Origin: a virus
Strand: one strand, 5' to 3'
Virus record (IMG/VR): IMGVR_UViG_3300028925_007440
Span: 1-36,479 of that record
DNA length: 36,479 nucleotides
Part shown: positions 1-36,479 of the stretch, piece after piece
Layout of the letters: every line of letters begins with the position of its first letter
Position numbering within the stretch: the first letter of the stretch is position 1
Translations under genes and position numbers: made by a program
The notes under the pieces: model-generated
What the model was told of the DNA's origin: nothing
Seen by the model: the letters and a program-made list of their open reading frames with translations, nothing else
The model's database searches: none

Positions 1-30
1 GTTGCTATGGTTTTAAAGGATAGAAAATAG

Positions 31-210
31 TTGGGAAAATTTAGGTTAAGAATATACGACCACATTAAAAAGGAGATAATAAAGAGCCTTGTTGTAGAAG
101 CTAGTACCATAAGCATTGCAGCAAAATTAGCTGAAATACATAGCGAGGATTTAAAGTGGGAACACAAAGATACAACAATACAGATTGATGAGATAAAAGA
201 TGATGACTAG
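31..210 (+). CDS. Small hypothetical protein, TTG start
   Basis: A 59-residue charged protein beginning MGKFRLRIYDHIKKEIIK and ending in an acidic tail (DEIKDDD). I do not recognise it. The TTG start is chosen because AAAGGA lies about 10 bases upstream and no ATG fits the frame. The frame before it (bases 1-30) is open from the window edge and ends in TAG directly before the TTG, so the window probably begins inside another gene. Its end overlaps the next gene, consistent with one operon. Confidence 0.5.
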   Translation: MGKFRLRIYDHIKKEIIKSLVVEASTISIAAKLAEIHSEDLKWEHKDTTIQIDEIKDDD

Positions 211-448
211 TTTAATTTCAGCAATCGTTAACAATCTATTAGGGAGAGGTATAGCTTTCTTAACAGAATATTTTAAAAAACGTAAAGTAGCAAAACTTGA
301 AAGCGAAGTCTCTTCCTTAAAAGATAAAGTCTTAATTTTAAAAAAAGAAAAAGAAGCTCAAGTAAGAATTGAAAATTGGCAAGACCGATTAAGAAACAAG
401 GAAAACGAATCATTAACAAAAGAACTTAACAGGATTCTAAATGGCTAA
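200..448 (+). CDS. Small membrane-anchored coiled-coil protein, possible inner spanin
   Basis: The 82-residue product has a moderately hydrophobic N-terminal stretch (about residues 4-22), a basic stop (KKRK), and then a highly charged helix likely to form a coiled coil (about residues 30-75). This layout resembles an inner-membrane spanin or a small phage structural anchor. It is followed within 150 bases by a lipoprotein-like gene, which is the usual partner order. The hydrophobic segment is weak, so the spanin idea is inference. ATG occurs at 200 and 203; both overlap the previous gene. Confidence 0.55.
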   Translation: MMTSLISAIVNNLLGRGIAFLTEYFKKRKVAKLESEVSSLKDKVLILKKEKEAQVRIENWQDRLRNKENESLTKELNRILNG

Positions 449-593
449 ACAAAGACCGCTTACCGCAACTCAAAAAAATAAATCAATTAAGAAGAAAACA
501 TCACAATGTAGTAGTCTTAAAAGATGTAAAACTTCAAATTTATCAAAAAGCAAGAAAAGAAGTTATAAACCATATAATAGGCAGGGCAGATAA
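441..593 (+). CDS. Tiny basic hypothetical protein bridging two genes
   Basis: A 50-residue, very Lys/Arg/Ser-rich protein (starts MAKQRPLTATQKNKSIKKK). It overlaps the end of the previous gene by 8 bases, and its TAA shares a base with the next gene's ATG (TAATG), so translation of all three could be coupled. Only a weak AGGAT lies upstream. No family recognised. The protein could be a DNA- or RNA-binding peptide on composition alone, or the frame could exist mainly to carry ribosomes to the next gene. Confidence 0.5.
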   Translation: MAKQRPLTATQKNKSIKKKTSQCSSLKRCKTSNLSKSKKRSYKPYNRQGR

Positions 594-883
594 TGATAAA
601 TCCATTCACACGCATTTTAAGAGGGCATAAACAACAGATAAGCTATAAATCATATGTTGGTATTGCCTTAATAACAATATCACTCTTATCGTGCTCTTAC
701 GTTAACAAAAATTCCAATACTTTACCAGAAAAAATAAAATATGAAAAAGTTGAATTTGAACCATGTGCTTATAGTGGAAGCGGCTATGTTTGCATAAAAA
801 ATAGTGACGCAGTAAAACTTGTGATAAACTTTAAGCAATGCCAAGAGCAAAATAATTTACTGAGGGAAATTAATGGAAACTGA
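593..883 (+). CDS. Putative outer-membrane lipoprotein, possible o-spanin
   Basis: A 96-residue protein with a basic N-terminus (about 22 residues), a hydrophobic stretch (YVGIALITISLLSC) and a lipobox-like LLSC, then a short exported domain with further Cys residues. This is the architecture of a small phage lipoprotein. Together with the coiled-coil gene upstream it may be a two-component spanin pair that fuses inner and outer membranes at lysis. The lipobox is imperfect (Leu at -2) and the N-region is longer than usual. The start ATG overlaps the preceding stop. Confidence 0.55.
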   Translation: MINPFTRILRGHKQQISYKSYVGIALITISLLSCSYVNKNSNTLPEKIKYEKVEFEPCAYSGSGYVCIKNSDAVKLVINFKQCQEQNNLLREINGN

Positions 884-1148
884 AATAATGGCAATAGTGT
901 CTCAAGCACCAGCACTAGCAATAGTGGTCTGGCTTATAATGAGACAAGAGAAAACAAATGGACAGAAGAATGGAAATGGAGCTAACCTTGAGCTTGTTAG
1001 AGCTATTTCTGGTTCAATGGAAAAATTAGCAGATGCTCAAGTGGAAGCAAATAGAATTCACGCACAGAGAGGTAGGAGTTTTGAAAAATGGGTAGACTTC
1101 CAGCAACAGCAAGTATCAAGTCAGTTTCAATCAAGAAACCAAAAATAG
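873..1148 (+). CDS. Small single-TM protein, holin-like candidate
   Basis: The 91-residue product has one short N-terminal hydrophobic segment (about residues 7-23, QAPALAIVVWLIM) followed by a polar, probably helical tail. Short phage proteins with this layout occur beside spanins and are sometimes annotated as holins, but the sequence alone does not prove it. GAGGGA precedes the ATG at 873, which overlaps the lipoprotein gene by 11 bases. The position in this cluster supports a lysis or envelope role; no endolysin is visible nearby. Confidence 0.5.
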   Translation: METEIMAIVSQAPALAIVVWLIMRQEKTNGQKNGNGANLELVRAISGSMEKLADAQVEANRIHAQRGRSFEKWVDFQQQQVSSQFQSRNQK

Positions 1149-1471
1149 ACTATCCTAAATATTTGGCTCTTCAACTAGAAGACCACAAAGATATACCTAT
1201 ACCAATTTTTGAACATACGTTTCATCCTACAAGAAAGTGGAGATTTGATTTAGCTTTTATGGATGCTAAGTTAGCGGTAGAGGTTGAAGGCGGTATTTGG
1301 AATTATGGAAGACACAACAGAGCAGCTACCTTTATTAAAGACATGGAGAAGTACAATAACGCTTGTCTTTTAGGGTGGAATTTGTTAAGGTTGTCAACAG
1401 ATATGGTAAAGAGTGGCGAAGGCGTAATTTACGTTCTAAAATTCTTTAAAGGAGATAAATATATTGAATGA
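1088..1471 (+). CDS. PD-(D/E)XK-like endonuclease
   Basis: A 127-residue protein with the core of a VSR-like or DUF559-like nuclease fold: an aromatic/basic strand ending in Asp (RKWRFDLAF, Asp54), the metal-binding pair E65-V-E67 followed by GG, then WNYGRH and a helix/strand region ending GWNLLRL. These elements and their spacing match small phage endonucleases of the restriction-endonuclease-like superfamily, which act in DNA repair, recombination or host DNA breakdown. The ATG at 1088 has TAGGAG about 9 bases upstream and overlaps the previous gene by 61 bases. The precise substrate cannot be inferred. Confidence 0.72.
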   Translation: MGRLPATASIKSVSIKKPKIDYPKYLALQLEDHKDIPIPIFEHTFHPTRKWRFDLAFMDAKLAVEVEGGIWNYGRHNRAATFIKDMEKYNNACLLGWNLLRLSTDMVKSGEGVIYVLKFFKGDKYIE

Positions 1472-1676
1472 TGACTCGGTAGAGAAATCATTTTTATCCT
1501 TATATGACGAATTCCTCAAACTCAACATTCATACTCAATCTCAACAAAAGACAGATATCAAAATGAAATTAATTATGAAAGCAATATTATACGTCTTAGA
1601 AGATTTATCAGTACACTATTACTGGAAAGAAATAAATCGAGTAAAGGAAAAGAATGATGAAAAAGGTTCACACTAA
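1464..1676 (+). CDS. Small hypothetical protein, TTG start
   Basis: A 70-residue predicted mostly helical protein, not recognised. TTG at 1464 is supported by an excellent SD (AAAGGAGAT, bases 1448-1456) 7 bases upstream and by its 8-base overlap with the nuclease stop. The 3' end overlaps the metallophosphoesterase gene by 23 bases, so it belongs to the same transcript. Confidence 0.55.
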   Translation: MNDDSVEKSFLSLYDEFLKLNIHTQSQQKTDIKMKLIMKAILYVLEDLSVHYYWKEINRVKEKNDEKGSH

Positions 1677-2442
1677 AACAGTTTTTATTTCTGATATACA
1701 TATTCCGTATCAGGACAAGAAAGCTTTAACAATGGCGATGGAGCTTATAAAAGATTTAAAGCTTAAAGAGTACGACAATATCATAATTGGTGGAGACTTA
1801 GTTGACTATTACCCTATTTCAAGTTTTCATCCTGATTTAACACAATCTAATATTGACATAGAGCTCTTTGAAGCAGTAGAGTGGTTAAACAAGTTAAGAA
1901 AACTTGCTCCTAAGTCTGATATCTTTTTCTTTGAAGGAAACCACGAACAAAGGATGCAGAAAAAAATAATGTCTGCTACCAGCTCACTTGCTCCTTTTTT
2001 AAAAAATAGATTGTCAATAAGAGAGTTGCTAGAGTTTAGAAAGTTTGGAATTAAGTTTGTAAAAACTCCTTTCACTTTAAACAAAAAACTTTTCTTTTTA
2101 CATGGTCATGAAAAGAAAGGGTTTATAACTCCAAAACATATTGCTAATGTAAATCTTATGTATTACAATCGCAACGTCATAGTAGGACACCATCATAGAT
2201 TTGATATGAGCATAACAACTCAGTTAGATGGCTCTCTCTTGGGTGGTTGGGCTAATGGGTGTTTAGCGGATTTGAGTTTGCTACCAGACGGCTTGTACTC
2301 GTCTTTTGATTCTACTCAACGTGGTTTTACAATTGTTAATACAAAACCCAATGGTTTTTTTAGTGTAGACCTAGTGTTATTTATACCTAACAAACAAAAG
2401 GGTTACGAGTGCCTGTATAACGGCAAGTCTTATCAACAATAG
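1654..2442 (+). CDS. Calcineurin-like metallophosphoesterase
   Basis: The 262-residue protein carries the metallophosphoesterase metal-binding motifs in order: SDIH (Asp14, His16), GGDLVDYY, EGNHEQR, LHGHE and GHHHRFD. These ligands build the dinuclear metal site used by the Metallophos superfamily (phosphodiesterases, exonuclease-like and protein phosphatases). Phage members of this size are common, usually of unknown substrate; DNA or RNA end processing is one possibility. ATG codons occur at 1654 and 1657 after AAAGGA. The gene ends the first operon; a new promoter begins about 20 bases downstream. Confidence 0.88.
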   Translation: MMKKVHTKTVFISDIHIPYQDKKALTMAMELIKDLKLKEYDNIIIGGDLVDYYPISSFHPDLTQSNIDIELFEAVEWLNKLRKLAPKSDIFFFEGNHEQRMQKKIMSATSSLAPFLKNRLSIRELLEFRKFGIKFVKTPFTLNKKLFFLHGHEKKGFITPKHIANVNLMYYNRNVIVGHHHRFDMSITTQLDGSLLGGWANGCLADLSLLPDGLYSSFDSTQRGFTIVNTKPNGFFSVDLVLFIPNKQKGYECLYNGKSYQQ

Positions 2443-2460
2443 TTTTCTTATTAATTTAAT

Positions 2461-2488
2461 TTGATTTTAGTTATAGTTTGGGTATATT
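2461..2488 (+). promoter_or_regulatory. Sigma70-like promoter (TTGATT-N16-TATATT)
   Basis: TTGATT at 2461-2466 and TATATT at 2483-2488, with exactly 16 bases between. It lies in the gap after the metallophosphoesterase and points at the homing-endonuclease-like gene. The 16-bp spacer is shared with other promoters in this window. Confidence 0.55.
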
Positions 2489-2495
2489 TAACTAT

Positions 2496-2575
2496 AGGGT
2501 AATTCAAACATATTTTGATAACGAAGAAAGCCAAGAGATTGGCACTAGCCCTTTAAACTTTACCCTTGTTATGCT
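2496..2575 (+). promoter_or_regulatory. Structured 5' leader of the HNH gene
   Basis: The leader holds a long-range stem, AGGGTAA (2496-2502) with TTACCCT (2560-2566), enclosing a perfect hairpin GCCAA-GAGA-TTGGC (2530-2543) with a GNRA tetraloop. No Shine-Dalgarno sequence precedes the start at 2576, and the closing strand of the long stem ends only 9 bases before it. Such folding could limit translation of the endonuclease, as is known for some phage homing endonucleases. Function is inferred from sequence only. Confidence 0.4.
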
Positions 2576-3106
2576 ATGAAAGAAGTTTGGAAAGCAACAG
2601 AGTATCAAGACTACATAGTCTCTAACAAGGGCAGAATTAAATCTTTAAAATATTACACAACTGACAATAAACACGAAAGAATCTTAGCCCAAAACCCTGA
2701 CTCTGATGGTTACATGACAGTTACCCTATATCCTAATAAAACTTACAAGAAAGCTAAGGTACATCGTCTAGTTGCAATCGCTTTTTGTAAAGGCAAGAAC
2801 AATAACAAATCTTTAGCTCTACATATTGACGGGAAGAAAACAAACAATAGTTATAAAAATCTTTATTGGGGAAACGCTAAAGACAATAAAGCTGATTCAA
2901 TCAGGCATGGTACAAGTAGTGGAGCTTGGACTTGGGAAACTGCACCACATAGGAAGTTGCAACCTAAAGATGTTAAAAAAATTTGGAGCTTACTAAAGAA
3001 AGAAAGTATAAGTAAAATTGCTAAAATGTATAATCTTTGTTACAAAACAATTTATGACATTAAGACACAAAAAAACTGGAAACATTTAACTGTCAATTTC
3101 AAGTAG
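2576..3106 (+). CDS. NUMOD4/HNH homing-endonuclease-like protein
   Basis: The 176-residue protein starts with a NUMOD4 motif (EVWKATEYQDYIVSNKGRIK), followed by an HNH_3-type core (HRLVAIAF, LHIDGKKTNNSYKNLYWG, NAKDNKAD), then a C-terminal helix-turn-helix (ISKIAKMYNLCYKTIYDI) likely to contact target DNA. This is the standard order in free-standing phage HNH homing endonucleases, which cut related genomes and spread by repair. It has its own promoter and a structured leader and lacks an SD site. The last 21 bases overlap the convergent regulator gene. It is probably a selfish insertion next to the regulator. Confidence 0.85.
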   Translation: MKEVWKATEYQDYIVSNKGRIKSLKYYTTDNKHERILAQNPDSDGYMTVTLYPNKTYKKAKVHRLVAIAFCKGKNNNKSLALHIDGKKTNNSYKNLYWGNAKDNKADSIRHGTSSGAWTWETAPHRKLQPKDVKKIWSLLKKESISKIAKMYNLCYKTIYDIKTQKNWKHLTVNFK

Positions 3107-3481
3107 CTTAAATAGTTGTTTCTTTAAAGTAGAGTTTAATTTTATTCTGCCTGTTTCTACATGAGCAATAGTGCTTTTAGATATTTTGTATTTGTCGTTA
3201 AAAAGTTTTTCGCATACGTTTTGTTGAGACAAGCCAAGCAGTTTTCTTTTAGTGATTATCTTTTGTACGTCATTTAAAGTATTTTTCTTAGAGTTCCACA
3301 GTTCATATAAGTCTTCATATATGTTTTGCAAAGCGATTGTAGATAGTTTCTTCATTCTAAAAGACAACAATTGTTTGCTTATTCCATATTCTTTAGCTTT
3401 GTCTACTAAAGATTTGTTGTCAAAAATTGTGGCTTTTAGTGCATCGAAAGTTTGTTTTTTTACTTGTATAATGTTATCCAT
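3086..3481 (-). CDS. HTH (Cro/CI-type) transcriptional regulator
   Basis: 131 residues from ATG 3481 (an upstream TTG at 3517 would give 143). The C-terminal part (DVQKIITKRKLLGLSQQNVCEKL to HVETGRIK) is a Cro/CI-type helix-turn-helix, and an N-terminal segment (VDKAKEYGISKQLLSFRM) looks like a second, shorter HTH. The gene is divergent from the early operon, and the shared intergenic region contains a perfect palindrome over both promoter -35 regions. This fits a repressor controlling its own and the early promoter. No integrase accompanies it, so it may act as a lytic-cycle regulator rather than a lysogeny switch. Confidence 0.7.
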   Translation of the reverse strand: MDNIIQVKKQTFDALKATIFDNKSLVDKAKEYGISKQLLSFRMKKLSTIALQNIYEDLYELWNSKKNTLNDVQKIITKRKLLGLSQQNVCEKLFNDKYKISKSTIAHVETGRIKLNSTLKKQLFKLLEIDS

Positions 3482-3510
3482 ATAAAGTAAAGTTAACTCA
3501 AATAAAGGTT

Positions 3511-3527
3511 TTGTCAATATTTGACAA
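3511..3527. promoter_or_regulatory. Palindromic operator candidate
   Basis: TTGTCAATATTTGACAA is a perfect 7-bp inverted repeat around TAT. The right half overlaps the -35 (TTGACA) of the plus-strand promoter, and the left half contains TTGACA reading toward the regulator gene. A dimer of the neighbouring HTH protein bound here would block both promoters. Confidence 0.55.
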
Positions 3528-3548
3528 TAGTTATATCTTGTGTATTAT
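3521..3548 (+). promoter_or_regulatory. Early promoter (TTGACA-N16-TATTAT)
   Basis: TTGACA (3521-3526) and TATTAT (3543-3548) are separated by 16 bases, with TG just before the -10. A perfect TATAAT at 3546-3551 would need a 19-base spacer. It drives the operon beginning at 3587, whose first gene has a clear SD. Confidence 0.65.
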
Positions 3549-3586
3549 AATACCTAATATCAAATATTCATAAGGGGGTAATAAAT

Positions 3587-3751
3587 ATGTCAGTAGATGG
3601 ACAAGAAGAAATGTTAGAGCAAGTTCAAATGCAAGTTGAAGAAGAACTACCTAACGGAACAATAGAAGAAAGAAAAAAATTGTTTGACCAACTGGTAGAA
3701 CAAAGAGGTAATTATGGCGACTTCTTATACAGTATGTCAAAAGGAGATTAG
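3587..3751 (+). CDS. Small acidic hypothetical protein
   Basis: A 54-residue Glu/Gln-rich, probably helical protein (starts MSVDGQEEMLEQVQMQVEEE). It is the first gene after the repressed early promoter, with AAGGGGGT (3572-3579) as SD. First early genes of phages are often small host-takeover proteins, but nothing here identifies a target. Confidence 0.6.
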   Translation: MSVDGQEEMLEQVQMQVEEELPNGTIEERKKLFDQLVEQRGNYGDFLYSMSKGD

Positions 3752-3752
3752 T

Positions 3753-3905
3753 GTGGAAAAAACAAAGAATAAAAAGAGACCTGCAATAGCTAATTTAGGT
3801 GTTGGGTTTTTTGGTAAAATGCACAAAAACAAACAAGAGATGAAGGCTAAACATTCTCGGAGTGTTAGTGCGAGAAATAAAAAAAAGGATGGGAGAGGTA
3901 AATAA
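3753..3905 (+). CDS. Small basic hypothetical protein, GTG start
   Basis: A 50-residue Lys/Arg-rich protein beginning (V/M)EKTKNKKRPAIANLGVGFF and ending in a basic tail. GTG at 3753 is preferred over the longer in-frame ATG at 3714 because AAAAGGAGA (3739-3747) sits just upstream and the gene then abuts the previous stop. No family recognised; its charge suggests nucleic-acid binding. Confidence 0.55.
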   Translation: MEKTKNKKRPAIANLGVGFFGKMHKNKQEMKAKHSRSVSARNKKKDGRGK

Positions 3906-3906
3906 A

Positions 3907-4377
3907 ATGGCAAAAGCTAAAATACCATTACAGATGGTAGAAGGTAATATAGAAAAAGTTTCAGCAGATGGGAAAGGTGTTTTGTTAAATGACACTTGGT
4001 ACAACTATAGCAAAGACGCTTCTGAAGGTTGTACTCTAAGTGCGGGAACTAATGTTAGAATCACTTTTAAGAATTGGAAAAGTGCTGATGGCAAAATAGA
4101 AAGAAACTACATCGAAGAGCTAGGCAAGTCTGCTGAAGCCTTAGACAAAGAGCTTGATGTTGCAATGGGCATTGAGGAAGTACCTGCGTTTATTGATAAT
4201 CTAAAAAGTTCAAAGAAAAGCCCAGAAGAAAAGAAACAAGAATCAATTATCCGTCAATCTTCTTTAAAGTCTGCTGTACAATTTTCGCAAGGCAAGGATT
4301 TAAAACTTGAAGAAGTGTTTAACATTGCTGAAGCTATGTACGATTGGGTTGAACAAAAAGACCCAGTACCATTTTAG
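3907..4377 (+). CDS. Hypothetical early protein, possible OB-like N-terminus
   Basis: 156 residues from the ATG at 3907, which follows GGAGAGG; an in-frame GTG at 3862 lies inside the previous gene and is unlikely. The N-terminal 70 residues form a strand-rich region (GNIEKVSADGKGVLLNDTWYNY... VRITFKNW...) that could be a small beta-barrel, followed by a charged linker and a C-terminal helix (LEEVFNIAEAMYDWVEQ). It stands directly before the replication initiator, so a single-strand-binding or replication-accessory role is conceivable. That is inference from position and shape only. Confidence 0.6.
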   Translation: MAKAKIPLQMVEGNIEKVSADGKGVLLNDTWYNYSKDASEGCTLSAGTNVRITFKNWKSADGKIERNYIEELGKSAEALDKELDVAMGIEEVPAFIDNLKSSKKSPEEKKQESIIRQSSLKSAVQFSQGKDLKLEEVFNIAEAMYDWVEQKDPVPF

Positions 4378-4385
4378 GAGAGATT

Positions 4386-5252
4386 ATGAATCGTTGTATA
4401 CCAAATTATTATTCAATTCTTACTGCTGACATACGTTACGATACAAGGCTGAGTTGGTTTGAAAAAGTATTATATTCCGAGATATCGGCACTTACTAATA
4501 AAACTGGCGAGTGTTGGGCAAGTAATAAATATTTTGCGGATGTTTTTGCACAGTCAGAAAGAACGATAACTCGTTCAATTAGTATGTTAAAAGAACTGGG
4601 ATATTTACAGCTTAAGCTAGAGTTTGATGGTAAGGCAATAACAAAAAGAACAATAACAATAGCTAAACCCCTAGACAATAATGTCAGTACCCCTATAGAC
4701 AAAAATGTCAGTACCCCTATAGACAAAAATGTCTACCCCCCTATAGACAAAAATGGCGACTATAATACTACAAGTAAAATTAATATTACAAGTAGTAATA
4801 TAAATAGAGACATGGAAGATTTTACAGTATTCTGGAAAAGTCTTTTAGGAAGAAAGAAAAACAAAAACGATGCCTTTAAAGTCTATCAAAAAATAGACTG
4901 TGATTTAACAGCAGACAAGTTAGCTGAGAAATTTAATCAGCTTTTACAAACAAGAGAAGAGAAGTTTGTGCCTTATCCTCAGAAGTGGTTAAAGAACGAA
5001 GGTTGGAACGAAGAAGAAACAATAGGAGAAAGGCGAGGAGATTTTCATTATGATGCACCCCCTTTACAAGTTGGAGAGAAAGAAGGAAGTATATCGTTAC
5101 ATGAGGATGAAATCGGCTCTGCTCCAAACCCTAATGCAACTCAAACAGAACTTTGTGAGTTCTATATTTCCGAGTACAAAAAGACAGGCGACACCAAAAT
5201 GGTTAACTACTATCGAGACCACTTACAGCACTTGCAACAAGCAGAAAAGTAG
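4386..5252 (+). CDS. Replication initiator / replisome organiser with winged HTH
   Basis: The 288-residue protein has an N-terminal helix-turn-helix domain (about 15-95; LTADIRYDTRLSWFEKVLYSEI, then TGECWASNKYFADVF and RTITRSISMLKELGYL) of the kind at the start of phage replication initiators. A linker of four 8-residue repeats (PLDNNVST, PIDKNVST, PIDKNVYP, PIDKNGDY) follows. The C-terminal part (about 140-210: FTVFWKSLL, AFKVYQKI, PYPQKWLKNEGWNEE) is typical of phage replication proteins or helicase loaders. The repeat-coding DNA looks like origin iterons, so the gene probably contains its own origin, as lambda O does. SD is AGGAGAG. Confidence 0.78.
   Translation: MNRCIPNYYSILTADIRYDTRLSWFEKVLYSEISALTNKTGECWASNKYFADVFAQSERTITRSISMLKELGYLQLKLEFDGKAITKRTITIAKPLDNNVSTPIDKNVSTPIDKNVYPPIDKNGDYNTTSKINITSSNINRDMEDFTVFWKSLLGRKKNKNDAFKVYQKIDCDLTADKLAEKFNQLLQTREEKFVPYPQKWLKNEGWNEEETIGERRGDFHYDAPPLQVGEKEGSISLHEDEIGSAPNPNATQTELCEFYISEYKKTGDTKMVNYYRDHLQHLQQAEK
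4668..4808. repeat. Iterons plus AT-rich segment: candidate replication origin
   Basis: Three to four tandem units of 24 bp (first unit 22 bp) start at 4668, 4690, 4714 and 4738. Each begins with CCCCTATAGACAAAAATGTC or a close variant. Every unit contains the dyad GACA-N4-TGTC. Immediately 3', bases 4761-4808 are almost all A/T with two copies of TACAAGTA, resembling an unwinding element. The order iterons then AT-rich DNA inside the initiator gene matches the lambda origin. Function is inferred. Confidence 0.6.
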
Positions 5253-5273
5253 AATATAATTCAGGAGAAACAA

Positions 5274-5483
5274 ATGACAAAAGAACTACAAGATAGTCTA
5301 AAGAATAAAGAATTAGGTACATTTGTTATTCTTTACGCACTAAAAAATTATAGAACAAGTTTTACCCTTGATAAAGATATGCCAAAATATGCACAAGTTT
5401 TGAATAGCCTTATTGAGAAGTATGATAAAAAAGCAACAGATATTTTAATTAAAAAAAACCTAATAAGCGGAGTAGCGAAATGA
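5274..5483 (+). CDS. Hypothetical protein
   Basis: A 69-residue protein (starts MTKELQDSLKNKELG), predicted helical, no family recognised. CAGGAG precedes the ATG. It overlaps the next gene by 4 bases (ATGA type), so both are co-translated in the early operon behind the initiator. Confidence 0.6.
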   Translation: MTKELQDSLKNKELGTFVILYALKNYRTSFTLDKDMPKYAQVLNSLIEKYDKKATDILIKKNLISGVAK

Positions 5484-6010
5484 ACGAAATTTTAAAAGAG
5501 TCAACAGAAACATTAGAACAAAAAGCAACAGTTGAATCCTTAGTAGACAAACTTCGTAGTATTAATGTAACAATATTAAAAGGTAGGCTAGAACGGGGTG
5601 CTTATCTTTTAGCAATAAAACAAGAAAAACTTTATGTTAACTATGATTCTTATTGTGTAACTTGGAACAATTTTTTAGAAGCAATTAATGTTCCTAGAGA
5701 AACGGCTCGACAAGACATGAAAATATATGAAAAGTTTGCTGAGTATTTAAACGCAAACTCTTTGTGGCTACAGAAGATTCCTTACGAAAGATTAGTTAGG
5801 TTGTTGCCCGTTGCGGAAAACATGAACAATAATGATGACGTTGCAAACATTCTTTATATGGCATACGAGTCTAACAGAAATGATTTTGACAATAACCTAA
5901 AAGAACTAAAAGGTTTGATACCTACAGATACTTGTAAGAGTCATTTTGAAAATCCTCAGATATACGAAAAGTGTACAGTCTGTGGCGACTTTAGAAAAAA
6001 GGACAATTAA
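5480..6010 (+). CDS. Hypothetical protein with C-terminal zinc-binding motif
   Basis: A 176-residue protein. The N-terminal two thirds are helical (LERGAYLLAIKQEKLY, YDSYCVTWNNFLEAINVPRETARQDMKIYEKF), with a look of phage DNA-binding proteins of the DUF3102 type. The C-terminus has CKSH followed by CTVCG, which could bind zinc. It follows the initiator and precedes an HNH-like gene, so a DNA-metabolism role is likely but unproven. GGAG lies upstream of the ATG. Confidence 0.6.
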   Translation: MNEILKESTETLEQKATVESLVDKLRSINVTILKGRLERGAYLLAIKQEKLYVNYDSYCVTWNNFLEAINVPRETARQDMKIYEKFAEYLNANSLWLQKIPYERLVRLLPVAENMNNNDDVANILYMAYESNRNDFDNNLKELKGLIPTDTCKSHFENPQIYEKCTVCGDFRKKDN

Positions 6011-6310
6011 TTGATACAAGAGATAATTGACAAACACTCTTTAAATTATGTTGATTGGATTAGAAAAAAAAGTTGTTGCATTACTGGTTACGAACATTCT
6101 GACCCACACCATTTGGATGCAATAGGAATGGGACAAAATCGAAACCGACCAAGCTACAAACATTTTACTTGCGTTCCGTTGTGCAGAGAAAAACATAGTG
6201 AGTTGCACCAGATTGGACAAAAAGCGTTTGAACGAAGATACAATTGTAATCTTTGGGAAGTAGCTTTCTATAACTATCGCAATTATTGTTTGACTATAGA
6301 CAATAGTTAA
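6011..6310 (+). CDS. DUF968-like / HNH-type phage recombination nuclease
   Basis: The 99-residue protein contains CCITGYEHSDPHH, then VPLCREKHSELHQIG and FERRYN. The pattern C-x-x-(T/C)-G...DPHH...VPLCR-x-H...ELH is that of the DUF968/HNH-like proteins found in the recombination or replication regions of many phages. Asp-Pro-His-His and the C-terminal Cys/His are the probable metal site. TTG at 6011 immediately follows the previous stop; no ATG fits. The terS promoter lies within its last codons. Confidence 0.68.
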   Translation: MIQEIIDKHSLNYVDWIRKKSCCITGYEHSDPHHLDAIGMGQNRNRPSYKHFTCVPLCREKHSELHQIGQKAFERRYNCNLWEVAFYNYRNYCLTIDNS

Positions 6311-6317
6311 TTATCAT
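6290..6317 (+). promoter_or_regulatory. Promoter for terminase, TTGACT-N16-TATCAT
   Basis: TTGACT (6290-6295) and TATCAT (6312-6317) with 16 bases between. The -10 ends 6 bases before the terS ATG at 6324, where transcription should start, and no SD lies between, suggesting a leaderless message. Confidence 0.6.
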
Positions 6318-6323
6318 TATTAC

Positions 6324-6710
6324 ATGGCAGGAAAAAGAACCTCTAAGCTCCAATTTATAAGTGCTATACAAAAACACAAGGGTATGGTGGTAGATGTCTG
6401 TAAAGAGCTACAAATATCTCCACAGGCTTTCTACAAAAGAATTAGAACCAACCCAGAGCTTAAAGAAGAGTTTGAACAATCAAGAGACACAATGATTGAC
6501 TTTTGTGAAAGCAAACTAAAACAACTAATTGAGGAAGGTCATTTCCCTAGCATACAATTTTATCTTCAATGTATCGGTAAAAATCGTGGTTGGGTAACCA
6601 AACAAGAACACCATACAACAACAGAAACAAAAAATTATGTTGTGGCAATACCTCAAGAATCTATGATTGAGGAAGAAGATATTGAAGAAATCGAAACAAC
6701 CTTTAACTAA
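6324..6710 (+). CDS. terS: Terminase small subunit
   Basis: 128 residues. The N-terminus is a helix-turn-helix (FISAIQKHKGMVVDVCKELQISPQAFYKRIRTNPELKEEF) like those of phage small terminases that read the packaging site, followed by a helix (SRDTMIDFCESKLKQLIEEGHFPSIQFYLQCIGKNRGW) typical of this family's oligomerisation segment. It directly precedes the large subunit. The start ATG has no SD and sits 6 bases after a good -10 box. The ring it forms would bind phage DNA and feed it to TerL. Confidence 0.82.
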   Translation: MAGKRTSKLQFISAIQKHKGMVVDVCKELQISPQAFYKRIRTNPELKEEFEQSRDTMIDFCESKLKQLIEEGHFPSIQFYLQCIGKNRGWVTKQEHHTTTETKNYVVAIPQESMIEEEDIEEIETTFN

Positions 6711-8052
6711 TGATGTAATTTGGCAACCCCATCCAAGACAATCAGAATTTTTATCTACAACTGTAGATGAGTGTTTGTTTGGTGGAGCAAATGGCGGGGG
6801 CAAGTCTGACGCTATTATGGTTTTACCTTTAAGATGGATTTATCATGCTGAGTTCCGTGCTGTTATCTTTCGTAGAAACACAAAATCACTTAGAAGAATC
6901 ATTGACCGAACAATGCAAATTTATAAAAAAGTAGAGCCACAAGTTCATTGGAGTGAACAAAAGCTAACATACACTTTTCCATCAGGAGCAAAAATATATC
7001 TTTTTCACATGGAGCATGAAAACAATAAATATGATTGGGAAGGTATTCAACTTAACTTAGTTTGCTTTGATGAAATTACTTCTTTTACTGAAGAACAATA
7101 TATGTATTTGTTTTCTAGGATTCGCTCTACTTGTCCAGAGCTACCTAAATACATGAGAGCAACAGGCACTCCAAGTGGGGACAATATTGGTTGGGTTAAA
7201 AAACATTTTATTGATGTTTGTAAACCAAACAAAATCTATAGAGATGGAAGAACAAAACTAACTCGACAATATATACCAGCAACAGTAGACGACAATCCCT
7301 CATTAAAAAATACCGACCCTAACTATGAAAACAGACTAAGAGCCGTTGGAGACGAAAAAACTTATCGCAGACTTAGGTTTGGGGATTGGACAATAGTAGA
7401 AGGGAGTGCTTTTGAAGAACTAGATGAGTCAGTTCACAAAATAAAAGATTTTGAATTACGAAATGATGACATAGTTATTAGAAGTATGGACTGGGGGTTT
7501 GCAAAGCCTTTTGCAGTTTTGTGGGCAGTACAAAGAGAAGAAGCAATAATAGTTTTTAAAGAATTTTATGGGGCTACAGGCAGAAAATTAGACGAGGGCT
7601 TAAGGATGTCTGCTGAAGATGTAGCAAAACAAATTGTTGATTTAGAAAAACCATTTCCTTGTGGAGTTGCACTAAGTTATTGCGACCCTGCTTGTTGGAG
7701 TAAAATAAATCAAGTTGAAAGTATTGCGGATATATTTATGAACAATAGTGTGTTCTTTTTACGAGCAAAAAATGACAGAATTATGGGTAAACAACAAATA
7801 CATTTAAGATTAAAAATAAATGAACACAGAGAAGCGAAGTTGTATATTCATGAAAGTTGTCATTACCTTTGGCAAGAGTTACAAAACATACAACTCGACC
7901 CAAGACGTTCAGGCGAAGATGTTAAAACACAAAAGTGCGACCACGCTTATGACGCTTTAAGGTACGGCTTAATGGGTAGCCCAGTTGGTAGCGATGGCAA
8001 TAGTGATGTTTACTTGGGTGGCACTAGAGAAACATCTCAACAAGAATTTTAA
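6682..8052 (+). CDS. terL: Terminase large subunit
   Basis: About 456 residues. ATPase motifs: HPRQSEF adenine-binding region, Walker A GGANGGGKSD, Walker B LVCFDEIT and a coupling region at RATGTPSG. Nuclease motifs: SMDWGFAKPFAVLW (first Asp), SYCDPACW and CDHAYDALRYG near the end. This is the complete packaging motor ATPase and headful/site nuclease. TTG at 6682 is chosen because GAGGAAG lies in place as SD; an in-frame TTG at 6667 is the alternative. It overlaps terS. It is separated from the portal by 7 kb of accessory genes, which is unusual. Confidence 0.93.
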   Translation: MKKSKQPLTNDVIWQPHPRQSEFLSTTVDECLFGGANGGGKSDAIMVLPLRWIYHAEFRAVIFRRNTKSLRRIIDRTMQIYKKVEPQVHWSEQKLTYTFPSGAKIYLFHMEHENNKYDWEGIQLNLVCFDEITSFTEEQYMYLFSRIRSTCPELPKYMRATGTPSGDNIGWVKKHFIDVCKPNKIYRDGRTKLTRQYIPATVDDNPSLKNTDPNYENRLRAVGDEKTYRRLRFGDWTIVEGSAFEELDESVHKIKDFELRNDDIVIRSMDWGFAKPFAVLWAVQREEAIIVFKEFYGATGRKLDEGLRMSAEDVAKQIVDLEKPFPCGVALSYCDPACWSKINQVESIADIFMNNSVFFLRAKNDRIMGKQQIHLRLKINEHREAKLYIHESCHYLWQELQNIQLDPRRSGEDVKTQKCDHAYDALRYGLMGSPVGSDGNSDVYLGGTRETSQQEF

Positions 8053-8063
8053 GCAATAGTAGT

Positions 8064-8091
8064 TTGACAATAGGTATTAGTCGTGTATCAT
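8064..8091 (+). promoter_or_regulatory. Promoter, TTGACA-N16-TATCAT
   Basis: TTGACA (8064-8069), 16-base spacer, TATCAT (8086-8091) preceded by GTG. Its sequence from TTGACAATAG onward closely resembles the early promoter at 3521. The next ATG is 10 bases after the -10, and no SD is present. Confidence 0.65.
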
Positions 8092-8100
8092 ATACTAATT

Positions 8101-8430
8101 ATGAGAAACAATATTATATCAAAGAAAAAAAAAGCAATAGAGGATTTTAAGAAAAAAACGCTCCAGTACACAGAGTTAGCTAAAGCCTTGATTGAAACAA
8201 TAGAAGGTGCAGACTTTGAAGACATACTGCTACCAGCAATACAGGAAACGGCAGTTCGTTTTGATAGCCTAAAAGGCGAAGAAGAAGAAGCCAAATTAAT
8301 AAACAGCATTAGTGCTGACTTTATACTTATAGGACTGCTTACTAAATGTTTTTCTTATTACAACACACGAGACAAAAGAGAAAATATATTGAAAGAATTT
8401 AAAGAATTAGAAGACAGACTATTGAATTAA
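8101..8430 (+). CDS. Hypothetical helical protein
   Basis: 109 residues from ATG 8101 (starts MRNNIISKKKKAIEDFKKK); an in-frame GTG at 8083 lies inside the promoter and is rejected. The protein is charged and predicted mostly helical. No family recognised. It lacks an SD and follows the -10 box by 9 bases, suggesting leaderless translation. A structured RNA begins 9 bases after its stop. Confidence 0.6.
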   Translation: MRNNIISKKKKAIEDFKKKTLQYTELAKALIETIEGADFEDILLPAIQETAVRFDSLKGEEEEAKLINSISADFILIGLLTKCFSYYNTRDKRENILKEFKELEDRLLN

Positions 8431-8439
8431 ACACGATAT

Positions 8440-8508
8440 GACCCCTGAAGGAGAGACACTCCTTGACCAAGAAAACGTCTCACTCATAATGCCTTTGGGG
8501 GTCTCCTT
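8440..8508 (+). ncRNA. Nested hairpin RNA, terminator or switch candidate
   Basis: Outer stem: GACCCCTGAAGG (8440-8451) pairs along all 12 positions with CCTTTGGGGGTC (8492-8503), using two G-U pairs. Inside it GAGAC (8453-8457) pairs with GTCTC (8477-8481), and CTT-GACC-AAG (8462-8471) closes the tip. A second GTCTCC at 8501-8506 could compete for the GGAGAGAC strand, giving an alternative fold. No classical U-tract follows. It could end the upstream transcript or be a small structured RNA. Confidence 0.5.
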
Positions 8509-8522
8509 TCCAAACAACTTAT

Positions 8523-8550
8523 TTGACATCTACTTTACTTTGTGTATACT
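8523..8550 (+). promoter_or_regulatory. Promoter, TTGACA-N16-TATACT
   Basis: TTGACA (8523-8528), 16 bases, TATACT (8545-8550) preceded by TGTG. It is one of the strongest matches in the window and drives the accessory operon from 8605. Confidence 0.7.
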
Positions 8551-8604
8551 GTTCTATATATTATGGTTAATATATTTTTAAACCATAAAAAAAAGGAGAG
8601 CAAT

Positions 8605-8862
8605 ATGAGCCACAGAATTAATGACGAATGGTTAGAAACATTTTATGAAAATCTTGAAGCAAGATGTTTTGAGCTTAATGGCAAAAGGCAAGATGGAAAA
8701 TATCAGTCAAGCAACTTGGTAGACTTTCTTGAAAGCCACGAACAAATTGCTGTATCAGATTTGATGTGCGATGAACTTACACCACAACAAGCGGTTACAG
8801 AAACAATATCCAAATTTGAATCATGGATAGACGAAGAACAAAATGCAGGGGAGATAATATGA
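8605..8862 (+). CDS. Hypothetical accessory protein
   Basis: 85 residues (starts MSHRINDEWLETFYENLEAR). The ATG at 8605 is chosen over a longer frame because AAAGGAGAG (8592-8600) precedes it and the longer frame would run into the promoter. An acidic helical protein of no known family. The stop overlaps the next start (ATGA). Confidence 0.6.
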   Translation: MSHRINDEWLETFYENLEARCFELNGKRQDGKYQSSNLVDFLESHEQIAVSDLMCDELTPQQAVTETISKFESWIDEEQNAGEII

Positions 8863-9242
8863 AAGAGAATATGAAAGTTTCTGTGTTTGGAACTAAGGGA
8901 GACAATATGATAACAACAGATAAAATGTTGAACGAAATGTTAGTCAGCAAAGTTGACTACAAAGATTTAAAGAAAGAAGATGTTTTAAGAACTACGCAAC
9001 TTGGCGAACCAGTTACATCAATCTTGATGGAATCTGTAAAACAAGGACGAGGATTGAAACCAACAATATTGGTTAACACCAAAGGAAGCGAAGTTGGTAT
9101 GTTTGACGAAATCGGTTCTGTCTTTGCAGATGATGTATCTCAGGTTAAGAAAGATGGGGAGTGGCTTGAAGTAATTAACAAACCGCAGACAGGCAAAAGA
9201 GTTCAAGATAAGTTTTTTGCAGGAGAGGAAATAGATGAGTAG
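8859..9242 (+). CDS. Hypothetical accessory protein
   Basis: 127 residues from ATG 8859, with CAGGGGAGA as SD and an ATGA overlap with the preceding gene. The C-terminal half is strand-rich and acidic. Bases 9176-9198, encoding NKPQTGK, recur identically at 10599-10621 in another gene. Not recognised. Confidence 0.58.
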   Translation: MKENMKVSVFGTKGDNMITTDKMLNEMLVSKVDYKDLKKEDVLRTTQLGEPVTSILMESVKQGRGLKPTILVNTKGSEVGMFDEIGSVFADDVSQVKKDGEWLEVINKPQTGKRVQDKFFAGEEIDE

Positions 9243-9495
9243 AAAATATACGAAACATGGATTAGATTTTATGAACTGCGATGAATCAGAATTTCAAAAA
9301 AGGTTAGATTTTTTAGAAGACTTTTTAACTGAGCTTGGCAGATTAGTCGATGGAGACTCAGGAGCTTTCCAACGAACTATGCAGGGTTGGACTCCAACTG
9401 ATGTCTACGAAAAAGGAACAAAAGAAAAAAAACTACCTGAGCAATTAGCTGAGGAACTTTATAAAGAGAGAGGTGTAACAAATGCAAGACATTAA
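9235..9495 (+). CDS. Hypothetical accessory protein
   Basis: An 86-residue protein (starts MSRKYTKHGLDFMNCDES), predicted helical, not recognised. GGAGAGG precedes the ATG; it overlaps both neighbours, so it belongs to the 8.6-10.3 kb operon. Confidence 0.6.
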   Translation: MSRKYTKHGLDFMNCDESEFQKRLDFLEDFLTELGRLVDGDSGAFQRTMQGWTPTDVYEKGTKEKKLPEQLAEELYKERGVTNARH

Positions 9496-9865
9496 CAAAG
9501 ACGACAAAAAGATAGAAGCTTTTTTTATTGACAAACGAAAAGAGTATTCTAAAAAATACTACGAAAAAAACAAAGAGCTTATCCTTGCTAAGAACAAAGA
9601 GTGGAGAGAAGCAAATCCACAACGAGAGAAATCTAGGAAAGCTGATTGGTATGTTCAAAACAAAAACCATGTTGCCGAAACACAAAAAAACTACATGGAT
9701 AAAGTTGGCAATGAATTGAGAAGAGAAAAATATAACAATTTAAAAACTACAGACCCAACAACATATCAAAAAAAACTTGCTTATCAAAAAGAATGGAGAG
9801 ACGCAAACAAACAAAAAGTGGTGGAGTATAGAAACAAGCACCAGAGAAAGGTAACCAATGAATAA
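9482..9865 (+). CDS. Lys/Glu-rich repeat protein
   Basis: 127 residues with several copies of a YY/YxxKNK..W(R/Y)xxN-type module, for example KKYYEKNKELILAKNKEWRE and YQKEWRDANKQKVVEYRNK. Such modules occur upstream of HNH domains in some phage and algal-virus proteins, but no HNH is present here. The modules may bind nucleic acid. GAGAGG lies upstream of the ATG. Confidence 0.58.
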   Translation: MQDINKDDKKIEAFFIDKRKEYSKKYYEKNKELILAKNKEWREANPQREKSRKADWYVQNKNHVAETQKNYMDKVGNELRREKYNNLKTTDPTTYQKKLAYQKEWRDANKQKVVEYRNKHQRKVTNE

Positions 9866-10322
9866 AAAGATTGTACTTTTAGAAAACAATGTTCCGTTAG
9901 ATTTCCGATATCGTGTTACACAAAACATTGTAGACCAAATGAGGTTTCTAAGAATGTTAGAATATAGTTTGCAAAAAATAGTTGACTTCATTTATGACAC
10001 TAGAGGTCTAAAGATATGTACAACAACTGTTAGCTATTGGACAAACGAAACTCGTAGGAAAAAACAATTGGTTAACAATCTTAAACAAAAAAAGAAACTT
10101 CGTGCCTTAGAAACTGCTGTTGAAAAGAAAGCTAGAATAAAAAAACAATCTAAGTACAGACTATTGAATTGGAAAAGAGACCCTAGACTAAGACTGAAGC
10201 ACGACATACAATCAGCTAAGGATGAAAAACGAAGTGCAAGAAGAACTGTACAAGGGTTAGATATAAAAAAAGCAAACGCACTAAAGCTCTTGTTACATAC
10301 ACCCAATCGAAAGGTTGTGTAA
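9858..10322 (+). CDS. Putative HTH DNA-binding protein
   Basis: 154 residues. The segment QMRFLRMLEYSLQKIVDF followed by KICTTTVSYWTNETRRKKQ looks like a homeodomain/resolvase-type helix-turn-helix with recognition helix around TTTVSYWT. The rest is very basic (KKKLRALETAVEKKARIKK). This suggests a DNA-binding regulator. It ends the operon that starts at 8605; a new promoter follows 9 bases later. Confidence 0.6.
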   Translation: MNKKIVLLENNVPLDFRYRVTQNIVDQMRFLRMLEYSLQKIVDFIYDTRGLKICTTTVSYWTNETRRKKQLVNNLKQKKKLRALETAVEKKARIKKQSKYRLLNWKRDPRLRLKHDIQSAKDEKRSARRTVQGLDIKKANALKLLLHTPNRKVV

Positions 10323-10330
10323 ATAGTCTA

Positions 10331-10358
10331 TTGACATTGACTGTACTTCAGGTATTCT
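10331..10358 (+). promoter_or_regulatory. Promoter, TTGACA-N16-TATTCT
   Basis: TTGACA (10331-10336) and TATTCT (10353-10358), spacer 16. It is followed by about 200 bases of structured leader before the next gene at 10568. Confidence 0.65.
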
Positions 10359-10364
10359 TACCTA

Positions 10365-10567
10365 TGAACTTACAGAATAAACCAAGTGGTAGAGAGCGAT
10401 TCTCAAAGGACTCAAGCGAGACATAAACCCCACTTCGCTACAGCAGAGACAGAGATGTCTTGTAAGACTAAGCCTAGCAGGGAATGTCGAATTCCAGTAT
10501 GCGTAACAAGATGTAAGTAATATAGAAAAATAAGTATGCCGACATATCGGCAGGGAGAACAAAAATT
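10365..10567 (+). ncRNA. Multi-hairpin leader or small RNA
   Basis: Between promoter and gene lie several local stems: AAGTGG/CCACTT (10384-10389 with 10430-10435) enclosing GAGA-GCGAT-TCTC (10392-10404) and CTC-AAGC-GAG (10411-10420); AGACA-GAGA-TGTCT (10447-10460, GNRA loop); GGAAT-GTCGA-ATTCC (10481-10495); and GCCGA-CATA-TCGGC (10538-10551). The last ends beside the SD AGGGAG (10552-10557). A 20-codon frame from 10363 has no SD. It could be a regulatory leader or an independent small RNA. Confidence 0.5.
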
Positions 10568-10656
10568 ATGATTGAAACATTTAATAAGAACGCAGAGATA
10601 ACAAACCGCAGACAGGCAAAAATTATGATTGAAACATTTAATAAGAACGCAGAGAT
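10561..10656 (+). repeat. Direct repeat pair flanking a copied 23-mer
   Basis: Bases 10561-10599 and 10618-10656 are identical 39-mers, 57 bases apart, so the start of the gene at 10568 is duplicated in frame. Most of the spacer belongs to a 23-mer (10599-10621) identical to 9176-9198. Confidence 0.85.
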
Positions 10657-10918
10657 TTTACGACACGCAAATTTTAACATGGACAAACAAGACTTTGTAA
10701 AGTTTGTCTTGAATAGGTGGAGAGATACTCAAGATAACTTTGACTGCTACACCGATGAGAAGTTTTCAAGGTTTCAAGAAAACACTTTGATGTGGCTAGG
10801 CACTCTTTCAGGCAAAGCCTATTGGGAAACATTACAAGGCTTGTTAGATTGGTACACCATAAACTATAAAGATATAGATGAAAGGTGTCGAGCTAACGAA
10901 GCAAGGAGAAAAATATGA
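10568..10918 (+). CDS. Hypothetical protein with duplicated N-terminus
   Basis: 116 residues. MIETFNKNAEI occurs twice, 19 codons apart, because of the DNA duplication. Only the first ATG has an SD (AGGGAG), so it is the likely start; the second ATG at 10625 is the ancestral-looking one. The rest (DFVKFVLNRWRDTQDNFDCY, WETLQGLLDWYTINYKDID) is an aromatic-rich helical protein of no known family. It overlaps the next gene by 4 bases. Confidence 0.62.
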   Translation: MIETFNKNAEITNRRQAKIMIETFNKNAEILRHANFNMDKQDFVKFVLNRWRDTQDNFDCYTDEKFSRFQENTLMWLGTLSGKAYWETLQGLLDWYTINYKDIDERCRANEARRKI

Positions 10919-11235
10919 GCAATATAGAATATAGCGGATGGACTAACTGGGAAACTTGGAATTGTAAACTATGGTTAGATAATGACTTTAGACTTTATCA
11001 TGAGGTGCAAGATATATGTAAGATGGGTTTAGAAAACGAGAAGTCGGCTTATGACGTTGGAGAATATATCCACCACCTATTGCTTGACTTGCTATATGAC
11101 AGAGAACAAAAGCTCTGGGGATTTTTTGAAGATTCAGTCAACCATAGTATGCGAGTTGTCAACTGGACAGAGATAGCTCAACACATCATGGATGATACAG
11201 AAGAAGAAATGAAAGCAGGGGGGGAATCAAAATGA
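10915..11235 (+). CDS. NWETW family phage protein (DUF7249-like)
   Basis: 106 residues beginning SNIEYSGWTNWETWNCKLWLDND. The GWTNWETWN...LWLDND signature is shared by a widespread family of small phage and plasmid proteins of unknown function. Overlaps both neighbours; AAGGAG upstream. Confidence 0.68.
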   Translation: MSNIEYSGWTNWETWNCKLWLDNDFRLYHEVQDICKMGLENEKSAYDVGEYIHHLLLDLLYDREQKLWGFFEDSVNHSMRVVNWTEIAQHIMDDTEEEMKAGGESK

Positions 11236-11702
11236 TGAGTGAATGGAAAACACTTTTAAAAATAGCAGGGGAGTTACAAGGAAGCAATAATCATATTTGT
11301 ACTTGTGATGGAAGCAACACGGCAATCAGAAGATGGGTTGAAGCTTTTGAGTTTGCTAACGACATGGAATCTTTTAACTTCTATGATTATAGTAGAACAT
11401 CAACTGACTATAGAGGGTACGAAGATGAGCTTGGTAGAGAAACACTCGATGAAGACAAGTTTGAATGTGCGATACAAAAAGCTTTTGGTCATAGCCTTTA
11501 TCTTAACCAAGAAATTTGGAATGATTGGACACCCCCTAGTATTATCGGAGATATTATCTGGGATGCTTCACAACAATGGGAAGAAGATACTTTTACAAAA
11601 GAAGAGTACAAGGAAATTAAGAAAGCACTTGGCGACTTCTTTCATGCAGAAGTATTAAAGTTAGAAGACAAAGCTTTAGAAGAGCAATACGACAAAATTT
11701 AA
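11232..11702 (+). CDS. Hypothetical accessory protein
   Basis: 156 acidic, Trp-rich residues (for example EIWNDWTPPSIIGDIIWDASQQW). ATG codons at 11232 and 11235, with GGGGGGA upstream. No family recognised. Same operon as the preceding NWETW protein. Confidence 0.6.
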   Translation: MMSEWKTLLKIAGELQGSNNHICTCDGSNTAIRRWVEAFEFANDMESFNFYDYSRTSTDYRGYEDELGRETLDEDKFECAIQKAFGHSLYLNQEIWNDWTPPSIIGDIIWDASQQWEEDTFTKEEYKEIKKALGDFFHAEVLKLEDKALEEQYDKI

Positions 11703-11717
11703 ACTAAGGGAGAGATT

Positions 11718-11921
11718 ATGAATAAATTAGAACAAACGATTAGTTTTCTATCCAACATGGATAGAGTTTTTTATAAAGATTTTTTAAGCTCAATATGGCA
11801 CAGGTCTGACAAATCAACTTTAGATATGAAACGTGATGAAGTTAAGCAGTTACGCAATGTCATTAGTTTATTAGAAATGGAAAGGGAAACATTCCAAGAG
11901 GGGGACTATGAAAATGAGTAA
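11718..11921 (+). CDS. Hypothetical small helical protein
   Basis: 67 residues (starts MNKLEQTISFLSNMDRVFYK), with AAGGGAGA as SD. No family recognised; overlaps the following gene. Confidence 0.58.
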   Translation: MNKLEQTISFLSNMDRVFYKDFLSSIWHRSDKSTLDMKRDEVKQLRNVISLLEMERETFQEGDYENE

Positions 11922-12282
11922 GGAAATAGAATTGAAACAAGACCACGACCAAGTATGCGTTTGGTTGGCTACTGTAATCCAGAACGCAAAAGACCCAATG
12001 TCGGTAGAAGACTTTGAGGACTATATGCTTGTTGAACTTGATTACAGAGTTCAATATATGTTCGAGTATAAAACATTGCCAGACAATAGTGGCGAAGGCG
12101 GTAGGAACGATGTGGTGTTTGCCCTACATAACGATGACGTAAATAGAATGATGGGAGACAGGCTTATAAGGTTTGGCGGAGACATCAAGTGGTATAACGA
12201 CTACAAAAATAACTATGGAAAACAGATACCTAGCAAGTATCGTTTCATCCAACATGATGGATTCAATTACAGCTTTGGGTAA
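11914..12282 (+). CDS. Hypothetical phage protein
   Basis: 122 residues from ATG 11914, preferred over ATG 11908 because the SD GAGGGGGA then has normal spacing. The C-terminal region (DVVFALHNDDVNRMMGDRLIRFGGDIKWYNDYKNNYG) resembles small conserved phage proteins of unknown role. Last gene of the plus-strand accessory block; a stem-loop follows its stop by 6 bases. Confidence 0.6.
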   Translation: MSKEIELKQDHDQVCVWLATVIQNAKDPMSVEDFEDYMLVELDYRVQYMFEYKTLPDNSGEGGRNDVVFALHNDDVNRMMGDRLIRFGGDIKWYNDYKNNYGKQIPSKYRFIQHDGFNYSFG

Positions 12283-12288
12283 ATCAAG

Positions 12289-12310
12289 AGGGGTTAAAAT
12301 AACGACCCCT
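12289..12310 (+). terminator. Stem-loop after the plus-strand block
   Basis: AGGGGT (12289-12294) pairs perfectly with ACCCCT (12305-12310) around a 10-base A-rich loop, just after the last plus-strand accessory gene. There is no U-tract, so it may be a weak terminator or an mRNA 3' stabiliser. Confidence 0.4.
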
Positions 12311-12616
12311 TAAACCCACAGTAGAAATCGCCCCAATATGGGAATCACACCAATAAGAGTACACTTGTTCATATAGAGAGAGATGTACTTCTTAATCTAT
12401 CTTAAATGAGCTAAGAAGAGTGATATAAGGATAGTTAGTATACTAAGAGAGTATGTAGTCATTCTAATGATAACAGTAACTTAGCTATCTTTTAGTTTAG
12501 TAAGTTTATGCAGTATATATATTTTGCACTTCTTTCTTTGAGAGAAAGCGAGAAAAAGAAGCATTACTTTGGTTAGTTTAGGTTATATAAACTAGAACCT
12601 GTCAGTTCAAACCAAA

Positions 12617-12744
12617 CAATAGTAGCGTAAGGTTAATTAAAAAAAAGACTTGACAAATTATTGCTTGACTTTTAAAAAAAGAAAATAAAAAAGCAATAGT
12701 GGCGTAGAGACAATAGCTGCGTAGAAGCAATAGTAGCGTAGAGC
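12617..12744. repeat. 17-bp tandem repeats (CAATAG-type)
   Basis: Three 17-bp units start at 12694, 12711 and 12728 (CAATAGTGGCGTAGAGA and two variants). A fourth partial copy (CAATAGTAGCGTA) lies at 12617. They sit in non-coding DNA, so protein coding cannot explain the periodicity; they look like protein-binding iterons. Confidence 0.6.
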
Positions 12745-12814
12745 AACCTAGCAAATAGAAAAACAGAAAGCGGATTCGAATTGTGGACATCATGGAGTTA
12801 TGGACTCGGTTTAT

Positions 12815-12842
12815 CCAGATTAAAATTAAAATAAAAATCTGG
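12815..12842. other. Hairpin with A-rich loop
   Basis: CCAGATT (12815-12821) pairs with AATCTGG (12836-12842) across a 14-base A/T loop; flanking TTTA and GTAAA could lengthen the stem with wobble pairs. Confidence 0.4.
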
Positions 12843-12992
12843 GGTAAAGTTTAAAGTTAAAGATGTGATATCTTAAGAGTTAATCTAAGCCCTACCTAAG
12901 GCACGTTTAAAGGGGTACGATAAAAAACCCACTTGACCCGATGATCGATGTGGTAAGAGCTTATTTTATTCTATTCTATGGATGTTTTGAAA

Positions 12993-13010
12993 GGGGCTAG
13001 GATTAGCCCC
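12993..13010 (-). terminator. Strong hairpin, terminator of the minus-strand block
   Basis: GGGGCTA (12993-12999) and TAGCCCC (13004-13010) form a perfect 7-bp stem with a 4-base loop. Read on the minus strand it is followed by TTTC, and it lies 130 bases beyond the last minus-strand gene, so it probably terminates that operon. Confidence 0.45.
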
Positions 13011-13139
13011 CCTAATGGATACCCTAATTGAGAATTAATAGGGTGTTGAAAATTGTAAGGATTGCCAATAATACGATATTGACAAATACCCAATCAGTGG
13101 ACAAAGGTCTTTTTAAATCTACACGATTTTTAAAATCTC

Positions 13140-13316
13140 TCATTCGTCCCCCGTAATACTTAAAATCTCGTCTTCTAGGTTTTCCACTTCGTGTGGTTCA
13201 AGCCCAAAAATCTTAGCTAGTTCGTCAATGTTCGCTTCGCTGAGAGCGTCTAACTTTTTGACATCTACAGCAGCTTCAAATCCGAAATGGTCTTTGGTGT
13301 TGTACTTAATACCCAT
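13140..13316 (-). CDS. Small acidic hypothetical protein
   Basis: 58 residues (starts MGIKYNTKDHFGFEAAVDVK, then LSEANIDELAKIFGLEPHEVENLEDEIL). SD AAGGGAG 9 bases before the ATG. The short helical C-terminal part has an HTH-like look but is too short to assign. Last gene of the minus-strand operon. Confidence 0.58.
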   Translation of the reverse strand: MGIKYNTKDHFGFEAAVDVKKLDALSEANIDELAKIFGLEPHEVENLEDEILSITGDE

Positions 13317-13379
13317 AATTTTTTACTCCCTTAAAATGTGGGGCAGTTTTAAAAGGATACCCCAGCTTTTTAAAGTCTC

Positions 13380-13592
13380 TTAAATTCTACCAACCCGCCA
13401 CTCATCAAGAATTGTTTTCCTACTGAATGAAGCGTCTATGAATTTTTGCTTACTGAAATTTGAATTGTCAGACAAAAAGATATTAAATAATTCTTTGTAT
13501 AAATGAATTATTTGAGCGTCTGAATGACCTAAGTCATCCCTTTGCAATTCACGAACCAGATGAGCAAACTTAACATAATCTTTTCTAGTCAT
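13380..13592 (-). CDS. Small hypothetical protein
   Basis: 70 residues (starts MTRKDYVKFAHLVREL). Its arrangement resembles small phage proteins of unknown role that start with a Tyr/Phe-rich helix. SD AAGGGAG, the same sequence as the other genes in this operon. Confidence 0.58.
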   Translation of the reverse strand: MTRKDYVKFAHLVRELQRDDLGHSDAQIIHLYKELFNIFLSDNSNFSKQKFIDASFSRKTILDEWRVGRI

Positions 13593-13651
13593 AATAAACT
13601 CCCTTAGTTTTTAGATTAAGCAGTTTAAAGACTTGCTTAGGTCTGGCTTCT

Positions 13652-13822
13652 TTAGTCTTCGGCTTGGTCGACTCTTAACATATCTCTATCAAAGTCGGAC
13701 ATATATCTTTCTTCGTAGAATTTCATATATGCCAAATCCGAAGCGTCATCTTTAGAATATCCTTGCTCAATAAAATCAGCTTGAAGACTTTCTAAGATGT
13801 AAGCGTTGAACTCGTCTCTCAT
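13652..13822 (-). CDS. Small acidic hypothetical protein
   Basis: 56 residues (starts MRDEFNAYILESLQADFIEQ), rich in Asp, Glu and Tyr. AAGGGAG precedes the ATG. Its start overlaps the stop of the upstream gene as ATGA, which supports it as a real gene despite its size. Confidence 0.55.
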   Translation of the reverse strand: MRDEFNAYILESLQADFIEQGYSKDDASDLAYMKFYEERYMSDFDRDMLRVDQAED

Positions 13823-14052
13823 AATTTAACTCCCTTTTCATTTTGACCTTTTGCGATTATCTGAAACGCTAAGTGGTCGACCTGTTGAAGTTCAAGACTT
13901 AAGGTTTTAATTTCAAACCTTAATAAATGTTTTGAAATCACAGGGACATTTTTAGGATTGTAAAGCAACCAAAGACAACCAAGAGTTAACAGAAAGTCTG
14001 TCAGCTCTTGGCTTAGCTTCATGCTCCGAGTCTGGGTTTTATAAGTCAGCAT
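13819..14052 (-). CDS. Small hypothetical protein with hydrophobic segment
   Basis: 77 residues with a hydrophobic stretch (about 18-31, LTDFLLTLGCLWLL) that could insert in a membrane. AAAGGGGGT is the SD. Not recognised; coupled to the following gene by ATGA. Confidence 0.55.
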   Translation of the reverse strand: MLTYKTQTRSMKLSQELTDFLLTLGCLWLLYNPKNVPVISKHLLRFEIKTLSLELQQVDHLAFQIIAKGQNEKGVKL

Positions 14053-14060
14053 GATTTTGG

Positions 14061-14471
14061 TTACCCCCTTTGAATTGTTAGGTCTTGTAAGGCTTCGTCT
14101 ATTTTGTCGTCAACATCTTCAGTCGTTGGACAGTAATCAACTTTGCTTTCGACATCGTCTATTCTATATTCTAAGTTACTTATTTCGTCACTTGGGTTAT
14201 CGTTTCGATTATCTATAACATCATTAACACCATCTATAAAAGAGTCGGTCATGTCATAGTCTTTAAGTAGATAATCTCTTAAAGATAATCTTTGAATCTC
14301 AGCAGTTTCCAATTTAACTTTTAATGTTTTATATTCAACTAAGAGACATTCAAGCTCCACTACATCGGATTCGATTAGTGTGTACTTGCCGTCTGTAAAA
14401 TCGTTGATGTCTAAAGATTGAATTTTCTTTAGTGTCTCAATGATTATTTCTATTGTATTAACTTCTATCAT
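14061..14471 (-). CDS. Acidic coiled-coil hypothetical protein
   Basis: 136 residues, strongly acidic, with long helical segments (EIIIETLKKIQSLDINDF, VELECLLVEYKTLKVKLETAE, ISNLEYRIDDVESKV). Coiled-coil formation is likely. First gene of the minus-strand operon, preceded by about 200 bases of leader. No family recognised. Confidence 0.58.
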   Translation of the reverse strand: MIEVNTIEIIIETLKKIQSLDINDFTDGKYTLIESDVVELECLLVEYKTLKVKLETAEIQRLSLRDYLLKDYDMTDSFIDGVNDVIDNRNDNPSDEISNLEYRIDDVESKVDYCPTTEDVDDKIDEALQDLTIQRG

Positions 14472-14681
14472 AATTTAACTCCGTTTTTTTTATTTGGTAT
14501 ATCTTGTTTTTAAGTTTCAATTAACAACTACATCTTTTTACTTTTTAAGGATTGTGTTCTTTGCCTAACGTTTTACGTTGCTAGGTCTTTGCCCTTGTTG
14601 GCTTGATGTTTGCCTTGTCTATGTCGGGGCTTTTTCCGACTGCACCTATTTCGTTTTTTCCATGTTTACCTCTTATATATA
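14472..14681 (-). promoter_or_regulatory. Structured leader of the minus-strand operon with mini-ORF
   Basis: About 200 untranslated bases separate the promoter from the first gene. Near the 5' end a 5-codon frame MEKTK (14663 to 14646) has a good SD (GAGG, 14672-14669). Two hairpins follow: GTCGG/CCGAC (14623-14640) and CCTAACGT/ACGT..TAGG (14564-14585, 3-base bulge). This could be an attenuation-style leader. On the plus strand I see nothing coding. Confidence 0.4.
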
Positions 14682-14709
14682 AGAATAGCACCTTGACCTA
14701 TATATACAA
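14682..14709 (-). promoter_or_regulatory. Minus-strand promoter, TTGTAT-N16-TATTCT
   Basis: Read on the minus strand, TTGTAT (14709-14704), a 16-base spacer and TATTCT (14687-14682). It is positioned to drive the five-gene minus-strand operon. Confidence 0.5.
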
Positions 14710-14744
14710 GGGCTAACTTTCTAAATATTAAACTTATTATATAA

Positions 14745-14761
14745 GCCCCTATTGACGGGGC
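14745..14761. terminator. GC-rich hairpin
   Basis: GCCCC (14745-14749) pairs with GGGGC (14757-14761) around TATTGAC in very AT-rich surroundings. It follows the minus-strand gene ending at 14876 and probably terminates it before the next minus-strand promoter. Confidence 0.45.
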
Positions 14762-14875
14762 ATTTAAGAGGACAAAAGTTTTTCATATTCATGGAGAGTT
14801 TGACAATATCCTTACTACAGCCATTTACATAATGTCTATTTTCACTTCTTTATTTTAGTTAGTTGACTCTGCGTA

Positions 14876-15205
14876 CTATTTAAGATTCTTAGAAAGAAGA
14901 ACGGCAATCAAATCAGGATTAAGAACAATGAACTTAAGCAATAGGTCAGCCTTGAAGTCAATGAGGTTTTCGCCTTTGTACGAATCTGATAGCATATCGA
15001 AGGCGTGTATGAGTTCATGAAGGAAGATAGACTCTGGTCTATTGATATCATCAAGAGCTACATAGATTTCTCTTTTCTCTAAATCACAGTAACCGCATAA
15101 TGGTTCATTGAATTTAATTTTTAGTTCTGGGAGTGTTGTTTCTATTAAGTCCCATTCTTTATAGGGCGTACCAAAGTATATCTTTTCTTGGTTGAAGTAA
15201 GACAT
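14876..15205 (-). CDS. HExxH zinc-metallopeptidase-like protein
   Basis: 109 residues with FLHELIHAFD (HExxH), followed about 17 residues later by NLIDFKADLLLKF, where an acidic residue could be the third ligand. This is the layout of small ImmA/IrrE-type or minigluzincin-like metallopeptidases. GYCDLEKREIYVALD forms the preceding strand region. In phages such proteins may cleave repressors or host factors. No SD; a TAAACT box lies only 5 bases before the ATG, so the message may be leaderless. Its promoter overlaps that of the portal gene. Confidence 0.62.
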   Translation of the reverse strand: MSYFNQEKIYFGTPYKEWDLIETTLPELKIKFNEPLCGYCDLEKREIYVALDDINRPESIFLHELIHAFDMLSDSYKGENLIDFKADLLLKFIVLNPDLIAVLLSKNLK

Positions 15206-15210
15206 ATCAT

Positions 15211-15241
15211 AGTTTACATGATTGAGAAATTAGAGTAAAAT
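15211..15241. promoter_or_regulatory. Overlapping opposed promoters
   Basis: Plus strand: TTTACA (15213-15218)-N17-TAAAAT (15236-15241), 8 bases before the portal ATG at 15250. Minus strand: TTTACT (15239-15234)-N17-TAAACT (15216-15211), 5 bases before the ATG at 15205. Each promoter's -10 overlaps the other's -35, so the two cannot be occupied at once. Confidence 0.5.
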
Positions 15242-15249
15242 ACTTGGAA

Positions 15250-17289
15250 ATGGGATATCTTGATAACTTTACTAAATGGAAGATTTTTGAACCTTCTGAA
15301 GCAAAACAAAAAGAAACACCGAGAATGGGAGAGATGGCAGTTAATGAATCTTTGCTATATGGACAAAATACATTCTCTAAATATAACCCTGATACTTTAG
15401 TTGGTAGAAAGGGTTTATTGGCATATGACAAAATGCGAATAGACGATACTGTTAAGTCTTCTCTAATTTTAAAAAAATATGCTGTGTTAGCACCTAACTT
15501 TAGAATAGTACCTGCGAGTGATGAACAACAAGACATAGATGTAGCGAATTATTTAGAATACTGCTTTGACCATATGGAAGGGTCTATCTACGATTCTATA
15601 TTACAGATACTTACAGCTCTTGACTTTGGATATAGTATAACAGAAATAAATTTTGAAATATTTGACGAAGGTGACTTTAAAGGCATGGTAGGTTTGAAGT
15701 CTCTTAAAACTAAATACCCACACTATTATCAATTTGAAGTAGATGCTTATTCTAATATTAAAAAAAATGGTTTGATATACAATGTAGGCGGGTCTGAAAA
15801 GAAGCTGCCTTTAGATAAGTTTGTTATTTACTCATATCAAAAAGAATTTGGTAATCCATACGGCAACTCCGATTTAAGATGTGCATATCGTGGTTACTGG
15901 TCTAAAGACGTATTAATAAAATTTTGGAATATCTATCTTGAAAGGTTTGCAATGCCAACAGTAGTTGGACAATATGCTTCTAATGATTCGGGTAGTGTAA
16001 ATAATCTTAGAAACATTTTAGATAACCTATCTGCTAAAACATCTATTTCTCATAGGATGGGTGAATTTGATTTAAGTTTATTAGAATCTTCAAGAAACAG
16101 TACACAAGAATATCAAGCCGCTTTAAACTTCTACAACAAAATGATTGCCAGAAGTATTCTTATTCCTGATAGATTGTTTGCAGAGGGCGAGACTGGTGCA
16201 TACGCACAATCTAAAATTCACTTTGATGTATTCTTATGGGTTGTAGAAAAACTAAGACAAGACATTGAAGAGATTGTTATGAAGGAACAATTAGTTAGAA
16301 GACTGATTAATTACAATTTTAAAAATGTAAAAAAACTTCCGAGCTTTAAATTCAATCCTCTTACTGATGAACAGAAACTAGCTCTTAATGGTATGTTTAT
16401 TGATGCTGTCTCTAAAGGGGTCATCACTAAAAACGATGAAGATGAAAACTATATTAGAGAGTCATTAAACTTCCCTCTTGCAAAAAAACCTGTGGAAAAA
16501 GAAGACAAAGAAACTCCTGACCCTATTGAAGAGGAAGTAGAAACTGAGGAAGTAGAAGTTGAAGAGAAAGAAGAAGAGGTAACAACAGAACAAAAAGACA
16601 ATGCTATTTCTGATATAGACTTTACACCGACTGATAGTATGAAAGCTGAAGCGGATAGAGGATTAGCTTGGAGAAAAGAATTTAAAAGAGGTGGCACTCT
16701 TGTTGGAGTAGCCAGAGCTAATCAACTTTCTAATAAAGAAAACCTAAGTCCAAGCACAGTTAAGCGTATGTTCTCTTTCTTTAGTAGACATGAAGTAGAT
16801 AAACAAGGAAAGGGTTTTAACAAAGGTAGTGATGGCTATCCAAGTGCAGGTAGAATTGCTTGGGCTCTCTGGGGTGGAGACGCAGGATTCTCTTGGTCAA
16901 GAAAGAAAAGGAATCAATTAGAAAGAGAAACAGAGAACTCACAATTGTTTTCTATAGTTGAGGAACAAAAGAACCTTCTCAAAGAGTTCATTACTAAAAA
17001 ATTTGCAAAAGAAGAACTTACTATCAAGTTTATTAAATCTGGAATTGACCTAAAAAAGAAACAAGCAATTAAAGATGAAGTAAAAAAAGATTCAGACAAT
17101 ATTGATGATGGACAAGCAGCACTTGTTGATATAAAAATAGAAAATTACTTTGACCAACATTTAGCAAACGTCTACATACATCTTATAGATTCTGTAACAC
17201 AAAATAATGAAATAGACAATATTCTCAATGGTATTGATGAAATATACGAAAGTGACTATATTGAAAATTTAGAATTATTAAGAGTGTGA
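15250..17289 (+). CDS. Portal protein (Mu gp29/DUF935-like) with C-terminal extension
   Basis: 679 residues from ATG 15250 (TTG at 15244 is the alternative). Residues 1-410 match the Mu gp29/DUF935 portal pattern (SSLILKKYAVLAPNFRIVPAS, ALDFGYSITEINFEI, FGNPYGNSDLRCAYRGYWSKD, YLERFAMPTVVGQY, RSILIPDRLFAEGETGAYAQS). An acidic linker (about 425-448) leads to a recurring phage domain (about 461-550: RGLAWRKEF, LSPSTVKRMFSFFSRHEVDK, PSAGRIAWALWGGDAG) of unknown function, then a helical tail. The portal forms the dodecameric packaging vertex. No SD; start lies 8 bases after a -10 box. Confidence 0.87.
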   Translation: MGYLDNFTKWKIFEPSEAKQKETPRMGEMAVNESLLYGQNTFSKYNPDTLVGRKGLLAYDKMRIDDTVKSSLILKKYAVLAPNFRIVPASDEQQDIDVANYLEYCFDHMEGSIYDSILQILTALDFGYSITEINFEIFDEGDFKGMVGLKSLKTKYPHYYQFEVDAYSNIKKNGLIYNVGGSEKKLPLDKFVIYSYQKEFGNPYGNSDLRCAYRGYWSKDVLIKFWNIYLERFAMPTVVGQYASNDSGSVNNLRNILDNLSAKTSISHRMGEFDLSLLESSRNSTQEYQAALNFYNKMIARSILIPDRLFAEGETGAYAQSKIHFDVFLWVVEKLRQDIEEIVMKEQLVRRLINYNFKNVKKLPSFKFNPLTDEQKLALNGMFIDAVSKGVITKNDEDENYIRESLNFPLAKKPVEKEDKETPDPIEEEVETEEVEVEEKEEEVTTEQKDNAISDIDFTPTDSMKAEADRGLAWRKEFKRGGTLVGVARANQLSNKENLSPSTVKRMFSFFSRHEVDKQGKGFNKGSDGYPSAGRIAWALWGGDAGFSWSRKKRNQLERETENSQLFSIVEEQKNLLKEFITKKFAKEELTIKFIKSGIDLKKKQAIKDEVKKDSDNIDDGQAALVDIKIENYFDQHLANVYIHLIDSVTQNNEIDNILNGIDEIYESDYIENLELLRV

Positions 17290-17290
17290 T

Positions 17291-17476
17291 ATGACAACAA
17301 TTTCATCTGTTCAAACTAATCCAAGCTCTCATGTAGTAGCCTATTCAACTAAAAATATTTACGATGCCGAGTTTAGGTGTTTACAATGTGGTAAATTACT
17401 GGCAAAATACAATCAAGAGCAAAGTTTTTTTTTGCAAGTAAAATGTCCAAGATGTAGAACATTAAAAGAAATTTAA
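17291..17476 (+). CDS. com: Com-like zinc-ribbon protein
   Basis: 61 residues. The C-terminal half (FRCLQCGKLLAKYN, then LQVKCPRCRTLKEI) has two CxxC pairs and the LL / VKCPRC-TL pattern of phage Mu Com, a zinc-binding mRNA-binding protein that activates translation of the DNA-modification gene mom. No mom-like gene is visible here; the only DNA-modification gene is the Dam-like one at 24159. It sits between portal and protease, 1 base after the portal stop, so it may regulate a head gene. The N-terminal 27 residues are unassigned. Confidence 0.75.
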   Translation: MTTISSVQTNPSSHVVAYSTKNIYDAEFRCLQCGKLLAKYNQEQSFFLQVKCPRCRTLKEI

Positions 17477-17486
17477 GGAGAAGAAA

Positions 17487-18860
17487 ATGGCAATTGACCG
17501 AGAAGAACTAGATGATATGCAGGTATCGCAAGATGGAATACCACCTAGAGATAGGGAACTGTATGCAATGGAAGATGTGTATACAACACCTGAACTTGCT
17601 ATAGAAAGAGCAAGAGAAATGGGGGGCGAGGGTCATCATGAACAAACTTATGTTATAGATGATAAAAAAGTATCTTTGTATATGCCTTTTCCAACTCATG
17701 AAGAATATTTAGAAGTTAAAGCTAAAAGTGAAGAAGAAGAAGTAGAAGAAGTAGAGGTTAAAGAAGAAGTTACTGCAAGTGACGTTCATATTGAAAAACC
17801 TTTTTCACAACTAGAGTGTGATTGCGATGAAGGCAAAACAACTTGTGACTGTGAGAAAACAGAAACAACAGCTAACGATTATTCTTTAGAGCAAACATTT
17901 AATATTAATGGTATTGAGATTTTCTCTGAAGGCAAATGGAATGGCGACCAATATACAGCAAAAGATTTAAATGCAATGGTTACTAGCTTTGGTATGACAG
18001 GGTTTGAACCACCCGTTAAGCTTGGTCATAACGAAGAGCAACCAGAACTCAAAGATGGTTCTCCTGCTCTTGGTTATATAAACAAAATTTACGTTGAAGG
18101 AAAAAAACTCCTTGCTGACTTTAAAGAGCTTCCTAAAAAAGTTTATGAAGCAATAAAGCGAGGAAATTACAAAAGAGTTAGTTCTGAAATTTATTGGAAC
18201 TACGCAAAAGATGGCAAGGTATTCGATAGGGTACTAAAAGCTGTTGCACTACTTGGAGCGGAAGTTCCTGCCGTAACAAACTTAGAGTCAATAACTGGTT
18301 TGTATAGCAAGGACAACTCCAAACTAAAAATCTATGATAAGGGGGTTGATATAGTGGACAACGAACAAACTAACTATTCAATCGAGGTAGCTCAACTGAA
18401 GGAAGAACTTGAAAAATCAAATCAAGAGAAAGCTGATGCTATCCAACAACTAAAAGAAAAAGATGAAGTTATAAAAACTGATGCTATTACTTCTTATATG
18501 AAAGAATTAAAAGCTGATGGTAAAGTACTACCTGTCTTTGAAAAAGAACTTGTAGCTTTAATGTCTCATTCATCTGATGAAAAAATCTTCAAATATACTG
18601 AAGATGATACAGAGCTTGAACTTTCACAGTTTGAACTTTGTAAAAAAATCTTTTCATCTATACCTTCTCTAATAGAGTTTTCTGAACTATCAGAAGCAGC
18701 AGACATCCCTGAAGATTATACAAATGCTGGTGTTGAAGCAGATAGAAGAGCAAAACTTTACATGGAAAAAGGAAAAGCTGACAATTATAGAGATGCCCTA
18801 TATGCAGTTTTAAACAAAGATGAAGATTTGAAAAATCAATACGACAAGGAAGGTAAATAA
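17487..18860 (+). CDS. Capsid maturation protease fused to scaffold (Mu gpI-like)
   Basis: 457 residues. Residues about 1-130 are an acidic, poorly conserved extension with CDCDEGKTTCDCEK. The protease-like core spans about 145-275: VKLGHNEEQ with the probable catalytic His, ALGYINKIYVEGKKLLADF, AIKRGNYKRVSSEIYW with the probable Ser, and LLGAEVPAV. The order matches Mu gpI-type proteases. The last 170 residues are helical with a coiled coil (VAQLKEELEKSNQEKADAI), as in scaffolds. SD AAGGAG. An internal GTG with its own SD could yield free scaffold. Confidence 0.8.
   Translation: MAIDREELDDMQVSQDGIPPRDRELYAMEDVYTTPELAIERAREMGGEGHHEQTYVIDDKKVSLYMPFPTHEEYLEVKAKSEEEEVEEVEVKEEVTASDVHIEKPFSQLECDCDEGKTTCDCEKTETTANDYSLEQTFNINGIEIFSEGKWNGDQYTAKDLNAMVTSFGMTGFEPPVKLGHNEEQPELKDGSPALGYINKIYVEGKKLLADFKELPKKVYEAIKRGNYKRVSSEIYWNYAKDGKVFDRVLKAVALLGAEVPAVTNLESITGLYSKDNSKLKIYDKGVDIVDNEQTNYSIEVAQLKEELEKSNQEKADAIQQLKEKDEVIKTDAITSYMKELKADGKVLPVFEKELVALMSHSSDEKIFKYTEDDTELELSQFELCKKIFSSIPSLIEFSELSEAADIPEDYTNAGVEADRRAKLYMEKGKADNYRDALYAVLNKDEDLKNQYDKEGK
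18354..18860 (+). CDS. Internal in-frame scaffold protein (candidate)
   Basis: GTG at 18354 is in frame with the protease gene and is preceded by AAGGGGG (18339-18345) at 8 bases, an SD stronger than many real ones here. Translation would give a 168-residue helical protein beginning (V/M)DNEQTNYSIEVAQLKEE, exactly the scaffold part without the protease. Lambda C/Nu3 and Mu I/Z use the same nested arrangement. Established for those phages, inferred here. Confidence 0.6.
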   Translation: MDNEQTNYSIEVAQLKEELEKSNQEKADAIQQLKEKDEVIKTDAITSYMKELKADGKVLPVFEKELVALMSHSSDEKIFKYTEDDTELELSQFELCKKIFSSIPSLIEFSELSEAADIPEDYTNAGVEADRRAKLYMEKGKADNYRDALYAVLNKDEDLKNQYDKEGK

Positions 18861-18861
18861 A

Positions 18862-19221
18862 ATGGCAAATCGTACATACTTAACAATGATTGCTTCAGAA
18901 GACTTAAGTACATCACAATTTAAAATACTTAGTGTTTCTGGAGAAAATACAGTAGCTCTTAGAGTAGCCGCAGGTGCGGGTGTTCTTGGAATATTAGACA
19001 ACAAGCCTAAAAACGGAGAAAACGCAACAGTTGTTGTTGCAGGTTTAACTCGTTGTATGGCTGGTGGTACAGTAGCAGCAGGTAGCTGGATTTCTGTTAC
19101 TGCTTCTGGAACTGGCTTAGCAGCTACATCTGGACAATATATTCTTGGAAAATCTATTACTGGAGTAGCAAGTGGAGCTTATTTCCAACTTCTAGTTCAA
19201 CATAATGGTTACAGAGGGTAG
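18862..19221 (+). CDS. Head decoration protein (DUF2190-like)
   Basis: 119 residues, Gly/Ala/Val-rich and strand-rich (LRVAAGAGVLGILDNKPKNGENATVVVAGLTRCMAG... GQYILGKSITGVASG). The pattern of alternating G-x-G turns and its place between scaffold and major capsid match DUF2190-like capsid decoration proteins that trimerise on the shell. SD AAGGAAGG. One base separates it from the protease stop. Confidence 0.78.
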   Translation: MANRTYLTMIASEDLSTSQFKILSVSGENTVALRVAAGAGVLGILDNKPKNGENATVVVAGLTRCMAGGTVAAGSWISVTASGTGLAATSGQYILGKSITGVASGAYFQLLVQHNGYRG

Positions 19222-19249
19222 TAAAAATTAATTTTAAAGGAGACATAAA

Positions 19250-20197
19250 ATGTCAATAACAGCAAGAGACGTTCACATTGATGCACCCTTAACAAACCTT
19301 GTGGTTGGCTTTGAACCAACAGGGTTTATTGTTCAGGATATTTTTCCAATGATAAACGTAAATAAACAAAGTGACGTATTTTTTAAATACGACAAAGGGG
19401 ACTTCTTCAGAATCCCATCTACTACAGCTAGAGCTCCTAAAACAAAAGGTAGAACAGTAACATATAATGTTTCATCAGAAACATACTATGCTTCAAACTA
19501 CGCTTTAGTAGAAGAAATTGACTATGAAACAATAGTTAATGCTGACGACCCACTAAAAATAAAAGAAAAGTCTGCAAGAAATTGTGCTAATCTTTTACAT
19601 TTAGACTGGGAAAATAGAGTAGCAAATACTTTAACAACAGGAAGCAACTTAGGCTCATACGCAGCAGTTGCATCTCTCTGGTCTTCATCAACAGCAGGAA
19701 CATCCGACCCATTCGGAGATATCGCTACTGGTAAAGAAGCAGTTAGAAGCACTACTGGTCTTGACCCTAACGTAATTATCTTTGGTAGAGAAGTGTATAA
19801 CGCACTTATCAGACACCAAGACATTCTTGACAGAATCAAGTATGTTCAAAAGGGTGTTGTTACTAAAGACTTACTTGCTGCATTGTTCGATGTAGACGAA
19901 GTTCTTATCGGTAACGCAGTTAAAAACTCTGGTGCTGAAAATTCAGCAGACAGTTTTGCAAGTGTATGGTCTGACAATACAGTCATTATGCACAAAGCTC
20001 AACCATCAACTGATGGCAGAGACCCTTCATTAGGTTATTCATTTAGATGGACTAACCCATTGTTAGGTGCTCCAATGGCAGTTGAGTCTTGGGAAGACCC
20101 TGATAGAGGAATGTTCTCCAATGTTAGAGTTCAATATTACCAAGATGAGAAAATCGTAGCTCCTGAGCTAGGTTATCTTTGGACTGATTGTGTATAA
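19250..20197 (+). CDS. Major capsid protein
   Basis: 315 residues. N-terminal region ARDVHIDAPLTNLVVGFEPTGFIVQDIFPMINVNKQSDVFFKYDKGDFFR is typical of phage major capsid proteins with the HK97 fold; later LDWENRVANTL, DPNVIIFGREVYNAL, DEVLIGNAVKNS and SFRWTNPLLGAPMAVESWEDPDRG fit the capsid core. It follows the decoration protein, has the strong SD AAAGGAGA, and is closed by the best terminator in the window, consistent with high expression. Confidence 0.88.
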   Translation: MSITARDVHIDAPLTNLVVGFEPTGFIVQDIFPMINVNKQSDVFFKYDKGDFFRIPSTTARAPKTKGRTVTYNVSSETYYASNYALVEEIDYETIVNADDPLKIKEKSARNCANLLHLDWENRVANTLTTGSNLGSYAAVASLWSSSTAGTSDPFGDIATGKEAVRSTTGLDPNVIIFGREVYNALIRHQDILDRIKYVQKGVVTKDLLAALFDVDEVLIGNAVKNSGAENSADSFASVWSDNTVIMHKAQPSTDGRDPSLGYSFRWTNPLLGAPMAVESWEDPDRGMFSNVRVQYYQDEKIVAPELGYLWTDCV

Positions 20198-20210
20198 CAA
20201 TTAGTATAAG

Positions 20211-20234
20211 GGGAGTAGGCAACTGCTCCCTTTT
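20211..20234 (+). terminator. Rho-independent terminator after capsid gene
   Basis: GGGAGTAG (20211-20218) pairs with CTGCTCCC (20223-20230), one G-U pair, around a GCAA tetraloop and is followed by TTTT. It ends the head operon 13 bases after the capsid stop. Confidence 0.8.
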
Positions 20235-20309
20235 CCCATAAGTCATGGATAAAAAGACTTCCATAGAACATGGATTAAAAGTTCAAATACAATAAGCGAG
20301 GTATTTGAA

Positions 20310-20411
20310 ATGACAAACTTAATACATTCTTCATCTCTCAGGTCTTACCAAAGACAGCTCTTGAGAAAAAGAACAATTAGTATTCTTTCTTACTTACAAT
20401 TACTCAGTTAA
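20310..20411 (+). CDS. Possible 33-residue basic peptide
   Basis: Starts MTNLIHSSSLRSYQRQLLRK, basic and hydrophobic, with GAGG 8 bases upstream. It ends 9 bases before the next gene. Nothing else supports it; it could be chance in an intergenic stretch of about 220 bases. Confidence 0.3.
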   Translation: MTNLIHSSSLRSYQRQLLRKRTISILSYLQLLS

Positions 20412-20420
20412 AGTATAGAG

Positions 20421-20729
20421 ATGGACAAACAGAAACTTTTAGAATATTTAAAGAAAAACATCTTTATTATACCTATAGTTGCGTCAATAATTATTGGAAC
20501 ATTTACTGGTATCAAATACATAGTTACTATGACTGACTCTATTCATAAGTCAGAACAACAAATTGTAAATTTGGAAAGAGATTTGGGTGTAGAGCGAGAC
20601 AAGATTATAGAGATATCTGCAAGACTTGGAAGAGCAGAAGGTACATGGGAAATGGCAGAAAACTTATACCGAGTCCTAGCTGACCAAGTGAGAGAGCAAG
20701 AATATGATATCAAAGACCTTAATCGCTAG
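20421..20729 (+). CDS. Membrane-anchored coiled-coil protein, inner-spanin-like
   Basis: 102 residues with one N-terminal TM helix (about 13-35, NIFIIPIVASIIIGTFTGIKYIV) and a long periplasm-side coiled coil (SIHKSEQQIVNLERDLGVERDKIIEISARLGRAEG). This is a textbook inner-spanin or Rz-like layout. The next gene begins inside its end and encodes an exported protein, again like a spanin pair. Weak SD (GTATAGAG). Confidence 0.62.
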   Translation: MDKQKLLEYLKKNIFIIPIVASIIIGTFTGIKYIVTMTDSIHKSEQQIVNLERDLGVERDKIIEISARLGRAEGTWEMAENLYRVLADQVREQEYDIKDLNR

Positions 20730-21207
20730 TATTGCAATCTTTCTAATTCTTACAATACCAGCTTTTGCTAGAAACGATTATTTAAATAGTGGCAATAACG
20801 ACTGTAGAGCAGGAGAGCTGTCCTTAGAAACCTCGTATAGAGATAACAACAATAATTACAATAAGCATCATGACCCAGACCAGAATTATGATTACCCAAC
20901 TTCAGAAACCAGATATGGAGTAAGATGGACAACATTCTTAGGAACAGTATGTACAAGCGACCATAGGAAAACAATACGAGATAACGCAAAGATAAAGCAA
21001 GAGCTTGAACTGTTAAAGGTTTGTACTAAATATTCTGACAAAGGTTTACCACCACAGTTTGCAACAATAACAAATAAATGCAAAGGTGTTGAACCTTATG
21101 ATTGGAGAGGTAGACAAGAAGCTTCAACAACAGTTTATTGGGATGAGCTAAAGAAAAAATATCAACAAGAACACCCAGAAGCAGTATTTTATGGGATGCT
21201 TAAATAG
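20704..21207 (+). CDS. Secreted protein, possible partner of the upstream coiled-coil gene
   Basis: 167 residues with a clear Sec signal peptide (about 1-22, TLIASIAIFLILTIPAFA, cleavage after AFA). The mature part contains an Asn-rich segment, four cysteines (NDC, TVC, KVC, NKC) and YGVRWTTFLGTVC, suggesting disulfide bonding in the periplasm. There is no lipobox, so it is not a classical o-spanin. It overlaps the preceding gene by 26 bases, implying joint function in envelope disruption or modification. Confidence 0.62.
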   Translation: MISKTLIASIAIFLILTIPAFARNDYLNSGNNDCRAGELSLETSYRDNNNNYNKHHDPDQNYDYPTSETRYGVRWTTFLGTVCTSDHRKTIRDNAKIKQELELLKVCTKYSDKGLPPQFATITNKCKGVEPYDWRGRQEASTTVYWDELKKKYQQEHPEAVFYGMLK

Positions 21208-21208
21208 A

Positions 21209-24100
21209 TTACACATACTCTCCTTCAAATGGTTCAGACTTAGACTTTGTTACTATTTTTAACCAGTCTAAATAATCTTGGTTGCTTTCAAACCTAGCAA
21301 CAACTTCTTTGCCTTGTGATTTAGTTTTATCTGGTGCTATATCAATAAAAGTTCTATATTCAAGTCCAAGACCTAGAGTATGTAAAGCTTCGGAGTAAAA
21401 ACCAAGACCTTCATCTAAGTAAAAGATTTTTGGGCTTCCTTCTTCTGCGTGTAAGAATTCATCTCTAAATTCTTTAACAGCTTTTCGTAAATATGTTTGT
21501 GCTTGTGGTGTTACGCCACCTTTTTGTTCCATTTCATATCTAGCTAAATGTACCCAATCTCTAATCATTAAAAACTTACCTAAGTTTCTAGTAGGATTAA
21601 TTTCTCTATCTTTTAACATTAAGTCTATATTACGTTGAAACCTAGCCTTTCTGCCAGTTTCCGTAAAATAACCATCATGGGCAATATCAACATCGCCAAG
21701 AATAGAACTAGCCCCAACGCCATCATTAATTTTAAACTCTGGATGTTCATGAACGTACCCGTAAAATTTAATCCCTATATGGTTTCTAAACAATCTGATT
21801 GGTAAATCTATCTTAAACGAGCCTACTGGGTCAGTTGTAAAGTGGTGTTGTTTTATAGAGTACCCGTTAAATATATTAGGGCGAAGGTATTTATAAAGAT
21901 TTGGTACATTAGTAATCTCTTCATCGTCATCTATCCAAAAAATCCAATCTCCTTTTGCATCTTTAATAGATTTGTTTCTACAAGCATCAAAGCCAATCTT
22001 GGTAGCATTTTCTGAAGTTATAATCTTTGCTCCAAATTGTTTACATATTTCTACGCCATTATCACTTGAGCCATTATCAACAACAATAATCTCATCAGCA
22101 AAAGGTTGTACAGATTTTAAACATCTGCGAATCATATCTTCTCCATCTTTGAGAATCATACAAGCTGAAACAGTTTGTCTAGGAGATTGCAAGTCAAGAA
22201 ATCTTTTAAATTTTATAGGTTGTGTTTTAGCAACAGATTTCTTCCAACTAAAAATCCACCAACCTAAATTATCTTGCACTCTAGTATTCGTTCCCGCAGA
22301 ACACATTTTCATATTAAAGTCTTTTTTAGTGTTTAACATTTCTCTAAGCTGTTCTCTTTCAAAGTTCCACAAATGTGCTTTTCTTTCGTCTTCCCATAAA
22401 CCAAAAGGAACAGTAAAAATAATGTACCCATCATTTTTAACTTGCGATTCTAGCTCATCAATAAACTCTTCTGGACTAGGCTGATGCTCTAATACTTCGC
22501 CACAATAAGCAATATCAACTTTTGGTATATCTAAGTTGGCAGGAGATGATTCTTTTATAATGTCAATTAATTCAGGTCGCTTACAATTCTTATCTATAAA
22601 CTTTTTAGTCATTTCTATTTCTGCATCACTAATATTTACAGAGTGAACTTTTGCTCCAAAATATGCTGTAAACAATACTGACTCATTACCTATACCTGCA
22701 CCATAATCTAAAATACTTATGTTTTCAGGTTTGTTTTTTAAAGTAGCAATATGCTTACCAATTTCTTCTAAAACAATTTTAGTTCTTGAATATTCTTGTA
22801 ATGGAAACTCTTTATCCTCAGCTTCCATCTCTGCTTTTAATTCTTTTCCTAGTTGAACATAAAACTCATTATACTTTTCTTTGTCTTCAAGATATGGATA
22901 TTCTTTGTTAATTTTATTAATCCATTCTTTATTTTTAGTTTCTTCTGACAAATGTTTCAAAGCCATAATGTTTTCGGTTCTATAAAGATGTTTAGATAAT
23001 GTTTCTTTGTTTGCGGTTCTTTCTTTAAACATTTCATAAATATGTTTTTCCCATTCTTTAGCAACGTGTTTCCATTGATTGTTGTCAACGTATGATAAAC
23101 CAGCTTTTTGAGCCTTTTCATATTTTGCGTCATCTTCAATAAGCTCAAATACTGCATTAACAAAGGCTTCTTCATATTCAGGTGTTTTAGCGTCTCCATC
23201 AATAATAGAAGCATAGTCTTCTCTACAAGTTTCAGGTAGTGCTCCAATGTTAGAAGTAACCATTGGTAGTCCGCACATTTGTGCTTCCATAACAGTTATG
23301 CAAGATGTTTCTTTAAAATTAGTAGGATAAACGTAGACACCTGCACCTTTATACAATCCATATAAATCATTTTTAGTTAAAGCACCAACATGACCAATTG
23401 AATAGCCTTGTTCTTTGTAAACTTTAATTTGATTGTTTAGTTCATTATAGAAGTTAGCCATGTCAGGGTGTGTATTGTCATAACCTGCAATAACAATTTC
23501 TATTTCTTTATCTTTAGCCCATAACTTTGGAGCAATACTATAAAGCAAATTATCAAGACCTCGTTCTGGTCTGTTGGTGTAAACAAGTCTTTTTCTATTT
23601 CGTTTTATGTCGCCTTCAACTTCTTTCTTAGTTATCCCATTTCTAGTTTTCCAAAATAACTTTTTGTCAGTTTGATATATTTCTGCTTGTTGATTTATAT
23701 GAAAGTCTGATAAAGCCCATACTTCATCAATGTTCCATAGAGAACCAGTAAAGTCACTTCTTCTACTTTTTACGGCTACATCATGATTCCACAAAATGTT
23801 AATCTTGGATTTATTATCTCTTTGATATAGTTCTGGTATGCGTTGATTAATAGTTACATCGCAAGAACAATAGTCAAGATATCCTTGTAACTTATTATGA
23901 TGAATCCAATGAACCCCATTATGAATTCCTTCTTTTGTAGTATTACAGAACAAACTAACGTCATGACCAAGTGCCGCTAACTCTTGAGCCATGCAAATTC
24001 CTGCAGTTTCGCTGCCACCCAAACTTTTAGTTGCAAGTGTATCATGGTTCATTTCCATTCCCATAACAATAAGACTTATTTCTAGTTTGTGGTTTTTCAT
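21209..24100 (-). CDS. Trifunctional GT4 glycosyltransferase - methyltransferase - GT2 glycosyltransferase
   Basis: 963 residues with three domains. About 1-350 is a GT4-type glycosyltransferase (GGSETAG near 28; ETSCITVMEAQMCGLPMVTS near 270). About 440-600 is a class I SAM methyltransferase (ILDYGAGIGNES; EVLEHQPSPEEF). About 635-860 is a GT2 glycosyltransferase (TVSACMILKDGEDMIRRCL; EIIVVDNGSSDNG; WIFWIDDDEE with the metal-binding acids). It lies on the opposite strand within the virion genes, ends 2 bases from the upstream stop and has its own SD (TAGGAG), so it behaves as an inserted moron. It may modify host surface glycans or virion proteins. Confidence 0.88.
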   Translation of the reverse strand: MKNHKLEISLIVMGMEMNHDTLATKSLGGSETAGICMAQELAALGHDVSLFCNTTKEGIHNGVHWIHHNKLQGYLDYCSCDVTINQRIPELYQRDNKSKINILWNHDVAVKSRRSDFTGSLWNIDEVWALSDFHINQQAEIYQTDKKLFWKTRNGITKKEVEGDIKRNRKRLVYTNRPERGLDNLLYSIAPKLWAKDKEIEIVIAGYDNTHPDMANFYNELNNQIKVYKEQGYSIGHVGALTKNDLYGLYKGAGVYVYPTNFKETSCITVMEAQMCGLPMVTSNIGALPETCREDYASIIDGDAKTPEYEEAFVNAVFELIEDDAKYEKAQKAGLSYVDNNQWKHVAKEWEKHIYEMFKERTANKETLSKHLYRTENIMALKHLSEETKNKEWINKINKEYPYLEDKEKYNEFYVQLGKELKAEMEAEDKEFPLQEYSRTKIVLEEIGKHIATLKNKPENISILDYGAGIGNESVLFTAYFGAKVHSVNISDAEIEMTKKFIDKNCKRPELIDIIKESSPANLDIPKVDIAYCGEVLEHQPSPEEFIDELESQVKNDGYIIFTVPFGLWEDERKAHLWNFEREQLREMLNTKKDFNMKMCSAGTNTRVQDNLGWWIFSWKKSVAKTQPIKFKRFLDLQSPRQTVSACMILKDGEDMIRRCLKSVQPFADEIIVVDNGSSDNGVEICKQFGAKIITSENATKIGFDACRNKSIKDAKGDWIFWIDDDEEITNVPNLYKYLRPNIFNGYSIKQHHFTTDPVGSFKIDLPIRLFRNHIGIKFYGYVHEHPEFKINDGVGASSILGDVDIAHDGYFTETGRKARFQRNIDLMLKDREINPTRNLGKFLMIRDWVHLARYEMEQKGGVTPQAQTYLRKAVKEFRDEFLHAEEGSPKIFYLDEGLGFYSEALHTLGLGLEYRTFIDIAPDKTKSQGKEVVARFESNQDYLDWLKIVTKSKSEPFEGEYV

Positions 24101-24131
24101 TAGTGATGCTCCTATGGCTTTCTTTTTTATC

Positions 24132-24137
24132 AGTATA
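24132..24137 (-). promoter_or_regulatory. Possible -10 box for the glycosyltransferase gene
   Basis: TATACT on the minus strand about 32 bases before the ATG at 24100, in the 58-base divergent gap with the Dam gene. No convincing -35 was found. Confidence 0.3.
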
Positions 24138-24158
24138 GTTTAACATTTTATTTTAAGT

Positions 24159-24569
24159 ATGGAAAGTTGTGAATGGTATACACCACCCTATATTTTTGAT
24201 AAGTACAACAAAATTTACAATTTTGATTTAGATGTTTGTGCAACAGCACTTAGCACTAAATGTAAAAACTATTTTGATATTAAACAAAATGGATTAGAAC
24301 AAAATTGGATTGGTACTTGTTGGATGAATCCACCTTATAAAAATGCTAATGCTTGGGTTAGGAAAGCACATACGGAATCTATTAAAAATAAAAACATTAT
24401 AGTTTGTTTATTGCCTGTTCGAACTTCTACTGATTATTGGCAAGATATTGTTTTGCCTTATGCAAAGATTGAATATTTAAGAGGTCGCATTGCTTTTGGT
24501 AGTCCAAATGGAATCATTGGAACAGCTAGACATGATAGTGCTATTGCGGTCTTTGACTGCTCTGATTAA
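24159..24569 (+). CDS. dam: DNA N-6-adenine methyltransferase (Dam-like)
   Basis: 136 residues matching the phage Dam family (PF05869-type): EWYTPPYIFDKYNKIYNFDLDVCAT at the start, WMNPPYKNANAWVRKA with the catalytic NPPY, IIVCLLPVRTSTDYWQDIV, and RGRIAFGSPNG. It lacks a separate FxGxG motif, as members of this short family do. Likely methylates phage DNA to evade host restriction. No SD precedes the ATG. The next operon's promoter lies in its final codons. Confidence 0.85.
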   Translation: MESCEWYTPPYIFDKYNKIYNFDLDVCATALSTKCKNYFDIKQNGLEQNWIGTCWMNPPYKNANAWVRKAHTESIKNKNIIVCLLPVRTSTDYWQDIVLPYAKIEYLRGRIAFGSPNGIIGTARHDSAIAVFDCSD

Positions 24570-24580
24570 AGTGATATAAT
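24553..24580 (+). promoter_or_regulatory. Promoter, TTGACT-N16-TATAAT
   Basis: TTGACT (24553-24558), 16 bases, perfect TATAAT (24575-24580). The next ATG is at 24587, 6 bases after the -10, where transcription would begin; no SD. It would start the connector/tail operon with a leaderless message. Confidence 0.65.
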
Positions 24581-24586
24581 AATCCT

Positions 24587-25087
24587 ATGGCAGATTATAC
24601 AAGCGTTGCTGATGTATATGCGTTATATCCTCGTATAGGCAGTATGACTATTATTACATCGTCAAATATTTCTTTCTATATTGACCAAGCTGAAAATGAA
24701 ATGAATGGCTATTTGGCTAACAATTACAGTCTTCCGTTTGCAACCTCTGTTCCAATAGTTACAACAATAGCTACCGAGTTCTCGGTTGTTAAGATACTAG
24801 AAAGATTCTTCACACAAGAAGTAGGAAGTAAAAACGAGTGGGTAGAAGAAAGATATAAGCACGTTTACGAAACTCTTACTCAGATTAGCTCTGGAGATAT
24901 TTCTTTAATAACTTCTTCTTATGAAGTTTTAGCTTACTTTTCAAATGGTGGCATTTATAGTAACAATCAAAACAATACTCCAGTATTTAATAGATTAAAT
25001 ACAACATTACAGCAATTTGATGGAGACCAGCTTAGGGATGAGTTTGATACAACTCGTAACACTCCAAGAGAACCTAGCTTAGAATAA
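24587..25087 (+). CDS. Head-tail connector (Mu gp36/DUF1320-like)
   Basis: 166 residues. The start YTSVADVYALYPRIGS, then ISFYIDQAENEMNGYLANNYSLPF and VVKILERFF, matches the helical DUF1320/gp6-like adaptor pattern. Such proteins join the portal to the tail. Start lies just after a promoter with no SD. It overlaps the next gene by 1 base. Confidence 0.75.
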   Translation: MADYTSVADVYALYPRIGSMTIITSSNISFYIDQAENEMNGYLANNYSLPFATSVPIVTTIATEFSVVKILERFFTQEVGSKNEWVEERYKHVYETLTQISSGDISLITSSYEVLAYFSNGGIYSNNQNNTPVFNRLNTTLQQFDGDQLRDEFDTTRNTPREPSLE

Positions 25088-25665
25088 TGTCAGATTATAT
25101 TACATTTACCCCACCAATAAAACATCTTGAAAAACAATTTGACCAAAGCAATAAGGCTTTAATTAAAGCTATGAGAAAAGAATTTAAAGGTTCTTTTGTA
25201 AAAAGCCTTATACCTTTAGGAAGGGAACTGGTAGAAGTAGCAGAAAAGCACTTTGCAACAGGTACATACTATGGTGCTAAGTGGACACCAGCATTTTCAA
25301 CTTTAACTAGTAAAAAGAAAAAAAGCAAATGGTATGCTTGGAAAGCAAAAAGCAGAAAATATCAACGTGTAATTGGAACTAAAGATACAAGGATGAGTTA
25401 TACGGGTGCAATAGAAAAAGGTTATTATTATCAACATAAAGTTAAAGGTAATCAAAAAGATGGATTTACCCTAGACATTATAGTAGGCAATAAAGCACCA
25501 AACTTTCAAGATTTTGAAAGAGGTACAGGTCTTGGATATAAATGGTCAACATTACCTAATGAGAGCAAAGAACAAATAAGAGTGATTGATGATAGAATAG
25601 ATGAAGCTTATGATAGGTTTATCCGTAAAGTAGAAGGCGACTTTAAAAAAAGGAGAAAAAGATAA
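25087..25665 (+). CDS. Tail completion protein (Mu gpG-like)
   Basis: 192 residues, basic. Features of the virion-morphogenesis/gpG family: a helix-rich start, KHFATGTYYGAKWTPAF, a basic KKKKSKWYAWKAKSRKY, and later KDGFTLDIIVGNKAPNFQDFERGT. Its position between connector and tail terminator supports head completion or tail joining. ATG overlaps the preceding stop. Confidence 0.72.
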   Translation: MSDYITFTPPIKHLEKQFDQSNKALIKAMRKEFKGSFVKSLIPLGRELVEVAEKHFATGTYYGAKWTPAFSTLTSKKKKSKWYAWKAKSRKYQRVIGTKDTRMSYTGAIEKGYYYQHKVKGNQKDGFTLDIIVGNKAPNFQDFERGTGLGYKWSTLPNESKEQIRVIDDRIDEAYDRFIRKVEGDFKKRRKR

Positions 25666-26120
25666 TGTCAATAATAAATTATTTAGGTATAGAACAAAAA
25701 ATACAAACAATATTACAAGCTGATTCAAGAACAGCAACAATAAATGGTAAAGCTACAACAATAGTAGTTGAAGATTCTGATATGGTTTCAGAAGTTAGAT
25801 GTCCCTATGTAGGTATCTTTTTAGATTCTTATGAAACTGAAGAAGATACTGTAACAATAGGTGGAGCTAATCCTTATTTAACAAGTTTAAGTATAGATTT
25901 GCATATCATGGAGTTTGCAATGGAGAACTTAGAGGGTGCAAGACTTAGAGATATTGCAATTGGAAAAGTTAAAGAAGTTTTAAAAGATAATAAGACCTTA
26001 GATGATACAGTCTTGTATTATAAGTTTAGAAGTGGTAAATTTGAGAATATGAAGAATACTAGCGGTTTAGGGTTTTTTAAAGGCGTTACTCTATCCATAG
26101 ATGTGGAGATACAAGAATGA
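25665..26120 (+). CDS. Tail terminator-like protein (Mu gp37-like)
   Basis: 151 residues, with SIINYLGIEQKIQTILQAD, then a central VRCPYVGIFLDSYETEEDT and strand-rich end GFFKGVTLSIDVEIQE. Size, strand pattern and position after a gpG-like gene fit Mu gp37/tail-terminator-type proteins. GGAG precedes the ATG. Overlaps the next gene as ATGA. Confidence 0.65.
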   Translation: MSIINYLGIEQKIQTILQADSRTATINGKATTIVVEDSDMVSEVRCPYVGIFLDSYETEEDTVTIGGANPYLTSLSIDLHIMEFAMENLEGARLRDIAIGKVKEVLKDNKTLDDTVLYYKFRSGKFENMKNTSGLGFFKGVTLSIDVEIQE

Positions 26121-26296
26121 TAAAGATAAAATATACAATAAGTGGATTAGAGATTACAGGTTACGGCATTTCTAAAAAAGGTCTTGAGGTTTATGTACCA
26201 AAAGAAGTTGGTGAATCTTTAATACAACAAGGTCTTGCAAAAGAAAGTATGGATGTTAAAATTACCAAAGAAGTTAAAAAAGAGGTAAATAAATAA
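26117..26296 (+). CDS. Small hypothetical tail-region protein
   Basis: 59 residues (starts MIKIKYTISGLEITGYGISK), basic, with pattern VYVPKEVGESLIQQGLA. Its position corresponds to Mu gp38-like small genes between terminator and tail tube. Both ends overlap neighbours (ATGA and TAATG), so translation is coupled. Function unknown. Confidence 0.62.
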   Translation: MIKIKYTISGLEITGYGISKKGLEVYVPKEVGESLIQQGLAKESMDVKITKEVKKEVNK

Positions 26297-27255
26297 TGGG
26301 ATATGGAATTGGTGGATATTTAAGTTTAAGCAAACAAAGTGCATATGGAACTGCTACTACCAGCAGAGTATTTATTCCATTTGTTTCTGAATCTCTAGTA
26401 GAAAATAAAAACTTCCTTCAAATAGAAAACATGAGAAGTCTTTATGACGCTCCAAATGACGAAGAAGGCATAAACAACGTAACTGGCGATATTGTATTTG
26501 AACCACATCCAATTTATACAGGACATTTTTTAAGAGGTTGTCTTGGTTCTCCAACATCTACTTTAACAACTTCTAGCTATGTTCATGAGTTTCTACCAGC
26601 ACAAACTGATTTTGCGGCAGATTGTAGTTTAAGTCCTTATACAGTTGAAATTTATAAAAACGTAGGTAGTGCTTATCAAATTACAGATGCTCAAATACAT
26701 ACTCTAGCTTTTGAAATTACTGCTGGAGCAATTATTAAATGTACTGCTTCTGTTCATGGTAGAGCATATGCTAAAGTTGCAAAAGTAACTCCATCATACA
26801 TTGCAGCAGAACCATTTAACTGGGTACAAACATCTGTACAAATTGCAGGTTCAGCAAATGGAAACCTTGAAACAGCAACAATAACAATTGAAAACCCAAT
26901 TGAAGGTGTACCTACATTAAACGCTTCCCTAAATGAAGGTCAAATATTAAGAAGCGACTTTAGAAAAATATCTGTAGCAGGAGACCAATCTTTTCAAGAC
27001 CAAGCACAAGAAGCAAAGTTTAGAGCCAATACTTTGCAATCATTTAAGTTTTCAATAACTGGTGTACAACTTGGTGGTGCTGGACAAAATAACCAACTTG
27101 TTTTTGATATGCCTGATGTTAGATATAACACATTTGAATATCCAATAGCAGGAGCAGGAAGAATAACAGCTTCCTATGAAGGCAAGGCACAATACGATAC
27201 AACATCCTCATACGCTGCGAGGATTACATTACAAAATACATTAGCAGCATACTAA
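26296..27255 (+). CDS. Major tail (tube) protein
   Basis: 319 residues, strand- and glycine-rich, starting MGYGIGGYLSLSKQSAYGTATTSR, the common N-terminus of phage tail tube proteins. Later: EGINNVTGDIVFEPHP, FEITAGAIIKCTASVHGRAY. Position between tail terminator and tail chaperone, and the absence of a sheath gene upstream, support a non-contractile tube. SD AGAGG. Confidence 0.78.
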   Translation: MGYGIGGYLSLSKQSAYGTATTSRVFIPFVSESLVENKNFLQIENMRSLYDAPNDEEGINNVTGDIVFEPHPIYTGHFLRGCLGSPTSTLTTSSYVHEFLPAQTDFAADCSLSPYTVEIYKNVGSAYQITDAQIHTLAFEITAGAIIKCTASVHGRAYAKVAKVTPSYIAAEPFNWVQTSVQIAGSANGNLETATITIENPIEGVPTLNASLNEGQILRSDFRKISVAGDQSFQDQAQEAKFRANTLQSFKFSITGVQLGGAGQNNQLVFDMPDVRYNTFEYPIAGAGRITASYEGKAQYDTTSSYAARITLQNTLAAY

Positions 27256-27275
27256 ATCCACAATAAGGAGTTTCT

Positions 27276-27545
27276 ATGAAAACCTTTCCTATAAGCGATA
27301 AAGAAATTAAAGTTAACCCTGCAACACTAGGTCAACTTGCTAGTCTTGAAGAACATACTTCTTTAACTGTAGACGGGCAAAATAAACCTATTGGAACAGT
27401 TTTAAAAGTTTTAACTGTCATAATAGAAACTATCCCACAAAATGAAGGTGTAACAGTTGATTGGTTAAAGGGGCTAAGTATGTCTCAGGTAGCTAACATG
27501 AACGAAATTGTGACCTATTTTTTGGGGGTAGACTCTCAAGAGTAG
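27276..27545 (+). CDS. Tail assembly chaperone, short form (G-like)
   Basis: 89 residues, product without frameshift, starting MKTFPISDKEIKVNPATLGQLASLEE. It lies between tail tube and tape measure, the invariant place of lambda G/T-type chaperones. AAGGAG is the SD. A slippery heptamer sits near its 3' end, giving the longer fusion. Confidence 0.78.
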   Translation: MKTFPISDKEIKVNPATLGQLASLEEHTSLTVDGQNKPIGTVLKVLTVIIETIPQNEGVTVDWLKGLSMSQVANMNEIVTYFLGVDSQE

Positions 27546-27682
27546 AAGTAGAACATCTAAAAATAGTAGACTTCTTTGCAAAAGAGTATGGTTGGTCTAA
27601 AAAACAAGTCTCAGAGCTTTCAGCAGATGAAATCAATACACTCTATGGTATAATTACGAAAAGGTATAGAGAGCAAAATTGA
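27276..27682 (+). CDS. Tail assembly chaperone fusion by -1 frameshift (GT-like)
   Basis: The 0 frame meets T-TTT-TTG at 27518-27524, phased as X-XXY-YYZ, followed by GGGGG. Slipping back one base opens a frame from 27524 to the TGA at 27680-27682 and yields about 135 residues. The added part (VEHLKIVDFFAKEYGWSKKQ ... INTLYGIITKRYREQN) resembles T domains of tail chaperones and has no start of its own. This is the standard programmed frameshift used to make a small amount of fusion. Confidence 0.82.
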
Positions 27683-27706
27683 GTGAATGAAAGAGGAAGG
27701 CGTTAG

Positions 27707-30055
27707 ATGACAGTAAAAACTAAGTTTACAACAGTTATTGAAGTTTTAACAAAAGGCTTTGATAAATTAAAAAATTCAGGCTCATCTTTTAACAATATAT
27801 CTCAAGCAGCTAAAAAATCTACAGCAGCAGTAGATATGTTCGGCTCTGCTATGGGAAAAAGATTCCCTAAAAACGTAGCGAAAGGTGGAACAGCTATTGG
27901 CGGCTTTGGTAAACGAATTGGTATGCTCGGAAATGTCTTTGGTAAAGTTCGTGGAGTCATGCGTGGACTGTCAGGAGCTATTTCAGCAGTAATTGGATTT
28001 AAAGTTATTTCTGAAATAACTCAACTTGTAAACCAAGCACAATCATTATCTAATAAATTAAAAGTTGTATCAAAAGACGCAAAAGACTTGAGTAAAAACT
28101 TTGCTGCAATGGGGGAAGTTGCCCGTAATACAAGAGCAGATTTAGATGGAACAATAACGATGTTCCAAAGATTAACTTTTGCATCTAGTAGACTAGGAGC
28201 ATCGACAGAGCAAGTTGCAACTGTTACTGAAAACGTAAACAAATTAATGGCAATTCAAGGTGTTATGGCACATGAAGCTAGGTCAGTTCTGTTACAGTTG
28301 TCTCAAGGTTTCCAGTCAGGCAAATTAGCTGGAGATGAATTTAGAGCAATATCTGAAACACTACCACCTATCTTGGATATTCTTGCTAAAGAAACTGGAA
28401 GGACTAGAGAAGAACTTAAGAAACTAGCATCAGAAGGATTCTTGAAACCAAGACTAATTCTTAATGCTCTTTTAAAAGAGACACAAAACATTGATAAACA
28501 ATTTAGAAAAACATCTATAACTTTAGCTCAAGGTATGAACTTAATTAAAACAGAGTTAATTATGTTTACAGCCGAGTTCATGGAAATGCAATTTATAAAA
28601 GACCTTATCACAATTGTTTTTAGAGGTATTTCTAAAGTAATGGAAATTTTTGGTACGGCTGTTAATGCTGTAATTAAAGCGGTAGATGCTTTATATATAA
28701 CTCTGAAACGATTATTAACTTTTGATATTCAAGCTGTGTTTGATGATTTAAATGCTGCAATGTTTGGGGTTAGTGCTAGTGCTTTAAAATTAAGAAGAGA
28801 TTTAAGAGGAGTAGAAAGCGTAGCACAAGAATTAAATTTAACAACAGAGAAGACTTTAGAAGAATTTGAAGGTTTGCAAATCGCTATGAATAAAGTTAAT
28901 AATCAATCAACAGGAATTATAGATTTGTTCACTAAACTTGCAGAACAAGGTACTGTGGGAACTATTGTTGAAAAGATTGGAAAATCATTAGGACTCTTAG
29001 TCACTCCTGCACGAGTAGTAAAAGACAGGATGATAGAACTAAAATCAGTTATGGAAAACACTACCATGCCTATGGCAAATGTTGAAACAGCTCTTAACAA
29101 AGGTGCACTAGCTTTTAAAAACTTAGGGGAACAACAGGCAAAACTAGCTCATGCGAAAAGTGGTGGCTCATTTGGTAATCCATTCGAGATGTTTGGAAGC
29201 GACAGCGAGAGGGCAGATAGATTAAAAGAAATGCAAGATACAGTTACAAAAGGCTACGCTTTTATACTACAGAATGGTCAAATTACTTTCGCAGCAATAA
29301 ATGAAGGAAACATAGGCTTGATGGAAGGTGTTTCTGAAACCATTCTTACAACCCAAGAGGATATATCAGCAGGTTTTATTAGACAAGAAGAACTGAATAG
29401 AGCTGGTGTTACTAGTGCAGCAGAATTCGCAAAAAGTACGGCTAACGCTTATTTGTTTTCTTGGGAAGGCACTTTCGCAGCATTGCAAGGATTAAGTAAA
29501 AGTGCTTGGAGTGCGTTTTCAAATGGAGCTGCTACAGCTTTTACATCAGTTATTATGGGTCAAGAAAAATTTGGTAAAGCAATGAAAAAAATGATAGTAC
29601 AGTTTGCTAGAAGTATGGTCATGGAGCTTATAAAAGTAGCTCTTGCTATGATAGCAATTAAAGCAATAGCTGGTATGGGTTTTGACCCTTCAAAGCTTAC
29701 AAAAATAATGGGTTTGTCTGGTAGTATTGCAAAATCGCTTCTGGGTGCTGAACCAACACCAGCAGCAGCAGGTGGTATTGTAACAAGTCCTACATTAGCA
29801 TTGGTAGGAGAAGGTGGAGAACCTGAAGCAATAGTACCTTTAAGTAAAGCAGATGATATGGGTTTTGGTGGTGGTGGACAACCAATGGTTATACAAAACT
29901 TAAGTATTTTTCCAAATGCTAATCTTGACGCAGCTTTATTAGACAGACCACAATCATACTGGGTAGACCTAGTACAAGAAAAAATCTTACCTGCATTAAA
30001 TGATTTAGGTAGTGCGGGTTCAACAATATCAGTTGAATTTCAGGAGACTAGATAG
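27707..30055 (+). CDS. Tape measure protein
   Basis: 782 residues, the longest tail gene. The N-terminal half contains the conserved tape-measure segment (SNKLKVVSKDAKDLSKNF, TITMFQRLTFASSRLGASTEQ, ARSVLLQLSQGFQSGKLAGDEFR, ETLPPILDILAKETGRTREEL). Hydrophobic segments occur around 300-330 and 630-660. The C-terminus has GGIVTSPTLALVGEGGEPEAIVPL, common in this family. It sets tail length; by the usual 1.5 Angstrom per residue, roughly 115-120 nm. SD AGAGGAAGG. Confidence 0.93.
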   Translation: MTVKTKFTTVIEVLTKGFDKLKNSGSSFNNISQAAKKSTAAVDMFGSAMGKRFPKNVAKGGTAIGGFGKRIGMLGNVFGKVRGVMRGLSGAISAVIGFKVISEITQLVNQAQSLSNKLKVVSKDAKDLSKNFAAMGEVARNTRADLDGTITMFQRLTFASSRLGASTEQVATVTENVNKLMAIQGVMAHEARSVLLQLSQGFQSGKLAGDEFRAISETLPPILDILAKETGRTREELKKLASEGFLKPRLILNALLKETQNIDKQFRKTSITLAQGMNLIKTELIMFTAEFMEMQFIKDLITIVFRGISKVMEIFGTAVNAVIKAVDALYITLKRLLTFDIQAVFDDLNAAMFGVSASALKLRRDLRGVESVAQELNLTTEKTLEEFEGLQIAMNKVNNQSTGIIDLFTKLAEQGTVGTIVEKIGKSLGLLVTPARVVKDRMIELKSVMENTTMPMANVETALNKGALAFKNLGEQQAKLAHAKSGGSFGNPFEMFGSDSERADRLKEMQDTVTKGYAFILQNGQITFAAINEGNIGLMEGVSETILTTQEDISAGFIRQEELNRAGVTSAAEFAKSTANAYLFSWEGTFAALQGLSKSAWSAFSNGAATAFTSVIMGQEKFGKAMKKMIVQFARSMVMELIKVALAMIAIKAIAGMGFDPSKLTKIMGLSGSIAKSLLGAEPTPAAAGGIVTSPTLALVGEGGEPEAIVPLSKADDMGFGGGGQPMVIQNLSIFPNANLDAALLDRPQSYWVDLVQEKILPALNDLGSAGSTISVEFQETR

Positions 30056-30429
30056 TGGGAAACATTCTTTTAGGAATCCCTAATTCTGGTTACATAATTT
30101 TAGATAGTGCAGGGTACGGATATAAGTTTGAAACTACATTTAATAGAAACGATATAAGAACAAAAGATGGTACTTTGTTTAGCTATGTTCTTCCTAATTC
30201 AGACTCTAAAAAATGGGACATACCATTAAAGTTTGTGAATTCAAGTCAGGTCTCACATATTAATTCATGGTGGTCTACAGCAACAGACCTAAGATATATA
30301 GAAGACGATTCTTTTGCAAACAGTTATTACGCAGTTAGAATAGTAGGTAAGAAAGATACAATAACAAAATTTGTTGAGCCTTACTTTAGACAAAGATATG
30401 AAGGCTCACTTGTAATAGAAACTATATAG
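30055..30429 (+). CDS. Minor tail protein, distal-tail-like
   Basis: 124 residues, strand-rich (LGIPNSGYIILDSAGYGYKFETTFNRNDIRTKDGTLF... INSWWSTATDLRYIEDD). It directly follows the tape measure, where siphoviruses encode the distal tail protein. GTG start overlaps the tape-measure stop; CAGGAGA is the SD. Length is shorter than typical Dit, so assignment stays tentative. Confidence 0.6.
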   Translation: MGNILLGIPNSGYIILDSAGYGYKFETTFNRNDIRTKDGTLFSYVLPNSDSKKWDIPLKFVNSSQVSHINSWWSTATDLRYIEDDSFANSYYAVRIVGKKDTITKFVEPYFRQRYEGSLVIETI

Positions 30430-30438
30430 AGGTAAAAT
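30410..30438 (+). promoter_or_regulatory. Promoter, TTGTAA-N17-TAAAAT
   Basis: TTGTAA (30410-30415), 17-base spacer, TAAAAT (30433-30438), ending 6 bases before the ATG at 30445. AGAGG lies within the -10 region at a poor SD distance. It fits the -10-next-to-start pattern of other genes here. Confidence 0.45.
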
Positions 30439-30444
30439 AAATCT

Positions 30445-30807
30445 ATGAATAACTTACCAACAGGCACATATAAAATATCAAATGCAAACGCAACAGACGA
30501 AGTAGCAATAGCTTCAACATGGGGTGGAAAGAACTTTTATTGCACTAATATTGCAATTCAAGCTTATAACACAGCAGCACATAGTGGAACTCATGCTGTA
30601 AAACTTTATAATGCAGCAGGTAGCCCTGCGGCTGAAGCAACTATTGCAGAGATACATTTGAATGGAGCAGCACTAGCACACGCAGAAATGAATTTGAATC
30701 CAAACGTGTTATTGCCACAAAGTTATAGTATTAGAATAGTATCAGCAAATGCAAAGACAGACATATATTGTTCTGTAATTGGATATACATTTAACTTAAC
30801 AGATTAG
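30445..30807 (+). CDS. Small beta-rich tail protein
   Basis: 120 residues (starts MNNLPTGTYKISNANATDEV), Ala/Asn/Ser-rich with regular strands (HSGTHAVKLYNAAG, SYSIRIVSANAKTDIYCSVIGY). No family name is certain. It resembles in style the proteins at 30816 and 33228, suggesting small tail-tip or fibre-associated parts. Confidence 0.55.
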   Translation: MNNLPTGTYKISNANATDEVAIASTWGGKNFYCTNIAIQAYNTAAHSGTHAVKLYNAAGSPAAEATIAEIHLNGAALAHAEMNLNPNVLLPQSYSIRIVSANAKTDIYCSVIGYTFNLTD

Positions 30808-30815
30808 GAGCATAG

Positions 30816-31229
30816 ATGGGACATATTTATGACAGTTTCAGAAACTACATAGCAGTAGGAAGTGCAAATTTAGCTTCTGTAACAATAGGTGCTTTACTTG
30901 TCAATACGACTGCAAATGTAAGCTCTGGCTATGTATTCTCAGCAGCACATACAACAAGAGCAAATGTACCAGCAGTAGCACAAGTCGCTGTCTACTCTCT
31001 TTCTGGTGTAGCAGTAAGCTCTGGAAGAGTTAATGCAAACGATTTAGCTATTCCGTCAGTAAGTGGAGCTCCTATAAATGCCGTAATTTATTTTGTGGCT
31101 ACAGCAAACTCAAGTACAAGTCCATTAATAGCAATCCAATCAAGTGGTAGTGGGTTTCCTTTAAGTCCTGATGGTGGAACTATAAATGTTACGTTCCCAG
31201 CTTCAGACCCATTTGTCATGAAGGTGTAA
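30816..31229 (+). CDS. Small beta-rich tail protein
   Basis: 137 residues (starts MGHIYDSFRNYIAVGSANLAS), strongly strand-predicted and Ala/Ser/Val-rich, with GGTINVTFPASDPFVMKV at the end. TAGGAG is the SD. A tail-tip or fibre accessory role is inferred from position between minor tail and fibre genes. Confidence 0.55.
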   Translation: MGHIYDSFRNYIAVGSANLASVTIGALLVNTTANVSSGYVFSAAHTTRANVPAVAQVAVYSLSGVAVSSGRVNANDLAIPSVSGAPINAVIYFVATANSSTSPLIAIQSSGSGFPLSPDGGTINVTFPASDPFVMKV

Positions 31230-31230
31230 T

Positions 31231-32568
31231 TTGGCTATTCAAGGTGGAAGAATCTCAACTGATGACATTCTTGATTCAGCAGTTACTACTAGTAAAATAG
31301 CTGACGATGCTGTAGAATCTGAAAAGATAGGCAATAATGAAGTCTTAACAGCAGCAATTCTTGATGCTAATGTAACAAACGGAAAACTAGGTACAGACAT
31401 CTCTGCAGCAAAACTAGTAGCAGGTACATTGCCAATGGCTCGGTTATCAGGAACTTTACCTGCATTAAATGGCTCAGCTTTAACAGCTTTAACAGCAGGA
31501 AACTTATCAACAGGAACAGTAGCAACAGCAAGACTAGGAACTGGGACAGCAAACTCAACTACATTTTTAAGAGGAGACAGTACCTATGCAGCTCCTTCTA
31601 CATCAGCAGTTCCGACCAATAGAAATTTAATGATTAATGGTGCAATGGAAGTTTCACAAAAGGGTGGGGGAAGTCATACAACTGCAGGTCAAACATATTG
31701 GGTAGATAGATTTTATACATACACTGCTGCTGCTGGTAGGACAATATCACAAAGCTCTAATGCACCAGATGGATTTAGAAAAAGTATAAAGCTACAAAGA
31801 GATAGTGGAAGTTCGGCAGTAAATCCACAATATCTGTCGCAACCTGCTGAAAGTGCTAGTAGTGTAGGATTTGCAGGAGAAACAATAACTTTAAGTTTTT
31901 GGGCAAGGGCAGGAGCAAATTTTTCTCCAACAAGTAATTATCTTAATGTTGCAGTTTATTCTGGAACTGGTACTGACCAATCTTTGATGGGTGGTTTAAC
32001 TGGTTCTGTTGCTGTAATTGGAACTACTAACCAAACAATTACAACTAGCTGGGTAAAATATACATTTACAAGTGGAAGCGTTGTACCTACAAATTCAAAT
32101 CAATTAGTTTTCCAAATATTAACTACTCCAGTTGGAACTGCAGGAACAAACGATTGGTATGAGATTACTGGTGTACAAATAGAAATAGGAAGTTCGGCTA
32201 CAGAGTTTGTACATGAAGAATATGGTACAACTCTGGCAAAGTGTCAAAGATTTTTTTTGAATTATGTAGATGGCAATACTAAAAGCATTGGAGTTGGTGG
32301 ATTTTACAATACAACAGTTGTAGCTTGTCATATACAACCACCAGTTACATTCAGAGATACACCATCTTTTGCTTTTGGTTCTGGAACTGGTTGGTATTAT
32401 ACTGATACAGATGGTGGTTCAACTACAGGTAACTGGACTGCTGGTTCTTGGCTACAAATAAATTCAGTAGGATTTTATGGTACATTTGGCACTAAAGGTG
32501 GTGGGGATGTTTGTTTTTTAAGAACTAATAATGCAGGAGCATATATCTGGTTTGATGCAGAGTTATAG
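31231..32568 (+). CDS. Tail fibre protein
   Basis: 445 residues. The N-terminal 120 (STDDILDSAVTTSKIADDAV, LDANVTNGKLGTDISAAKLVAG, LSTGTVATARLGTGTANST) are the low-complexity repeats of phage fibre shafts. From NLMINGAMEVSQKGGGSH onward comes a lectin-like beta-sandwich (TITLSFWARAGANFS, WYEITGVQIEIGSSATEFVHEEYGTTLAKCQRFF) frequent in environmental phage fibres. Probably binds host surface glycans. TTG start with AAGGTG upstream. Confidence 0.82.
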   Translation: MAIQGGRISTDDILDSAVTTSKIADDAVESEKIGNNEVLTAAILDANVTNGKLGTDISAAKLVAGTLPMARLSGTLPALNGSALTALTAGNLSTGTVATARLGTGTANSTTFLRGDSTYAAPSTSAVPTNRNLMINGAMEVSQKGGGSHTTAGQTYWVDRFYTYTAAAGRTISQSSNAPDGFRKSIKLQRDSGSSAVNPQYLSQPAESASSVGFAGETITLSFWARAGANFSPTSNYLNVAVYSGTGTDQSLMGGLTGSVAVIGTTNQTITTSWVKYTFTSGSVVPTNSNQLVFQILTTPVGTAGTNDWYEITGVQIEIGSSATEFVHEEYGTTLAKCQRFFLNYVDGNTKSIGVGGFYNTTVVACHIQPPVTFRDTPSFAFGSGTGWYYTDTDGGSTTGNWTAGSWLQINSVGFYGTFGTKGGGDVCFLRTNNAGAYIWFDAEL

Positions 32569-32576
32569 GAGAGACA

Positions 32577-32765
32577 ATGTTTGAAGGTTGCACAATAAAA
32601 TATGGATACGATTTGGGTGGAATGAAAAATCAAATCATAATTGAATATCCAGAAAAAGAAAGTGGTGGCAGAGATGTTGTAACTTGTCCTATTGATAGTC
32701 CTAACAATAGATATTACAAAATGGTTATGCAATGGGTAGCAGAAGGTGGTGTTATAAGTGAGTGA
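32577..32765 (+). CDS. Small hypothetical fibre-adjacent protein
   Basis: 62 residues ending YYKMVMQWVAEGGVISE; short phage proteins ending in a W-V-A-E-G pattern often lie beside fibre genes. TAGGAGAG is the SD. It overlaps the next gene by 8 bases. Confidence 0.58.
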   Translation: MFEGCTIKYGYDLGGMKNQIIIEYPEKESGGRDVVTCPIDSPNNRYYKMVMQWVAEGGVISE

Positions 32766-32976
32766 TATAATTATTTGGAAGCAAGAAAGTGGTATAATAG
32801 CAGTAACACATCCTGCATTAAATTGTGGTCTAACAATAGATGCAATAGCAAAAAAAGATTTACCTACAGGAACTAAGTATAAAATAATAGCAGCAGAAGA
32901 ACTACCAGAATGGGATGAGTTCAGAGATGCTTGGACTTGTGATGATGACTACCTAGACTCAGGAGTAGCAGATTAA
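32758..32976 (+). CDS. Fibre-assembly-like protein, N-terminal half
   Basis: 72 residues: IIIWKQESGIIAVTHPALNC, LTIDAIAKKDLPTGTKYKII, FRDAWTCDDD. This pattern is the N-terminal half of proteins often annotated near fibres (a conserved prologue ending in FRDAW). GTG start with AAGGTGG upstream; the stop overlaps the next ATG. Confidence 0.6.
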   Translation: MSDIIIWKQESGIIAVTHPALNCGLTIDAIAKKDLPTGTKYKIIAAEELPEWDEFRDAWTCDDDYLDSGVAD

Positions 32977-33227
32977 TGATTACACATGATATGAATAAAG
33001 CCAGAGAGATTTGGAGAAACAAAATTAGACTAGCTAGGAAACCTATTTTAGAACAATTAGATATAGAATATATGAGACTAAGCGAACAGTCTGCCGATAC
33101 ATCGGTCATTGTTGCAACAAAAGAAAAGCTAAGAGGTTTTCCAAACAAACCTGAAATAGACGTGGCTACTACATTAGAACAATTAAGAGAAATATGGGAT
33201 AATAGTTTATTGGGAGATAAAGTTTAA
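32976..33227 (+). CDS. Fibre-assembly-like protein, C-terminal half
   Basis: 83 residues: DMNKAREIWRNKIRLARKPILEQLDIEYMRLSEQ, then IVATKEKLRGFP. It matches the helical second half of the same fibre-adjacent family, usually one polypeptide. Here the two halves are separate genes joined by a TAATG overlap, so they are likely made in equal amounts and act together. Confidence 0.6.
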   Translation: MITHDMNKAREIWRNKIRLARKPILEQLDIEYMRLSEQSADTSVIVATKEKLRGFPNKPEIDVATTLEQLREIWDNSLLGDKV

Positions 33228-33551
33228 ATGGGACAAACAGTAGTCAAAACAGGAGCAACAGGGCTAAGTGGAAGCACCTTAATTTATTCAAGTGCAGCAG
33301 CAGGTGTATATTCTGCTCTTATTGATTTAACACCTATGCACAGTACCGCTAAGATAGCAATCAATATTGGCAATACTACTATAGTTGCTAGTGGGACTAA
33401 AGTAGTAACGTCAGATTCTTTTGAAGGAGCACAAACAATTGACCCAATGTTTTTTCAACCACCTATGCACACAAATAAAGGTTATTCAATAACTATTGTT
33501 TTAAGCTCTGGAACTGCACCTACACTTCCATTTGAAATTACAACATTCTAA
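33228..33551 (+). CDS. Small beta-rich tail protein
   Basis: 107 residues, Thr/Ser/Gly-rich (starts MGQTVVKTGATGLSGSTLIY), with alternating strands and no identified family. GGGAGAT is the SD. Resembles the proteins at 30445 and 30816 in composition. Confidence 0.55.
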   Translation: MGQTVVKTGATGLSGSTLIYSSAAAGVYSALIDLTPMHSTAKIAINIGNTTIVASGTKVVTSDSFEGAQTIDPMFFQPPMHTNKGYSITIVLSSGTAPTLPFEITTF

Positions 33552-33565
33552 AAATAGGATATAAT
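33537..33565 (+). promoter_or_regulatory. Promoter, ATTACA-N17-TATAAT
   Basis: ATTACA (33537-33542), spacer 17, TATAAT (33560-33565), 7 bases before the ATG at 33573. There is no SD. The -35 is weaker than others. Confidence 0.45.
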
Positions 33566-33572
33566 AACCTCT

Positions 33573-35093
33573 ATGGCACTCGGCAGTTATAGATTTTCAC
33601 ATCAAAGACAAACTTTTTATTACTTACTAGGTAATAAAATCTATATTAATGGCGTTGATTTCCAATCTGAAATAGGTAGACCAACTCTGGCTACATCAAT
33701 TGAAGCTTTATCCGTAAACGGGCTAGATTTTGAATCACTTATTGGCGATATAAACATAAGAACAAATATAATAATTAATGGTTTAGATTTTGTATCAACA
33801 CTAGGTAATCTAAATGTTACAGAAAGTTTCAGCATGGCTTATATTGGTCATGATGCTAGTTCTTTATTTATAAGCAAAAACCAAAGTACAAACCCATCAT
33901 CTGTTGTTAAAAGATTTACTTATAATAACTCTGATTTTTCTGGCAGGGTTACTAAGTATGGAAACATATCAAGAGAGTATTCTAAAGTAGTAGGAAAGGC
34001 TTTTTCAATAGACATGGAAAACGCTAGTGGTTTAATGAATGACTTAAATCAAAACAGAGCTAATTTAAGACAGACTGGCGATGTTATGTATGGATATCAA
34101 GCTACTGCTTCATCAGCAGACGTTATTTCAATTGGTGCAGGAAAACTAACTAATGTAAGTTATGACAACAAGAATGGGGCAAAATTAACTTTTAAAACAA
34201 GGCTTGATACTTTAGCACAAGACAAAGTATCAATTGATACCTCATCAAGACAAGGTGCTAATTTTACAACATCTAATCACAACCCTGCTGATTTATTGTT
34301 TCACATAATGACGGCTAGTAGTTATGGTGGTGGCTATAGTGCAATAACTTCTAAAACTAATCCTGTAATTAATTACGATTCATGGAAAGCTTGGAAAGAC
34401 CAACTTACAAGTGAGTCTATAACAGTAAGGGGCTTCATCCCTCATGGTACTAGCTATCAAAAAACAATAAAAGCTCTTGCTGAAATAACAGATTCAGCAA
34501 TTTATGTTGAAGCAGACAATAGGCTTTTCTTTGCAAGATACTTAACAGGCTCAAATAGTTTTACTGCAGTTGCTTCTGAAAATGACATAATAAGTATGAG
34601 TGCTACTGTTAATGCCTATGATATGTGTAATCAATATTCAGTTCCAATGTCATATTCTGTAACAAGCAACAGGCTTAGTGATTCTCCGTCTGGAACAGTA
34701 ACAATTGTAAACACTTCTTCAATAAATAGTTTTGGAACAATCTCTAAAGAACCAGTTAGTAAATTGTTTTGGTACACAAGTAGTGCCAACGCTGTTGCCT
34801 TAGCAAATAGAATTACTGTTAGAAGACGAGAACCTGAAGTAGCTGTTAAAATAACAACACCAATAAAATATTTAAATCAACAATTAACTGATATTATGAG
34901 AATCAACGTATCAGAGCTTGGACTTGTTGACCAACCATACACAATTATTGGAGAAACAATAAATTTAGAAAAAGATACAATTATGTTTGATTTATCAGTA
35001 GGACATGGCATAGCCATTGCCAATATAACAGTTTTTGAACTAAATGATGATGTGTTAGGTAGGTTGAACAATACAATAGGTGTTTTGGCTTAA
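33573..35093 (+). CDS. Large tail protein, possible tail hub
   Basis: 506 residues. The N-terminus (about 20-90) has three copies of NG(V/L)DF-x-S-x-(I/L)G spaced about 30 residues. The remainder includes KAFSIDMENASGLMNDLNQNRANL, NVSYDNKNGAKLTFKTRLD, RGFIPHGTSYQKTIKALAEITDS, AIYVEADNRLFFARY and MRINVSELGLVDQPYTIIGETINLEKDTI. These suggest a hub-like, sub-virion beta structure, the size and place of a central tail protein. No SD. Not firmly assigned. Confidence 0.62.
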   Translation: MALGSYRFSHQRQTFYYLLGNKIYINGVDFQSEIGRPTLATSIEALSVNGLDFESLIGDINIRTNIIINGLDFVSTLGNLNVTESFSMAYIGHDASSLFISKNQSTNPSSVVKRFTYNNSDFSGRVTKYGNISREYSKVVGKAFSIDMENASGLMNDLNQNRANLRQTGDVMYGYQATASSADVISIGAGKLTNVSYDNKNGAKLTFKTRLDTLAQDKVSIDTSSRQGANFTTSNHNPADLLFHIMTASSYGGGYSAITSKTNPVINYDSWKAWKDQLTSESITVRGFIPHGTSYQKTIKALAEITDSAIYVEADNRLFFARYLTGSNSFTAVASENDIISMSATVNAYDMCNQYSVPMSYSVTSNRLSDSPSGTVTIVNTSSINSFGTISKEPVSKLFWYTSSANAVALANRITVRRREPEVAVKITTPIKYLNQQLTDIMRINVSELGLVDQPYTIIGETINLEKDTIMFDLSVGHGIAIANITVFELNDDVLGRLNNTIGVLA

Positions 35094-35116
35094 ATTTATG
35101 GTACAATGGATATAGA

Positions 35117-35569
35117 ATGGGTTATACAGCACAAAGCTTTACAGTAGGACAAAAGCTAACTAGCACACAGCTTAATACAATAGACCAAAATTTTGATGCT
35201 ATTGCAGATGGAGACCCAAGTGCACCTAGACTACCAAGACCAAATATATGGGTTCACTTCTGTGGATTCTCAACAGCAGACAAAGGCATATATGCACAAA
35301 GAGGAGTCTCAAGTTTTACAAGAAATGGCACAGGAGACTACACAATAGCTTTTACCACACCTTTGTCATCAACCAATGTAGGAATGAGCATATCAACTGA
35401 TAGTGCTTTTGCATATACTGACGTTTCAGTTAGAAACGCAAATTGTAATGCACTAACAACAACAGAAGCTAAGTTTAGATATCATGCAGCTAACGCAAGT
35501 GGCAATGCAGTTGAAGACCAAGTGGCAATATTTGCAACAGTCTGGGACTATGGGGCAGGTGGCTTTTAA
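35117..35569 (+). CDS. Tail fibre paralogue 1
   Basis: 150 residues starting MGYTAQSFTVGQKLTSTQLNTIDQNF, the first of three related proteins sharing F-x-x-GQ-x-LT-x-x-x-(L/M)N-x-(M/I/L)-x-(E/Q)NF. The rest is strand-rich (YAQRGVSSFTRNGTGDYTIAFTTPLSS; VRNANC). A TACAAT box lies 9 bases before the ATG and there is no clear SD. Likely receptor-contacting or fibre-tip protein. Confidence 0.65.
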   Translation: MGYTAQSFTVGQKLTSTQLNTIDQNFDAIADGDPSAPRLPRPNIWVHFCGFSTADKGIYAQRGVSSFTRNGTGDYTIAFTTPLSSTNVGMSISTDSAFAYTDVSVRNANCNALTTTEAKFRYHAANASGNAVEDQVAIFATVWDYGAGGF

Positions 35570-36054
35570 TGGCATTTCATGATATGGCTTTTACTTTTGG
35601 TCAAACCTTAACACATTCATTGATGAACCAAATGCAAGAAAACTTTACATCTTTTGCGGCAGATGCTTCAGGTAGTCCACAGTTTTTAGGAAGAGCCGAT
35701 TCAATGGTTGTGTTTTCTGCTAATGGTCATATACAATCAGGCAGAGGTGTAACTTCTATTACACATGGTGCAACAGGGCAATATACTTTAAATATGACAG
35801 CAACTTTTTCTGTAGGAACTTTAGTTTATTCTGCTAACCCAACATACAAAAGGTCAGTCCCAACAACACTAAGTGGGTTTACAAAAGACGTAGCTTATAG
35901 CGATACTTCAGTAAGAGCTTTAAGAGGTGTAAGTGCAGTTTTAGCAAATAGTGGTACTTATCAAATGGGATTTAAAGCAGGTAATTCGTCAGCTACAGCA
36001 AACGAAGATGTATTCGAAGGATGTGTAGTTTTCTTGGAGCACACACAAGTATGA
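35569..36054 (+). CDS. Tail fibre paralogue 2
   Basis: 161 residues starting MAFHDMAFTFGQTLTHSLMNQMQENF, same motif as paralogue 1 and 3, then GRGVTSITHGATGQYTLNMTATFSVG and DTSVRALRGVSAVL. ATG overlaps the preceding stop (TAATG). Slightly longer than its relatives, with insertions in the C-terminal strands. Confidence 0.65.
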   Translation: MAFHDMAFTFGQTLTHSLMNQMQENFTSFAADASGSPQFLGRADSMVVFSANGHIQSGRGVTSITHGATGQYTLNMTATFSVGTLVYSANPTYKRSVPTTLSGFTKDVAYSDTSVRALRGVSAVLANSGTYQMGFKAGNSSATANEDVFEGCVVFLEHTQV

Positions 36055-36473
36055 GTTGGACAGCATTAAGTTTTAGTAGTGGACAAGTTTTAACCAATTC
36101 TTTAATGAATCAGTTAATGGAAAACTTTACTGCAGTAACTTCTCATGCTAGTGGAGCACCTAATATAGTTGCTTTAAACAGAGCTTGGGCAAGGTTTAAT
36201 TCTGCTGGGGGCTTGTTAGTTAGTGAAGGTGTAAGTAGTGTTACTCGTAACAATACAGGACAATATACAATAGCTTGGACTGTTGCATTTAGTGGTTACT
36301 ACGGAGTTACTTTTGGAGACATTACAACGGCTGCTGTAAGTGACCCAAGCGTAAGAAGTTTTCGTGGTTTTCCTGTTAGTGCAGGAAGTGTAGTTGTAAC
36401 ATATGGAGCATTTAACAATAGTGGAAACGCTAAAGAAGATGTAGAAGGAACTGTCACAGCATGGCAGGTATAA
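36051..36473 (+). CDS. Tail fibre paralogue 3
   Basis: 140 residues from ATG 36051 (starts MSWTALSFSSGQVLTNSLMN); a longer frame from 36021 lacks support. EGVSSVTRNNTGQYTIAWTVAFSGYYGV and DPSVRSFRGFPVSAG match paralogues 1 and 2. The stop overlaps the -10-like TATAAT at 36469-36474 at the window edge, six bases before the end, so a further gene may follow in the complete genome. Confidence 0.65.
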   Translation: MSWTALSFSSGQVLTNSLMNQLMENFTAVTSHASGAPNIVALNRAWARFNSAGGLLVSEGVSSVTRNNTGQYTIAWTVAFSGYYGVTFGDITTAAVSDPSVRSFRGFPVSAGSVVVTYGAFNNSGNAKEDVEGTVTAWQV

Positions 36474-36479
36474 TAAATA

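What the first reader, a model, noticed from the sequence alone, without database searches (positions are those of the whole stretch)
6290..33575. Several genes appear to use leaderless transcripts with the -10 box 5-9 bases before the start
At terS (6324), the gene at 8101, the metallopeptidase-like gene (15205, minus), portal (15250), the connector (24587) and the genes at 30445 and 33573, a -10 box ends 5-9 bases before the start codon, so transcription should begin at or beside it. None has a well-placed SD, while many other genes here have strong ones. The -35 elements at 16-17 bp make chance less likely. Leaderless mRNAs are known in bacteria but unusual as a recurring class in a phage with otherwise SD-rich genes, and they mark structural and packaging starts.
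Basis: partly seen in the sequence, partly recalled or inferred. Interest (0 to 1): 0.7.

Follow-up and report, generated by a model that had tools for sequence, protein, structure and literature searches.

The report
Phage genes starting at mRNA's end
In this uncultured marine phage and its relatives, several genes at the head of transcription units carry their promoter so close to the start codon that the messenger RNA should begin at, or within about two bases of, the start codon, a known but uncommon way to start protein synthesis that is unusually consistent here.

Summary
Six of 17 weak-SD genes carry a -10 of at least 5 bits there; shuffles give 0.76 (0/1000 reach 6), and 0/47 SD genes do. 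The decisive evidence is comparative. Diverged orthologues keep the box at the same distance: gp36 12/13, portal 10/11 (8-9 nt), terS 7/14 strong boxes (6 nt). Capsid and decoration-protein genes show 0/23 each and all have SDs. Across 435 kb of non-redundant relatives, full promoters 6 nt before an ATG number 22 against 1.3 per distance; AT-rich phages outside the family give none. The base before those ATGs is a pyrimidine in 31/33 cases, against 40% at SD starts, as expected if transcription begins at the A. The same scan's top hit in lambda is cI, a known leaderless gene. Qualifications: 8101 is not leaderless in its nearest relative, 30445 also has an SD-like AGAGGT, and most structural genes are SD-led. 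Leaderless genes are a known kind. No 5' ends were mapped; the host is unknown.

The parts
6290..6326 (+). terS promoter: -35 TTGACT 6290-6295, 16-bp spacer, -10 TATCAT 6312-6317, 6 nt, ATG 6324; predicted +1 at the A of ATG
   Evidence: -35/-10/6-nt layout kept in L002, L003, L005, L174, L176, L179, L186, L187
8064..8103 (+). promoter of gene 8101: TTGACA 8064-8069, TATCAT 8086-8091, 9 nt, ATG; weakest case
   Evidence: orthologue in L002 (43% id) keeps the promoter but has a leader with an AAAGGAGA SD
15203..15239 (-). minus-strand promoter: -35 TTTACT 15239-15234, 17 bp, -10 TAAACT 15216-15211, 5 nt, ATG 15205 (metallopeptidase-like gene)
   Evidence: same layout in L080 and L178
15213..15252 (+). 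portal promoter: -35 TTTACA 15213-15218, 17 bp, -10 TAAAAT 15236-15241, 8 nt, ATG 15250; predicted +1 about 2 nt upstream; interlocked with the minus promoter (each -35 overlaps the opposite -10)
   Evidence: -10 at 8-9 nt in 10/11 distinct sequences
24553..24589 (+). Gp36-like head-tail connector promoter: TTGACT 24553-24558, 16 bp, TATAAT 24575-24580 with TG extension, 6 nt, ATG 24587
   Evidence: -10 at 5-7 nt in 12/13 distinct sequences, orthologues at 48-66% protein identity; PF07030
30410..30447 (+). promoter of tail-region gene 30445: TTGTAA 30410-30415, 17 bp, TAAAAT 30433-30438, 6 nt, ATG; also an SD-like AGAGGT 11 nt before ATG
   Evidence: where this gene is absent (L161, L164, L199) the same kind of promoter sits 5-6 nt before the ATG of the 30816 orthologue
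33537..33575 (+). promoter of gene 33573: ATTACA 33537-33542, 17 bp, TATAAT 33560-33565, 7 nt, ATG
   Evidence: TA box at 6-7 nt also in L165, L162 and, as TAATAT, in L166 (50% id)
35102..35119 (+).
   Evidence: L005 same, L162 TATAAT at 6 nt
3479..3517 (-). repressor-like gene, start better placed at ATG 3481: TTGACA 3517-3512, 16 bp, TAACTT 3495-3490, 8 nt, ATG; candidate only
   Evidence: layout kept in L005 and L004 (TACCTT, 7 nt); fails the 3.5-bit cut-off; phrog_3 transcriptional repressor, weak hit

Best explanation
In this marine phage family several heads of transcription units (terS, portal, Gp36-like connector, one or more tail-region genes, a divergent metallopeptidase-like gene, probably the repressor) are read from host sigma-70-type promoters placed so that the first transcribed base is the A of the start ATG or lies within about 3 nt of it. 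The resulting leaderless mRNAs have no SD and are presumably started by 70S ribosomes (or the host's equivalent) on the 5'-terminal AUG. Genes further down the same units use ordinary strong SDs. Putting +1 on the ATG lets a promoter fit into the end of the upstream gene plus a 13-23 nt gap, so a unit can get its own promoter without room for a leader. Shown here: promoter layout, its conservation, SD absence and position statistics. Inferred: the actual 5' ends, host RNA polymerase use, 70S initiation, and the compactness reason.
For: Window statistics. Orthologue contrast: gp36 12/13 (1.4 expected), portal 10/11 (1.6), terS 7/14 (1.8), 15205 minus 3/3 (0.5) versus 0/23 each for capsid 19250 and 18862, all SD-led. 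Family-wide peak at 6 nt: 22 versus 1.29 per distance (Poisson P about 7e-20, which treats orthologous starts as independent). Pyrimidine before ATG 31/33 versus 89/222 at SD starts, P 1.4e-9 (same caveat). Lambda control returns cI as the top 6-nt hit. AT-rich portal-domain sharers outside the family: 0 at 6 nt in 86 kb. The promoter serves the next ATG when gene 30445 is absent. Upstream gaps of 13-23 nt.
Against: No 5' ends or ribosome data exist. Host unknown, so its capacity for leaderless initiation is untested. Not all starts behave: 8101 (SD in L002), 30445 (AGAGGT); 35117 and 8101 at 9 nt predict a leader of about 3 nt. Half of the terS sequences have weak -10 hexamers. Readthrough from upstream genes could also express these starts. 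Thresholds and the gene set were chosen by hand.
Confidence: 0.86

Rival explanations
1. The boxes are chance matches in AT-rich sequence before start codons.
For: Total promoter-like sites in the window are no more than in shuffles; GC is 34%.
Against: The positional enrichment is absent in shuffles, in SD genes, at other ATGs and in AT-rich phages outside the family; orthologues keep box and spacing.
Confidence: 0.03
2. The promoters are real but the genes are mainly translated from longer read-through mRNAs, by coupling to the upstream gene or by SD-independent 30S binding to an unstructured region; the near-ATG promoter is secondary.
For: Several starts lie 13-23 nt after an upstream same-strand gene; 30445 also has AGAGGT.
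Against: The portal and the minus gene 15205 are divergent, so the portal has no same-strand neighbour close upstream; the 6-nt spacing and the -1 pyrimidine are constrained, which readthrough would not need.
Confidence: 0.08
3. Some start codons are misassigned: transcription starts there, but translation begins downstream at an SD-preceded codon.
For: 8101's relative in L002 starts after an SD.
Against: N-terminal residues align from Met1 or close to it in terS, portal, gp36 and 33573 orthologues.
Confidence: 0.03

Closest known systems
Leaderless ('TA-led') genes of bacteria (Zheng et al. 2011, PMC3160421)
   Same: A -10-like TA box about 10 bp upstream of the start with no SD; in low-GC genomes TAtAAT, sometimes with a TG before it, as in gp36 here.
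   Different: Described for cellular genomes; here in an uncultured marine phage family, beside strongly SD-led genes.
Lambda cI from PRM (named as a leaderless mRNA in PMC9031893)
   Same: Our scan finds cI with -10 6 nt before ATG and 17-bp spacing, the same geometry.
   Different: One regulatory gene in lambda; here packaging, portal, connector and tail genes, probably with the repressor as well.
Lactococcus leader bimodality (PMC10986495)
   Same: Low-GC bacterium whose mRNAs are either leaderless (under 5 nt) or have about 40-nt leaders with a gap between; the window likewise mixes leaderless-type and SD-led starts.
   Different: Host data, not phage; no evidence that this phage infects a related host.
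Thermus phage P23-45 (leaderless status recalled from memory, not checked in a paper)
   Same: Our scan gives 4 -10 boxes at 6 nt versus 0.5 per distance.
   Different: GC 57%, no -35 found at these sites by our scoring, unrelated host.
Bacterial bidirectional promoters (PMC10268837)
   Same: 15205/15250 are overlapping divergent promoters.
   Different: Predicted start sites about 44 bp apart, outside the 7-25 bp definition; overlap is -10 against -35.

Membership tests
Leaderless (TA-led) bacterial genes | -10-like TA box with its end about 6 nt before the start codon, beyond chance | tested here: met
Leaderless (TA-led) bacterial genes | no SD at the start | tested here: met
   0 to -4.0 kcal/mol at 6324, 8101, 15205, 15250, 24587, 33573; exception 30445 (-7.2)
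Leaderless (TA-led) bacterial genes | AUG start with a pyrimidine just before it | tested here: met
   all window cases are ATG (only ATGs were scanned family-wide); 31/33 pyrimidine at 6-nt starts; the portal-type starts at 8 nt mostly have A
Leaderless (TA-led) bacterial genes | mapped 5' end at or within a few nt of the start codon | not testable with these tools
   needs RNA from infected cells
Leaderless (TA-led) bacterial genes | translation by 5'-terminal AUG recognition / 70S | not testable with these tools
   needs toeprinting or kasugamycin tests
Bidirectional promoters (7-25 bp divergent start sites) | divergent start sites 7-25 bp apart with reciprocal -10 overlap | tested here: not met
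   predicted about 44 bp apart; -10/-35 interlock instead

The most novel reading that the evidence does not exclude
The family follows a fixed rule, leaderless for many unit-head genes and SD for downstream genes, kept by selection on the promoter-ATG distance, so that late gene expression depends on a ribosome state (70S or initiation-factor-poor) reached during infection.
Probability: 0.12. Interest if true: 0.75.

Novelty: new member of a known kind. Interest (0 to 1): 0.45.

Why it matters
It gives a phage family in which the promoter-to-ATG distance is measurably constrained and in which single orthologous genes switch between leaderless-type and SD-led starts (25665, 30816, 8101). That makes the cost and use of leaderless initiation in phages testable by comparison. 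It also matters for gene calling: SD-based callers can misplace such starts, as with the 12 extra codons before 3481.

Tried and rejected
Host assignment: the capsid profile against GTDB contigs gave only three 35-40% relatives in unrelated MAGs, and cultured phages are at most 35% identical in TerL and capsid, so the host stays unknown. Counting promoter-like sites over the whole window is uninformative. RNA folding of the first 50 nt of five transcripts is indistinguishable from shuffles. 20421 and 24159 lack SDs but have no conserved box or usable orthologues. 2576 (HNH endonuclease) scored in the window, but 0/15 sequences (window and relatives) have the box under the stricter TA..T rule. 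A literature search for phages with recurrent leaderless late genes found no dedicated study in the held library, which does not show that none exists.

Full report
WHAT THE WINDOW IS. A 36,479-base IMG/VR virus record, GC 34%, with a Terminase_6N TerL, a Mu-type portal (PF06074), a Mu Gp36-like connector, a tail tube and a tape-measure protein. Relatives come from IMG/VR contigs; no cultured phage is close. Relative L005 carries the genes of both window ends in one run, so the window is probably a near-complete circular or permuted map. The host is unknown; 'marine' is my reading of the relatives' metagenome origins and is not tested.

THE OBSERVATION. Because the window is AT-rich, the number of promoter-like sites overall is no higher than in shuffles. 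The question is therefore position only. With a standard -10 matrix, 6 of 17 genes with weak or no SD have a box of at least 5 bits ending 5-9 nt before the start; shuffled upstream regions give 0.76 on average and never 6 in 1000; none of 47 SD genes has one; 2.2% of other ATGs do. Threshold, SD cut-off and gene list were my choices.

CONSERVATION. Upstream regions of orthologues were anchored on the start codon. gp36: twelve of thirteen distinct sequences, orthologues at 48-66% protein identity, read T-A-x-x-x-T then 5-7 nt then ATG, several with TGnTATAAT. Portal: ten of eleven have it at 8-9 nt with a -35 about 17 bp further up. terS: distant relatives (about 40-45% identity) keep TTGACA, 16-17 bp, a -10 and exactly 6 nt; seven of fourteen pass the -10 cut-off. 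Capsid (19250) and decoration-like (18862) genes are the opposite: 0/23 each, SD in all. Some genes switch: 25665 is SD-led here and in several relatives but has the box in L190, L192, L194 and L199; 30816 is SD-led here, but in L161, L164 and L199, where 30445 is missing, a -10 lies 5-6 nt before its ATG.

FAMILY-WIDE POSITION. In 435 kb of non-redundant family sequence, complete promoters (score 9 or more) before in-frame ATGs number 22 at 6 nt against 1.29 per distance elsewhere. Phages sharing only a distant TerL, capsid or a portal domain show no or a weak peak, and the AT-rich portal-domain sharers (86 kb, GC 34%) show none. In lambda the best hit at 6 nt is cI, a known leaderless gene (PMC9031893). 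At 6 nt, 31 of 33 ATGs follow a pyrimidine, against 40% of SD-led ATGs. A -10 ends at -7 in a standard promoter, so 6 nt puts +1 on the A of ATG, and a pyrimidine at -1 before a purine at +1 is the usual initiator; this is a separate sign of the start site, although orthologous starts are not independent of each other.

MECHANISM. Most likely the host's sigma-70 polymerase starts on or beside the ATG and the mRNA is translated from its 5'-terminal AUG. The predicted leader is 0 nt for terS, gp36 and 30445, about 1 nt for 33573, 2 nt for portal, and about 3 nt for 8101 and 35117. Downstream genes use SDs. Short gaps (13-23 nt) suggest that the design saves space; that is inference. The portal and the minus-strand gene 15205 share one 44-bp gap in which each promoter's -35 overlaps the other's -10, conserved in L080 and L178; only one polymerase could occupy it at a time (inference).

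LIMITS AND STATUS. No transcript data. 8101 is the weakest case, 30445 could use AGAGGT, and 3481 minus is a candidate only. Leaderless genes are known in many bacteria (PMC3160421, PMC9031893) and one paper calls phage transcripts often leaderless (PMC5312081), so the kind is known; what is new is a recurrent, distance-conserved use in one uncultured phage family.

Noticed in passing
15203-15252: Divergent promoters of the 15205 minus gene and portal are interlocked: plus -35 overlaps minus -10 and minus -35 overlaps plus -10; conserved in L080 and L178.
   Followed up: partly
3511-3527: Perfect 7+3+7 inverted repeat TTGTCAA-ATA-TTGACAA containing the -35 elements of both the repressor promoter (minus) and the 3587 promoter (plus); kept in L005 as TTGTCAA-GTG-TTGACAA; looks like a repressor operator.
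   Followed up: no
L121:4976, L125:13406, L127:5886, L129:9775, L134:11417: A different phage lineage has a promoter (TTGG/TTGGC-type -35, TATACT or TATAAT -10) 6 nt before the ATG of a roughly 290-aa protein that may be a head-tail connector, in all five contigs: another conserved leaderless-type start.
   Followed up: partly
window 1-200 and 36300-36479: L005 joins the genes of the two window ends, so the contig is probably a near-complete circularly permuted genome.
   Followed up: partly
21209-24100: Minus-strand 963-aa protein fusing a group 1 glycosyltransferase, a methyltransferase and a family 2 glycosyltransferase domain inside the structural region.
   Followed up: no
6667-6690: TerL has no obvious ATG start; TTG 6682 with GAGGAAG upstream inside terS is the best candidate.
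   Followed up: no

Follow-up and report, generated by a model that had tools for sequence, protein, structure and literature searches.

The segment between a promoter and the gene at position 10568 of the window (the whole 36,479-base virus record analysed here) is packed with short hairpins, and a first-pass annotation had read 10365-10567 as a leader or small RNA with several hairpins, belonging to no class that it recognised. The question raised by this locus was whether the hairpins belong to a real RNA, where that RNA begins and ends, and what it might act on.

The phage genome and its relatives

The window is a siphophage genome, which encodes a terminase large subunit, portal, head protease, major head protein and tail tape measure. 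Contig L006 aligned to positions 35266-36474 and then directly to 1-7244, and the window is therefore essentially one whole, circularly mapping genome. Compared with sequenced phages, the best terminase matches were below 60% identity, with 32-35% identity among the matches listed, and many of the matching phages were marine. One relative carrying the locus, the 5,980-base contig L003, was recovered by using the protein encoded downstream of the RNA as the query (89% identity). Its DNA similarity to the window (to about L003 position 4349) extends into the HNH-like gene upstream of the RNA.

Several other features of the genome were noted. The replication initiation gene (4386-5252) contains three direct repeats with 24-base spacing at 4672-4755, which resemble the lambda O iterons and are a probable replication origin. 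In the roughly 850 bases at 12283-13139 no gene is obvious; repeats resembling CAATAGT(A/G)GCGTAG occur there several times (about 12618-12745). A 963-aa multidomain protein is encoded on the minus strand at 21209-24100, amid the head and tail genes; its domains are glycosyltransferase group 1, methyltransferase and glycosyltransferase family 2.

Conservation and compensatory changes

The alignment with L003 showed a conserved block running from the promoter through about 10533, while the surrounding spacer matched poorly. Within the RNA, 13 of 153 aligned positions differed (8.5%), compared with four-fold site differences of 41% in the terminase gene, 38% in the gene at 8907 and 24% (4/17) in the gene after the RNA. 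Of the substitutions, six made up three both-side changes (one in hairpin P3 and two in P5), one turned a G-U pair into a G-C pair, six fell at unpaired positions, and no pair was broken. The compensatory base changes expected of a structured non-coding RNA, on which the first-pass annotation had made its reading depend, were thus found at three pairs between the two sequences. With only two sequences known, P1, P4, P6 and the possible pseudoknot are invariant and hence contribute no covariation.

RNAalifold was used to score the window/L003 alignment against column shuffles that kept the substitution classes, and none of 2000 shuffles was as good (z -3.9, plus strand). The lowest z among 62 control windows, drawn from aligned and largely coding parts of these two contigs, was -3.0. 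The reverse (minus) strand gave z -2.0, and a reverse-strand RNA was set aside as less supported. When the 13 substitutions were placed at random, zero broken pairs together with three compensations occurred in 5 of 10^6 trials, a figure that is optimistic because these data had also guided the choice of structure. A generic two-row shuffle, which has little power here, gave 61/500.

The stability of single sequences was less distinctive. For 10365-10600 of the window the folding energy gave z -0.97, with 38 of 200 shuffles as good, and the 153-nt core of the window gave z -1.4, whereas the L003 homolog alone folded better (z -2.7, 1% of shuffles). The excess stability over shuffled sequence that had been proposed as a check was therefore only marginal in the window copy and clearer in its relative. 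The structured RNA is supported by its conservation and compensatory changes rather than by folding energy, and on this comparison of sequences the folded RNA is almost certainly real.

The region did not behave as a coding sequence. The longest open reading frame inside the RNA (from GTG at 10386) has no Shine-Dalgarno sequence (SD), its end is altered in L003, and it shows 7 replacement against 3 silent codon changes; this excess of replacement over silent changes argues that the RNA region is not coding. In L003 a 1-base indel disrupts a short ATG frame that lies just past the -10 element.

Limits and architecture of the RNA

The coordinates of the locus are collected in Table 1. Folding the L003 and window copies together gave a 7-bp end-to-end stem, P1, followed by P3, P4, P5 and P6, so that 10365-10518 would form one self-contained unit, closed by P1 around four internal hairpins. 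An extra hairpin, AACC-GAAAA-GGUU, is present in L003 at a place where the window copy has a 9-base gap. All the hairpins that had been listed from the window sequence were recovered, the GAGA tetraloop among them. The original limits did contain the RNA domain, but they overran its predicted end at 10518, and the closing stem was missing from the list.

Table 1. Coordinates of the RNA, its promoter and nearby genes in the window
Feature	Position	Strand	Remarks
Terminase large subunit	6667-8052		
Protein with weak HNH endonuclease match	9482-9865		phrog_7091, E 7.7e-8; upstream of the RNA
Sigma-70-type promoter of the RNA	10331-10358	+	TTGACA-N16-TATTCT
Probable operator	10350-10363		Palindrome AGGTA-TTCT-TACCT spanning the -10
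Conserved structured RNA, ~155 nt	10365-10518	+	Predicted limits: start set by the promoter, end by stem P1
Closing stem P1, 5' strand	10368-10374	+	ACUUACA; joint fold
Closing stem P1, 3' strand	10512-10518	+	UGUAAGU; pairs with 10368-10374
GUGG	10386-10389	+	Possible partner: CCAC 10430-10433, P4 loop; both invariant
Hairpin P3	10392-10404	+	GAGAGCGAUUCUC; in L003 GAGGGCGACCCUC, one both-side change and one G-U to G-C
Hairpin P4	10415-10439	+	AGCGAG...UUCGCU; invariant in both copies
Hairpin P5	10443-10463	+	GAGA tetraloop; L003 differs by two both-side changes
Hairpin P6	10481-10495	+	GGAAU-GUCGA-AUUCC; invariant
Linker 3' of the RNA	10519-10537	+	A/U-rich, partly conserved; read from the sequence
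Hairpin directly 5' of the SD	10538-10551	+	GCCGACAUAUCGGC; goes with the downstream gene and lies outside the RNA
First gene after the RNA	10568-10918	+	116 aa (or 97 aa from 10625); L003 homolog 89% identical

The proposed GUGG/CCAC pairing with the P4 loop would make a pseudoknot, and the linker that follows the domain might be a processing site.

The good promoter that the first-pass annotation had placed ahead of the hairpins was confirmed, and L003 has one at the same place (TTGACA-N16-TATACT). P1 begins 1-4 nt past the expected transcription start. The palindrome over the -10 element, AGGTA-N4-TACCT, is the sole perfect copy on the plus strand of the window and is perfect in L003 as well; it is probably a repressor site, which would make the promoter repressor-controlled.

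The downstream gene and its own hairpin

A search for a family match to the first gene after the RNA found none. In L003 the RNA block is followed by about 280 additional bases, which include a 62-aa open reading frame with its own SD (GGAG) and a start at 5030. Beyond this insertion lies the counterpart of the SD hairpin (CCGACATATCGG, 5222-5246), followed by an SD and then by the gene homologous to that at 10568. Because the extra gene separates the RNA from this hairpin, the hairpin belongs to the downstream gene, and the earlier description of it as the last element of the same RNA was not upheld.

In the window a 40-base perfect direct repeat with 57-base spacing (10560-10656) duplicates, in frame, the beginning of the gene at 10568. 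An exact 23-base match links the filler of this repeat to the gene at 8823-9242 (positions 9176-9198), and L003 has a single copy of the 40-base repeat. Either template switching or an assembly error could be its origin.

Search for known classes and further copies

The covariance models of Rfam 15 (4227 families, among them riboswitches, group I introns and the cyanophage motifs) gave no match in the window, either at the gathering cut-off or at E up to 10, which agrees with the earlier view that the RNA fits no recognised class. For L003 the best match was Lnt, whose 18.5 bits fell short of the cut-off of 55, and ARAGORN found neither a tRNA nor a tmRNA in the RNA. The readings as a group I intron, tRNA-like RNA, tmRNA, retron, ToxIN-type RNA or packaging RNA were dropped for want of an Rfam or ARAGORN match, and among the proteins scanned there was no partner gene for these classes. 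On the basis of these comparisons, a folded RNA of about 150 bases without a known class would be previously undescribed.

Further copies were sought in several collections. DNA patterns made from the conserved blocks returned L003 alone plus chance matches from viral contigs, and from genome contigs four matches without further similarity, which were taken as chance. Blastn gave only short chance matches to phages and none to plasmids. Neither the covariance model search that had been suggested, run over 39 sources, nor protein-guided searches using four proteins found a third copy beyond the window and L003. The RNA was absent from the sequenced stretch of L005 (83% terminase identity), and the sequences of L004 and L006 stop before the position of the RNA. 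A 9-nt match to 16S rRNA (CGUAACAAG) was also seen, with a length that we take to be about chance expectation.

Comparison with known RNAs

The phi29-type packaging RNA is a phage RNA of similar size whose 5' and 3' ends are paired, as they would be here, but the terminase large subunit of the present phage is an ordinary one and the RNA has no Rfam match. The sequence GGUAGAG resembles a D arm and GUCGAAUUCC a T arm, although the RNA has no cloverleaf and was not detected by ARAGORN. The manA, wcaG and PhotoRC-II motifs, structured RNAs of marine metagenomes and cyanophages that lie in likely 5' UTRs, were likewise found by comparison (PMC2864571). However, those motifs are represented in Rfam and occur with genes for metabolism, stress or photosynthesis, whereas the present RNA matches no Rfam model.

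Antiterminator RNAs of the put type act in early phage transcripts, where termination is suppressed via the beta' zinc-binding domain of RNA polymerase. In phage HK022, putL and putR are promoter-proximal, putL lying just downstream of PL, and the put RNA is about 70 nt long with two stem-loops and acts on RNA polymerase without a dedicated protein (PMC9378689). Both this RNA and ours are phage RNAs, promoter-proximal and structured from the first bases, and ours would begin at the expected transcription start. However, it is about 155 nt long and, in the window copy, combines a closing stem with four hairpins. Its size and shape exclude it from the put-type family, and any antitermination here is hypothetical.

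Mode of action

The explanation we favour, with a little less than even confidence, is a non-coding structured RNA of about 150 nt at the 5' end of the operon transcript, acting in cis as nascent RNA. A promoter that is probably repressor-controlled would start a transcript whose very 5' end is the RNA domain. The domain would fold as a unit from P1, the four internal hairpins and possibly the pseudoknot, and the nascent RNA could then affect the whole operon transcript, through RNA polymerase elongation or the stability of the 5' end. The target would most likely be the whole transcript, and not how the first gene is translated. Regulation of a single gene's SD is disfavoured because the fold is kept although the first gene differs in L003. 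Co-transcription with the operon fits, since the plus strand of the window has no intrinsic terminator between the RNA and the first gene, and L003, despite its different first gene, shares the gene after that. No strong terminator for an antiterminator to overcome was found in the short operon, and for that reason we can only infer a cis mode of action.

The leader and the separate small RNA of the first-pass annotation both survive as readings, and we only slightly prefer the nascent cis-acting module to an RNA cut from the same transcript, for example in the linker, that acts in trans on host or phage targets or by binding a protein. This second explanation has an appreciable, though minority, chance of being right. 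The domain is self-contained with joined 5' and 3' ends, it has its own promoter, its immediate neighbour gene is not conserved, and its unpaired segments are nearly identical in the window and L003. Against this, a plus strand terminator is absent at its 3' end, and its longest complementarity to the phage genome (11 nt) was no better than that of shuffled RNA (mean 11.1), leaving it without a known target. A classical regulator of the next gene, such as a riboswitch, protein-binding leader or thermometer working through translation or termination, is unlikely. The location in a 5' UTR would suit it, with an SD and start codon 35-50 nt downstream of the domain in the window, but the next gene in L003 is a different one that starts about 110 nt past the domain; in the window there is no plus strand intrinsic terminator between the RNA and the first gene, no terminator or anti-SD switch was seen, and Rfam gave no match. 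That there is no RNA element at all, and that the hairpins arose by chance in plain intergenic DNA or in a hidden small gene, is very improbable. The window copy barely outfolds its shuffles, but such DNA would explain neither the strong conservation beside four-fold sites that differ by 24-41%, nor the compensatory changes, nor a fold that none of 2000 column shuffles equalled, nor the excess of replacement changes in the only long frame.

The structured RNAs of phages of uncultured bacteria are poorly catalogued. With its clear start, defined architecture and covariation support, the RNA at 10365-10518 is a candidate new RNA motif and a candidate for RNA-based control of phage transcription. 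A bolder proposal, which we regard as doubtful at present, is that it represents a new class of phage RNA: autonomous, possibly pseudoknotted, heading a repressor-controlled operon, and serving either to modify the host RNA polymerase as nascent RNA or, once processed, to act in trans.

A second conserved structured element was observed at 8440-8510 of the window, at 2611-2683 of L003 and at 3621-3690 of L004, with the gene after the terminase on one side and the next promoter on the other. It consists of a long-range stem of 10-13 bp and an inner hairpin, and its sequence differs among the three phages while pairing in each. By its place it is terminator-like, without a T run, and it could alternatively be a packaging or recombination site.
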